A stretch of DNA of 64,000 bases from Mimachlamys varia (Eukaryota > Mollusca > Bivalvia > Pectinida > Pectinidae). Positions 1 through 64,000 of this stretch are shown here, piece after piece. The stretch lies in NCBI GenBank assembly GCA_947623455.1, contig OX392532.1, forward strand, positions 49,107,058-49,171,057, in the 5' to 3' direction. The notes below the pieces were generated by a model, which did no database searches, was not told the origin of the DNA, and saw only the letters and a list, made by a program, of their open reading frames with translations. Numbering within the stretch: position 1 is the first letter of the stretch; each line of letters begins with the position of its first letter. Made by a program: the position numbers and the translations under genes.

Positions 1-273
1 TGTAGTATACAAATACAATCAAGAAGTATACACGATTTAATTTTGCTTGCTTCGCAATTGTATTTGATGATTGCATGAATCAAAAAGGCTTGGTCGTAAA
101 GTTGATCTGACATCAATCCAAACAAGCTCATTTGTAGAAAATCATGTATTTTTATCGTCACAAATTAGTAAGACCAATAATAGCGAAGTATATGGTACAA
201 TTATGTTTCACTAAGTGACCCACTTTTTCTTCTGTTGCTCACAACTACCGTTATCATCCTCGGTTTTGAAAAG

Positions 274-325
274 GTTTTCGGCGAAAGAGAGAGAGGAAAT
301 GGAGAAGAAAATTAAAGAACTTGAG
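274..325 (+). CDS. Candidate coding exon, charged coiled-coil-like segment
   Basis: The right boundary is a good donor, CTTGAG followed by GTAAGA at 326. The left boundary is less certain; I place it after the AG at 272-273, downstream of a pyrimidine-rich stretch (about 224-240), giving 52 nt that enter in phase 1 and leave in phase 0. The frame reads FSAKEREEMEKKIKELE, a highly charged, heptad-compatible helix as in coiled coils. An open frame continues upstream to 215, so the exon could be longer or start at a later AG. The phase-0 exit matches the four short exons downstream. I do not recognise the protein family. Confidence 0.45.
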
Positions 326-613
326 GTAAGACTGTTTAGATATACTTTCATATACAGGATTCATAGGATTTGTTTTTTACAAATTACCTTCTTGTATATC
401 TGTAAAAAATATATGTACAAAATGTATCTATATATATTTTATCGTTCTCAAATATATACATAAAAAATATGGATAATGTATGCAAGCGATCATTGTCAAT
501 AACTGTTTTTCTTGTAAAGTTTTAAGTATCAAACTATTTAATCGAAAAATTTTACTTACACTTACCTGCACAACAATGAACGAGTATTTTCTTAGAATAC
601 GAACACATTTCAG
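326..613 (+). other. Intron-like spacer
   Basis: AT-rich sequence between the donor at 326 and the acceptor CAG at 611-613. I see no gene or repeat in it. Confidence 0.4.
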
Positions 614-625
614 GAGCGCTGTTTT
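614..625 (+). CDS. Candidate 12-nt micro-exon (ERCF)
   Basis: An acceptor ending ACACATTTCAG at 613 is followed by GAGCGCTGTTTT and then the donor GTGAGTATG at 626. The 12 nt are phase 0 at both ends and encode Glu-Arg-Cys-Phe. The case rests on the splice sites and on phase agreement with the exon candidates on both sides. A 12-nt match could arise by chance, so transcript evidence is needed. Confidence 0.45.
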
Positions 626-1701
626 GTGAGTATGATTTTTTCCGCATTAACTGTCTTATTCCTAGTCAGCATGCATATAAATATTTAATTGTCTACCACC
701 ATTACGCTTTTAGTTTCGTTTAATAAGCAAAAGGTAATAGAAAATGCAAAACTTAACATTATATAAGGAAGATATATACGTTTTTTTCATAATCAGTATA
801 TAATCGATACCCCTTTTTGTGTGCTTCTGATCACACACATTTATGATGAACACTTACAAACAATTGAAAACTTGTGATTTGTACATCTACCACCTTCGAT
901 TTGAAAGTTGTATTTTAACCAAAAGTAGAACCTATACGTGAGGTTGACTGAGGAGTTGATTAAGCACCATTGCTTTTGTTTTCAGTACTTTTAGTACTTT
1001 GAAGTTTCAAAACACTACAGAGCCTTCGTTTGTAAAAAAAAAAAACACTCTTTTTTATCAATGAGAACATAACTATCTGACATAACTGCTGCCCGATACA
1101 AAGGTTTTATACCTGCATCATCGAAGTGAGTTTCCAAAGCTTGTAGTTAACATTGCTGTGCTCTGACCCAGGTCCAGCTCATGCATACTTCTAATTATCT
1201 AGAATGCTTTTGAAGAAGAAATGTACATAATGTTTCAGCTGCAGCACGACACTAATGTATACTGAACCGTTTTTAGAAATATCTGTAAACACTGGCAATT
1301 TGCAGCATATTTTTAACACTTTTTTTTACATAAATCATAAATGAATTGTAACACAATGTCAAGGTAAGAATTTGTCAGATATTATATAGTGATACAAACT
1401 TTTTAGTACAAATTCAAAGCTGAAATAACCATAATAGCACATTTACTTGGATTAAAATACGACTGTTCATATTTAGCATCAACTTTACTCCATGAGATTT
1501 TTTTTTACCTAAAAAGACATCTACAATATGAATTATGCAATTTGCACATAGTATTGTGTTTTTATCTCAAACTCAAAAAAGTGTTCGGTTGCTAAGACGT
1601 TTATATTACATGTATGTGTCTGTTCCTATCTAAATCTTATTTAATTTATTTAACCATGCATCTAATATCTATTCTGATAGTGTGCATTGCTTTATTTTAA
1701 G
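626..1701 (+). other. Intron-like spacer
   Basis: AT-rich sequence with no recognisable gene. Weak splice-like combinations occur near 1238-1260 but lack a good donor. Confidence 0.4.
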
Positions 1702-1734
1702 GGGTGTGCTAAACCTAAGAAGCGTTGTGGATGT
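1702..1734 (+). CDS. Candidate 33-nt micro-exon (GCAKPKKRCGC)
   Basis: A T-rich tract ending TTTTAAG at 1701 is followed by 33 nt and the donor GTAAGT at 1735-1740. Phase 0 translation is GCAKPKKRCGC, with three cysteines and a basic core. The Cys pattern continues in the next candidate exon (KTCPKCY), so together they could form a small metal-binding or disulphide module; that is inference. No stop codon, and the length is a multiple of three. Confidence 0.55.
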
Positions 1735-2067
1735 GTAAGTATTCTGAAACAGCTTATCTCATCCTATTATTTTAACTGGCGAATATCACTAAACTGATTT
1801 GCGCAAGATCTAATAAGATCAACTGATTAATGGACAATATGACTGAACCAATGTTAAGAAATTTAAATTACTTTTGTGTTTTGTTTGTTTTAATAGCATC
1901 ATTTTTATTAACCCCCACCCCCCCCCCCCCCCCCCCCGTCACACACACACACACAAACCTCTTTTTTCATTGGACGTATCCAACATGTCAAGCTAAGAAA
2001 TCTTCCTAAATCTGAATCAGTCACATAGTACAGGTAATCAAAATATTCTGGTTTCGTAGAATAAAAT
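1735..2067 (+). other. Intron-like spacer with C-run/(CA)n microsatellite
   Basis: AT-rich intron-like DNA. Its only distinctive content is the mixed microsatellite at about 1912-1956. Confidence 0.5.
1912..1956. repeat. Mixed microsatellite: poly-C then (CA)n
   Basis: A run of C (broken by one A near 1917) is followed after GT by a short CA tract. A reverse-complement arrangement, (GT)n then poly-G, occurs at about 12886-12921. Confidence 0.9.
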
Positions 2068-2265
2068 GAGAGAATACCGAAGCGTCAACATAATCATAAT
2101 CCAAACTCAAAATCGATTAAACAAGGGGCAGAATTTGAGCAAAGGAAAGATTTACATGGAGACCCTTGCAAAAATACAAGAGACTAAGATCAGGTGTTCC
2201 GGAAGAGTGAGCGTCTTCTGCTTCATCGACGCCATGTAAATCTTTGCCACATCCAAGTAACCATC
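2068..2265 (-). repeat. Retroelement 3'-region fragment, inverted relative to the 8.8-kb copy
   Basis: About 190 bp whose reverse complement closely matches 8795-8983, roughly 80-85% by eye, including the shared AGAATACC..AAGCGTCAACA start and the GCCATGTAAATCT end. On the - strand it lies downstream of the coding fragment at 2442-2786, the order expected for the 3' untranslated part of one truncated retroelement. The family name is unknown to me. Confidence 0.65.
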
Positions 2266-2441
2266 AAGTTCTCAAAATGAGAACCGAGTATCATTGTCAA
2301 TCACAACAAGTAAACACACTAATGAGCATACTCAAAAACGTCCATCTTCATATCACTTAAAGATACAGAATATTTCCAAATGAGACAAAGATGGCGACCA
2401 TAAAACTTGCCCAAAGTACAGATCAACCTGCATCTCTCGAA
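2266..2441 (-). repeat. Probable continuation of retroelement 3' region
   Basis: Lies between the coding fragment and the 3'-region fragment and contains no other feature. It is probably untranslated retroelement sequence. Confidence 0.35.
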
Positions 2442-2786
2442 TCATTGTGTTGTTAGTTTGTTTGTCAGCAGTCGACATCGATCACGAAAATCCCGATATT
2501 TAGAGCAAGTCCTGGAATACCGAATCAACTGCGACATGTAAACACCATAGGTTGGAGAAGCAGGGATGGTACTATCAAGAAATGGAAAGTTAACGATCGG
2601 AAAATTGAAATCATCACGTTTATCGTATAGCTTAGTAGTAACCTGCCCATGTTGGTCGTAGTTTAAGTAGAGATCGAGGTAAGCAGCTGATGTAGAAGAG
2701 TCTGTTGTGTCCTTTAATCCTGAAAACTGTAATAGATTTATTTCCTCGTCTGTAATGCTACAATCGTTTAATTTTGCAGAAAACAT
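2442..2786 (-). pseudogene. Retroelement polyprotein fragment (C-terminal, reverse-transcriptase-associated)
   Basis: A 114-residue open frame contains the segments LKDTTDSST, LYDKRDDFNFPIVNFPF and YGVYMSQLIRYSR. I recognise this pattern from retroelement-encoded proteins common in invertebrate genomes, downstream of the reverse transcriptase catalytic core. Only the C-terminal part is present, with no RT catalytic motif, so this is a truncated copy. The first 20 or so residues do not look like the family and are probably host intron read through by chance, placing the insertion edge near 2715. It sits on the strand opposite to the host exons. Family assignment is from memory of the motif only. 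Confidence 0.5.
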
Positions 2787-2800
2787 GTCCGAAGTGCTAT
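2780..2800 (+). CDS. Candidate 21-nt micro-exon (KTCPKCY)
   Basis: The acceptor TTTAATTTTGCAG ends at 2779 and the donor GTAAGTATAG starts at 2801. The 21 nt in phase 0 give KTCPKCY with a CPxC pair. It follows directly on the CGC end of the previous candidate exon in the predicted protein. The retroelement fragment on the other strand ends within about 65 nt of the acceptor, so an insertion came close to, but apparently spared, the splice site. Confidence 0.55.
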
Positions 2801-3130
2801 GTAAGTATAGATATTTTCATTGGTGATATCACGAAAGCAACGCTAAATAAGGTGTTTTTTTCTGACTGTAAGAGCTATATCAAGCAGACTATATTGCTTG
2901 CATTACTTACATTAAGGCCATACTTTATTGTTGTGATCAAAGCTTGTAAGGTTAAAAAAACACTCAAATACAGTCTATATGAAAACTTTTCCATGTGCAT
3001 GTATCTATAACTATACTGAGAGATAACACACCATCATCATAGTATTTACTGTTTGATCTATCATGAAACGTAAAAAGAAAACTAATCCGTTGTTGATGGA
3101 GGTTGGTAAAAAATCTTGTTTGATTTTTAG
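2801..3130 (+). other. Intron-like spacer
   Basis: AT-rich, with no gene or repeat that I can identify. Confidence 0.4.
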
Positions 3131-3154
3131 CATAAAGGTACAGATTTCAAGGAC
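3131..3154 (+). CDS. Candidate 24-nt micro-exon (HKGTDFKD)
   Basis: The acceptor TTTGATTTTTAG ends at 3130 and the donor GTAAGTATT starts at 3155. The 24 nt in phase 0 give HKGTDFKD. This is the last ordinary short exon candidate before the transposon-rich stretch and the tandem array, so in this model the array lies in the next intron or intron series. An internal CAG at 3140-3142 is an alternative acceptor but has no pyrimidine tract. Confidence 0.5.
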
Positions 3155-4390
3155 GTAAGTATTTGTTATACTTTCTATTTAATGTTTGATGTATATAAAA
3201 TAATTCGTATATATCGACCCAATTAAAATCATTGTAATCGTTTTAACGAGCATGTTCCTATTACATATCTACACATATCTGTAAATTGTAAATTGTGAAC
3301 GTCAAATTTAACGTTTATTCTGACAAGTCATCGTGACAGTCTTATCACAGAATCGTCGATCACCATCTTCTTTATATAAAACAATGTAGCTCTCTCGGTA
3401 GTTAAGCAAACTTTTTTCTCAACCTTTAATAGGAACTTGTTTTGTTTTAAGCAATATAGGCTATTCAATGGTTTCCCGTAAAATATAAAATATTTTCACG
3501 AGAATGGAAGATATTTTTTTTTATATTTTCACGAATGCATCGGACGGGTGAAAATATTTTTTTTACAACCCTGGATGAAATTCAACAAGATGAAATTCTA
3601 TTTTTGTTCAAAATATAGTAAAAATGCAAAAAAAAAACCGTGTATTCCATTAGATACATATTATTTTTCAAAATACTATTAAGTTTTTTTTTACTTCCTA
3701 ACTTGATATGATTTGGTTCTAAAATAACGAAAACAATAGTACACAAATAGTGCGCAATGGTATCGACCGAAACTTATATCAACACTAGTGATGATTTAAG
3801 CAATGATGATATAGGTTTAATCAAAATGATATTTTCTTATATTTACAATTGCGCTGCAGTGTCACTATATAAACGAAATAAGGTTCGTTTCGGTTCATAG
3901 GACTATAACCCGAAACGACTATAAATATGAACGTGAGATGAAGGTTACAAAACAATGCATATCACGCCGAACTCTCGTTTGGACGAGAAACTATAGACAA
4001 TTTATTTGCTTTATTTATTCCATTTAAATCGCTTATTGGATAATATGGAATTAACTTAATTTAACATTGAAAAGGCGTCGTCATTACAAATATAAGCTTT
4101 TAAAATCACTTACTGTTTGCCATGAAGAGAGTGTCCCTCTCCGTGATTCCCTGAATGTGCAGTATTGTTTCACTAGGGCTATAGTCCGAAAAAATGTATT
4201 GTCAACAATCCGACACCTCGTACATACAATTTATGTATAAAGACGATTCGTATACCTTATCAGCAGTGAAGTGGACCTAAACATAGCATACATGCATAAG
4301 GGTTCTTATGCAACGCAGCAACAAAAAACACCACGCTGACAACTTTTTCCATAGCGGACCATCTTGCTCATTTTTCAAATTCGGCGGATA
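3155..4390. other. Intron-like DNA with dispersed repeat remnants
   Basis: No gene seen. A stretch near 3470-3560 has imperfect inverted GAAAATATTTTCAC-type repeats, and 3715-3845 is an inverted match to 9230-9345. Confidence 0.4.
3715..3845. repeat. Dispersed repeat, inverted copy at 9230-9345
   Basis: The reverse complement of 9230-9345 matches this segment over about 120 bp, including the TAACGAAAA..ATAGTACACAA block and a central CACTAGTGATGA palindrome. Probably remnants of a non-autonomous element; no terminal repeats identified. Confidence 0.65.
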
Positions 4391-4399
4391 TGCCTCCGA

Positions 4400-4957
4400 A
4401 GTATGACGTCATAAATACCTATCAGCAGATTTAGAATGTCATATTTAAAACTACATATTGAAACATGTTAGATGGATTGGTATACCGCGTACTGATTGTG
4501 TTTGTTTATTATGTAATGAAGGTATTGGTGATGAATACCACTATTTATTCCAATGTAATAATGCTTTAGTGTCTGGGTTTAGACACAAATATATTCCATA
4601 CTACTATTCTAAAAATCAAACTCTAACTAACATGAGAGGTATGTTTGAAATTTGTAACAAATTGTTATTATCTAAAGTGAGTTTTTGTCCTTTAAAATGT
4701 CGAAACCCTATGTAACTCACGCTGATGAAATATTAATATATATATATTGTACCATATTGTACTCATTATATTAACATGCATATTATTCTTGTCTGAGTAT
4801 CTACAGTTAGGTAACATTACAAATAACAACTGTAGTAAATTTGCGATTATATTATTACTTCATTACCCTGTCAGCCATGTGCATTGCTTTGTTATATTGG
4901 CCTCTTGTAGCACACTTCGTGTGTGTCTTGAATGAATAAAGAATCTTGAATCTTGAC
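4400..4957 (+). mobile_element. 5'-truncated non-LTR retrotransposon (LINE) 3' end
   Basis: The frame at 4458-4715 encodes RWIGIPR, then CLLCNEGIGDEYHYLFQCNN, a CxxC..HYLFxC pattern typical of the region after the reverse transcriptase in LINE ORF2. Upstream, MSYLKLHIETC reads in another frame, so a small frameshift near 4470 separates the two. The protein ends near 4715 and is followed by about 240 bp of untranslated sequence with an AATAAAG signal and an ATCTTGAATCTTGA tail near 4940-4955. The reverse transcriptase and endonuclease domains are missing, as expected for 5' truncation at integration. The 5' limit is approximate. Confidence 0.65.
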
Positions 4958-5690
4958 AGGAGATATAAACGCTGTAGTCCTTCCCCTAAAAATCATAGTT
5001 CGAAATTGCTGGTATTCTGGGACGCACGCCGTTCACTGATAATAAGTCAAGAAAGACCCGTAACGGAGCTAATGTACCCAATCAATACTCACTTCAGGAA
5101 CAAAAATCTTGTGTAGGCACTACAACACAATTAAACTTATCCACAAACAATATCACACTAGGATTATTTGCAAATTCCCTATACCATGCCTTCTCTCACG
5201 TTTGTGCTAAAGCCGGTTTCAACTGGTTCCTCGGGGACGACCACCTACCGAATCGGTAATCCCCTCCGTGCCACTTAGCATGTTGTAAGGAAATGTATTC
5301 GGGCCAAATATTTCTGATCTTACGTAAGTGATTTTTTATCAACCAATTTTTACCTTAATTTCCAATGCACGTCACAATATATTTGTTGTGTAAATCATTT
5401 TCTACCATGATACGTAGTTATTCTACTCGCAGTCAATTGTATAAACCTGCGAATTGTAGGATAACTATTTTTTATATTCCACTAGTGGTACATGTATATG
5501 ACCTTCCTGACTTTTGATTGATTGATAATTTAAACTTTGACAGGGAATCATGTTTTTCAATGCCTCGTGCTGATTGTTGACGTCGCCATTACTCGGGCGG
5601 AATTTAGAATATGCTATGGTTTTGCGCATAGTCCGTGGTTTACACCAGCTATTTCCAACTGATATTGTGGTAGAAATAGCCACATGACTC
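4958..5690. other. Intergenic or intronic DNA without recognised feature
   Basis: No convincing gene. A splice-like acceptor at 5278 and donor at 5326 enclose an in-frame stop in the phase expected from the upstream exons. Confidence 0.35.
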
Positions 5691-5693
5691 CTT

Positions 5694-5753
5694 GTTGTTC
5701 GATATGGTATCTATTTCACTCGAGTTAGTTAATTTTCAAACATCATAGTGTCT
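5694..5753. repeat. Left arm of an inverted repeat split by the Penelope-like element
   Basis: About 60 bp around CACTCGAGTTAGTTAATTTTC is complementary to 8389-8450 around GAAAATTAACAAAACTCGAG. Together they form an imperfect hairpin whose loop region holds the element insertion. Confidence 0.7.
5745..5753. repeat. 9-bp target site duplication (left)
   Basis: ATAGTGTCT here is repeated at 8389-8397, directly outside the other end of the Penelope-like element. The last two bases of the element and the first two of the duplication overlap ambiguously. Confidence 0.75.
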
Positions 5754-5821
5754 ATTATAAAAGAATGTTTTAACAGGGACACTCAACAAAATTCTACTCA
5801 CGAGTAGCTTTCGCCTGCTAT
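5754..5821 (-). repeat. 68-bp terminal direct repeat (3' copy in element sense)
   Basis: ATTATAAAAGAATG...CGCCTGCTAT, identical to 8323-8390. The adjoining element sequence at 5822-5838 completes a hammerhead-like structure that the other copy lacks. Confidence 0.9.
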
Positions 5822-5838
5822 CCAGCAGGCTTCTTCAG
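5794..5838 (-). ncRNA. Hammerhead-ribozyme-like motif in the pseudo-LTR
   Basis: On the - strand the order is CTGAAGA (fits CUGANGA), then a hairpin with arms GCCTGC/GCAGGC and a 6-base loop, then GAAA, then a second hairpin CTACTC/GAGTAG. Hammerhead ribozymes are known in the terminal repeats of Penelope-like elements. An extra A lies between CTGAAGA and the first hairpin, and I could not build a convincing helix III with the UH cleavage position, so activity is doubtful. Confidence 0.35.
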
Positions 5839-5858
5839 CCCTACTGACGGGGACAGGC

Positions 5859-8351
5859 TTAGTGGTGTTCAGTCAGCTGACTGGGGATTATCCCCAAGTC
5901 ATGTGACTGAACAAGGCTGGCATAGGCTGCGGGCAGGGTGTGGCGTCCTCTGTCCTGGTTGAGGTCAGGTCTGGAGGCCGAGATGTATATGGCCTCCTTA
6001 ACACCACGTTGGAACCAGCGGGGGTCCTGGTCTAAAACTCTGATGTTAGTAGTTTGTAGCTTATGGGAGTGGTCCCGCATGTGGGCCCCGACTGGAGAAG
6101 AGCTGTGGTGTTCAGACACCCGTTTACGGAGTGGCCTCTCTGTCTCCCCCACATAGGACGAGGGGCAATTATCACATTTGATGTGATAAATGGACCCTGA
6201 TTTGTCCATGGTTGGTGTTTTGTCTTTTGGAGCAACCAGCATCCCACGGATGGTGTTGTGGGGCTTGGTGTGGACTGTAACTCCCACTTTACGGATTTTT
6301 CTGTTGATGGCCTCCGAAACACCTCCTACATATGGGAGAGTGATGTGTCCCTTGGGTGTTTGGCGATCACTAGCCCGTTCGGTGGTTCTGGTCTTACTTC
6401 CGGGAAGGTCCCAGGCCCACTTACTGTACCCTGACACACTGAGGACTTTCTTGAGATGGTCTTCCTCGTGGGTTCTGGCCTCATCAGTGGAGCAGATGGA
6501 ATTCGCTTTATGAGTCAAAGTGCGGATCACACCTAGTTTGTGCTCAAGTGGTTGATGGCTGTCGAACTGGAGGTATTGGTCTGTATGAGTTGGCTTTCTA
6601 TAAACACTGAATTGGAGGGACCCATCATCACAAAGCCGTATGTAAGTGTCTAATACAGGGATGCTGTTGTCTTTCATCCTCTCGATGGTGAATTTAATGG
6701 CTGGGTGACAGTTGTTGAGATGGTCCGTAAACTCATCTACCACTCTACTGGATATTATGACCAGAGTATCGTCCACATATCTCCCCCAATATCTAGGGCT
6801 ATTTTGGAAGGTCCTCAGAGCCAGCTCCTCGAAGTGCTCCATGAAAAGGTTGGCTACTATGGGGCTTACTGGGGAGCCCATAGCCGCGCCTTCAGTTTAT
6901 TGGTAAAACTTACCATTTACCACAAAGTAAGTGGTCGTTAGACACACTTCCAAAAGCTCTGTGATATGCTGAGGGGATAGTTTGGTTCGTTGGTCAAGTG
7001 TTGGATCATCCTCTAGTCTCTGTCGGATGATGCGTAGACTCTCCTGTACGGGTACACTGGTGAACAGGGCTGTCACATCATATGAAACTAAGCACTCGTC
7101 TGTGCTCAAGTTGTACTGTGACAGGGTTTTCACCAGTTCAGCACTGTTCTTAATGTGGTGAGTAGTACGGCCTACCAACGGCGAAATGATCTTAGCCAAG
7201 AAACTGGCTGTGTTATACGTGATGGAACCTCCAGAAGCTACAATAGGTCTGAGGGGGACTGAGTCCTTATGTACCTTAGGTAACCCATAGAACTTGGGGA
7301 CGTCGGTGGAGGTAGGATAAAGATACCTATACTGATGGATCGTCAAAAGTCCTTGGTCCTTGAGGGCCCTCAAAGGTTGTACCAGTCTAGTGGTGTATCT
7401 GGCAGTAGGATCTTTTTTAAGTGGTTTATACGTTTTGTCATCACCCAAGAGCTCCTCGATCTTTACTTTGTACAATGAGTTAGGCATGATCACGGTTGCC
7501 CGTCCCTTATCCGCTGGTAATATAAGGTTGTCATTGTCGGCCTTGAGTGAAGCTAGGGCACGTCGTTCTTCCCCTGTTATGTTGGATTTGGGGAGTTTAG
7601 TGTTTTTCATGATCTTAACACAGTCTGTGCGTAAATGTGCAGCTGCCTCTGAATGAGGGCCGATGTACTTGCATGCCGTCTCAATGCCCGTGATAAATTC
7701 TACAATTGGTAATTGAGATGGACTTACCGCAAAGTTGAGTCCTTTCTCCAACACCGATTTCTCAGCTGAAGTCAAGATCTTATCCGATAGGTTCACTACC
7801 CACCTGGACTTCGTGTCATTCACATCTTGTTCACTTATCTTGGTGATCGGTTGGTGTTTATCTGTGCTAGAAGATGAAGTTTGTTTACTAGCTAAGCGTT
7901 GGAACTTGTTCCGGTGGCGCATGCGTGTGCTGTCCCACTCGCGGTCAAACGCTTTCTTAACCCAGACAAGCACTTCCTCGTAAACACTGATAGGTACGTT
8001 CATGAACAGGTACTCACTCAAATCCGCAATACATTGGCTGGTAGTAGAAATCTGCCAATTAATTTGTCGTATACGTTCATTCGTAAGAGAATTCCGTGCC
8101 TTACTAATGATACTGTCCGCTCTTACTCCACGTACCGATGTTTTGATCACTAAACTGCTAGATATCATTCCTTGGTGTTTGCAGTGTAACGTGAAGTGTA
8201 GATGGTTCCTTAGCCTAGCCAAAGATTGCTCTTTGCCTTCTAATCGCCTGAAACTTTTGATGACACTCTGATCATACTCGCGTATGAGACGTTGGGGTAA
8301 TTTTAACAGTTGAGGTTGATCCATTATAAAAGAATGTTTTAACAGGGACAC
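5859..8351 (-). pseudogene. Penelope-like reverse transcriptase / GIY-YIG endonuclease with one in-frame stop
   Basis: Two open frames (8351-6897 and 6881-5859) are in the same frame, separated by one TAA at 6897-6899 and five sense codons, about 830 codons in all. In the first part FYGLPKVHK (residues 354-362) and PLRPIVA are RT fingers motifs and SYDVTALFTSVP (423-434, D425) is RT motif A. The second part opens with GSPVSPIVANLFME (motif B), then RYVDDTLVI (YVDD at its residues 35-38, motif C), and later IYHIKC..CPSSYVGET with R254 and E296, the GIY-YIG nuclease pattern. The protein copies element RNA at a nicked target. The first Met lies inside the terminal repeat; Met10 (MDQPQ) is a likelier start. 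All catalytic motifs are present; only the stop after FYQ breaks the frame. Confidence 0.9.
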
Positions 8352-8390
8352 TCAACAAAATTCTACTCACGAGTAGCTTTCGCCTGCTAT
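8323..8390 (-). repeat. 68-bp terminal direct repeat (5' copy in element sense)
   Basis: Identical to 5754-5821. In element sense it begins inside the first hairpin of the hammerhead-like motif, so this copy holds only half of it. Confidence 0.9.
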
Positions 8391-8450
8391 AGTGTCTTTT
8401 ATCACTTTTGAAAATTAACAAAACTCGAGTAAAATAATTACGATATACAA
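8389..8450. repeat. Target duplication and right arm of the split inverted repeat
   Basis: ATAGTGTCT at 8389-8397 repeats 5745-5753. Beyond it GAAAATTAAC..AACTCGAG is complementary to the left arm at 5694-5740. Confidence 0.7.
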
Positions 8451-8579
8451 CAACCACTGGTTGTTTAACCTCTATATAGTCTATAGTCTGGGGCACTGGT
8501 TGTTATAAGCGTATGGCAGCAAATGCCTCTTACTATTGTGTCAATGGGAAAATGCAGAGCAAATGTAAATATGACTCAA

Positions 8580-8794
8580 TGAAGTGCTGGTGTTGTTACC
8601 TTAACCATGGAAATGTACACCAGTCTTAACCTTTGATTATACGTCACCGTTTCTAACCAAGTTTAAATCCTAAACATAACGGAAATGCATCGTTTATTTC
8701 TTAATGATTTCGTTTTTGGTGTCATGGATGATTTAAGATATTAATCGATAAATGGTAAACCATACACACCGGCATTTTGAGGATTGATGTTTAC
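8580..8794 (+). repeat. Solitary, degenerate copy of the array unit (5' part)
   Basis: Contains the array landmarks in order: CTTAACCATGGAAAT, CACCAGTCTTAACCTTTGATTA, GGAAATGCATCGTTTATTTC, GGTGTCATGGATG and ATCGATAAATGGTAAA. It then breaks off at the retroelement fragment starting near 8795 and lies about 6 kb upstream of the main array. Confidence 0.8.
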
Positions 8795-8983
8795 TTGGAG
8801 GTGCCCAGATTTACATGGCGGGTGAAGCAGGAGACGCTTACTCTTCCGAAACACCTGGTCTTATTATCTTGTACTTTTGCGAGTGTCGCCATGTAAATGT
8901 TTTCTTTGTTCTGATTTTGCCTCTAGTTTAGTCGATTTTGAGTTCGGATTATTATTTTGTTGACGCTTTGGTATTCTCTGATT
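8795..8983 (+). repeat. Retroelement 3'-region fragment inserted in the solitary array unit
   Basis: Inverted homologue of 2068-2265, including GATTTACATGG, GGAACACCTG-like and TTGACGCTTTGGTATTCTC blocks. No coding part is attached. Array-unit sequence resumes at about 9075. Confidence 0.65.
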
Positions 8984-9074
8984 TTTTCCCGTAAAGTGTG
9001 TAGTGTATATATGTAAAATGCGATGTTTGGGTTAGGGGGTTGCTACGTTTTGTTTCGTTTTATTTTATATATTT

Positions 9075-9205
9075 GCTTTTTCAAGTATTGCAAAGAAGAT
9101 ATGGACATCCCTTTTCTATGTTAAGCTACTGAAGTTACCCTTTGTTAATCAACATAGAATAATGCCAAATGATGTGGTCCTTAAAAAAAGCAAAATAACT
9201 TTATA
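9075..9205 (+). repeat. Solitary array unit, continuation
   Basis: GCAAAGAAGATATGGACATCC, TTAAGCTACTGAAGTTA and AATCAACATAGAATAATGCC match the middle of the array unit. Part of the same solitary copy as 8580-8794. Confidence 0.75.
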
Positions 9206-9229
9206 TTACATTTTTACCAGTGAAATATC

Positions 9230-9345
9230 AGAAAATATCAACTTGATAAAACTTGTATCATCACTGCTCATCACTAGTGATGATATAAGTTTTGGTCTGA
9301 TATCTTTGTGCACTACTTGTGTACTATTTTTTCGTTATTTAAAAT
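9230..9345. repeat. Dispersed repeat, inverted copy at 3715-3845
   Basis: See 3715-3845; the central CACTAGTGATGA palindrome is shared. It directly follows the solitary array unit. Confidence 0.6.
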
Positions 9346-9447
9346 AAAGTCATAAATCAAAAACCTTGTTAGTATTATGGAAATAAATAGATACATATTA
9401 ATTGATTTTATATTTCGATAAAAAAATAGACCTTCACCCTGTGTGTA

Positions 9448-9451
9448 TTAA
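9448..9451. repeat. TTAA target duplication of piggyBac element (left)
   Basis: TTAA directly precedes the terminal CTCTTTC. The matching TTAA follows GAAAGAG at 12054-12057. Confidence 0.85.
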
Positions 9452-12053
9452 CTCTTTCGCGGCCGATCCCGCCTCAATGCGTGATATTTACAACCCCCCT
9501 GCAGGCCCGATACCGCACACAGGCGGTCTCACCATGCCTGTCGGCCTAAAACATGTTGTTATGTTTACTACGATTCGTCGAAAACGGACATTCCAAAGGC
9601 AATACCGATAATTTGTCTAATCAGATGAAGTTTTACTAAACACGTTGGTGGGTTGTTTACCGTGTTTTGATTGGCTGATACACACAAAGAAAGGCTTTAT
9701 TTACGCGGGTTTAACGTTCACTTTTGTTCATTCATAAATGTAAACATGGCGACTGACAACAACGTACGCTTCGATAGCGATAGTTCTGGCGAGGAATTTG
9801 AAGGTTTTGATCGGGAAGATATCAGGAAATCTGTACATAAATACAAGGAATACATGTCTAAACTACGGGATGATGACGATTCGGACATAGACATCGTGTC
9901 AAGCTCGGACGAATGGGAAGATTCTGACGATGAAGATGTACCCCTCGCAACACTCATCGAGGATAAAATACCGCTGGCTAGACTCGTCGGAGAAAATATT
10001 TTGCCCGATTTGGATATCGATGAAGCTGAAGATTCCCCGAATATAGAAGAAGAATGGAGCAGCGATTTTTCGAGGCCGATTCTAGCAGAATTCACGAAAA
10101 ATCCGGGCCCTGTAACTGTTTTGTCGGCCGAGAAAACAGAACTGGATTTTTTCAATCTGATTTTCCCGGAGCAATTTTTCGTTGATATTGCAGCGGAAAC
10201 AAACAGATATGCCCAGGAAAAACACAGGGGGAAACCCGATGAGAGTTGGAGACGAACAAATGCCAGAGAAATTCGAGCATTTTTCGGATTTAATATTGTA
10301 ATGGGGATTGTTTCAGCACCAACCCAGGACATGTATTGGACCAGAGACTCCCTTTTTAGGCCAACGACCATATCGGAGAGAATCACAAGACAACGGTTTG
10401 AATCTCTTTGTCGATATTTTCATGCATGTGACACAAGCAGGAACCCCCCAAAAGGACAAGAGGGACATGACAAACTGGGACATGTAAGACAAATCATGGA
10501 CCAGATTACTTCGAACCTGAAGTCTCAGTACAGACCCCACAAAGAAGTGTCTATTGATGAGGCGATGATAGGGTATACAGGGAGACTAGGGTTCAAGCAG
10601 TATGTTCCCATGAAACCGACAAAGCGGGATATGAAGGTTTGGATGCGAGCTGATCCAAATAATTGATATGTAAATGATTTCCAAGTTTACACTGGGAGAC
10701 AGGGACCAGATCCAGAACAGGGATTAGGAGAGAGAGTAGTGTGGGATCTCACACGCAACATTGCTGGAGACAATCACCATGTCTTCTGTGACAACTTTTT
10801 TACCTCGGTAAAATTGTTTCAGAGACTCTTGGCTGAACAAACTTATGCCTGTGGAACTGTCCGGGTAAACAGGAAAAAGTCTACACTGCCAACATGAATG
10901 GAGTCGATCGAGCTGACTAGTTGAGGGCCTCGTATTCTATAAACAGAAAGGCCGCCAAATGGTGGAAGTATCTTTTCTGGTTTATGGTTGACGTGTCAGC
11001 CGTGTGTGGCTTCATACTCATGAGGGAGTCCCCAAACCACCAAATGAAATCAAAGACAGGCAAAAATAAGGAAAGGGCACAATTGGATTTCAGACAAAAA
11101 CTGGCACATCAACTCATCAACTCATGGTACAAGCGCAAGAGGGAATCTATACCTGACCGTCCGATGAGAGGACTCCTGCATTGGCCCACTGTCTTGCCAA
11201 AAAGAAAAACATGCAAGCAGTGTGCGAAGAATAAAGTCAGACGTGAGCCCCAGTTGGAATGTGAGCAATGTCAAGTAAATCTGTATCAGGACTGCTTCAA
11301 GCCATACCATATGGACCAATTTCCACAGATTTACTGTTGAAATAACTTAGAAAAAAAACAGCCTTTTACAGGCTAACCTCGTACAAAGGTCTTTTTCAAG
11401 GCCACCCCAATTACCCAAAAAGTGTCTTTTGACGCCTCGAAATACGCAATTTATTCCCCAAAATCAAACATAAAAATAAAATGATCATTTTCTAACAGAA
11501 ATGTTACTAAAATAATAATTGTGTGCAATGGTGTACAAGTCCATTGTATGTGCTAGTGTGTCTATTTGTTGCCACATTGGGCATGTACATGTATTGCCCC
11601 TGAACAAGTTTGAATTCATATGAATTATATTCAACAATTGGATTAATATACCCAGAGGAAATTGCTTTAGTGTGTAAGTATATAAAGCATGTGTTTTATT
11701 TATGATATATTAGAAAAATATGTTTATTTGCCCTTTTTTGCTCTGTTTTCACTATGTACTCATAATAATTGATGGAAATATTTGAATTAATTATGTCTTA
11801 ATTTACTTAATAATCATCCCATTTCAAAAATGAAAACACAAACACATTGCAAATTATTTCTTCTGTCTTTTTTCCTCTTGCTGTAATTATAAAAAAGACA
11901 TGTAAATCAACTTTATGAGTGTTTTAATGTAACTATCCCAGTACCGACCATTAATCAATGTAGCTAGTCAATTAGGGCCTGGGGCACATGGCCCTAGCCA
12001 GCCTCAGGGGGTGCTGGGGCACTCCCCAGTAAACAGTACTGGGGCTGAAAGAG
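9452..12053 (+). mobile_element. piggyBac-type DNA transposon, decayed
   Basis: A 2,602-bp element bounded by TTAA on both sides. The ends are CTCTTTC and GAAAGAG, a 7-bp perfect terminal inverted repeat followed by imperfect GC-rich subterminal DNA (about 9460-9545 and 11965-12045). Inside lies a damaged transposase gene. TTAA targeting and the transposase family agree with each other. Confidence 0.9.
9746..11340 (+). pseudogene. piggyBac transposase (PGBD-like), disrupted
   Basis: The likely start is ATG at 9746 (good context, MATDNN), followed by an acidic Ser/Asp/Glu-rich N-terminus, then the DDE domain: FFVDIAAETNRYA, FFGFNIVMGI, WTRDSLF, VSIDEAMIGYTGR with the first catalytic Asp at 10556-10558, VFCDNFFTS with the second at 10790-10792, and GVDRAD with the third at 10906-10908. 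The C-terminus (11200-11340) has CKQC..CEQC..C..H, the cysteine-rich end that binds transposon termini. Damage: TGA at 10664-10666, a deletion of roughly 60-70 codons near 10880-10892 that changes frame, and TAG at 10918-10920. It cannot encode an active enzyme. Confidence 0.9.
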
Positions 12054-12102
12054 TTAATATTTAGGCACTTCTTGAGACTTTGTCTGGGGTGACCTCACCA
12101 AA

Positions 12103-12300
12103 ACAGTAATAACAATGAAAGCACAATACAAAGGTTTGGCAATGTTTTCATGGAAAGCCGATACTTTGATCGGTTAGGTCAAAACAAAATCTAGTGAACA
12201 CTTTAAAAATCACTATAATACAATTAATTTCCTTTCAACTTCTTTTCAACCAAATACACACTCCAATCACAACGTATTTATTATGTAAATCATTCTATAG
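12103..12300 (+). repeat. Degenerate array-unit fragment
   Basis: ACAGTAATAACAATGAAA, TTTGGCAATGTTTTCATGGA, GATCGGTTAGGTCAAAAC and GTAAATCATTCTA match array landmarks. It begins about 50 bp after the piggyBac element. Confidence 0.75.
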
Positions 12301-12886
12301 ATAAAACAAAGATATATTCCAAAACTTCAATATTTAATTAATACATTTCTCCAATATCAACTACTCATCTTAAATAAAAAGTTGAGAAAATGATGTTAAA
12401 ATAACATGCTGCATGCAAAAGGCATGTATTTGTTCTGATTTATCAGGAAAAATTGTTAAGATTTGTTCATCATATTTCTAACAGGTTAACTATCTAAGCT
12501 CCTTTGATAAACTTCTGCATATTCATCAAAATCAACCAAAGGAATCCTGCAGTGTAAACAACAATCGTTGGCTTCAACTTGTTGTTCTTTGTTTCATTCT
12601 AATCAAGGAAACATCTCCAGGTATTCTGTGAAAATAAAAGATATAACATTTTTATTGATAGAAACTGATAGACAAACATTACCTTTATTCTATCACGAGA
12701 GAAATTGATGCAACTGAAAATATAGATTTTAAAAGATTTGGGCAGTCAATTTTTTAATTATCATTCATAAATATAATATAGATCTAGAATTGCATGGTCT
12801 TAACTTTTTTTACAGCCCAGCGACATCTTTTACTGCATATTTGTTGGCAGACAAGATTGTGAGAAGATTGTTGCATTGACCATGAT

Positions 12887-12917
<31 letters not shown>

Positions 12918-14460
12918 GGGGCGGCGGGGGTGGTAAGAATACACAGGCCTTTATAATATAGAGTGAATACTGACCCCATTGCCCCAATCATTGTTAATCG
13001 CGATACCAGTGTAATCTGGTAACCCGATTACTGTCAATCGCATCATTAGGCAATCGATGGCATTACTAAAGCATTTAAACAAGCCCCTGTGCTTCGAATT
13101 GGCCTACTCAATAAATTAGAGAAAAACACTGTCCTTCAGGGAATATTACATTGATGGTAATTCCGTGAAAGCTCATATTTCAAATAACATCTGGAATAAT
13201 TTTTTCATCGTGACTTCCCATCATATTGTTGTGAAAAGTGGTTGGTAATCAAAAATTAGCTGACATCGTCTGTCGTCTGCGACTGTTTACGTTTCCAGGG
13301 ATACAGTAAATGCCGGCCCAACACGTGTATCTGGATTATATCACCGACGATACAATGACGTAATATATTTGAAATATGCTTGTAAGTTTACAGCAGGATA
13401 ATTCAACGTCACCTCGGTTATTTTTTGTTTGAAAACCTTTAGTTTCCATTGGAACACTACTGGAAACGCATTTTTTGAAAATATATCTTATTTTCTTTTC
13501 ATTTCCGGAATCGAATCAGATCCATTATTATTAGAAAAACTTCCGTTCGGCAACTTCAAAACCTTGGAAACTTTTATAGATCTATGTAGGACCTGTGGTC
13601 GAAAATGTAGGCCTATATTGTACTTATGTGGCTTGTCTGGAGCCTTTTCGAGTTAATACGCACGCCTGCGTCCACATTTAAAATTTTTCATTTCGTCAGG
13701 AAATCATGATTTTATAAGCACGATGTTTCACGTTGCGCGCTTTTTTAGGATGATTTCGTTTGCAGATATTCGTCAAGGACTAAACAAATAGAAATACAGT
13801 ATTGTGAAATAGTTTAAAATGTTATCACCGAACTCTGGATATTGGGCCAAATATATCACTATATTGATTATTCCTTTCATGCACAGGATCGTTACAATTC
13901 ATGTTAGTTTAAGTAGACTATATGACTTCAGACAGACAGATGCATTAACAGTTTAAAGGGATTAAGATATCATATAATTTCAGAATTTTGTTTTGTACAA
14001 TTTGTGATAGGCCTACTTCATTGTCCATCCAAACATTTATTTCATGTACATTTGTATGTTACTGTTGCCGTTTTACCTGAATATATTCACAAAAACAAAT
14101 CCCTGTGTTGAGGGATCTTAATTGTTGGCGGGGCTCATGGTGACTCTAAAGAAGAAAAAAATAAGTCACAGATCTTAAAATGTTCATTAATCTTATAAAA
14201 TGTCGAAGTGAACCGTAAAATTACATATAAGCCTCATGTCATAACACACTTTATCAATTTTTGTTTTGTTTTTACACTTACATTCTTGGAACAACATAAA
14301 ATATCTAACATCACAATGCATTTAAGACACACTTTTCATTTTCAATGTGAATTTATAATTGCAGGAGTTGAGAGTACATGACACTTTAATAAAAGCTCAG
14401 TTAAAACATACAGAGACGTATAAATCCACGTCTCTGGTATAAATTGAATGTTATACTGGC
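12301..14460. other. Intron-like DNA without recognised gene
   Basis: AT-rich and largely unique. Contains the (GT)n/poly-G microsatellite near 12886-12921. A short open frame at 13429-13656 has no recognisable motif, and a donor-like GTAAGT near 13381 has no open upstream exon. Confidence 0.35.
12886..12931. repeat. Mixed microsatellite: (GT)n then poly-G
   Basis: A GT tract runs into about 20 G, then GCGGCGGGGG. It mirrors the poly-C/(CA)n tract at 1912-1956 on the other strand. Confidence 0.9.
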
Positions 14461-14519
14461 CTCAAATTTATCTGAAAACGACACAAAAAATTCAAATGCA
14501 TGATTTACATAGAACTTTT

Positions 14520-14785
14520 TTCAGGTCAGGTCAATTTGACTTCAAATTGACATGAAAATTTATTCGCATGATGATTTTTTCAGGTCAAATTGATCTGAAA
14601 TTGACATGAAATTGTGTTCCCCAAAAATTCACATGAAAATTTGTTCAGGTAAATTTCAGGTCAACTTCAGGCCAAGATGTTTCATGTCAAACCGACCTGA
14701 ATTTCAGGTCATTTACAGGTCATTTTCAGGTAAATTTCAGGTCAAGATTTAGCAGGTCAAATTGACCAGAAGACATTTCGCCTGT
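14520..14785. repeat. Degenerate cluster of short palindromic TTCAGGTCAA motifs
   Basis: TCAGGTCAA, ATTGACCTGAA and close variants recur at least ten times in both orientations over about 260 bp. Several are locally self-complementary. It ends immediately before the first array unit and is probably part of a dispersed element. Confidence 0.7.
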
Positions 14786-16081
14786 GTAGGCTGATAACAC
14801 AATGACATGCTTGTTAAGTGTTTCCTTAACCATGGAAACTATACACCACTCTTAACCTTTGATTAAAGATTACCATTTCTTATCAATTTTCAATCCTCCA
14901 CATATCAAAAACGCATCGTTTATTTCCTAATTGTTTTGTGTCATGGATGGGTTAAGAAATTAATCGATACATGGCAGACATACACCTTGGCATTTATTTC
15001 GTAAACATTGTGTAGCTTATATAGGGTAACATGCCATTTTTGTATTTTCGTTTTGTCTTGTTTTATTCTTTTGTTATCTTTGTTTATTGATTTGTTTCGT
15101 TTTTCAAAGAACAATCGAGCATGTGACATATCAAAAGGACAAAGAAATAGAAAATAAAAGCAGTAATAACAATGAAACCACAAAACAAGTTTTGGCAATG
15201 TTTTCATAGAAACCCTACATTTTAATCAGTTAGGTCAAATCAAAATTCAGGGAACACTTTGAATATCAGTCCAATAAAATCTGTTTCTATTCAACTTCAT
15301 CAAACTGGTTGCAAGTTTCTTAAAGAAGATATGGACATCAATATATATGTTAGGTCACTGAAGCTATACTTTGTTCATCAACATAGATAAGTGCCAAATA
15401 ATGTTGTGGCTCCTAAAAAAGCAAAAATTACTTTGAAGTTGTTATGTGCGGATAATTGTCCACGTAACACCAAAAGGTTTATTAAATTGAATTGAATAAA
15501 GTTGCTAAGCAAGCAAATGATAAATTTGCTTCGCTCCTCTAAGAACTAGACAAATATTTCAGGAACAGTACATTGCATGGGCCTGAGCTTAGTATGTAGT
15601 TTTACAATAAAGCCGCATTTAAACTGAATCAAATTATTCATTAAGATATTGTATTTGACTTTTGTTTAGATCTCATTTGAGAAATACGTTTTGATGAAAC
15701 AACAGCATGTCGCATCAAAACTGTTTTGTTTTTGTTCTACTTATTTTTCTTGATTTCAAATGGTTGACCGTGAAAAGAGCATTTAAAATAAATTAATGTA
15801 AACTTGTACAGATTATAAATAAATAGATGAAAAATGCTTAAAAGGGTAAATCCAAACAAAATGAAAGTTTAGTCAACCTTTACACATTGCACATTGTCCA
15901 TGGTTCTTTTTCAACAATGGAATATCCATGCTTTCACCCAGTTGATAACTGTTCCGTCTTATCTCATTGCAGTTCATAAAATTCTTAAAATACAATTTGT
16001 TCAAGATGCAATAATTATTTAAGCTTGCAAGCATTTGTATATTCATATTGTCTTTCTTTATTTCATATTTATATTCTACAG

Positions 16082-16084
16082 ATC
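16082..16084 (+). other. Candidate 3-nt micro-exon ATC
   Basis: The acceptor ATATTTATATTCTACAG ends at 16081 and the donor GTAAGTACAG starts at 16085. The codon would be Ile. It is the only triplet in the array not ending in G. Confidence 0.35.
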
Positions 16085-16694
16085 GTAAGTACAGTTTTAT
16101 TAAACAATGTTCAAACTTTCCCCTCAAATCACCATACATTTGTTGTGTAAATCATTCTAGACTTTTAACTCGAAGACTTGCTAGTGTTGTCTTTCCTTAA
16201 CCATGATAATTACACACCAGTCTTATCCTTTAATTACATATCACCATGATTAAATCCTATACATATCGGAAATGCACAGTTCTTTCTGAATGGTTTCCTA
16301 GTTGGTGTCATGGTTGGAGTAAGACATACATCGATAAATGGTAAAGCATACACATCGGAATTTATTTCGTAAACCTTGTGTAGCGTATATAGGGTAAAAT
16401 GAGATTGATGGGTTTTAGTTTTGTCATGTAATATTTTTGTTTTTCTTTGTTTCCTTGATTCATTTGTTTTTTTAAGAAAAATCTAGCTCTGACGTATTGA
16501 CTTCAACATGGAATAGAACATAAAACAATAATTACAAAGACACCACAATACATGTACAAAGTTGTGGCAATGTTTTCATGGAAAACCTACCCTTTCATCA
16601 GTTAGGTCAAAACAATATTAAATGAACACTTTGAAAATAACTCTAATAAAATCCTTTTCCTTTCAACCTCCTGATACTCATTGCAGGTTTCTTT

Positions 16695-17077
16695 AAAGGC
16701 CCAATATAGGTAAATTCAGGATGTTTTTTGTGATTCTGAAAAATTTTGAAGAAAAAAAAATTTTGTTAATTACCATGCAAAATTTAGCCTTAACGCTGTA
16801 AACCTGGGAGGTTACTAACAAGCAACTCTTTACAGAAAAATCCAAAGAATTGAAAACAATTCAGATGGGGCCCACTTTAACAACAAGCCGAAGTTAGAAG
16901 ACTGTTAAAAATGGACGCGTGTTTACAAATAGTTTCAACTGCTGCTGTATCGGTAACAGCCTAAGAATTCTTGTTGAATATTGCTGATATCAGTTAATCT
17001 ATAATCTATAATATAAAAAGTTATTATACTTGATTTTCGCTTCAAGTTTTGCCGAAAGTTACGTATATTGGGCCTTT
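16695..17077. mobile_element. Small TIR element (AAAGGCCCAATATA family)
   Basis: The 14-bp perfect terminal repeats are AAAGGCCCAATATA and TATATTGGGCCTTT. It is inserted where other units read TTTCTTTAAGAAGAT, so the duplicated target is TA or TTAA (ambiguous). 383 bp, no coding capacity, therefore non-autonomous. Confidence 0.85.
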
Positions 17078-18490
17078 AAGAAGATATGGACATCCATATT
17101 ATGTTAAGTCACTGAAGCTATCCTTCCAAACAATTCACCCAAATATCCACTCCATCACCATGCAATTGATATGTAAATCATTCTAGGCTTATAACACGAT
17201 GACATGTGTTTCCTTAACAATGGAGATTATACACCACTCTTAACCTTGGATTATAGATTACCATTTCTTACCGAGTTTAAATCCTCCACATATCGAAAAC
17301 GCATCGTTTATTTCCTAATTGTTTTGTTTTTGGTGTCATGGATGGTTTAAGAAATTAATGGATACATGGCAGACATACACCTTGGCATTTATTTCGTAAA
17401 CATTGTGTAGCGTATATAGGGTAACATGCGAGTTTTATTTTCGTTTTGTCCTGTTTTATTTTTTTGTTATCTTTGTTTATTAGTTTGTTCCGTTTTTCAA
17501 AGATCAATCGAGCATGTGACATATCAAAAGGACAAAGAAATAGAAAAACAAAAGCAGTAATAACAATGAAACCACAAAACAAATTTTGGCAATGTTTTCA
17601 TAAAAACCCTACACTTTGATCAGTTAGGTCAAACCAAAATCCAGTGAACACTTTGAAAATCGCTGTAATAAAATCCATTTCCTTTCAACATCATCATACT
17701 CATTGCAAGTTCCTCAAAGAAGATATGGTTATCCATATTATGTTAAGCTACTGAAGTTATTCTTCTTTGTTAATAAACATAGATAAATGCCAAATGATTT
17801 GGTCCGTGATAAGGACAGAATTACTTTGTAGTTGTTATGTCCGAATAATCGTCAACGTAACACAATTATGCTGATCAAATTGAATTGAATGAAGTTGATA
17901 AGCAATCAAATTATTTATTTGATTCACTCCTCTATGAACTACACTCATATTTCAGGAACAGTACATTGCACGTGCCTGAGTTTATTATATAGTATTATGA
18001 TAAATCCGCATCTAAACTGAATCATAATTTTCATTTAGGAGATTTTACTTGGCCTTTCTTTAAATCTGAGAAATTTGAGAAATACATTTTCATGATGAAA
18101 CAGCAATACATATTTAAACTATTTTGTTCTTGTTCTCCATATTCTGCTTAATTGCAACTCTTTAAACATTTAGAGCGAAAACAACATTTCAAATCAATTA
18201 GTGTTCACTTGTACATGTTAGATGAGTTATAGATAAATGAAATGTGTAAATGTGTAATTCCAAACGAAATGAAGTTTATTCGGCCTTAACACGTTGCTCG
18301 TTATCTTTGATTTTTCAACAATGTAGTTTTTATCTTTTGATACAGTTGATAACCGTACCGTCATATCGCGTTGCACTTCGAAACATTCCTAGTATACAAT
18401 TTGTTCCAGATGAAATATTATTTAACTTTGCAATCAGTTGCTTATTCATATTAACTTTCTCTATTTCATTGATTTTTTTGCATTCTACAG

Positions 18491-18493
18491 GGG
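18491..18493 (+). other. Candidate 3-nt micro-exon GGG
   Basis: Acceptor GCATTCTACAG before it and donor GTAAGTACAG from 18494. The codon would be Gly. Same class as 45702 and 60326. Confidence 0.35.
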
Positions 18494-19857
18494 GTAAGTA
18501 CAGTTTTATCACAATTCTCACCATTTCCACCCAGTTCACAATATATGTTTTGTGTAAATCCTTCTAAACGTTTAGCCTCGTGATTCACTAGTGTTGTGTT
18601 TCCGCAACCTTTGAAATAACACACTAGTCTTAACCTTTGATTATAGGTCACCATTCCTAACTTATTTTGAATCCTTTAGATATCGGAGATGCATCGTTTA
18701 TTTCTTAATGGTTTCGATTTTGGTGTCATGGGTAGTTTAAGACATATATCGATAAATGGTAAAACTTACTCGTCGGCATTCATTTCGTAAACCTTTTGTA
18801 TCGTATATAGGTTAAAATGTCATTCTTGTCTTGCAATCGTTTTTTCTTGTTTTGTTTCAGTTTTATTATTATCAGTATTATTTTTTATTATTTTTGATTT
18901 ATTTGATCTATGTATTTTTTTTAACAAACAATTTAGCCTATGACAAATCATGGACCATGAAATAGAAAATAAAAACAGTAATAACAATGACACCACAATT
19001 CAAAGTTTTACAAATGCTTTATGGAAAATATTCACTTTGATCGGTTATGTTAAAATTCAATTCAGTGAACAGTTTAGAAATCACTATTATAAAATCCTTT
19101 TATTGTCAACCTCATCATACTCACTGCAAGTTTTGCAAAGAAGAAATGGACATCTATAAGTTACTGAAGTTATCCTTTGTTCATCAACAAAGTATTATGG
19201 CAAATGATGTGGCCCCCTTATAAAAGCAGAATTACTTTGTATTTGTTAAGTCCAGATAATAGCACCAATATGGTGTCTAAATTGGATTGAATGAAGTTTC
19301 TAAGCAAACCAATTATTAATTTGATTCACTTCTCTAAGAACTAGGTTCATAATTCAGGAACAGTATATTGTGTGTACCTTAATTTAGTATGCAATGTTAT
19401 AATCAAGCCGCATTTAAACTGAATCATCATATTCATTAAGGAGATTGTATTTCGTCTTTTTTTAAATCACATTTAAGAAATACATTTTATTGTTACAATG
19501 ATACAATTTTTCACATCAAAACTACTTTGTTCTTGTTTTGCTAATTCTGTTCAATTGCAACTGTTTAAACGTAGAATGTGAAAATAACATCAAAATTAAT
19601 AATTATATATAAATTAAACTGCTTAAAGGTTTAAATCCAAACAAAATTAACGTTCAGTCAACCTTAACATGTTGCTCAGTATCGATGTTTTTTTATTAAA
19701 CAATAGAGTCTTCATAATTTGATATCCTTAACGCCTGATTGTGTCGCACTTCAAAACAATCTTAATATGCAATGTGTTCTAGATGCAATAGTTATTCAAG
19801 GTTGCAACATATGCTTATTCATACTAACTTTATTTATTTCATTTTGGCATTCTGCAG
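18491..19857 (+). repeat. Representative full array unit (1,367 bp, module to module)
   Basis: Runs from one acceptor-NNN-donor module to the base before the next. Internal order: donor and CAGTTTTATC; GTAAATCCTTC (about 18554); CTAGTCTTAACC (18620); TCGTTTATTTC (18693); GGCATTCATTTCG (18776); T-rich block to about 18920; CCATGAAATAGAAAATAAAA (18954); CAGTGAACAG (19063); GAAGAAATGGACATC (19139); a TTCAGGAACAG block (19353); CGCATTTAAACTGAATCAT (19410); AATCCAAACAAAATTAACG (19634); then T-rich acceptor. Similar spacings of 1371 bp (45702-47073) and 1384 bp (54588-55972) occur elsewhere. Confidence 0.85.
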
Positions 19858-19860
19858 ACG
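19858..19860 (+). other. Candidate 3-nt micro-exon ACG
   Basis: Acceptor TTTTGGCATTCTGCAG and donor GTAAGTACAG from 19861. The codon would be Thr. Same class as 32179 and 39269. Confidence 0.35.
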
Positions 19861-20848
19861 GTAAGTACAGTTTTATCCAACAATTTTCACCCAAGTTTCC
19901 ATTCCAATCAACATACATTTCTTGTGTACTTTATTCTTGTCTGTTTAGGCGATGGCTTGCATGTGTTGAAGAAAAAAATAAATCGCATACCAGTCTTAAC
20001 CTTTGATTATATATCATCATTTCTAACCAAGTTTAAATCCTCTAAAATTTCATATATCGGAAATATGTCGCTCATTTCTCATTGATTTTCTTTTTGGCAT
20101 CATAGGTTGTTGAAGTAATAAATAGATGATTGGTAAAGCATACAGTTCGGCATTTATTTCGTATTTATGGTTAAATGCTATTATTATTTTCGTTTTTCTT
20201 GGTATGGTGTGTTTTATATTTTTTCGTTGTTTATTGGTTTGTTTTGATTTTCAAAGAACAATCAAACATGTGACATATCAAATGGATCAAGAACTAGAAA
20301 AGGAAATAACAATGAAACAACAAAACAATGTCATTTCAAAACTATAAATTTTGTCATCATGATAATTACTGTAGGAGTTATCCTAGACATTTCTTGCATA
20401 CAGCACATAAATAACAAAAAAAAATCATTTAACTTACAATGTTGATGTCTTGTATTTTTTAATTTGATTAACATCATTTACACCATTAACGTTTTTTACA
20501 TTTATTTACCAATTTACATTCAACTATATTGAAAAATTGGAGCAATATCCTTTGATAATTATTTGTTTAGGATATATATATTCCCATTGAAGAATTAATA
20601 ACTACTTAATTAAACTAGATATATATTTTTATTAAATACATTCATCCCTCAGACCTGTATATTCGCGCTATAGAGTTTTGTCAACCATTGTTTTTATTTA
20701 ATTTTCTATATATCTAGACCAGTATGTATATCACATGCAACAGTGTTGATATATATATAAGAATTTGAATTTGAATAAAAAAGTAAAACAACATATTTTA
20801 ATTAGGGCCCCGCATCGAGAGATGCGGGTGCCCTATAGTAATCAGGTT

Positions 20849-20884
20849 GTCCGTCTGTCCGTCTGTCTGTCTGTCCGTCTGTCC

Positions 20885-20962
<78 letters not shown>

Positions 20963-20963
20963 A

Positions 20964-21006
<43 letters not shown>

Positions 21007-21030
21007 CTGTCTGTCCGTCCGTCTGTCCGT
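20849..21030. repeat. (GTCT)n / (CCGT) tetranucleotide microsatellite
   Basis: About 180 bp of GTCT repeats with scattered GTCC variants. All six-frame open reading frames here (SVCL or TDRQ repeats) are artefacts of the repeat. Confidence 0.97.
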
Positions 21031-21035
21031 TTTTT

Positions 21036-21383
21036 GTCTTCTGCACAAAAGTGTTTGCAGGAGATGAAGGATTTGTATAAAATTGGAACTGATGATTCCT
21101 CATGCATCCTAGATCACATGTGTAGTATTTCATGCAAATCGGATTCAAAATGGCTGTTAGGCGGCCATATTGGATTTTAACATTAACATGAAAATACTGA
21201 ATCTATGCTGTCTTCTGCACAAAAATGTTTTCAGGAGATGAAGGATTTGTATCAAATTGGAACTGATGATTCCTCATTCATCCTAGATCACATGTGTAGT
21301 ATTTCATGCAAATCGGATTCAAAATGGCTGTTAGGCGGCCATATTGGATTTTAACATTAACATGAAAATACTGAATCTTTGCT
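21036..21383. repeat. Tandem duplication, period 174 bp, two copies
   Basis: Copies start at 21036 and 21210 with GTCTTCTGCACAAAA and both end AAAATACTGAATCT.TGCTG. They differ at only a few bases. Confidence 0.93.
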
Positions 21384-21642
21384 GTTTTTAACTGTTCCCT
21401 AATCGATTATGCAAAATAGTGAACAAATAAACCAAGAGTTAACTGACAATGATCAAACTCATAGTTCAAGGTCACAAGTTCAAAGGTCAACGGTCAAGGT
21501 TATCCTGGATAGGCTACAAAATGCCAGGTAATCGACCCTTTTGGATTTTAGCCTTGAGAGTGCCAGATTTACTCAAATTACAACTGTACCGACACATCGC
21601 AGCGGCTCCCACATTGATCATGTTTGGACTAGAGACATTCCT

Positions 21643-22350
21643 GAGGGAAGCCGAACACAATGGTACAACTCACGAAACCGTGCGTTGCCATGGTAAGGAA
21701 ATGGGGGCTTCTGATTGGTCGGAATTTAGATATTGTTCGATTTCAGCGAAAATTGGTAAATATGGGTATTGAGGGAAGCCTAACACAATGGTACCACTTT
21801 CGAAACTGTCCTTTGCCATGGTTACGAAATGGAGGCTTCTGATTGGTCACAACTTACATATTGTTTTATCTTGGCGAACATTGATACATATGGGTTTTGA
21901 GGGAAACCGAACACAATGGTACAACTCACGAAACCGTGCGTTGCCATGGTAACGAAATGGAGGCTTCTGATTGGTCAGAATTTAGATATTGTTCGATTTC
22001 AACGAAAATTGGTAAATATGGGTATTGAGGGAAGCCTAACACAAAGGTACCACTTTCAAAACTGTCCGTTGCCATGGTTACGAAATGGAGGCTTCTCATT
22101 GATCAAAATTAAGATATTGTTTGATTTCAGTGAAAATTGGTACATAGGGGTATTGAGGGAAGCCAAACACAATGGTTTAACTTTCGAAACTGTCTGTTGC
22201 CATGATAACGAAATGCAGGTTTCTGATTGGTCGAAATTTAAATATTGTTCGATTTCGGCAAAAAGTGGTACATAGGGGTATTAAGGGAAACCAAACACAA
22301 TGGTACCATTTAAGAAAACATCAGTTGTCATGGTAAAAAATAGAGGCTTC
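21643..22350. repeat. 128-bp tandem repeat, about 5.5 copies
   Basis: GAGGGAARCC starts recur at 21643, 21771, 21899, 22027, 22155 and 22284, spacing 128-129 bp. Copies carry GTTGCCATGGTAAC-like and CTGATTGGTC-like motifs at fixed spacing, with decay in the last copies. Confidence 0.92.
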
Positions 22351-24162
22351 TGCACATACACATATACACATATACAGTACTATTACACTCTTACATTAGC
22401 ATAATTTACGACTGTTGGGGTAGTTTGGGGGACATTATAGTAACGGCCGCCGTTACAATTAGTACTTGTTTATAATTGTTTCTAACACTTACAAATTTAA
22501 CATCACTGTACTATAACTCTAAAATACCAATATTCATTGGAGCATCAGACATATTGCGGGGCCCTTTCTGACGTATCAGTGTTCTAGTTTAGTCAGGTTT
22601 TTCAGTATGGGTCAGATGTTTTGATTTGACCCTCAGGCCTCAGGTAATTACCTGACCTGTCTCAGCCTCATCTCGGAACACCTGCTGACGTAAGCCTGTC
22701 AGTGACACAATTGCGGTGTGAATTCCTCACCTGTCTATCACTGGTCAAATTTGAAACCAATTGATTAAAGGGCTCAGTTGGAGATGACCAGGAAATAGAA
22801 TAGAATAAAATTTAAAAAATAATTTATTAGAAAACAATATAAGTTTATATCGGTCCTTTACCAAATTCTGATTTTCTTAAATATTGTACTTAAAATAAGT
22901 ATTTTATGACACTTGAATTAATACAATTAAATGATACATTTTGATTTTTAAATCTTTTCATATATATATACTTATCAAATGAATACATGATGAAAAATTA
23001 CCTACAGTTTATATTGGGCGAAATATTGTTACATTGTTCGCTCAGTCGCTAAATGCAGTTTGATATACAATTCAACTAAAATTCATTATACTTAATTTTT
23101 TCTAATAATCAGTATAAAAGAATTCAATTAAAAAATTATGCATTTCCCATATGAAGGCCTAAATATTTTTCATTCTGGTGCTTATTTAAGTAACAAACTA
23201 AATTAAGACTCCTTCATTACACAACTTCAATAGTATGAACGTAAAAATACAGATAAATCATATTATATCTGTACAGGTAAGGACACAGGTAGATATGGAC
23301 ACTCCCATTACCTGTATGTTTTTTTGTTTTTTTTTTTTTTGTGGTCACACCTGACTGGACGTAGTGCTCTACTAGTTTACCTGTAGTTTAAATGTAGTGC
23401 ACTACTAGTTTAAACGTAGTGCACTCCTACTGCACTTGGGTGCAAAGGTTAGCTTACACTCAACTGTAGGTCAAAACAAAATTCAGTGAAACCCTTTGAA
23501 AATCACTCTATTAAAATCCATTTCCTTTTAACTTCATTATACTCATTGTAAGTCTAAGAAGATATGAACATCCATATTATGTTAAGCTACTGAAGTTATC
23601 CTTTGTTAACCAACATAGAATAATGCCAAATGATGTGATCCTTGATAAGAACAGAATTATTTTGTAGTTGTTAAGTCCGGACAATCGTCAACGTAACACA
23701 GATATATTTATCAAATTATATTGAATGAAGTTACTAAGCAAGAGAATGATTAATTTGATTCACTCCTATAAGAACTACACTCATATTTCAGGAACAGTCT
23801 ATTGTATGTGCCTAAGCTTATTATATAGTGTTCTAATAAATTCGCATCTAAACTGAATCACAATTTGTATTAAGGAGATAGTACCTGACATTTGTTTAAA
23901 TCTGAGAAATTTGAGAAATAATTTTCTATTATGCAACAGCAATTCATATTAAAACTATTCTGTTCTGCTTAATTGCAACTCTTTAAAAATTTAGAGCGAA
24001 ACAAACTTTTAAAATCAATTAATGATCACTTGTACATATTACACAGTTATAGATAAATAAAATGTGTAAATATGCAAATCCAAACGAAATGAAATTTATT
24101 CAGCCTTAACACGTTGCTCGTTATCAATGTTTTTTCAACAATATAGCCTTCAAGTTTTGACA

Positions 24163-24190
24163 CAGTTGATGGCCACCCAGATCACCATAT
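24163..24190 (+). repeat. Deletion junction removing the module (class D1)
   Basis: CACAGTTGATGG joined to CCACCCAGATCACC lacks about 185 bp present in full units, including acceptor, triplet and donor. The same junction occurs near 30820, 37910, 48310 and 63645. Confidence 0.8.
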
Positions 24191-25510
24191 ATGTGTTGTG
24201 TAAATCATTCTAAACTTTTAACTTGATGACTCGCTATTTTGTGTTTCATCAACCATTGAAATAACACACTTGTCTTAACCTTTGATTATGTGTCACCATT
24301 TCCTAACCTATTTTGAATCCTTCATATATCGGAAATGCATCCTTTATGTCTTAATGGTTTCGTTTAAGGTGTCATGGGTAGTTTAGGACATATATTGATA
24401 AATGGTAAAGCTCACACGTCGGCATTCATTTCGTAAACCTTTTGTATCGTATATAGGTTAAAATATCATTCTTGTCCTGCAATCTTTTTTTTCCTGTTTT
24501 GTTTCAGTTTTATTATCATTATTTTTTTATTTATTTATTGATTGATTTTATTGAGTTATTATCATTTTTTAACAAACAATCTAGCCTATGACAATTCATG
24601 GACCATGAAATAGAAAATAAAATCAGTAATAACAATGACACCACAATGCAAAGTTTAACCAATTTTTTATGGAAAAATTTCACTTTGATCGGTTATGTTA
24701 AACCTTAATTCAGTGAACAGTTTAGAAATCACTCTCATTAAATCCTTTTTCTGTCAACCTCATCATACTCATCGTAAGTTTTGCACAGGAGAAATGGACA
24801 TCCATAAGTTACTTATGTTATCCTTTGTTCATCAACAAAGAATAATGCCAAATGATAAAACATCCGTTATCAAGCAAAATTACTTTGTATTTGTTAAGTC
24901 CAGATAATAGCGCCTATATGCTGTCTAAATTGAATTGAATTAAGTTGCTAAGCAAGCGAATTATTTATTTGATTCACTAAAAGCACTTCACTCAAATCTT
25001 AGGAATAGCACATTGCATAAGCCTTAGTTTCGTATGTAGTGTAATGATAAAATCGTTTTTTCAACTGAATCATCATTTTCAATAATGAAATCGTATTTGG
25101 CCTGTTTTCAATCTCATTTTAGAAATACATTTGTTGATACAATGATACAATATTTCACATCAAATCTACTTTGTTCTCGTTGTGCTAATTCTGTTCAATT
25201 GCAACTGTTTACATGTAAAATGTGAAAATAGCATAGAAATAAATAATTATAGTTAAATAAATTTGCTTAAAGGTGTAAATCCAAACAAAATTAACGTTTA
25301 GTCAACCTTAACATGTTGCTCAGTATCGATGGGATTTTTTATATTAAACAATAGAGTCTTCATAATTTGATAACCTTAGCGTTGGATCTTGTTGTACTTC
25401 AAAACATTCTTAATATGCAATGTGTTCTAGATGCAATAGTTATTTAAGGTTGCAACATATGCTTATTCATAGTAACTCTGAATTCTTTATTTCATTTTGG
25501 CATTCTGCAG

Positions 25511-25513
25511 AGG
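25511..25513 (+). other. Candidate 3-nt micro-exon AGG
   Basis: Acceptor TTTTGGCATTCTGCAG and donor GTAAGTACAG from 25514. The codon would be Arg. Confidence 0.35.
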
Positions 25514-27104
25514 GTAAGTACAGTTTTATCCAACAATTTTCACCCAAGTTTCCATTCCAATCACCATACATTTCTTGTGTACATTATTCTTGTCTGTTTA
25601 GGCAATGGCTTGCAAGTGTTGCAGAAAAAAATGAAATTACATACCAGTCTTAACCTTTGATTATATATCATCGTTTCTAACCAAGTATAAATCCTCTGAA
25701 ATTTCACATTTCGGAAATATGTCGCTTAGTACTCATGGGTTTTCTTTATGGAGCTATAGGTGGTTTAAGTCATGGATAGATGATTGGTAAAGCATACAGT
25801 TCGGCATTTATATCGTATTTAGGGTAAAATGCTATTATTATTTTCGTTTTTCTTGTTCTGGTTTGTTTTATATTGTTTTCTTTGCTTATTGATTTGTTTT
25901 GATTTGCAAAGAACAAACAAACATGTGACATATCAAATGGACCAAGAGCTCGAAAAGAAAATAACAATGAAACAACATTACAAAGTTTAGGCAATGTTTT
26001 TTATGGAAAACCGATACTTTGATGATAAGTTGGTTCGAAACACAATTCAGTGAACACTTTGAAAATAACTATAATAAAATCCACTTCCTCTCAACTTCAT
26101 CATACTCATTTCTGGTTTCTTTAGGAAGATATTGACATCCATATTATGTTGAGTCACTGAAGCTATCCTTCCAAACAATTCACCAAAATATCCCCTCCAT
26201 CACCATATATTTGTTATGTAAATCATTCCAGGCCTATAACACGATGACATGCTTGTGTTGTGTTTCCGTAACCATGGAAATAACACACCACTCTTAACCT
26301 TTGATTAAAGGTTACCATTTCTTACCAAGTTAAATCCTCCACAAATCGAAAACGCATCGTTTATTTCTTAATGGTTTTGTTTTTGGTGACAGAGATGGTT
26401 TAAGAAATAAATCGATACATGGTGAACATTTATTTCGTAAACAATGTGTAGCTTATTTTGGTTAAAATGCGATTTTTTGGGTTATTTTCGTATTGTCTTG
26501 CTTTATTAATTTGTTTTCTTTGTTTATTAGTTTGTTTCGTTTTTCAAAGAACAATCGAGCATGTGACATATCAAAAGGACAAAGAAATAGAAAATAAAAG
26601 CAGTAATAGCAATGAAACCACAAAGCAAATTTTGGCAATGTTTTCATAGAAACCCTACATTTTGATCAATTATATCAAAACAAAATTCAGTGAACACTTC
26701 GAAATCACTTTTATAAAACTCTTTCCTTTCAACATCATCATACGCATTGCAAGTTTCTCAAATAAGATATGGACTCCCATGTTTATGTTAAGTCACTAAA
26801 GTTATCCTTTGTTAATCAGCATAGAATAATGCCAAATGAGGATAAGAACAGAATTACTTTGTAGTTGTTATGTCCGGATAATCGTCAACGTAACACAAAT
26901 ATGTCGATTTAATTGAATTGAATGAAGTTACTAAGCATTCGAATTATTAATTTGATTCACTCCTCTAGAAACTACACATATATTTCAGGAACAGTACATT
27001 GTTTGTGCCTTAGTTTATGATGTAGTGTTATAATAAAGCCACATTTAAATTGAATCATAATTTTCATTAAGGAGATTGTATTTGACCTCTGTTAAAATTT
27101 CATT

Positions 27105-27135
27105 TGAAAAATACTTTTTTAAATACAGTTTTATC
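27105..27135 (+). repeat. Deletion junction removing the module (class D2)
   Basis: ATTTGAAAAATAC runs directly into TTTTTTAAATACAG; acceptor and triplet are gone. The same junction recurs at about 61918-61940, showing the two units share descent. Confidence 0.8.
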
Positions 27136-29113
27136 AAACAATTGTCATCCAAATTTCCAATTCCATCACCATACATTTGCTCTGTAAATCATTCCAGACT
27201 TTTAACTAGAACACTTGCTAATGTTGTCTTTCCTTAACCATGGGAATTACACACCAGTTTTATCCTTTTATTACATGTCACCATGTTTAAATCCTATACA
27301 TATCGGAAATGCACAGTTATTTCTGAATGGTTTCCTATTTAGTGTCATGGGTGGATTAAGGCATAAATTGATAAATGGTGAAGCATACACATCGGCATTT
27401 ATTTCGTAAACCTTCTGTAGCGTATATAGGGTAAAATGAGATTAATGTGTTTTTACTTTTGTCTTGTAATGTTTTTTGTTTTTCTTTGTTTGCTTGTTTC
27501 ATTTGTTTATGAAGAATAATCTAACTATGACGTATTGACTTCAACATGGAATAGAACATAAAACAATAATTACAAAGACACCACAATACATGTACAAAGT
27601 TGTGGCAATGTTTTCATGGATAACCTACCCTTTGATCAGTTAGGTCAAAACAATATTCAATGAACACTTTGAAAATAATTCTAATAAAATCCATTTCCTT
27701 TCAACTTCATCATACGCATTGCAGGTTTCTCAAAGAAGATATTGACATCCTTATTATGTTTAGTCACGGAACTTATCCTCCCAAACAATTTTCACCCAAA
27801 TCTTTACTCAAATCACCATATATTTGTCATGTAAATCATTCTAGGCTTATAACACGATGTCACGCTTGTGCTGTTTTTCCTTGACCATGGAAATTAAACA
27901 CCAGTCTTAACCTTTAAGTTAAATTCTCCACATATCGAAAACGTATCTTTTATTTCCAAATGGTTTTGTTTTTCATGCCATGGATGGTTTAAGAAATAAA
28001 TCGATACATGGTAAACATACACCTCGGCATTTATTTTGTAAACATTGTGAGCGTATATAGGTTAAAATACGATTTTTGTTTTTTCGTTCTGTCTTGTTTT
28101 ATTATTTTGTTATCTCTGTTTTTTGGTTTGTTTTGTTTTTCAAAGAACTGTCGAGCATGTGACATATCAAAAGGACAAAGAAATAGATAACAAAAGCAGT
28201 AATAACAATGAAACCACAAAACAAAGTTTTGGCAATGATTGTATAGACAACTTACCCTTTGATCAGTAAGGTCAAATCAAAATTCAGTGAACACTTTGAA
28301 AATCACGGTAATAAAATCCATTTCTATTCAACCTCATCATACTCATTGCAAAGCTCCTTAAAGAAGATATTGACATCAATATTTATATTAGGTCACTGAA
28401 GCTATACTTTGTTCATCAACATAGATAAGTGCCAAAATATGTTGTGGCTCCTTAAAATGTAAAATTACTTTGTAGTTTTTATGTTCTGATAATCGTCCAC
28501 GTAACACCAAAATGTTTATTACATTGAATTGAATGAAGTTGCTAAGCAAGCGAATGATAAATTTGCTTCACTCCTCTAAGAACTAGACTAATATTTCAGG
28601 ATCAGTACATTACATGTGCCTGAGTTTAGTATGTACTGTTATAATAAAGCCGCATTTAAACTGAATCAAAATATTCATTGAGATATTGTATTTGACTTTT
28701 GTTTAGATCTCCTTTTAGAAATACGTTTTGATGAAACAACAGCATTTCGCATCAAAACTGTTTTGTTTTTGTTCTACTTATTTTGCTTGATTGCAAATGG
28801 TTGACCGTGAAAAGAACATTTAAAATCAATTAATGTAAACTTGTACAGATTATACATAGATGAAAAATGCTTAAAGGGTAAATCCAAACAAAATGAAAGT
28901 TTAGTCAACCTTAACACATTGCACATTGTCCATGGTTCTTTTTCAATAATGGAATCTCCATGCTTTCACCCAGTTGATAACTGTTTCGTCTTATCTCATT
29001 GCAGTTCAAAAACTTCTTAATATACAATTTGTTCAAAATGCAATAGTTATTTAAGCTTGCGAACATTTGTAAATTCATATTGTCTTTCTTTATTTCATAT
29101 TTTTATTCCACAG

Positions 29114-29116
29114 CCG
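29114..29116 (+). other. Candidate 3-nt micro-exon CCG
   Basis: Acceptor TTTTTATTCCACAG and donor GTAAGTACAG from 29117. The codon would be Pro. Confidence 0.35.
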
Positions 29117-30814
29117 GTAAGTACAGTTTTATTAAACAATGTTCAAACTTTCCCCTCAAATCAACATACATTTGTTGTGTATATCATTCGAGACTTTAAA
29201 CTCGAACACTTGCTAATGTTGTCTTTCCTTAACCATGGGAATTACAAACCAGTCTTATCTTTTTCTTACATGTCACCATATTTAAATCCTATACATATCG
29301 GAAATGCACAGTTCTTTCTGAATGGTTTCCTATTTGGTGTCATTGGTGGACTAAGACATACATCAATAATTGGTAAAGCATACACATCGGCATTTATTTC
29401 GTAAACCTTGTGTAACGTATAAAGGGTAAAATGAGATTAATGAGTTTTTAATTTTGTCTTGTAATTTTTTTTTTCTTTGTTTGCTTGTTTCATTTGTTTA
29501 TGAAGAATAATCTTGCTATGACGTATTGACTTCAACATGGAATAGAACATAAAACAATAATTACAAAGACACCACAATACATGTACAAAGTTGTGGCAAT
29601 GTTTTCATGGAAAACCTACCCTTTCATCAGTTAGATCAAAACAATATTCAATGAACACTTTGAAAATAACTCTAATAAAATCCATTTCCTTTCAACTTCA
29701 TCATACTCATTGAACGTTTCTCAAAGAAGATATTGACATCCATATTATGTTTAGTCACTGAACTTATCCTCCCAAACAATTCTCACCCAAATATTTACTC
29801 AAATCACCATATATTTGTTATGTAAATCATTCTAGGCTTATAACACCATGTCATGCTTGTGCTGTTTTTTCTTGACCATAGAAATTAAACACCAGTCTTA
29901 ACCTTTGATTTAAGTTACATTCTCCACATATCGAAAACGTATCGTTTATTTCCGAATGGTTTTGTTTTTGGTGTCATGGATGGTTTAAGAAATAAATTTA
30001 TACATGGCAGACATACACCTTGGCATTTATTTCGTAAACATTGTGTGGCGTATATAGGCTAAAATGCCATTTTTATTTTTTCGTTTTGTCTTGTTTTATT
30101 CTTTTGTTATCTTTGTTTAATGGATTGTTTCGTTTTTCAAAGAACAATCGAGCATGTGACATATCAAAAGGACAAAGAAAAGGAAAACAAAAGCAGTAAT
30201 AACAATGAAATCACAAAACAAAGTTTTGGCAATGTTTTCATAGAAACCCCACACTTTGATCAGTTAGGTCAAACCAAAAGTCAGTGAACACTTTGAATTT
30301 CACTGTAATAAATTCATTTTCTTTCAACATCATCATACTCATTGCAAGTTTCTCAAACAGATATGGACATCCATATTATGTTTAGCTACTGAAGTTATTC
30401 TTTGTTAACCAACATAGAATAATGCCAAATTATTTGGTCCTTGATAAGAACAGTACATTGCATGTGCCTGAGTTTACTATATTGTTATAATAAATCCGCA
30501 TCTAAACTGAGTCATAGTTTTTATTAAAGAGATTGTACCTGACATTTGTTTAAATCTGAGAAATTTGAGAAATAATTTTTGATTATGCAACAGCAATTCA
30601 TATTAAAACTATTTTGTTCTGCTTAATTGCAACTCTTTAAAAATCTAGAGCGAAACCAACTTTTAAAATCAATTAATGATCACTTGTACATATTACACAG
30701 TTATAGATAAATAAAATGTGTAAATATGCAAATCCAAACGAAATGAAATGTATTCAGCCTTAACACGTTGCTCGTTATGAATGTTTTTTCAACAATATAG
30801 TCTTCAAGTTTTGA

Positions 30815-30845
30815 CACAGTTGATGGCCACCCAGATCACCATATA
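30815..30845 (+). repeat. Deletion junction, class D1
   Basis: Same CACAGTTGATGGCCACCCAG fusion as at 24163; no module in this unit. Confidence 0.8.
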
Positions 30846-32178
30846 TGTGTTGTGTAAATCATTCTAAACTTTTAACTTGATGACTCGCTATTTTGTGTTT
30901 CATCAACCATTGAAATAACACACTTGTCTTAACATTTGATTATGTGTCACCATTTTCTAACCTATTTTGAATCCTTCATATATCGGAAATGCATCCTTTA
31001 TGTCTTAATGATTTCGTTTAAGGTGTCGTGGGTAGTTTAGGACATATATTGATAAATGGTAAAGCTCACACGTCGGCATTCATTTCGTAATCCTTTTGTA
31101 GCGTATACAGGGTAAAATGACATTCTTGTCTTGCAATCTTTTTTTTTCCTGTTTTGTTTCAGTTTTATTATCATTATTTTTTTTATTTATTTATTGATTG
31201 ATTTTATTGATTTATTATTATTTTTTAACAAACAATCTAGCCTATGACAAATCATGGACCATGAAATAGAAAATAAAAACAGTAATAACAATGACACCAC
31301 AATGCAAAGTTTTACCAATGTTTTCATGGAAAAATGTTACTTTGATCGGTTATAATAAAACTTAATTCAGTGAACAGTTTAGAAATCACTCTCATTAAAT
31401 CCTTTTTCTGTCAACCTCATCATACTCACTGCAAGTTTTGCAAAGAAGAAATGGACATCAATATCTATGTTAAGTTACTGAAGTTATCCTTTGTTCATCA
31501 ACAAAGAATAATGCCAAATGATAAAACCCCCGTTATCAAGCAAAATTACTTTGTATTTGTTAAGTCCAGATAATAGCGCCTATATGCTGTCTAAATTGAA
31601 TTGAATTAAGTTGCTAAGCAAGCGAATTATTAATTTGATTCACTAAAAGCACTTCACTCAAATCTTAGGAATAGCACATTGCATAAGCCTTAGTTTCGTA
31701 TGTAGTGTTATGATAAAACCGTTTTTTCAACTCAATCATCATTTTCAATAATGAAATCGTATTTGGCCTGTTTTCAATCTCATTTTAGAAATACATTTGT
31801 TGATACAATGATACAATATTTCACATCAAATCTACTTTGTTCTCGTTGTGCTAATTCTGTTCAATTGCAACTGTTTAAATGTAAAATGTGAAAATAGCAT
31901 AGAAATAAATAATTATAGTTAAATAAATTTGCTTAAAGGTGTAAATCCAAACAAAATTAACGTTTAGTCAACCTTAACATGTTGCTCAGTATCGATGGGA
32001 TTTTTTTTTTATTAAACAATAGGGTCTTCATAATTTGATAACCTTAGCGTCGGATCTTGTTGTACTTCAAAACATTCTGAATATGCAATGTGTTCTAGAT
32101 GCAATAGTTATTTAAGGTTGCAACATATGCTTATTCACATTAACTCTGAATTCTTTATTTCATTTTGGCATTCTGCAG

Positions 32179-32181
32179 ACG
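32179..32181 (+). other. Candidate 3-nt micro-exon ACG
   Basis: Acceptor TTTTGGCATTCTGCAG and donor GTAAGTACAG from 32182. The codon would be Thr. Confidence 0.35.
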
Positions 32182-34191
32182 GTAAGTACAGTTTTATCCA
32201 ACAATTTTCACCCAAGTTTCCATTCCAATCACCATACCTTTCTTGTGTACATTATTCTTGTCTGTTTAGGCAATGGCTTGCAAGTGTTGCAGAAAAAAAT
32301 GAAATTACATACCAGTCTTAACTTTTGATATATATCATCGTTTCTAACCAAGTATAAATCCTCTGAAATTTCACATTTCGGAAATATGTTGCTTATTACT
32401 CATGGGTTTTCTTTATGGACCTATAGGTGGTTTAAGTCATGGTAGATGATTGGTAAAGCATACAGTTCGGCATTTATATCGCATTTAGGGTAAAATGCTA
32501 TTATTATTTTCGTTTTTCTTGTTCTGGTTTGTTTTATATTGTTTTCTTTGCTTATTGATTTGTTTTGATTTGCAAAGAACAAACAAACATGTGACATATC
32601 AAATGGACCAAGAGCTCGAAAAGAAAATAACAATGAAACAACATTACAAAGTTTAGGCAATGTTTTTTTTATGGAAAACCGATACTTTGATGATAAGTTG
32701 GTTCGAAACACAATTCAGTGAACACCTTGAAAATAACTATAATAAAATCCACTTCCTCTCAACTTCATCATACTCATTTCTGGTTTCTTTAAGAAGATAT
32801 TGACATCCATATTATGTTGAGTCACTAAAGCTATCCTTCCAAACAATTCACCAAAATATCCCCTCCATCACCATATATTTGTTATGTAAATCATTCCAGG
32901 CCTTTAACACGATGACATGCTTGTGTTGTGTTTCCGTAACCATGGCAATAACACACCAGTCTTAACCTTTGATTAAAGGTTACCATTTCTTACCAAGTTA
33001 AATCCTCCACATATCGAAAACGCATCGTTTATTTCTTAATGGTTTTGTTTTTAGTGACAGAGATGGTTTAAGAAATAAATCGATACATGGTGAACATTTA
33101 TTTTGTAAACAATGTGTAGCTTATTTTGGTTCAAATGCGATTTTTTGGGTTATTTTCGTATTGTCTTGCTTTATTAATTTGTTATCTTTGTTTATTAGTT
33201 TGTTTCGTTTTTCAAAGAACAATCGAGCATGTGACATATCAAAAGGACAAAGAAATAGAAAATAAAAGCAGTAATAGCAATAAAACCACAAAGCAAATTT
33301 TGGCAATGTTTTCATAAAAACCCTACATTTTGATCAATTATATCAAAACAAAATTCAGTAACCACTTCGAAATCACTTTTATAAAATTCTTTCCTTTCAA
33401 CATCATCATACGCATTGCAAGTTTCTCAAATAAGATATGGACTCCCATGTTTATGTTAAGTCACTAAAGTTATCCTTTGTTAATCAACATAGAATAATGC
33501 CAAATGAGGATAAGAACATAATTACTTTGTAGTTGTTACGTCCGGATAATCGTCAACGTAACACAAATATGTCGATTAAATTGAATTGAATGAAATTACT
33601 AAGCAATCGAATTATTTATTTGATTCACTCCTCTAGAAACTACACTTATATTTTAGGAACAGTACATTGTTTGTGCCTTAGTTTATGATGTAGTGTTATA
33701 ATAAGGCCACATTTAAATTGAATCATCATTTTCATTAAGGAGATTGTATTTGATCTCTGTTTAAATTTCATTTGAAAAATACATTTTGATGATACAACAG
33801 CATTTTACATTAAAAAATAGTTTACTCTTGTTCAGCTGAGTCTGCTTAATTACAACTGTTTAAGCATTTAGAGTGTAAATAGCATTTAAAACCAATTTAT
33901 GTTCAGTTGTACATATCAGATGATTAATACATTATACAAACTGCATACATGTGTAAATCCAAACAAAATTAAAATTTAGTCAACTTTAACACATTGCGCA
34001 TGTGCAACTTTTTTTTTCTCTAACGATAAAGTCTTTATCATTTCACACAATTGATTACTGTTCATCAACTGTGATGATTCCGTTGCACTTCCAAACATTC
34101 TTAATAATCAATTTGTTCCTGCAATATTTTTGTTATGGTTGAAAACATTTGCTTATTCATTTTGATTTGTTTCGTTTTCTTTATTCTATAG

Positions 34192-34194
34192 TCG
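34192..34194 (+). other. Candidate 3-nt micro-exon TCG
   Basis: Acceptor TTTCTTTATTCTATAG and donor GTAAATACAG from 34195. The codon would be Ser. The donor is weaker than GTAAGT. Confidence 0.3.
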
Positions 34195-36204
34195 GTAAAT
34201 ACAGTTTTATCAAACAATTGTCATCCAAATTTCCAATTCCATCACCATACATTTGCTCTGTAAATCATTCTAAACTTTTAAATAGAACACTTGCTAATGT
34301 TGTCTTTCCTTAACCATGATAATTACACACCAGTCTTATCCTTGTATTACATGTTACCATGTTTAAATCATATACATATAGGAAATGCACAGTTCTTTCT
34401 GAATGGTTTCCTATTTGGTGTCATGGGTGGATTAAGGCATAAATCAATAAATGGTAAAGCATACACATCGGCATTTATTTCGTAAACATTGTGTAGCGTA
34501 TATAGGGTAAAATAAGTTTAATGGGTTTTTAGTTTTGTCTTGTAATGTTTTTTTGTTTTTCTTTGTTTGCTTATTTCATTTTTTTTTTTTTTTTATGATT
34601 AATCTAGCTATGACGTACAGTGTATTGACTTCAACATGGAATAGAACATAAAAACAATAATTACAATGAAACCACAATACATGTACAAAGTTGTGGCAAT
34701 GTTTTCATGGAAAACCTACCCTTTGATCAGTTAGGTCAAAACAATATTCAATGAACACTTTGAAAATTACTCTAATAAAATTAATTTCCTTTCAACTTCA
34801 TCATACGCATTGCAAGTTTCTCAAAGAAGATATTGACATCCATATTATGTTTAGTCACTGAACTTATCCTCCCAAACAATTTTCACCCAAATATTTACTC
34901 AAATCACCATATATTTGTTATGTAAATCATTCTAGGCTTATAACACGATGTCACGCTTGTGCTGTTTTTCCTTGACCATGGAAATTAAACACCAGTCTTA
35001 ACCTTTAAGTTAAATTCTCCACATATCGAAAACGTATCGTTTATTTCCAAATGGTTTTGTTTTTCGTGCCATGGATGGTTTAAGAAATAAATCGATACAT
35101 GGTTAACATACACCTCGGCATTTATTTTGTTAACATTGTGAGCGTATATAGGTTAAAATACGATTTTTGTTTTTTCGTTCTGTCTTGTTTTATTATTTTG
35201 TTATCTCTGTTTTTTGGTTTGTTTTGTTTTTCAAAGAACTGTCGAGCATGTGACATATCAAAAGGACAAAGAAATAGATAACAAAAGCAGTAATAACAAT
35301 GAAACCACAAAACAAAGTTTTGACAATGATTGCATAGACAACTTACCCTTTGATCAGTAAGGTCAAATCAAAATTCAGTGATCACTTTGAAAAGCACTGT
35401 AATAAAATCCATTTCTATTCAACCTCATCATACTCATTGCAAAGTTCCTTAAAGAAGATATTGACATCAATATTTATATTAGGTCGCTGAAGCTATACTG
35501 TGTTCATCAACATAGATAAGTGCCAAAATATGTTGTGGCTCCGTAAAATGTAAAATTACTTTGTAGTTTTTATGTGCTGATAATCGTCAACGTAACACCA
35601 AAATGTTTATTAAATTGAATTGAATGAAGTTGCTAAGCAAGCGAATGATAAATTTGCTTCACTCCTCTAAGAACTAGACTAATATTTCAGGATCAGTACA
35701 TTACATGTGCCTGAGTTTAGAATGTACTGTTATAATAAAGTCGCATTTAAACTGAATCAAAATATTCATTGAGATATTGTATTTGACTTTTGTTTAGATC
35801 TCCTTTTAGAAATACGTTTTGATGAAACAACAGCATTTCGCATCAAAACTGTTTTGTTTTTGTTCTACTTATTTTGCTTGATTGCAAATGGTTGACCGTG
35901 AAAAGAACATTTAAAATCAATTAATGTAAACTTGTACAGATTATACATAGATGAAAAATGCTTAAAGGGTAAATCCAAACAAAATGAAAGTTTAGTCAAC
36001 CTTAACACATTGCACATTGTCCATGGTTCTTTTTCAATAATGGAATCTCCATGCTTTCACCCAGTTGATAACTGTTTCGTCTTATCTCATTGCAGTTCAA
36101 AAACTTCTTAATATACAATTTGTTCAAAATGCAATAGTTATTTAAGCTTGCGAACATTTGTAAATTCATATTGTCTTTCTTTATTTCATATTTTTATTCC
36201 ACAG

Positions 36205-36207
36205 CCG
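36205..36207 (+). other. Candidate 3-nt micro-exon CCG
   Basis: Acceptor TTTTTATTCCACAG and donor GTAAGTACAG from 36208. Duplicate of 29114, 7,091 bp apart. Confidence 0.35.
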
Positions 36208-37904
36208 GTAAGTACAGTTTTATTAAACAATGTTCAAACTTTCCCCTCAAATCAACATACATTTGTTGTGTATATCATTCGAGACTTTAAACTCGAACAC
36301 TTGCTAATGTTGTCTTTCCTTAACCATGGGAATTGCAAACCAGTCTTATCCTTTTCTTACATGTCACCATATTTAAATCCTATACATATCGGAAATGCAC
36401 AGTTCTTTCTGAATGGTTTCCTATTTGGTGTCATTGGTGGACTAAGACATACATCAATAATTGGTAAAGCATACACATCGGCATTTATTTCGTAAACCTT
36501 GTGTAACGTATAAAGGGTAAAATGAGATTAATGAGTTTTTAATTTTGTCTTGTAATTTTTTTTTCTTTGTTTGCTTGTTTCATTTGTTTATGAAGAATAA
36601 TCTTGCTATGACGTATTGACTTCAACATGGAATAGAACATAAAACAATAATTACAAAGAAACCACAATACATGTACAAAGTTGTGGCAATGTTTTCATGG
36701 AAAACCTACCCTTTCATCAGTTAGATCAAAACAATATTCAATGAACACTTTGAAAATAACTCTAATAAAATCCATTTCCTTTCAACTTCATCATACTCAT
36801 TGAACGTTTCTCAAAGAAGATATTGACATCCATATTATGTTTAGTCACTGAACTTATCCTCCCAAACAATTCTCACCCAAATATTTACTCAAATCACCAT
36901 ATATTTGTTATGTAAATCATTCTAGGCTTATAACACCATGTCATGCTTGTGCTGTTTTTTCTTGACCATAGAAATTAAACACCAGTCTTAACCTTTGATT
37001 TAAGTTACATTCTCCACATATCGAAAACGTATCGTTTATTTCCGAATGGTTTTGTTTTTGGTGTCATGGATGGTTTAAGAAATAAATTTATACATGGCAG
37101 ACATACACCTTGGCATTTATTTCGTAAACATTGTGTGGCGTATATAGGCTAAAATGCCATTTTTATTTTTTCGTTTTGTCTTGTTTTATTCTTTTGTTAT
37201 CTTTGTTTAATGGATTGTTTCGTTTTTCAAAGAACAATCGAGCATGTGACATATCAAAAGGACAAAGAAAAGGAAAACAAAAGCAGTAATAACAATGAAA
37301 TCACAAAACAAAGTTTTGGCAATGTTTTCATAGAAACCCCACACTTTGATCAGTTAGGTCAAACCAAAAGTCAGTGAACACTTTGAATATCACTGTAATA
37401 AATTCATTTTCTTTCAACATCATCATACTCATTGCAAGTTTCTCAAACAGATATGGACATCCATATTATGTTTAGCTACTGAAGTTATTCTTTGTTAACC
37501 AACATAGAATAATGCCAAATTATTTGGTCCTTGATAAGAACAGTACATTGCATGTGCCTGAGTTTACTATATTGTTATAATAAATCCGCATCTAAACTGA
37601 GTCATAGTTTTTATTAAAGAGATTGTACCTGACATTTGTTTAAATCTGAGAAATTTGAGAAATAATTTTTGATTATGCAACAGCAATTCATATTAAAACT
37701 ATTTTGTTCTGCTTAATTGCAACTCTTTAAAAATCTAGAGCGAAACCAACTTTTAAAATCAATTAATGATCACTTGTACATATTACACAGTTATAGATAA
37801 ATAAAATGTGTAAATATGCAAATCCAAACGAAATGAAATGTATTCAGCCTTAACACGTTGCTCGTTATGAATGTTTTTTCAACAATATAGTCTTCAAGTT
37901 TTGA

Positions 37905-37935
37905 CACAGTTGATGGCCACCCAGATCACCATATA
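37905..37935 (+). repeat. Deletion junction, class D1
   Basis: Duplicate of the junction at 30815; no module in this unit. Confidence 0.8.
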
Positions 37936-39268
37936 TGTGTTGTGTAAATCATTCTAAACTTTTAACTTGATGACTCGCTATTTTGTGTTTTATCAACCAT
38001 TGAAATAACACACTTGTCTTAACATTTGATTATGTGTCACCATTTTCTAACCTATTTTGAATCCTTCATATATCGGAAATGCATCCTTTATGTCTTAATG
38101 ATTTCGTTTAAGGTGTCGTGGGTAGTTTAGGACATATATTGATAAATGGTAAAGCTCACACGTCGGCATTCATTTCGTAATCCTTTTGTAGCGTATACAG
38201 GGTAAAATGACATTCTTGTCTTGCAATCTTTTTTTTTCCTGTTTTGTTTCAGTTTTATTATCATTATTTTTTTTATTTATTTATTGATTGATTTTATTGA
38301 TTTATTATTATTTTTTAACAAACAATCTAGCCTATGACAAATCATGGACCATGAAATAGAAAATAAAAACAGTAATAACAATGACACCACAATGCAAAGT
38401 TTTACCAATGTTTTCATGGAAAAATGTTACTTTGATCGGTTATAATAAAACTTAATTCAGTGAACAGTTTAGAAATCACTCTCATTAAATCCTTTTTCTG
38501 TCAACCTCATCATACTCACTGCAAGTTTTGCAAAGAAGAAATGGACATCAATATCTATGTTAAGTTACTGAAGTTATCCTTTGTTCATCAACAAAGAATA
38601 ATGCCAAATGATAAAACCCCCGTTATCAAGCAAAATTACTTTGTATTTGTTAAGTCCAGATAATAGCGCCTATATGCTGTCTAAATTGAATTGAATTAAG
38701 TTGCTAAGCAAGCGAATTATTAATTTGATTCACTAAAAGCACTTCACTCAAATCTTAGGAATAGCACATTGCATAAGCCTTAGTTTCGTATGTAGTGTTA
38801 TGATAAAACCGTTTTTTCAACTGAATCATCATTTTCAATAATGAAATCGTATTTGGCCTGTTTTCAATCTCATTTTAGAAATACATTTGTTGATACAATG
38901 ATACAATATTTCACATCAAATCTACTTTGTTCTCGTTGTGCTAATTCTGTTCAATTGCAACTGTTTAAATGTAAAATGTGAAAATAGCATAGAAATAAAT
39001 AATTATAGTTAAATAAATTTGCTTAAAGGTGTAAATCCAAACAAAATTAACGTTTAGTCAACCTTAACATGTTGCTCAGTATCGATGGGATTTTTTTTTT
39101 ATTAAACAATAGGGTCTTCATAATTTGATAACCTTAGCGTCGGATCTTGTTGTACTTCAAAACATTCTGAATATGCAATGTGTTCTAGATGCAATAGTTA
39201 TTTAAGGTTGCAACATATGCTTATTCACATTAACTCTGAATTCTTTATTTCATTTTGGCATTCTGCAG

Positions 39269-39271
39269 ACG
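39269..39271 (+). other. Candidate 3-nt micro-exon ACG
   Basis: Acceptor TTTTGGCATTCTGCAG and donor GTAAGTACAG from 39272. Duplicate of 32179, 7,090 bp apart. Confidence 0.35.
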
Positions 39272-41281
39272 GTAAGTACAGTTTTATCCAACAATTTTCA
39301 CCCAAGTTTCCATTCCAATCACCATACCTTTCTTGTGTACATTATTCTTGTCTGTTTAGGCAATGGCTTGCAAGTGTTGCAGAAAAAAATGAAATTACAT
39401 ACCAGTCTTAACTTTTGATATATATCATCGTTTCTAACCAAGTATAAATCCTCTGAAATTTCACATTTCGGAAATATGTTGCTTATTACTCATGGGTTTT
39501 CTTTATGGACCTATAGGTGGTTTAAGTCATGGTAGATGATTGGTAAAGCATACAGTTCGGCATTTATATCGCATTTAGGGTAAAATGCTATTATTATTTT
39601 CGTTTTTCTTGTTCTGGTTTGTTTTATATTGTTTTCTTTGCTTATTGATTTGTTTTGATTTGCAAAGAACAAACAAACATGTGACATATCAAATGGACCA
39701 AGAGCTCGAAAAGAAAATAACAATGAAACAACATTACAAAGTTTAGGCAATGTTTTTTTTATGGAAAACCGATACTTTGATGATAAGTTGGTTCGAAACA
39801 CAATTCAGTGAACACCTTGAAAATAACTATAATAAAATCCACTTCCTCTCAACGTCATCATACTCATTTCTGGTTTCTTTAAGAAGATATTGACATCCAT
39901 ATTATGTTGAGTCACTAAAGCTATCCTTCCAAACAATTCACCAAAATATCCCCTCCATCACCATATATTTGTTATGTAAATCATTCCAGGCCTTTAACAC
40001 GATGACATGCTTGTGTTGTGTTTCCGTAACCATGGCAATAACACACCAGTCTTAACCTTTGATTAAAGGTTACCATTTCTTACCAAGTTAAATCCTCCAC
40101 ATATCGAAAACGCATCGTTTATTTCTTAATGGTTTTGTTTTTAGTGACAGAGATGGTTTAAGAAATAAATCGATACATGGTGAACATTTATTTTGTAAAC
40201 AATGTGTAGCTTATTTTGGTTAAAATGCGATTTTTTGGGTTATTTTCGTATTGTCTTGCTTTATTAATTTGTTATCTTTGTTTATTAGTTTGTTTCGTTT
40301 TTCAAAGAACAATCGAGCATGTGACATATCAAAAGGACAAAGAAATAGAAAATAAAAGCAGTAATAGCAATAAAACCACAAAGCAAATTTTGGCAATGTT
40401 TTCATAAAAACCCTACATTTTGATCAATTATATCAAAACAAAATTCAGTAACCACTTCGAAATCACTTTTATAAAATTCTTTCCTTTCAACATCATCATA
40501 CGCATTGCAAGTTTCTCAAATAAGATATGGACTCCCATGTTTATGTTAAGTCACTAAAGTTATCCTTTGTTAATCAACATAGAATAATGCCAAATGAGGA
40601 TAAGAACATAATTACTTTGTAGTTGTTACGTCCGGATAATCGTCAACGTAACACAAATATGTCGATTAAATTGAATTGAATGAAATTACTAAGCAATCGA
40701 ATTATTTATTTGATTCACTCCTCTAGAAACTACACTTATATTTTAGGAACAGTACATTGTTTGTGCCTTAGTTTATGATGTAGTGTTATAATAAGGCCAC
40801 ATTTAAATTGAATCATCATTTTCATTAAGGAGATTGTATTTGATCTCTGTTTAAATTTCATTTGAAAAATACATTTTGATGATACAACAGCATTTTACAT
40901 TAAAAAATAGTTTACTCTTGTTCAGCTGAGTCTGCTTAATTACAACTGTTTAAGCATTTAGAGTGTAAATAGCATTTAAAACCAATTTATGTTCAGTTGT
41001 ACATATCAGATGATTAATACATTATACAAACTGCATACATGTGTAAATCCAAACAAAATTAAAATTTAGTCAACTTTAACACATTGCGCATGTGCAACTT
41101 TTTTTTTCTCTAACGATAAAGTCTTTATCATTTCACACAATTGATTACTGTTCATCAACTGTGATGATTCCGTTGCACTTCCAAACATTCTTAATAATCA
41201 ATTTGTTCCTGCAATATTTTTGTTATGGTTGAAAACATTTGCTTATTCATTTTGATTTGTTTCGTTTTCTTTATTCTATAG

Positions 41282-41284
41282 TCG
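41282..41284 (+). other. Candidate 3-nt micro-exon TCG
   Basis: Acceptor TTTATTCTATAG and donor GTAAATACAG from 41285. Duplicate of 34192. Confidence 0.3.
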
Positions 41285-43294
41285 GTAAATACAGTTTTAT
41301 CAAACAATTGTCATCCAAATTTCCAATTCCATCACCATACATTTGCTCTGTAAATCATTCTAAACTTTTAAATAGAACACTTGCTAATGTTGTCTTTCCT
41401 TAACCATGATAATTACACACCAGTCTTATCCTTGTATTACATGTTACCATGTTTAAATCATATACATATAGGAAATGCACAGTTCTTTCTGAATGGTTTC
41501 CTATTTGGTGTCATGGGTGGATTAAGGCATAAATCAATAAATGGTAAAGCATACACATCGGCATTTATTTCGTAAACATTGTGTAGCGTATATAGGGTAA
41601 AATAAGTTTAATGGGTTTTTAGTTTTGTCTTGTAATGTTTTTTTGTTTTTCTTTGTTTGCTTATTTCATTTTTTTTTTTTTTTTATGATTAATCTAGCTA
41701 TGACGTACAGTGTATTGACTTCAACATGGAATAGAACATAAAAACAATAATTACAATGAAACCACAATACATGTACAAAGTTGTGGCAATGTTTTCATGG
41801 AAAACCTACCCTTTGATCAGTTAGGTCAAAACAATATTCAATGAACACTTTGAAAATAACTCTAATAAAATTAATTTCCTTTCAACTTCATCATACGCAT
41901 TGCAAGTTTCTCAAAGAAGATATTGACATCCATATTATGTTTAGTCACTGAACTTATCCTCCCAAACAATTTTCACCCAAATATTTACTCAAATCACCAT
42001 ATATTTGTTATGTAAATCATTCTAGGCTTATAACACGATGTCACGCTTGTGCTGTTTTTCCTTGACCATGGAAATTAAACACCAGTCTTAACCTTTAAGT
42101 TAAATTCTCCACATATCGAAAACGTATCGTTTATTTCCAAATGGTTTTGTTTTTCGTGCCATGGATGGTTTAAGAAATAAATCGATACATGGTTAACATA
42201 CACCTCGGCATTTATTTTGTAAACATTGTGAGCGTATATAGGTTAAAATACGATTTTTGTTTTTTCGTTCTGTCTTGTTTTATTATTTTGTTATCTCTGT
42301 TTTTTGGTTTGTTTTGTTTTTCAAAGAACTGTCGAGCATGTGACATATCAAAAGGACAAAGAAATAGATAACAAAAGCAGTAATAACAATGAAACCACAA
42401 AACAAAGTTTTGACAATGATTGCATAGACAACTTACCCTTTGATCAGTAAGGTCAAATCAAAATTCAGTGATCACTTTGAAAAGCACTGTAATAAAATCC
42501 ATTTCTATTCAACCTCATCATACTCATTGCAAAGTTCCTTAAAGAAGATATTGACATCAATATTTATATTAGGTCGCTGAAGCTATACTGTGTTCATCAA
42601 CATAGATAAGTGCCAAAATATGTTGTGGCTCCGTAAAATGTAAAATTACTTTGTAGTTTTTATGTGCTGATAATCGTCAACGTAACACCAAAATGTTTAT
42701 TAAATTGAATTGAATGAAGTTGCTAAGCAAGCGAATGATAAATTTGCTTCACTCCTCTAAGAACTAGACTAATATTTCAGGATCAGTACATTACATGTGC
42801 TTGAGTTTAGTATGTAGTGTTATAATAAAGCCGCATTTAAACTGAATCAAAATATTCATTGAGATATTGTATTTGACTTTTGTTTAGATCTCCTTTTAGA
42901 AATACGTTTTGATGAAACAACAGCATTTCGCATCAAAACTGTTTTGTTTTTGTTCTACTTATTTTGCTTGATTGCAAATGGTTGACCGTGAAAAGAACAT
43001 TTAAAATCAATTAATGTAAACTTGTACAGATTATACATAGATGAAAAATGCTTAAAGGGTAAATCCAAACAAAATGAAAGTTTAGTCAACCTTAACACAT
43101 TGCACATTGTCAATGGTTCTTTTTCAACAATGGAATCTCCATGCTTTCACCCAGTTGATAACTGTTTCGTCTTATCTCATTGCAGTTCAAAAACTTCTTA
43201 ATATACAATTTATTCAAAATGCAATAGTTATTTAAGCTTGCGAACATTTGTATATTCATATTGTCTTTCTTTATTTCATATTTTTATTCCACAG

Positions 43295-43297
43295 CCG
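43295..43297 (+). other. Candidate 3-nt micro-exon CCG
   Basis: Acceptor TTTTTATTCCACAG and donor GTAAGTACAG from 43298. Third CCG module in the 7.09-kb periodicity, at its right edge. Confidence 0.35.
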
Positions 43298-43907
43298 GTA
43301 AGTACAGTTTTATTAAACAATGTTCAAACTTTCCCCTCAAATCAACATACATTTGTTGTGTATATCATTCGAGACTTTTAACTCGAACACTTGCTAATGT
43401 TGTCTTTCCTTAACCATGGGAATTACACACCAGTCTTATCCTTTTATTACATGTCACCATGTTTAAATCCTATACATATCGGAAATGCACAGTTCTTTCT
43501 GAATGGTTTCCTATTTGGTGTCATTGGTGGACTAAGACATACATCAATAATTGGTAAAGCATACACATCGGCATTTATTTCGTAAACCTTGTGTAACGTA
43601 TAAAGGGTAAAATGAGATTAATGGGTTTTAGTTTTGTCATGTAATATTTTAGTTTTTCTTTGTTTGCTTGTTTCATTTGTTTTTTGAAGAATAATCTAGC
43701 TATGACGTATTGACTTTAACATGGAATAGAACATAAAACAATAATTACAAAGACACCACAATACATGTACAAAGTTTTGGCAATGTTTTCATGGAAAACC
43801 TACCCTTTGATCAGTTAGGTCAAAACAATATTCAATGAACAATATGAAAATTACTCTAATAAAATCCATTTCCTTTCAACCTCCTGATACTCATTGCGGG
43901 TTTCTTT

Positions 43908-44291
43908 AAAGGCCCAATATAAGTAAATTCAGAATTTTTTTTGTGATTCTGAAACATTTTGAAGAAAAAAAAATTTTAGTTGATAACCATGCAAAAGTTA
44001 GCCTAAACGGTGTAAACCTGAGCGGTTACTAACAAGCAACTCTTTACAGAAAAATCCAAAGAATTGAAAACAATTCAGATGGGGCCCACTTTAACAACAA
44101 GCCGAAGTTAGAAGACTGTTAAAAATGGACGCGTGTTTACAAATAGTTTCAACTGCTACTGTATCGGTAACAGCCTAAGAATTCTTGTTGAATATTGCTG
44201 ATATCAGTTAATCTATAATCTATAATATAAAAAGTTATTATACTTGATTTTCGCTTCAAGTTTTGCCGAAAGTTACGTATATTGGGCCTTT
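43908..44291. mobile_element. Small TIR element (AAAGGCCCAATATA family), second copy
   Basis: Same ends as 16695-17077 and the same position within the unit. Flanking array DNA on both sides also matches, so this copy arose by segmental duplication rather than by a new insertion. Confidence 0.85.
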
Positions 44292-45701
44292 AAGAAGATA
44301 TGGACATCCATATCATGTTAAGTCACTGAAGCTATCCTTCCAAACAATTCACCCAAATATCCACTCCATCACCATGTATTTGATCTGTGAATCATTCTAG
44401 GCTTATAACACGATGACATGTGTTTCCTTAACAATGAAGATTATACACCACTCTTAACCTTGGATTATACATTACCATTTCTTACCGAGTTTAAATCCTC
44501 CACATATCGAAAACGCATCGTTTATTTCCTAATTGTTTTGTTTTTGGTGTCATGGATGGTTTAAGAAATTAATTTATACATGGCAGACATACACCTTGGC
44601 ATTTATTTCGTAAACATTGTGTAGCGTATGTAGGGTAACATGCGAGTTTTATTTTCGTTTTGTCCTGTTTTATTTTTTTGTTATCTTTGTTTATTAGTTT
44701 CTTCCGTTTTTCAAAGAAAAATCAAGCATGTGACATATCAAAAGGACAAAGAAATAGAAAAACAAAAGCAGTAATAACAATGAAACCACAAAACAAAGTT
44801 TAGGCAATGTTTTCATAGAAACCCTACACTTTGATCAGTTTGGTCAAATCAAAATCCATTGAACACTTTGAAAATCGCTGTAATAAAATCCATTTCCTTT
44901 CAACATCATCATACTCATTGCAAGTTCCTCAAAGAAGATATGGTAATCCATATTATGTTAAGCTACTTAAGTTATTCTTAGTTAATAAACATAGATAAAT
45001 GCCAAATGATTTGGTCCGTGATAAGAACAGAATTACTTTGTAGTTGTTATGTCCGAATAATCGTCAACGTAACACAATTATGCTGATCAAATTGAATTGA
45101 ATGAAGTTGATAAGCAATCGAATTATTTATTTGATTCACTCCTCTAAGAACTACACTCATATTTCAGGAACAGTACATTGCACGTGCCTGAGTTTATTAT
45201 ATAGTATTATGATAAATCCGCATCTAAACTGAATCATAATTTTTATTTGGGAGATTTTACTTGGCCTTTCTTTAAATCTGAGAAATTTGAGAAATACATT
45301 TTCATGATGAAACAACAATACATATTTAAACTATTTTGTTCTTGTTCTCCATATTCTGCTTATTTGCAACTCTTTAAACATTTAAAGCGAAAACAACATT
45401 TCAAATCAATTAGTGTTCACTTGTACATGTTAGATGAGTTATAGATAAATGAAATGTGTAAATGTGTAATTCCAAACGAAATGAAGTTTATTCGGCCTTA
45501 ACACGTTACTCGTTATCTTTGATTTTTCAACAATGTAATTTTTATCTTTTGATACAGTTGATAACCGTACCGTCATATCGCGTTGCACTTCGAAACATTC
45601 CTAGTATACAATTTGTTCCAGATGAAATATTATTTAACTTTGCAATCAGTTGCTTATTCATATTAACTTTCTCTATTTCATTTATTTTTTGCATTCTACA
45701 G

Positions 45702-45704
45702 GGG
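45702..45704 (+). other. Candidate 3-nt micro-exon GGG
   Basis: Acceptor TTTTTGCATTCTACAG and donor GTAAGTACAG from 45705. The codon would be Gly. Counterpart of 18491. Confidence 0.35.
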
Positions 45705-47072
45705 GTAAGTACAGTTTTATCACAATTCTCACCATTTCCACCAAGTTCACAATATATGTGTTGTGTAAATCCTTCTAAATGTTTAGCCTCGTGATTCACT
45801 AGTGTTGTGTTTCCGCAACCATTGAAATAACACACTAGTCTTAACCTTTGATTATAGGTCACCATTCCTAACTTATTTTGAATCCTTTAGATATCGGAGA
45901 TGCATCGTTTATTTCTTAACGGTTTCGATTTTGGTGTCGTGGGTAGTTTAAGACATATATCGATAAATGGTAAAGCTTACTCGTCGGCATTCATTTCGTA
46001 GACCTTTTGACTCGTATATAGGGTAAAATGTCATTCTTGTCTTGCAATCGTTTTTTCTTGTTTTGTTTCAGTTTTATTATTATCAGTATTATTTTTTATT
46101 ATTTTTGATTTATTTGATTTATTTTTTTTTTTAAACTCACAATCTAGCCTTTGACAAATCATGGACCATGAAATAGAAAATAAAAACAGTAATACCAATG
46201 ACACCACAATTCAAAGTTTTACAAATGTTTTATGGAAAAATTTCACTTTGATCGGTTATGTTAAACCTTAATTCAGTGAACAGTTTAGAAATCACTATTA
46301 TAAAATCCTTTTATTGTCAACCTCATCATACTCACTGCAAGTTTTGCAAAGACGAAATGGACATTCATATTTATTTGAAGTTACTGAAGTTATCCTTTGT
46401 TCATCAACAAAGAATAAGGCCAAATGATGTGGCCCCCTTATAAAAGCAGAATCACTTTGCATTTGTTAAGTCCAGAAAACAGCACCAATATGCTATCTAA
46501 ATTGAATTGAATGAAGTTGCTAGGCAAAAAATTTATAATTTGATTCACTCAAAGAACTACACTCATATCTCAGGAATAGTATATTTCATATGCCTGAGGT
46601 TAGTATATAGAGTTATGATAAAACCGATTTTCAACAGAATCATCATTTTCAATAAGGAAATCGTATTTGGCCTCTGCATCAATCTCATTTGAGAAATACA
46701 TTTTGATGATACAGTGATACAATATTTCACATCAAAACTACTTTGTTCTTGTTGTGCTAATTCTGTTCAATTGCAACTGTTTAAACGTAAAATGTGAAAA
46801 TAACATTAAAATAAATAATTATAGATAAATTAAATTGCCTAAAGGTGTAAATCCAAACAAAATTAACGTTTAGTCAAACTTAACATGTTGCTCAGTATCG
46901 ATGGTTTTTTTTAAACAATAGAGTCTTCATAATTTGATAACCTTGTCGTCTGATCATGTTGCACTTCAAAACATTCTTAATATGCAATGTGTTCGGGATG
47001 CAATAGTTATTTAAGGTTTCAACATATGCGTATTCATATAAACTTTCTTTATTTCATTTTTGCATTCTGCAG

Positions 47073-47075
47073 GAG
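47073..47075 (+). other. Decayed module, triplet GAG, donor lost
   Basis: The acceptor CATTCTGCAG is intact but the donor reads GAAAGT instead of GTAAGT. Counterpart of 19858 in the duplicated segment. Confidence 0.3.
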
Positions 47076-48306
47076 GAAAGTACAGTTTTATCCAACAATT
47101 TTCACCCAAGTTTCCATTCCAATCACCATACATTTCTTGTGTATATTATTCTTGTTTGTTTAGGCGATGGCTTGCACGTGTTGTAGAAAAAATTGAAATT
47201 ACAGACCAGCTTAACTTTTGATTATATATCATCATTTCTAACCAAGTTTAAATCCTCTAAAAAATTCGTATATCGCAAATACGTCGCTCATTTCTTAATG
47301 GCTTTCTTTTTGGCGTCGTAGGTGGTTGAAGTCATAAAAAGATGATTGGTAAAGCATACATTTCGGCATTTATTTCGTATTTATGGTAAAATGCTATTAT
47401 TATTTTCGTTTTTCTAGTTCTTGTGTGTTTTAAATTTTTTCTTTGCTAATTGGGTTGTTTTGATTTTCAAAGAACAATCAAACATGTGACATATCAAATG
47501 GACCAAGAACTAGAAGAGGAAATACATATAACAATGAAACAACAAAACACAGTTTTTGAAATGATTTTATGGAAAAACCGATACTTTGATCAGTAAGGTC
47601 AAAACAAAATTCAGTGAACACTTTGAAAATCGCTCTAATAAAATATCTTTCCTTTCAACTTCATTATAGTCTTTGCAAGTTTCTTAAAGAAAATATGAAC
47701 ATCCATATTATGTTAAGCTACTGAAGTTATCCTTTGTTAAACAACATGAAATAATGCCAAATGCTTTGGCCTTGATAATAACATAATTACTTTGTAGTTG
47801 TTAAGTCCTGAAAATCGTCAACGTAACATAACTCTGTTTATTAAATTACATTGCATGAAGTTGATAAGCAAGCGAATTATTGATTTGATTCACTCCTCTA
47901 AGAACTACAATCTTATTTCAGGAACAGTACATTGCATGTGCTTAAGCTTATTATATAGTGCTATAATAAATTTGCGTCTAAACTGAATCATAATGTTTAT
48001 TATGGATATTTTACCTGACATTTGTTTAAATCTGAGAAATCTGAGAAATACATTTTGATGATGCAACAGCAATACATATTAAAACTATTTTGTTCTTGTT
48101 CTCCATATTCTGCTTAATCGTAACTCTTTAAACAGTTAGAGCGAAAACAACATTTGAAATCAATAAAGGTTTACTTGTACATGTTCAATGAGTTATAAAT
48201 AAATAAGATATGTAAATATGCAAATCCAAACGAAATGAAATTTATTCAGCCTTAACACGTTGCTTGTTATCAATGTTTTTTCAACAATATAGTCTTCAAG
48301 TTTTGA

Positions 48307-48340
48307 CACAGTTGATGGCCATCCAGATCACCATATATGT
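48307..48340 (+). repeat. Deletion junction, class D1
   Basis: CACAGTTGATGGCCATCCAG; same fusion as at 24163 with one base difference. Confidence 0.8.
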
Positions 48341-49669
48341 GTTGTGTAAATCATTCTAAACTTTTAACTTGATGACTCGCTATTTTGTGTTTCATCAACC
48401 ATTGAAATAACACACTTGTCTTAACATTTGATTATAGGTCACCATTCCTAACCTATTTTGAAAACTTTATATATCGGAAATGCATCCTTTATGTCTTAAT
48501 GGTTTCGTTTTAAGTGTCATGGGTAGTTTAAGACAGATATCGATAAATGGTAAAGCTCACACGTCGGCATTCATTTCGTAAACCTTTTATAGCGTATATA
48601 GGGTAAAATGCCATTCTTGTCTTGCAATCATTTTTTCCCTGTTTTGTTTCAGTTTTATTATTGTTATTTTTCAGTTATTTATTGATTTAATATATTGATA
48701 TATATTTGTTTTAACAAACAATCTAGCCTATGACAAATCATGGACCATGAAATAGAAAAAATAAGCAGTAATAACAATGAAACCACAAAACAAAGTTTTG
48801 GCAATGTTTTCATAGAAACCCTACATTTTGATCAATTATACCAAAACAAAATTCAGTGAACACTTTGAAAATCACTTTTATAAGATTCATTTCCTTTTAA
48901 CTTCTTCATACGCATTGCAAGTTCTCAAAGAAGATATGGACTCCCATGTTTATGTTAAGTCACTAAAGCTGTCCTTTGTTAATCAACATAGAATAATGTC
49001 AAATGATGTGGTCCTTGATATGTCCGGATAATCGTCAACGTAACACAAATATGTTGAATAAATTGAATTGAATGAAGTAACTAGTAAGCAATCGAATTAT
49101 TAATTTGATTCACTCCCCTAAGAACTACACTCATATTTCAGGAATAGTACATTGTATGTGCCTTAGTGTATGGTGTAGTGTTATAAAAAGCCGCATTTAA
49201 ACTGATCATGAATCATCTTTTTCTTTAAGGAGATTGTATTTGACCTTTGTTTTAATTTCATTTGAGAAATACATTTTGATGATACAACAGCATTTCAAAT
49301 AAAACAAATAGTTTTCTCTTGTTCAGCTGAGTCTGCTTAATTACAACTATTTAAGCATTTAGAGTGTAAATAGCATTTAAAATAAATTTATGCTCACTTG
49401 TACATATCAGATATTCATACATTATACAAACTGCATAAAGGTGTAAATCCAAACAAAATTAAAATTTAGTCAACTGTAACACATTGCGCATGAGCAATGT
49501 TTCTTTTTAACGATAAAATTGATTACCGTACATCAACTGTGATGATGCCGTTGCACATCCAAACATTCTTAATTAACATTTTATTTCCTGGTGCAATATT
49601 TTTGTTACGGTTGAAAACATTTGCTTATTCATATTATTTTGATTTGTTTCGTTTTTTTACATTCTATAG

Positions 49670-49672
49670 TCG
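49670..49672 (+). other. Decayed module, triplet TCG, donor lost
   Basis: The acceptor ACATTCTATAG is intact; the donor reads TTAAAT instead of GTAAAT. Confidence 0.3.
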
Positions 49673-51688
49673 TTAAATACAGTTTTATCAAACAATTGCC
49701 ACCCAAATTTCCAATTCCATCACCATACATTTGTTGTGTAAATCATTCTAGACTTTTAACTCGAAGATTTGCTAATGTTTTCTTTCCTCAACCGTGAGAA
49801 TTACACACCAGTCTTATCCTTTTATTACATGTCACCATGTTTAAATCCTATACATATCGGAAATGCACAGTTCTTTCTGAATGGTTTCCGATTTTGTGTC
49901 ATGGGTGGATTAAGGCATAAATCAATAAATGGTGAAGCATACACATCGGCATTTATTTCGTAAACCTTGTGTAGCGTATATAGGGTAAAATAAGATTGAT
50001 GGGTTTTAGTTTTGTCTTGTAATGTTTTTTTGTTTTTCTTTGTTTGCTTATTTCATTTGTTTTTTGAGGATTCATCTAGCTATGACGTACAATGTATTGA
50101 CTTCAACATGCAATAGAACATAAAAACAATAATTACAATGAAACCACATTACATGTACAAAGTTGTGGCAATGTTTTCATGGAAAACCTACCCTTTGATC
50201 AGTTAGGTCAAAACAATATTCAATGAACATTTTGAAAATAACTCTAATAAAATCCATTTCCTTTCAACTTCATTATACTCATTGCAAGTTTCTCAAAGAA
50301 GATATGGACATTAATATTATGTTTAGTCACTGAACTTATCCTCCCAAACAATTTTCACCCAAATATTTACTCAAATCACCATGTATTTGTTATGTAAATC
50401 ATTCTAGGCTTATAACACCATGTCATGCTTGTGCTGTTTTTCCTTGACCATGGAAATCAAACACCAGTCTTAACCTTTGATTGAAGTTAAATTCTCCACA
50501 TATCGAAAACGTATCGTTTATTTCCAAATGGTTTTGTTTTTGGTGTCATGGATGGTTTAAGAAATAAATCGATACATGGTAAACATACACCTCGGTATTT
50601 ATTTTGTAAACATTGTGAGCGTATATAGGTTAAAGTGCGATTTTTGTTTTTTCGTTCTGTCTTGTTTTATTATTTTGTTATCTCTGTTTCTTGGTTTGTT
50701 TTGTTTTTCAAAGAACTGTCGAGCATGTGACATATCAAAAGGACAAAGAAATAGATAACGAAAGCAGTAATAACAATGAAACCACAAAACAAAGTTTTGG
50801 CAATGATTGCATAGACAACTTACCCTTTGATCAGTAAGGTCAAATCAAAATTCAGTGAACACTTTGAAAATCACTGTAATAAAATCCATTTCGATTCAAC
50901 CTCATCATACTCATTGCAAAGTTCCTTAAAGAAGATATTGACATCAATATTTATATTAGGTCACTGAAGCTATACTTTGTTCATCAACATAGATAAGTGC
51001 CAAAATATGTTGTGGCTCCTTAAAATGTAAAATTACTTTGTAGTTTTTATGTGCTGATAATCGTCCCCGTAACACCAAAATGTTTATTAAATTGAATTGA
51101 ATGAAGTTGCTAAGCAAACGAATGATAAATTTGCTTCACTCCTCTAAGAACTAGACTAATATTTCAGGAGCAGTACATTGCATGTGCCTGAGTTTAGTAT
51201 GTACTGTTATAATAAAGCCTCATTTAAACTGAATCAAAATATTCATTGAGATATTGTATTTGACTTTTCTTAAGATCTCCTTTTAGAAATACGTTTTGAT
51301 GAAACAACAGCATTTCGTATCAAAACTGTTTTGTTTTTGATCTTCTTATTTTTCTTGATTGCAAATGGTTAACCGTTTAGAGTGAAAAAGAACATTTAAA
51401 ATCAATTAATAAAATTTTGTACAGATGATTCATAGATGAAAAATGCTGAAAAGTGTAAATCCAAACAAAATGAAAGTTTAGTCAACCTTAACACATTGCA
51501 CATTGTCCATGGTTCTTTTTCAACAATGGAATCTCCATGCTTTCACCCAGTTGATAACTGTTCCGTCTTATCTCTTTGCAGTTCAAAAACTTCTATATAC
51601 AATTTGTTCAAGATGTAATAGCTATTCAAGCTTGCAAACATTTGTATATTCAAATTGTATTTCTTTATTTCATATTTTTATTCTACAG

Positions 51689-51691
51689 TGG
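51689..51691 (+). other. Candidate 3-nt micro-exon TGG
   Basis: Acceptor TTTTTATTCTACAG and donor GTAAGTACAG from 51692. The codon would be Trp. Confidence 0.35.
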
Positions 51692-51872
51692 GTAAGTACA
51701 GTTTTATCAAACAATGTTCAAACTTTCCCCTCAAATCACCCTACATTTGTTGTGTAAATCATTCTAGACTTTTAACTAGAACACTTGCTAATGCTGTCTT
51801 TCCTTAATCGTGAGAATTACACACCAGTCTTATCCTTTTATTACATGTCACCATGTTTAAATCCTATACATA

Positions 51873-51957
51873 TATTAACTACATCTATCAATATAAAAAG
51901 GTATTATACTTGATTTTCGCTTCAAGTTTTGCCGAAAGTTACGTATATTGGGCCTTT
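51873..51957. mobile_element. Right-end fragment of the AAAGGCCCAATA TIR element
   Basis: Only the last 85 bp or so, ending TATATTGGGCCTTT, remain, joined to array sequence on the left. This is a recombination or deletion junction, not a complete element. Confidence 0.75.
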
Positions 51958-53127
51958 AAGAAGATATGTTATGTTAAGTCACTGAAGCTATCCTTCCAAA
52001 CAATTCACCCAAATATCCACTCCATCACCATGTATTTGATATCTAAATCATTCTAGGCTTATAACACGATGACATGTGTTTCCTTAACCATGGAATTTAT
52101 ACACCACTATTAACCTTTGATTAAAGCTTACAATTTCTTACCAAGTTTAAATCCTCCACATATCGAAAACGCATCGTTTATTTTTTTTTTTTTTTGGTGT
52201 CATGGATTGTTTAAGAAATTAAATCGATACATGGCATACAGACACTTTGGCATTTATTTCGTAAACATTGTGTAGCGTATATAGGGTAACATGCGAGTTT
52301 TTATTTTCGTTTTGTGTTGTTTTATTATTTTGTTATCTTTGTTTATTGGTTTGTTTCGATTTTCACAAAACAAAGCTTTGGCAATGTTTTCATAGAAAAC
52401 CTACACTTTGATCAGTTAGGTCAAATCAAAATTCGGTGAACACTTTGAAAATCACTGTAATAAATTCATTTCCTTTCAACATCATCATACTCATTGCAAG
52501 TTTCTCAAACAGATATGGACATCCATATTATGTTAAGCTACTGAAGTTATTCTTTGTTAACCAACATAGAATAATGCCAAATGATTTGGTCCTTGATAAG
52601 AACAGTACATTGCATGTGCCTGAGTTTACTATATTGTTATAATAATTCCGCATCTAAACTGAGTCATAGTTTTTATTAAGGAGATTGTACCTGACGTTTG
52701 TTTAAATCTGAGAAATTTGAGAAATACATTTTGATGATGCAACATCAATACATATTAAAACTATTTTGTTCTTGTTCTCCATATTCTGCTCAATTGCAAC
52801 TCTTTAAACATTTAGAGCGAAAACAACATTTAAAATCAATTATTGTTCACTTGTACATGTCAGATGAGTTATAGATAAATAAAATGTGTAAATCCAAACG
52901 AGATGAAATGTATTCAGCCTAAACACGTTATCGTTATCTATGGTTTTTTAACAATATAGTCTTCATCTTTTGAAACAGTTGATAACCGTACCGCCATATC
53001 GCGTTGCACTTCGAAATATTCTTAATATACAATTTATTCTAGATGCAATAGTTATTTAACGTTGCAAACATTTGCATATTCATATTAACTTTCTTTTTTA
53101 ATTTGTTTTTTTATTTGCATTCTACAG

Positions 53128-53163
53128 TGGGTTTTGCCGAAAGTTACGTATATTGGGCCTTTA
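53128..53163 (+). repeat. Chimeric junction: module acceptor fused to TIR-element end
   Basis: ATTCTACAG-TGG is followed by GTTTTGCCGAAAG, the right end of the TIR element, instead of GTAAGTACAG. The donor GT dinucleotide remains by chance but its consensus is lost. Confidence 0.75.
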
Positions 53164-53348
53164 AGAAGATGTTGACATCCATATTATGTTAAGTCACTGA
53201 AGCTATCTTCCAAACAATTAACCCAAATATCCACTCCATCACCATGTATTTGATATGTAAATTATTCTAGGTTTATAACACGATGACATGCTTGTGTTGT
53301 TTTTCCGTAACCATGGAAATTATACATCACTCTTTTTGCATTCTACAG

Positions 53349-53351
53349 AGG
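53349..53351 (+). other. Decayed module, triplet AGG, donor lost
   Basis: The acceptor TTTTTGCATTCTACAG is intact; the donor reads TTAAGT. Unit upstream is shortened by a fusion TACATCACTC-TTTTTGCATT. Confidence 0.3.
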
Positions 53352-54587
53352 TTAAGTACAGTTTTATCAAACAATTCTCACCATTTCCACTCAAATCATC
53401 AAATATGGGTTGTGAAAATCATTCTAGAACTTTAACTTGATGATTTGCTAGTTTTGTGCTTCCTCACCCATTGAAATAACACACTAGTCATCACATTTGA
53501 TTATAGGTCACCATTCCTAACCTATTTTGAATCCTTCATATATCGAAAATGCATCGTTTATTTCTTAATGGTTTCGATTTTGGTGTCATGGGTAGTTTAA
53601 GACATATATCGATAAATGGTAAAGCTTACTCGTCGGCATTCATTTCGTAAACCTTTTGTATCGTATATAGGGTAAAACGTCATTCTTGTCTTGCAATCGT
53701 TTTTTCTTGTTTTGTTTCAGTTTTATTATTATCAGTATTATTTTTTATTATTTTTGGTTTATTTGATTTATTTATTTTTTTAAACTTACAATCTAGCCTT
53801 TGACAAATCATGGACCATGAAATAGAAAATAAAAACAGTAATAACAATGACACCACAATTCAAAGTTTTACAAATGTTTTATGGAAAAATTCACTTTGAT
53901 CGGTTATGTTAAACCTTAATTCAGTGAACAGTTTAGAAATCACTATTATAAAATCCTTTTATTGTCAACCTCATCATACTCACTGCAAGTGTTGCAAAGA
54001 GGAAATGGACATCAGCATTTATGTTAAGTTACTGACGTTATCCTTTGTTCATCGACAAAGAATAATGACAAATGATGTGGCCCCCTAATAAAAGCAGAAT
54101 TACTTTGTATTTGTCCCGAAAATATTACCAATATGCTATCTAAATTGAATTGAATAAAGTTGCTCAGCGAGCAAATTTATAATTCGATTCACTCAAAGAA
54201 CTACACTCATATCTCAGGAACAGTATATTGCATATGCCTTAGGTTTGTATTTAGTGTTATGATAAAACCGTTTTTCAACAGAATCATCATTTTCAATAAT
54301 GAAATCGTATTTGGCCTGAGCATCAATCTCATTTGAGAAATGCATTTTGATGATACAATGATACAATTTTCACAACAAATCTACCTTATTCTTGTTCTGC
54401 TTATTCTGTTATTCTGTTCTATTTATTAAACAATAGAGTCTTCATAATTTGATATCATTAACGTCTGATTTTGTTGCACTTCAACACATTCTTAATATGC
54501 AATGTGTTCTATATGCAATAGTTATTTAAGGTTGCAGCATATGCTTATTCATACTAACTTTCTTTATTTCATTTTTGCATTCTGCAG

Positions 54588-54590
54588 AGG
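54588..54590 (+). other. Candidate 3-nt micro-exon AGG
   Basis: Acceptor TTTTTGCATTCTGCAG and donor GTAAGTACAG from 54591. The codon would be Arg. Confidence 0.35.
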
Positions 54591-55971
54591 GTAAGTACAG
54601 TTTTATCCAACAATTGTCACCCATGTTTCCATTCCAATCACCATACATTTCTTGTGTACTTTATTGTTGTCGGTTTAGGCGATGGCTTGCACGTGTTGTA
54701 GAAAAAAATGAAATCACATACCAGTCTTAACCTTTGATTATATATCATCATTTCTAACCAAGTTTAAATCCTCTGAAATTTCACTTTTCGGAAATATGTC
54801 GCTTATTTCTCAAGGGTTTTCTTTTTGGATTCAAAGGTGGTATAAGTCATAAATAGATGATTGGTAAAGCATTCAGTTCGGCATTTAATATCGTATTTAG
54901 GGTAAAATGCTATTATTATTTTCGTTTTTCATGTTCTGGATTGTTTTATATTTTTTTCTTTTTTTTTTTTCTTATTGATTTGTTTTGATAACATGTGACA
55001 TATAAAATGGACCAAGAACTAGAAAAGGAAATAACATTGAAAAAACATTACAAAGTTTAGGCAATTTTTTTATGGAAAACCGATACTTTTATCAGTTGGT
55101 TCAAAACAAAATTCAGTGAACACTTTGAAAATCACTCTAATAAAATCCACTTCCTCTCAACTTCATCATACTCATTGCAGGTTTCTTTAAGAAGATATTG
55201 ACATTCATATTATGTTAAGTCACTGAAGCTAATCCTTCCAAACAATTCACCCAAATATCCACTCCATCACCATGTATTTGATATGTAAATCATTCTAGGC
55301 TTATAACACGATGACATGCTTGTGTTTTGTTTCCGTAACCATGGAAATGATACACCACTCTTAACCTTTGATTACAGGTTACCATTTCTGTCCAAGTTTA
55401 AATCCTCCACATATCGAAAACGCATCGTGTATGTCTTATCGGTTTTGTTTTTGGTGACATGGATGGATTAAGAAGTAAATCGATATTTATTTTTAAACTG
55501 GGTCATCATTTCATTAAGGAGATTGTATTTGACCTTTGTTTAAATTTCATTTGAGAATTACATTTTGATGATACAACAGCATTTTATATAAAAACAAATA
55601 GTTTACTGCCGAGTCTGCTTAATTACAACTGTTTAATCATGTAGAGTGTAAATAGCATTTAAAACCAATTTATGCTCACTTGTACATATCAGATGATTCA
55701 TACATTATACAAACTGCATAAAGGTGTAAATCCAAGCAAAATTAAAATTTAGTCAACTTTAACACATTGCGCATGAGCAATGGGTTTTTTCTAACGACAA
55801 AGTCTTTATCCTTTCACACAATTGATTATCGTACATCAGCTGTGATGATTCCGTTGCACTTCAAAACATTCTTAATAAACAATTTGTTCCTGGTGCAATA
55901 TTTTGTTTATGGTTGAAAAGATTTCCTGATTCATATTATTTTGATTTGTTTCGTTTTTTTACATTCTATAG

Positions 55972-55974
55972 TCG
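55972..55974 (+). other. Candidate 3-nt micro-exon TCG
   Basis: Acceptor TTTTTTTACATTCTATAG and donor GTAAATACAG from 55975. The codon would be Ser. Confidence 0.3.
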
Positions 55975-56967
55975 GTAAATACAGTTTTATCAAACAATTG
56001 TCATCCAAATTTTCCAATTCCATCACCATACATTGTTGTGTAAATCATTCTAGACTTTTAACTAGAAGACTTGCTAATGTTGTCTTTCCTCAACCATGGG
56101 GATTACACACCGATCTTATCTTTTTATTACATGTCACCATGTTTAAATCATATACATATCGCAAATGCACAGTTCTTTCTGAATGGTTTCCGATTTTGTG
56201 TCATGGGTGGACTAAGACATACATCGATAAATGGTAAAGTATACATTTCGGCATTTATTTCGTATTTGGGGTAATATGCTATTATTTTCGTTTTTCTTGC
56301 TCTGGTTTGTTTTATATTTGGTTTTTTTTTTTGTTTTTTTATTGGTTTGTTTTGATTTTCATAGAACAAACAAACATGTGACATATCAAATGGATCAAGA
56401 ACTAGAAAAGGAAATAACAATGAAACAACATTACAAAGTTTAGGCAATGTTTTTATGGAAAACCGATACTTTGATCAGTTGGTTCAAAACAAAGTTCAGT
56501 GAACACTTTGAAAATCACTCTAATAGAATCCACTTCCTCTCAACTTCATCATACTCATTGCAGGTTTCTTTAAGAAGATATTGACATCCATATTATGCTA
56601 AGTCACTTAAGCTATCCTTCCAAACAATTCACCCAAATATCCACTTCATCACCATGTATTTGATATGTAAATGATTCTAGGCTTATAAGACGATGACATG
56701 CTTCAACATTGAATAGAACATAAAAACAATAATTACAATGAAACCACAATACATATACAAAGTTGTGGCAATGTTTTCATGGAAAACCAACCCTTTCATC
56801 AGTTAAGTCAAAACAATATTCAATGAACATTTTGAAAATAACTCTTATAAAATCCATTTCTTTTCAATTTCATCATACTCATTGCAGGTTTTTTTAAAGG
56901 CCCAATACGTAACTTCAGGAAATTTTTCGTGATTCGGAAAAATTCTGAAAAAAAATCCTGTTGATAA

Positions 56968-58439
56968 GGCCATACCAATTTGATTTATTGTTCGTCGGAT
57001 TTACCGCTCCTGTTTTGGAAAAATAAAATAAAAGTGAAAGTAAAATTTTAGCGTCAATGAAAAATGACGAATCTGGATATATTTTACAATGGTTCAAATT
57101 TTAGAAAACGCCATATACGATCATTGGAATGTTTGAAATGAAGGTAAAAATGGTATTTTAAGCGGGTTTTTTTCGGCAGCAACACGAGGGAAATGCGCGA
57201 CGAGGCTTTTTCACTTGTGAAGAAAACTGAGAATGTGTCAACATTGCTTTCTTATCTTGTTGATTACTACATAAATCGGTCGCCATAATGTATTGCAGAT
57301 ACCGCAATAGATAATTTATCGTTCCAAAATCTCTTGATCAAATAAACAAAATACGGAACTCAAGCGGTCTCACTAAAAAGCGACTTCAAGAAAATATCTT
57401 TTAAAATCCTGAATTAAGTAAGCAACATCAGAAGATATGTTGTTAATACAAATGTACGACTATAACAACACCTCTTTATTGAATTTCAAATCGATATTCT
57501 TCTCAAGCAATCGACCCAATTTGGCAGACATCAATGTCATTTCATCAGTCTTATTTTAGTAGAATAGGCCTAATGTTGATAGTTAAAAAACGTTTTTGTT
57601 ATTCATATTTAGAAATATCTATGTAGGTATTCAAACTCTCTTCCAGATGCCGTAGTTACTTAGTCATCAGTAGTCAGAACATTTAAATCCCGAATAGATG
57701 AACACTGGGTTCATGATGCTTATTCAACACCGAGATAAACAATAATGAACTTATTCATATATGGGACGTCAGCTTATGAACTGATATTAATCTTTCTGAT
57801 TTGGATATATAGTACACAAATAATGCTATCTGTTTGTGCAACTCAAAGGTTATGTCAGCAAAACACCTAGTGTCATACATCTAGCCTTCAGGGTTTGTTT
57901 TATATAGCGCTACATCATACCACGGACTTAGATTAGAATATCTAAGTCCGTGATCATACATTATTTAGTCATCATTAATTTATATCAATTCGATAATATA
58001 TGTATTCTGCATGAATAGAAGCATCTTAATACCTACAAGAAAAAAATGTGGTTGCTAAAAGGTGTTTCCAGCGGCTTTGGTTCAATCACTAAACTTGAAT
58101 GAATGACCTTGGGTCTTCTATTAAGAAGGTAATTCAAGAAAGCTTTTCTCTCAAATGCTGTTTTATTGCACAGCATTATGCAAGTAGTTTGTACCATGGA
58201 AATTATTTTTTAAAAAACCGCTACCACAGTTTAAATACGTGTACAATTGGGTGATACATTATATTAATAGTCAAACAATTGCAAGTACATTTCTATTTTG
58301 ACATTTAGTTTTTTGAAAACTACCGCTCGCTCGAAATTTTAGGAATTCAATTTTTTTGTAAAAACAAAAAAATTGCGTCCGCTCGCTCCAGTTTTGAAAT
58401 ATCATTTTCCGAAGAACAATAAAACAAACTGGTATGGCC
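56968..58439. mobile_element. Nested TIR element with TAA target duplication
   Basis: Ends are GGCCATACCAATTTGATTTA and the inverse TAAAACAAACTGGTATGGCC, an imperfect terminal inverted repeat of about 30 bp. TAA flanks both sides (56965-56967 and 58440-58442), and other family copies read GTTGATAACCATGC uninterrupted at this point. A 3-bp TAA duplication fits the PIF/Harbinger superfamily. 1,472 bp with no transposase, so non-autonomous. Confidence 0.75.
57921..57952. repeat. Perfect hairpin, 13-bp arms and 6-base loop
   Basis: CACGGACTTAGAT, loop TAGAAT, ATCTAAGTCCGTG, inside the nested element. Confidence 0.95.
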
Positions 58440-59090
58440 TAACCATGCAAAAATAAGCCTCAAACGAAGTAAACCTGAGTGGTAACTAAGAAGAAACTCT
58501 TGACAAAAAAATCAGAAGAATTGAAAATAATTCAGATAGGGCCCACAGTAACAACGCGCCGAAGTTAGAAGACAAATCCAGTTGATAACCATGTAAAATT
58601 GAGCCTCAAACGAGTAAACCTGAGCAGTAACTATCAAGAAACTCTTGACAGAAAAATCCAAAGAATTGAAAACAATTTAGATGCGGCCTACTTCAACAAC
58701 AAGCCGAAGTTAGAAGACAGTTCAAAATTGACGCGGGTTTACAAATACCGAGTTTCAACTGCTGCTGTACCGGTAACAGCGTAAGAATTGTTGTTGAATA
58801 TTGCCGATATCAGTTAATCTTAACTAAATCTATAAATATAAAAAAAGTTATTATACTTGATTTTCGCTTCAAGTTTTGCCGAAAGTTACGTATATTGGGC
58901 CTTTAAGAAGATGTTGACATCCATATTATGTTAAGTCACTGAAGCTATCTTCCAAACAATTAACCCAAATATCCACTCCATCACCATGTATTTGATATGT
59001 AAATTATTCTAGGTTTATAACACGATGACATGCTTGTGTTGTTTTTCCGTAACCATGGAAATTATACATCACTCTTTTTGCATTCTACAG

Positions 59091-59093
59091 AGG
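59091..59093 (+). other. Decayed module, triplet AGG, donor lost
   Basis: Acceptor TTTTTGCATTCTACAG intact; donor reads TTAAGT. Shares both the donor mutation and the upstream fusion with 53349, so one is a duplicate of the other. Confidence 0.3.
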
Positions 59094-60325
59094 TTAAGTA
59101 CAGTTTTATCAAACAATTCTCAACATTTCCACTCAGATCACCAAATATGTGTTGTGCAAATCATTCTAGACTTTTAGCTTGATGATTTGCTAGTTTTGTG
59201 TTTCCTCAATCATTGAAATAACACACTAGTCTTAACCTTTGATTATATGTCACCATTCCTAACCTATTTTGAATCCTTCATATATCGCAAAAACATCCTT
59301 TATGTCTTAATGGTTTCGGTTAAGGTGTCATGGGTAGTTTAATACATATATCGATAAATGGTAAAGCTTACACGTCGGCATTCATTTCGTAAACCTTTTG
59401 TAGCGTATATGGGTAAAATGCCATTCTTGTCTTGCAATCGTTTTTATTTTTTTTTCCTGTTTTGTTTTAGTTTCATTATTATTATTTTTCATTTATTTAT
59501 TGATTTATTTTATTGATTTATTATTATTTTTTCAACAAACAATCTAGCCTATGACAAATCATTGACAATGAAATAGAAAATAAAAACGGTAATAACAATG
59601 ACACCACAGTGTTTTCATGGAAAAATGTAACTTTGATCGGTTATGTTAAAACTTAATTAAGTGAACAGTTTAGAAATCACTCTTATAAAATCCTTTTTCT
59701 GTCAACCTCATTATACTTACTGCAAGATTTGCAAAGAAGAAATGGACATCAATATTTATGTTAAGTTACTGAAGTTATCCTTAGTTCATCAACAAAGTAT
59801 GATGACAAATGATGTGGCCCCCTTATAAAAGCAGAATTACTTTGTATTTATTAAGTCCAGATAATATCACCAATATGCTGTCTAAATTGAATGAAGTGGC
59901 TTAACAAGCGAATTATGAATTTGATTCACGCTAAGAACTACACTCAAATATCAGGACTAGTACATTGCATATGCCTTAGTTTAGTAGCTAGTGTTATGAT
60001 AAAACTGTTTTTCAACAGAATCATCATTTTCAATAATGAAATCGTATTTGGCCTGAGCATCAATCTCATTTGAGAAATGCATTTTGATGATACAATGATA
60101 CAATTTTTCACAACAAATCTACCTTATTCTTGTTCTGCTTATTCTGTTATTCTGTTCTGTTTATTAAACAATATAGTCTTCATAATTTGATATCCTTAAC
60201 GTCTGATTTTGTTGCACTTCAAAGCATTCTTAATATGCAATGTGTTCTAGATGCAATAGTTATTTAAGATTGCAACACATGCTTATTCATATTAACTTTC
60301 TTTATTTCATTTTTGCATTCTGCAG

Positions 60326-60328
60326 GGG
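60326..60328 (+). other. Candidate 3-nt micro-exon GGG
   Basis: Acceptor TTTTTGCATTCTGCAG and donor GTAAGTACAG from 60329. The codon would be Gly. Last intact module in the window. Confidence 0.35.
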
Positions 60329-61916
60329 GTAAGTACAGTTTTATCCAACAATTTTCACCCAAGTTTCCATTCCAATCACCATACCTTTCTTGTGTACATC
60401 ATTCTTGTCTGTTTAGGCAATGGCTTGCAAGTGTTGCAGAAAAAAATGAAATTACATACCAGTATTAACTTTTGATATATATCATCGTTTCTAACCAAGT
60501 ATAAATCCTCTGAAATTTCACATTTCGGAAATATGTTGCTTATTACTCATGGGTTTTCTTTATGGACCTATAGGTGGTTTAAGTCATGGTAGATGATTGG
60601 TAAAGCATACAGTTCGGCATTTATATCGCATTTAGGGTAAAATGCTATTATTATTTTCGTTTTTCTTGTTCTGGTTTGTTTTATATTGTTTTCTTTGCTT
60701 ATTGATTTGTTTTGATTTGCAAAGAACAAACAAACATGTGACATATCAAATGGACCAAGAGCTCGAAAAGAAAATAACAATGAAACAACATTACAAAGTT
60801 TAGGCAATGCTTTTTTATGGAAAACCGATACTTTGATGATAAGTTGGTTCGAAACACAATTCAGTGAACAACTTGAAAATAACTATAATAAAATCCACTT
60901 CCTCTCAACTTCATCATACTCATTTCTGGTTTCTTTAAGAAGATATTGACATCCATATTATGTCGAGTCACTAAAGCTATCCTTCCAAACAATTCACCAA
61001 AATATCCCCTCCATCACCATATATTTGTTATGTAAATCATTCCAGGCCTATAACACGATGACATGCTTGTGTTGTGTTTCCGTAACCATGGAAATAACAC
61101 ACCAGTCTTAACCTTTGATTAAAGGTTACCATTTCTTACCAAGTTAAATCCTCCACATATCGAAAACGCATCGTTTATTTCTTAATGGTTTTGTTTTTGG
61201 TGACAGAGATGGTTTAAGAAATAAATCGATACATGGTGAACATTTATTTTGTAAACAATGTGTAGCTTATTTTGGTTAAAATGCGATTTTTTGGGTTAAT
61301 TTCGTATTGTCTTGCTTTATTAATTTGTTATCTTTGTTTATTAGTTTGTTTCGTTTTTCAAAGAACAATCGAGCATGTGACATATCAAAAGGACAAAGAA
61401 ATAGAAAATAAAAGCAGTAATAGCAATGAAACCACAAAGCAAATTTTGGCAATGTTTTCATAAAAACCCTACATTTTGATCAATTATATCAAAACAAAAT
61501 TCAGTGAACACTTCGAAATCACTTTTATAAAATTCTTTCCTTTCAACATCATCATACGCATTGCAAGTTTCTCAAATAAGATATGGACTCCCATGTTTAT
61601 GTTAAGTCACTAAAGTTATCCTTTGTTAATCAACATATAATAATGCCAAATGAGGATAAGAACATAATTAATTTGTAGTTGTTACGTCCGGATAATCGTC
61701 AACGTAACACAAATATGTCGATTAAATTGAATTGAATGAAGTTACTAAGCATTCGAATTATTAATTTGATTCACTCTTCTAGAAACTACACATATATTTC
61801 AGGAACAGTACATTGTATGTGCCTTAGTTTATGATGTAGTGTTATAATAAAGCCACATTTAAATTGAATCATACTTTTCATTAAGGAGATTGTATTTGAC
61901 CTCTGTTTAAATTTCA

Positions 61917-61942
61917 TTTGAAAAATACTTTTTTAAATACAG
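61917..61942 (+). repeat. Deletion junction, class D2
   Basis: Same fusion as at 27105, 34.8 kb to the left; no module in this unit. Confidence 0.8.
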
Positions 61943-63639
61943 TTTTATCAACCAATTGTCATCCAAATTTCCAATTCCATCACCATACATTTGCTCTGTA
62001 AATCATTCCAGACTTTTAACTAGAACACTTGCTAATGTTGTCTTTCCTTAACCATGGGAATTACACACCAGTTTTATCCTTGTATTACATGTCACCATGT
62101 TTAAATCCTATACATATCGGAAATGCACAGTTCTTTCTGAATGGTTTCCTATTTGGTGTCATGGGTGGATTAAGGCATAAATCAATAAATGGTGAAGCAT
62201 ACACAACGGCATTTTTTTCGTAAACCTTGTGTAGCGTATATAGGGTAAAATGAGATTAATGTGTTTTTAGTTTTGTCTTGTAATGTTTTTTGTTTTTCTT
62301 TGTTTGCTTATTTCATTTGTTTTTTGAAGAATAATCTAACTATGACATATTGATTTCAACATGGAATAGAACATAAAACAATAATTACAAAGACACCACA
62401 ATACATGTACAAAGTTGTGGCAATGTTTTCATGGAAAACCTACCCTTTCATCAGTTAGATCAAAACAATATTCAATGAACACTTTGAAAATAACTCTAAT
62501 AAAATCCATTTCCTTTCAACTTCATCATACGCATTGCAAGTTTCTCAAAGAAGATATTGACATCCATATTATGTTTAGTCACTGAACTTATCCTCCCAAA
62601 CAATTCTCACCCAAATATTTACTCAAATTACCATGTATTTGTTATGTAAATCATTCTAGGCTTATAACACCATGTCATGCTTGTGCTGTTTTTTCTTGAC
62701 CATAGAAATTAAACACCAGTCTTAACCTTTGATTTAAGTTACATTCTCCACATATCGAAAACGTATCGTTTATTTCCAAATGGTTTTGTTTTTGGTGTCA
62801 TGGATGGTTTAAGAAATAAATTTATACATGGTAGACATACACCTTGGCATTTATTTCGTAAACATTGTGTGGCGTATATAGGCTAAAATGCCATTTTTAT
62901 TTTTTCGTTTTATCTTGTTTTATTCTTTTGTTATCTTTGTTTAATGGATTGTTTCGTTTTTCAAAGAACAATCGAGCATGTGATATATCAAAAGGACAAA
63001 GAAAAGGAAAACAAAAGCAGTAATAACAATGAAATCACAAAACAAAGTTTTGGCAATGTTTTCATAGAAACCCCACACTTTGATCAGTTAGGTCAAACCA
63101 AAAGTCAGTGAACACTTTGAATATCACTGTAATAAATTCATTTTCTTTCAACATCATCATACTCATTGCAAGTTTCTCAAACAGATATGGACATCCATAT
63201 TATGTTAAGCTACTGAAGTTATTCTTTGTTAACCAACATAGAATAATGCCAAATTATTTGGTCCTTGATAAGAACAGTACATTGCATGTGCCTGAGCTTA
63301 CTATATTGTTATAATAAATCCGCATCTAAACTGAGTCATAGTTTTTATTAAAGAGATTGTACCTGAGATTTGTTTAAATCTGAGAAATTTGAGAAATATT
63401 TTTTTATTATGCAACAGCAATTCATATTAAAACTATTTTGTTCTGCTTAATTGCAACTCTTTAAAAATCTAGAGCGAAACCAACTTTTAAAATCAATTAA
63501 TGATCACTTGTACATATTACACAGTTATAGATAAATAAAATGTGTAAATATGCAAATCCAAACGAAATGAAATTTATTCAGCCTTAACACGTTGCTCGTA
63601 ATCAATGTTTTTTCAACAATATAGTCTTCATCTTTTGAC

Positions 63640-63668
63640 ACAGTTGATGGCCACTCAGATCACCATAT
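63640..63668 (+). repeat. Deletion junction, class D1
   Basis: CACAGTTGATGGCCACTCAG; fifth occurrence of the D1 fusion. Confidence 0.8.
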
Positions 63669-64000
63669 ATGTGTTGTGTAAATCATTCTAAACTTTTAAC
63701 TTGATGACTCGCTAATTTTGTGTTTCTTCAACCATTGAAATAATACACTAGTCTTAACATTTGATTATAGGTCACCATTCCTAACCTATTTTGAATCCTT
63801 CATATATCGGTAATCCATCGTTTATGTCTTAATGGTTTCGTTTAAGGTGTCATGGGTAGTTGAAGACATATATCGATAAATGGTGAAACTTACTCGTCGG
63901 CATTCATTTCGTAAACCTTTTGTAGCGTATATAGGGTAAAATGTCATTCTTGTCTTGCAATCATTTTTTCCTGTTTTGTTTCAGTTTTATTATTATCAGT

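Follow-up and report, generated by a model that had tools for sequence, protein, structure and literature searches.

A candidate micro-exon gene with an array of putative one-codon exons in the bivalve Mimachlamys varia

Upstream exon candidates and a mosaic array

The window analysed here, a stretch of 64,000 nucleotides of Mimachlamys varia DNA, holds on its plus strand a small group of short exon candidates and, downstream of these, an array of unit copies, in which 16 intact modules, each with a splice acceptor, exactly three bases and a splice donor, are present. The features before the array are as follows.

299..325, + strand, candidate first coding exon part, MEKKIKELE, donor GTAAGA at 326 (donor score 10.9)
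614..625, + strand, candidate 12-nt exon, ERCF (acceptor 1.6, donor 4.3, weak)
1702..1734, + strand, candidate 33-nt exon, GCAKPKKRCGC (acceptor 5.1, donor 4.5)
2780..2800, + strand, candidate 21-nt exon, KTCPKCY (acceptor 6.1, donor 5.7)
3131..3154, + strand, candidate 24-nt exon, HKGTDFKD (acceptor 3.5, donor 7.5)
5279..5284, + strand, possible 6-nt exon, HV, tentative (acceptor 6.9, donor 5.6)
5324..5399, + strand, array-unit fragment outside the array, with a homologue of the module donor, GTAAGTG, at its start

The ATG at 299 is preceded by an in-frame stop and, taken as the start, places the exons of 12, 33, 21 and 24 nt in phase 0, as a preliminary description of the locus had proposed. 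The splice-site scores of these four are modest to weak, and we regard them as weak but coherent candidates for phase-0 micro-exons coding a Cys-rich peptide. Open phase-0 exon candidates with a length divisible by three number six in positions 1-5000 (an alternative acceptor and an additional 3-nt match among them), compared with a shuffle mean of 0.6 and with none of 200 shuffles reaching six, at a score threshold chosen to admit the upstream exons. A homologue search with the predicted peptide found none, comparison with Pfam gave no family, and the best match in the PDB, a PHD finger, was not significant (E 0.55); no signal peptide is apparent by eye in the first exon (MEKKIKELE). In the fragment at 5324..5399, an AG directly before the GTAAGTG is absent. 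The array and its modules are listed below.

14789..64000, + strand, mosaic array of unit copies, continuing past the window end
16082..16084, + strand, one-codon exon candidate ATC (I), direct position check
18491..18493, + strand, one-codon exon candidate GGG (G), position check and matrix scan
19858..19860, + strand, one-codon exon candidate ACG (T), position check and matrix scan
25511..25513, + strand, one-codon exon candidate AGG (R), position check and matrix scan
29114..29116, + strand, one-codon exon candidate CCG (P), position check and matrix scan
32179..32181, + strand, one-codon exon candidate ACG (T), position check and matrix scan
34192..34194, + strand, one-codon exon candidate TCG (S), TAG acceptor, GTAAAT donor, position check
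36205..36207, + strand, one-codon exon candidate CCG (P), position check and matrix scan
39269..39271, + strand, one-codon exon candidate ACG (T), position check and matrix scan
41282..41284, + strand, one-codon exon candidate TCG (S), position check
43295..43297, + strand, one-codon exon candidate CCG (P), position check and matrix scan
45702..45704, + strand, one-codon exon candidate GGG (G), position check and matrix scan
51689..51691, + strand, one-codon exon candidate TGG (W), position check
54588..54590, + strand, one-codon exon candidate AGG (R), position check and matrix scan
55972..55974, + strand, one-codon exon candidate TCG (S), position check
60326..60328, + strand, one-codon exon candidate GGG (G), position check and matrix scan
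27119..27140, + strand, module with acceptor and triplet lost
47073..47075, + strand, decayed module, triplet GAG, donor GT changed to GA
49670..49672, + strand, decayed module, triplet TCG, donor GT changed to TT
53349..53351, + strand, decayed module, triplet AGG, donor GT changed to TT, sequence 5' of the acceptor replaced
59091..59093, + strand, decayed module, triplet AGG, donor GT changed to TT, sequence 5' of the acceptor replaced
61933..61954, + strand, module with acceptor and triplet lost

Successive intact modules lie 1,367-5,987 bp apart, and a higher-order repeat of 7,090 bp is present, such that the tandem repeat of roughly 1.37 kb described earlier holds as an array, but a mosaic one, and not with respect to regular spacing. 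In four copies the acceptor and triplet remain but the donor GT is gone (47073, 49670, 53349 and 59091), and two have neither acceptor nor triplet (27119 and 61933). Near 53128 there is a single orphan acceptor half, and 23 unit copies in the array have no module. With 4 of 20 donors broken, two acceptors lost and these 23 module-less units, loss is evidently tolerated, a point against the micro-exon gene reading given below. Some 28-nt inverted matches are present inside the array. A Penelope-like element was also noted, with 1,104 relatives; the best named among the 120 listed is from the brittle star Amphiura filiformis (54-55% identity, 95-96% of the query), the next named among these being from a hemichordate, frog, fish, amphioxus and others.

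The splice signals and the triplet between them

Each intact triplet stands between a T-rich tract that ends in CAG or TAG and, on the 3' side, GTAAGTACAG or GTAAATACAG; this layout, seen at 16 of 16 sites, and the position of every triplet agree with the preliminary description. The string YAGNNNGTAARTACAG occurs 16 times in the 64-kb window, on the plus strand only, whereas in 100 shuffles its mean count was 0.01 and its highest 1; the module copies are paralogues, so the 16 modules are not independent events. With a manually entered splice-site matrix, scanning for exons of 3-60 nt at a joint score above 19 gave 11 candidates, every one a 3-nt array module on the plus strand; the minus strand had none. 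At a joint score above 14.5 and lengths of 1-120 nt, the same matrix gave 32 candidates on the plus strand of the array, 12 of them 3-nt modules, and 15 on its minus strand, none of them of 3 nt. By this matrix 11 of the 16 intact modules score above 19 and 12 above 14.5. The other plus strand candidates above 14.5 measure 110-112 nt in class A (five copies) and 83-84 nt in class D (two copies), with singles of 23, 101 and 104 nt and several more in the array interruptions; on the minus strand, a 1-nt/101-nt pair recurs in four copies and a candidate of 33-34 nt in two. Since no other repeated exon candidate was seen that keeps frame across classes, these were set aside, those on the minus strand after brief inspection.

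A YAG acceptor with a GTAAR donor, i.e. the U2-type consensus, is present in 16 of the 20 triplet-bearing copies. These 20 carry eight distinct triplets, for eight residues, TAG being absent; the 16 intact triplets read, in array order, IGTRPTSPTSPGWRSG, and as codons would specify I, G, T, R, P, S and W.

Analyses of the donor block (+0 to +16) in 13 copies reveal 0.18 steps per column, compared with 0.94 in the background (Mann-Whitney 9e-5) and 0.81 locally (Mann-Whitney 5e-4). Inside single classes donor conservation is ordinary, with windows as low making up 14% in class A and 22% in class B. The splice signals are probably under purifying selection, on a pattern that is seen among paralogues and is not visible within single classes. 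The sequence ACAGTTTTAT, 3' of the donor, is present in 22 of 22 donor-side copies, the six decayed ones included, so splicing does not explain all of the conservation there. On the acceptor side, the nearest upstream AG is at least 38 nt before the acceptor end in all 13 copies examined (of all AG-to-AG gaps in the array, 22% equal or exceed the shortest AG-free zone), CTAAC or TTAAC lies 34-40 nt upstream in 6 of 13, and TGC lies within 12 nt of the acceptor in 7 of the 13 examined (classes B and D). The consensus fold around the module was weak (-3.8 kcal/mol, 13 sequences), and a search for docking complements, covering the donor block, gave a single minus-strand match with two mismatches (3.4 expected by chance on both strands). 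An array of structured-RNA or small-RNA genes was rejected: at gathering score the window gave no match to Rfam, and 28000-36500 gave none at E up to 1.

Across 120 pairs of copies, the flanks differ at 24% of positions (12812/53793), the splice signals at 11% (374/3465) and the triplets at 49% (177/360); the copies at 16085 and 29117 have 37 differences in 468 flanking positions and differ at 3 of 3 triplet positions. In trees made without the module, from 13 copies with three near-identical ones left out, triplet positions 1 and 2 take 5 steps each and every other of the 411 columns at most 4, with the triplet pair taking 10 steps versus 6 for the next adjacent pair. With all 16 copies, column +259 has 6 steps, two further columns have 5 like the triplet positions, and a window of 3 columns at +345 equals the triplet in steps; in bootstrap trees of all 16 intact copies, the triplet pair was unmatched by any other of the 668 adjacent pairs in 60 of 60. 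In class B by itself the triplet is tied with other windows. Measured without a tree, the triplet pair ranks first of 668 in adjacent-pair heterozygosity, with a narrow lead (1.266, next 1.258), and first of 572 in contrast with its neighbours (0.533, next 0.465); triplet position 2 by itself ranks 68th of 681. The triplet pair is the fastest-changing pair of adjacent columns, narrowly without a tree and clearly with one, and the triplet is a hypervariable two-base island adjoining a stretch that is among the most conserved in the unit. Such a pattern is not predicted for a passive satellite, but is predicted for a 3-nt exon under diversifying selection.

A predicted micro-exon gene and its alternatives

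Judged on sequence, there is a slightly better than even chance that the window holds the 5' part of a plus strand micro-exon gene in which one-codon exons form an array. The gene would begin with a few short symmetrical phase-0 exons (MEKKIKELE-ERCF-GCAKPKKRCGC-KTCPKCY-HKGTDFKD), which presumably belong with the array, followed by 3-nt exons arrayed through repeated unit duplication. An intact unit would provide, 5' of the three bases, a T-rich tract and its AG acceptor and, 3' of them, a strong donor, GTAAGT or GTAAAT, so that including these bases would add one amino acid and leave the frame unchanged. From the observed modules, their conservation among paralogues and the excess variability of the triplet, we infer that the modules are transcribed and spliced and that the triplet variation is adaptive, with purifying selection keeping the splice signals and the codon being driven to vary. 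The 3-nt exons may be alternatives, supplying one residue from many, or may be joined in series; the splicing of successive 3-nt exons is mechanistically hard. More tentatively, and with a somewhat less than even chance, the locus may be a codon-cassette array, i.e. at least 16 interchangeable one-codon exons whose splice signals are fixed while diversifying selection acts on the codons, serving as a residue menu or building a peptide stepwise. The one-codon exon reading of the preliminary description gains from the hypervariable triplet beside a conserved donor, but is weakened by the rival exon of 110-112 nt in class A and by the irregular spacing.

That many copies are broken or without a module, and that the recent 7,090-bp duplications carry modules along passively, would fit an intronic satellite expanded from a single exon-intron piece that had been duplicated, with exon-derived modules that are unspliced now and triplet variation that is chance or old. 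However, the triplet pair outruns every other adjacent pair and the donor next to it hardly changes from class to class, neither of which neutral drift predicts, and we regard such a relic as rather unlikely. The module layout also resembles that of recursive splice sites, and the closeness of acceptor to donor, the strong sites and the long intron are consistent with near-zero-length ratchet points for recursive splicing, or with decoy sites, in one very long intron, where the triplet may be noncoding; this we consider improbable, given that the gap is 3 nt in 16 of 16 modules, not 0, and that the two free bases change more quickly than the flanks do, for which such a model has no driver.

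A hypermutable or recombining core fits the variable dinucleotide equally well as a codon does, but a DNA-level hot spot for recombination, insertion or mutation, its fixed arms enclosing a variable core of 2 bp, appears very improbable, because the arms fit the acceptor and donor consensus plus T tract and inverted repeats were not seen by eye. We give similarly little credence to the triplet being part of a longer exon, from an upstream acceptor to the module donor or from the module acceptor to a downstream donor. Upstream acceptors in class A (scores 9.5-11.9) would give 112 nt in four of five copies and 110 nt in the other. Weaker ones would make exons of 83-84 nt in class D and, in a single class B copy, of 104 nt; in 7 of 16 copies a downstream GTAAATC would end exons of 63, 65 or 68 nt. 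A precedent is reported for Drosophila homothorax, in which a 48-nt exon begins with the 3-nt one (PMC7392893). However, the upstream TTGCAG acceptor is confined to class A, with AC there in 11 of 16 copies; lengths of 110 and 112 nt are indivisible by three, with stops in all three frames in four of five copies, or nearly so; the downstream donor is missing in 9 of 16 copies, with the frame varying by class; and neither form accounts for a variable island restricted to the triplet.

Comparison with known systems

Micro-exon genes (MEGs) of Schistosoma, Hymenolepis and Echinococcus are reported to have exons of 3-81 bp (PMC10526429); exon skipping in MEGs is reported to give single-residue protein differences (PMC7653826), and MEG-3 to have a raised dN/dS and one TE-associated exon duplication (PMC4350168). 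One published definition names at least seven exons, at least half of them micro-exons of under 70 nt divisible by three, and a run of at least four (PMC7653826); the predicted exons of this kind here are the four upstream candidates and the 16 array modules. As in the flatworm MEGs, short exons divisible by three are predicted in runs with long introns; unlike in these, the 3-nt exon candidate has itself been amplified, to 16 intact copies in one array, and no secreted N-terminus is apparent by eye.

Exons of one codon or less, as is proposed for the candidates here, are reported in Drosophila homothorax (micro-Ex8, 3 nt, PMC7392893), in RPS24 (3 bp) and in plant APC11 and VPS55 (1 nt, PMC8831610). 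These exons are single and conserved, whereas the present candidates are arrayed and hypervariable; in the literature searched, chiefly open-access, no array of 3-nt exons was described, the known examples found being single. Exons of 3 nt are close to the limit of spliceosome exon definition. If the micro-exon gene reading is true, the array would demonstrate selection on one-residue exons, with signals conserved and codons scrambled, and would provide a natural experiment on the recognition of 3-nt exons as well as a new way of varying a protein one residue per step. Ordinary gene annotation tends to miss such tiny exons, so related arrays may have been overlooked.

The neuronal microexons that depend on eMIC are reported to have an AG exclusion zone, UGC by the 3' splice site and a strong branch point, and those of flies to have weak donors (PMC8797185). 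The modules resemble them in part, with an AG-free zone, a TGC near the acceptor and a branch-point-like motif, but differ in their strong donors and in having the TGC near the acceptor in just 7 of the 13 copies examined. In Dscam-type mutually exclusive arrays, exons are duplicated in tandem, with splice signals conserved and coding content diversified. The present candidates are likewise duplicated in tandem, with signals kept and coding content diverged, but whereas Dscam-type exons are of ordinary size, the candidates here are of 3 nt.

The modules and their repeat array

The preliminary description had claimed 16 modules, each consisting of a T-rich tract ending CAG or TAG, three bases (the triplet) and a GTAAGT or GTAAAT donor, and all 16 were found at the positions claimed. 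An exact search for the pattern gives 16 matches on the plus strand and none on the minus strand, with 0.01 expected from shuffles; because the repeated units carrying it are paralogous, the matches show that the module is real rather than that it had 16 separate origins. A general-consensus splice-site matrix, run over both strands, gave 11 candidates for exons of 3-60 nt at a joint score >19, all of them 3-nt modules of the array, and none on the minus strand; the five modules not recovered are the ATC copy, the TGG copy and the three TAG/GTAAAT copies. At a score >14.5 and lengths of 1-120 nt, the array holds 32 candidates on the plus strand, including 12 modules, and 15 on the minus strand. 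Four unit copies (28256, 35347, 42437 and 50824) share minus-strand candidates in which acceptor and donor enclose 1 or 101 nt.

The third triplet base is G in 15 of the 16 intact modules, in agreement with the demand of the donor consensus. Eight different triplets, encoding eight residues, occur in the 20 triplet-bearing copies, among which TAG, the sole stop of the NNG type, is absent. Triplet changes occur inside three of the classes (A, B and D), in several cases between units with flanks >90% alike.

Classes assigned from copy similarity (copies named by donor start, with triplet; decayed copies have a broken module)
Class A: 16085 ATC; 29117, 36208, 43298 CCG; 51692 TGG
Class B: 19861, 32182, 39272 ACG; 25514, 54591 AGG; 60329 GGG; decayed 47076 GAG
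Class C: 34195, 41285, 55975, decayed 49673; all TCG
Class D: 18494, 45705 GGG; decayed 53352, 59094 AGG

Unit copies form a mosaic array from ~14.8 kb to the window end; across ~1.2 kb, the 16 intact ones are 62-100% identical. The ~1.37-kb tandem repeat proposed earlier does not have a regular period, intact-module spacing ranging from 1,367 to 5,987 bp. When the module was projected onto every unit copy and counts were restricted to the array, four copies had acceptor and triplet with the donor GT gone, two had lost acceptor and triplet, a single orphan acceptor half lay near 53128, and 23 copies had no module; since the latter show only two junction types, they probably reflect few deletions, subsequently duplicated. 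The array also contains a higher-order repeat of 7,090 bp (29117-43298), a recent internal duplication, the copies of which are 98-100% alike around the modules. At 20848-22352 the array is interrupted: TGTC repeated 45 times as a microsatellite, a duplication of 174 bp and a 128-bp tandem repeat occupy the gap. Immediately 5' of the array lies a short tandem repeat, TTTCAGGTCAT (~4 copies, 14702-14744).

Features between the upstream exon candidates and the array
4449-4715, plus strand: short open stretch
5334-5399, 8585-8777, 9079-9205, ~12100-12297: unit fragments outside the array
5859-8351, minus strand: retroelement, two open stretches in one frame with a stop between
9671-11340, plus strand: broken transposase, three open stretches, amid old unit fragments

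The retroelement, with a reverse transcriptase match under the Pfam cut-off and 1,104 relatives (E ≤ 1e-20), is Penelope-like; the transposase, two of whose three stretches match DDE_Tnp_1_7 (E 6e-40 and 3e-16), is piggyBac-like. As these two elements separate the unit fragments upstream of the array, an older array portion probably began at ~5.3 kb, at a GTAAGTG donor. The stretch at 4449-4715, which resembles the terminal part of a LINE reverse transcriptase, matched nothing in a Pfam search.

Rates of change in triplet and splice signals

Flank-based trees (-45 to +20 excluded) gave the number of steps in each column, with the flanking unit as a rough neutral yardstick. With three near-identical copies removed (13 copies, 411 columns), triplet positions 1 and 2 take 5 steps each and position 3 takes 1, every other column takes at most 4, and the runner-up adjacent pair takes 6. 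With the module included in the tree (15 copies, 700 columns), positions 1 and 2 alone reach 6 steps, and with 18 copies they are once more the top two columns. The 16 intact copies (695 columns) are less clean: +259 takes 6 steps, two other columns tie at 5 and one other 3-column window ties with the triplet at 11, although in every one of 60 bootstrap trees no other adjacent pair matches the triplet pair. In class A alone, no other window reaches the triplet; in class B alone, others tie with it. By tree-free heterozygosity, position 1 ranks 1/681 (tied with +259) and position 2 68/681, the triplet pair narrowly leads (1/668), and it is also first (1/572) in contrast with neighbouring columns.

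The donor block (+0 to +16) is among the slowest parts, at 0.18 steps/column versus 0.94 in the background (Mann-Whitney 9e-5) and 0.81 locally; equally slow 16-column windows make up 0.2-2% when the classes are taken together, rising to 14-22% inside single classes. Over all 120 (non-independent) pairs of intact modules, flanks differ at 23.8% of positions, splice signals at 10.8% and the triplet at 49.2%. The splice signals evolve more slowly than the flanking unit and the two free triplet bases faster; if a translated 3-nt exon were under diversifying selection, slow signals with fast amino-acid-changing bases are the pattern to expect.

A mutation hot spot could likewise speed up both free bases, but offers no reason for their exact placement between AG and GT. 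RNA could also show that the true exon is longer than 3 nt: with a TTGCAG acceptor in all five class A copies, the exon up to the module donor would measure 110 or 112 nt, and with a downstream GTAAATC it would measure 63, 65 or 68 nt. However, the former site reads AC in the remaining 11 copies, neither 110 nor 112 is a multiple of three, and the exons at 29005, 36096, 15973 and 43186 have a stop in all three frames (that at 51582 has two frames open), whereas the downstream GTAAATC occurs in only 7 of 16 copies; nor does either kind of longer exon predict variation confined to the triplet.

The ten bases past +5 of the donor, ACAGTTTTAT, are kept in all 22 donor-side copies, decayed ones included (16085-61949); this conservation exceeds the needs of the donor consensus, and a splicing enhancer is possible. 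Upstream, the distance from the end of the nearest AG to the acceptor end is ≥38 nt in 13/13 copies examined (median 57), which is modest evidence for an AG-free zone because 22% of array AG gaps are equally long (≥38 nt). Among 726 windows of 32 columns, nine contain no AG in any of the 13 copies, four of them adjoining the acceptor.

Candidate upstream exons and proposed working of the array

Candidate exons upstream of the array
299-325, plus strand: 27-nt coding stretch opened by ATG 299, strong donor at its end
614-625, 1702-1734, 2780-2800, 3131-3154, plus strand: candidate exons of 12, 33, 21 and 24 nt
5279-5284: candidate 6-nt exon, HV

Joined from ATG 299, the candidate exons read MEKKIKELEERCFGCAKPKKRCGCKTCPKCYHKGTDFKD. 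The phase 0 earlier assigned to the 12-, 33-, 21- and 24-nt candidate exons holds if ATG 299 is the start; for their status as exons, a scan of the first 5 kb is supportive, not decisive. It found six open candidates of 3n length versus 0.6 in shuffles (0/200 reaching six), yet its threshold was picked so that the weakest of these exons passes, one of the six is an alternative acceptor and another an unrelated 3-nt match, and over 1-14700 in all frames it gives 19 candidates on the plus strand and 13 on the minus. The predicted peptide matched no Pfam family, had no significant PDB match and returned nothing in a homologue search. The 3' part of the gene lies beyond the window.

In a micro-exon gene with one-codon exons, the modules could act as alternatives, each transcript receiving one residue out of I, G, T, R, P, S and W, or in series, all intact exons being joined to give IGTRPTSPTSPGWRSG, a Pro/Thr/Ser-rich, linker-like string of the intact triplets in order. 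The sequence would be compatible with both, and steric problems in splicing consecutive 3-nt exons may favour choice or stepwise splicing.

Comparison with known systems

CTAAC or TTAAC begins 34-40 nt 5' of the acceptor in 6/13 copies, and in 7/13 there is a TGC no more than 12 nt from the acceptor. The module surroundings are reminiscent of the architecture of eMIC-dependent microexons (PMC8797185), but classes A and C lack both CTAAC/TTAAC and TGC. Single minute exons are known, of 3 nt in homothorax (PMC7392893) and even of 1 nt in plants (PMC8831610). A literature search, with most subscription papers outside its reach, found no array of 3-nt exons. The nearest kind to the candidate array is the flatworm micro-exon genes, whose exons are 3-81 bp long, divisible by three and vary the proteins (PMC10526429, PMC7653826), and which evolve fast (PMC4350168).
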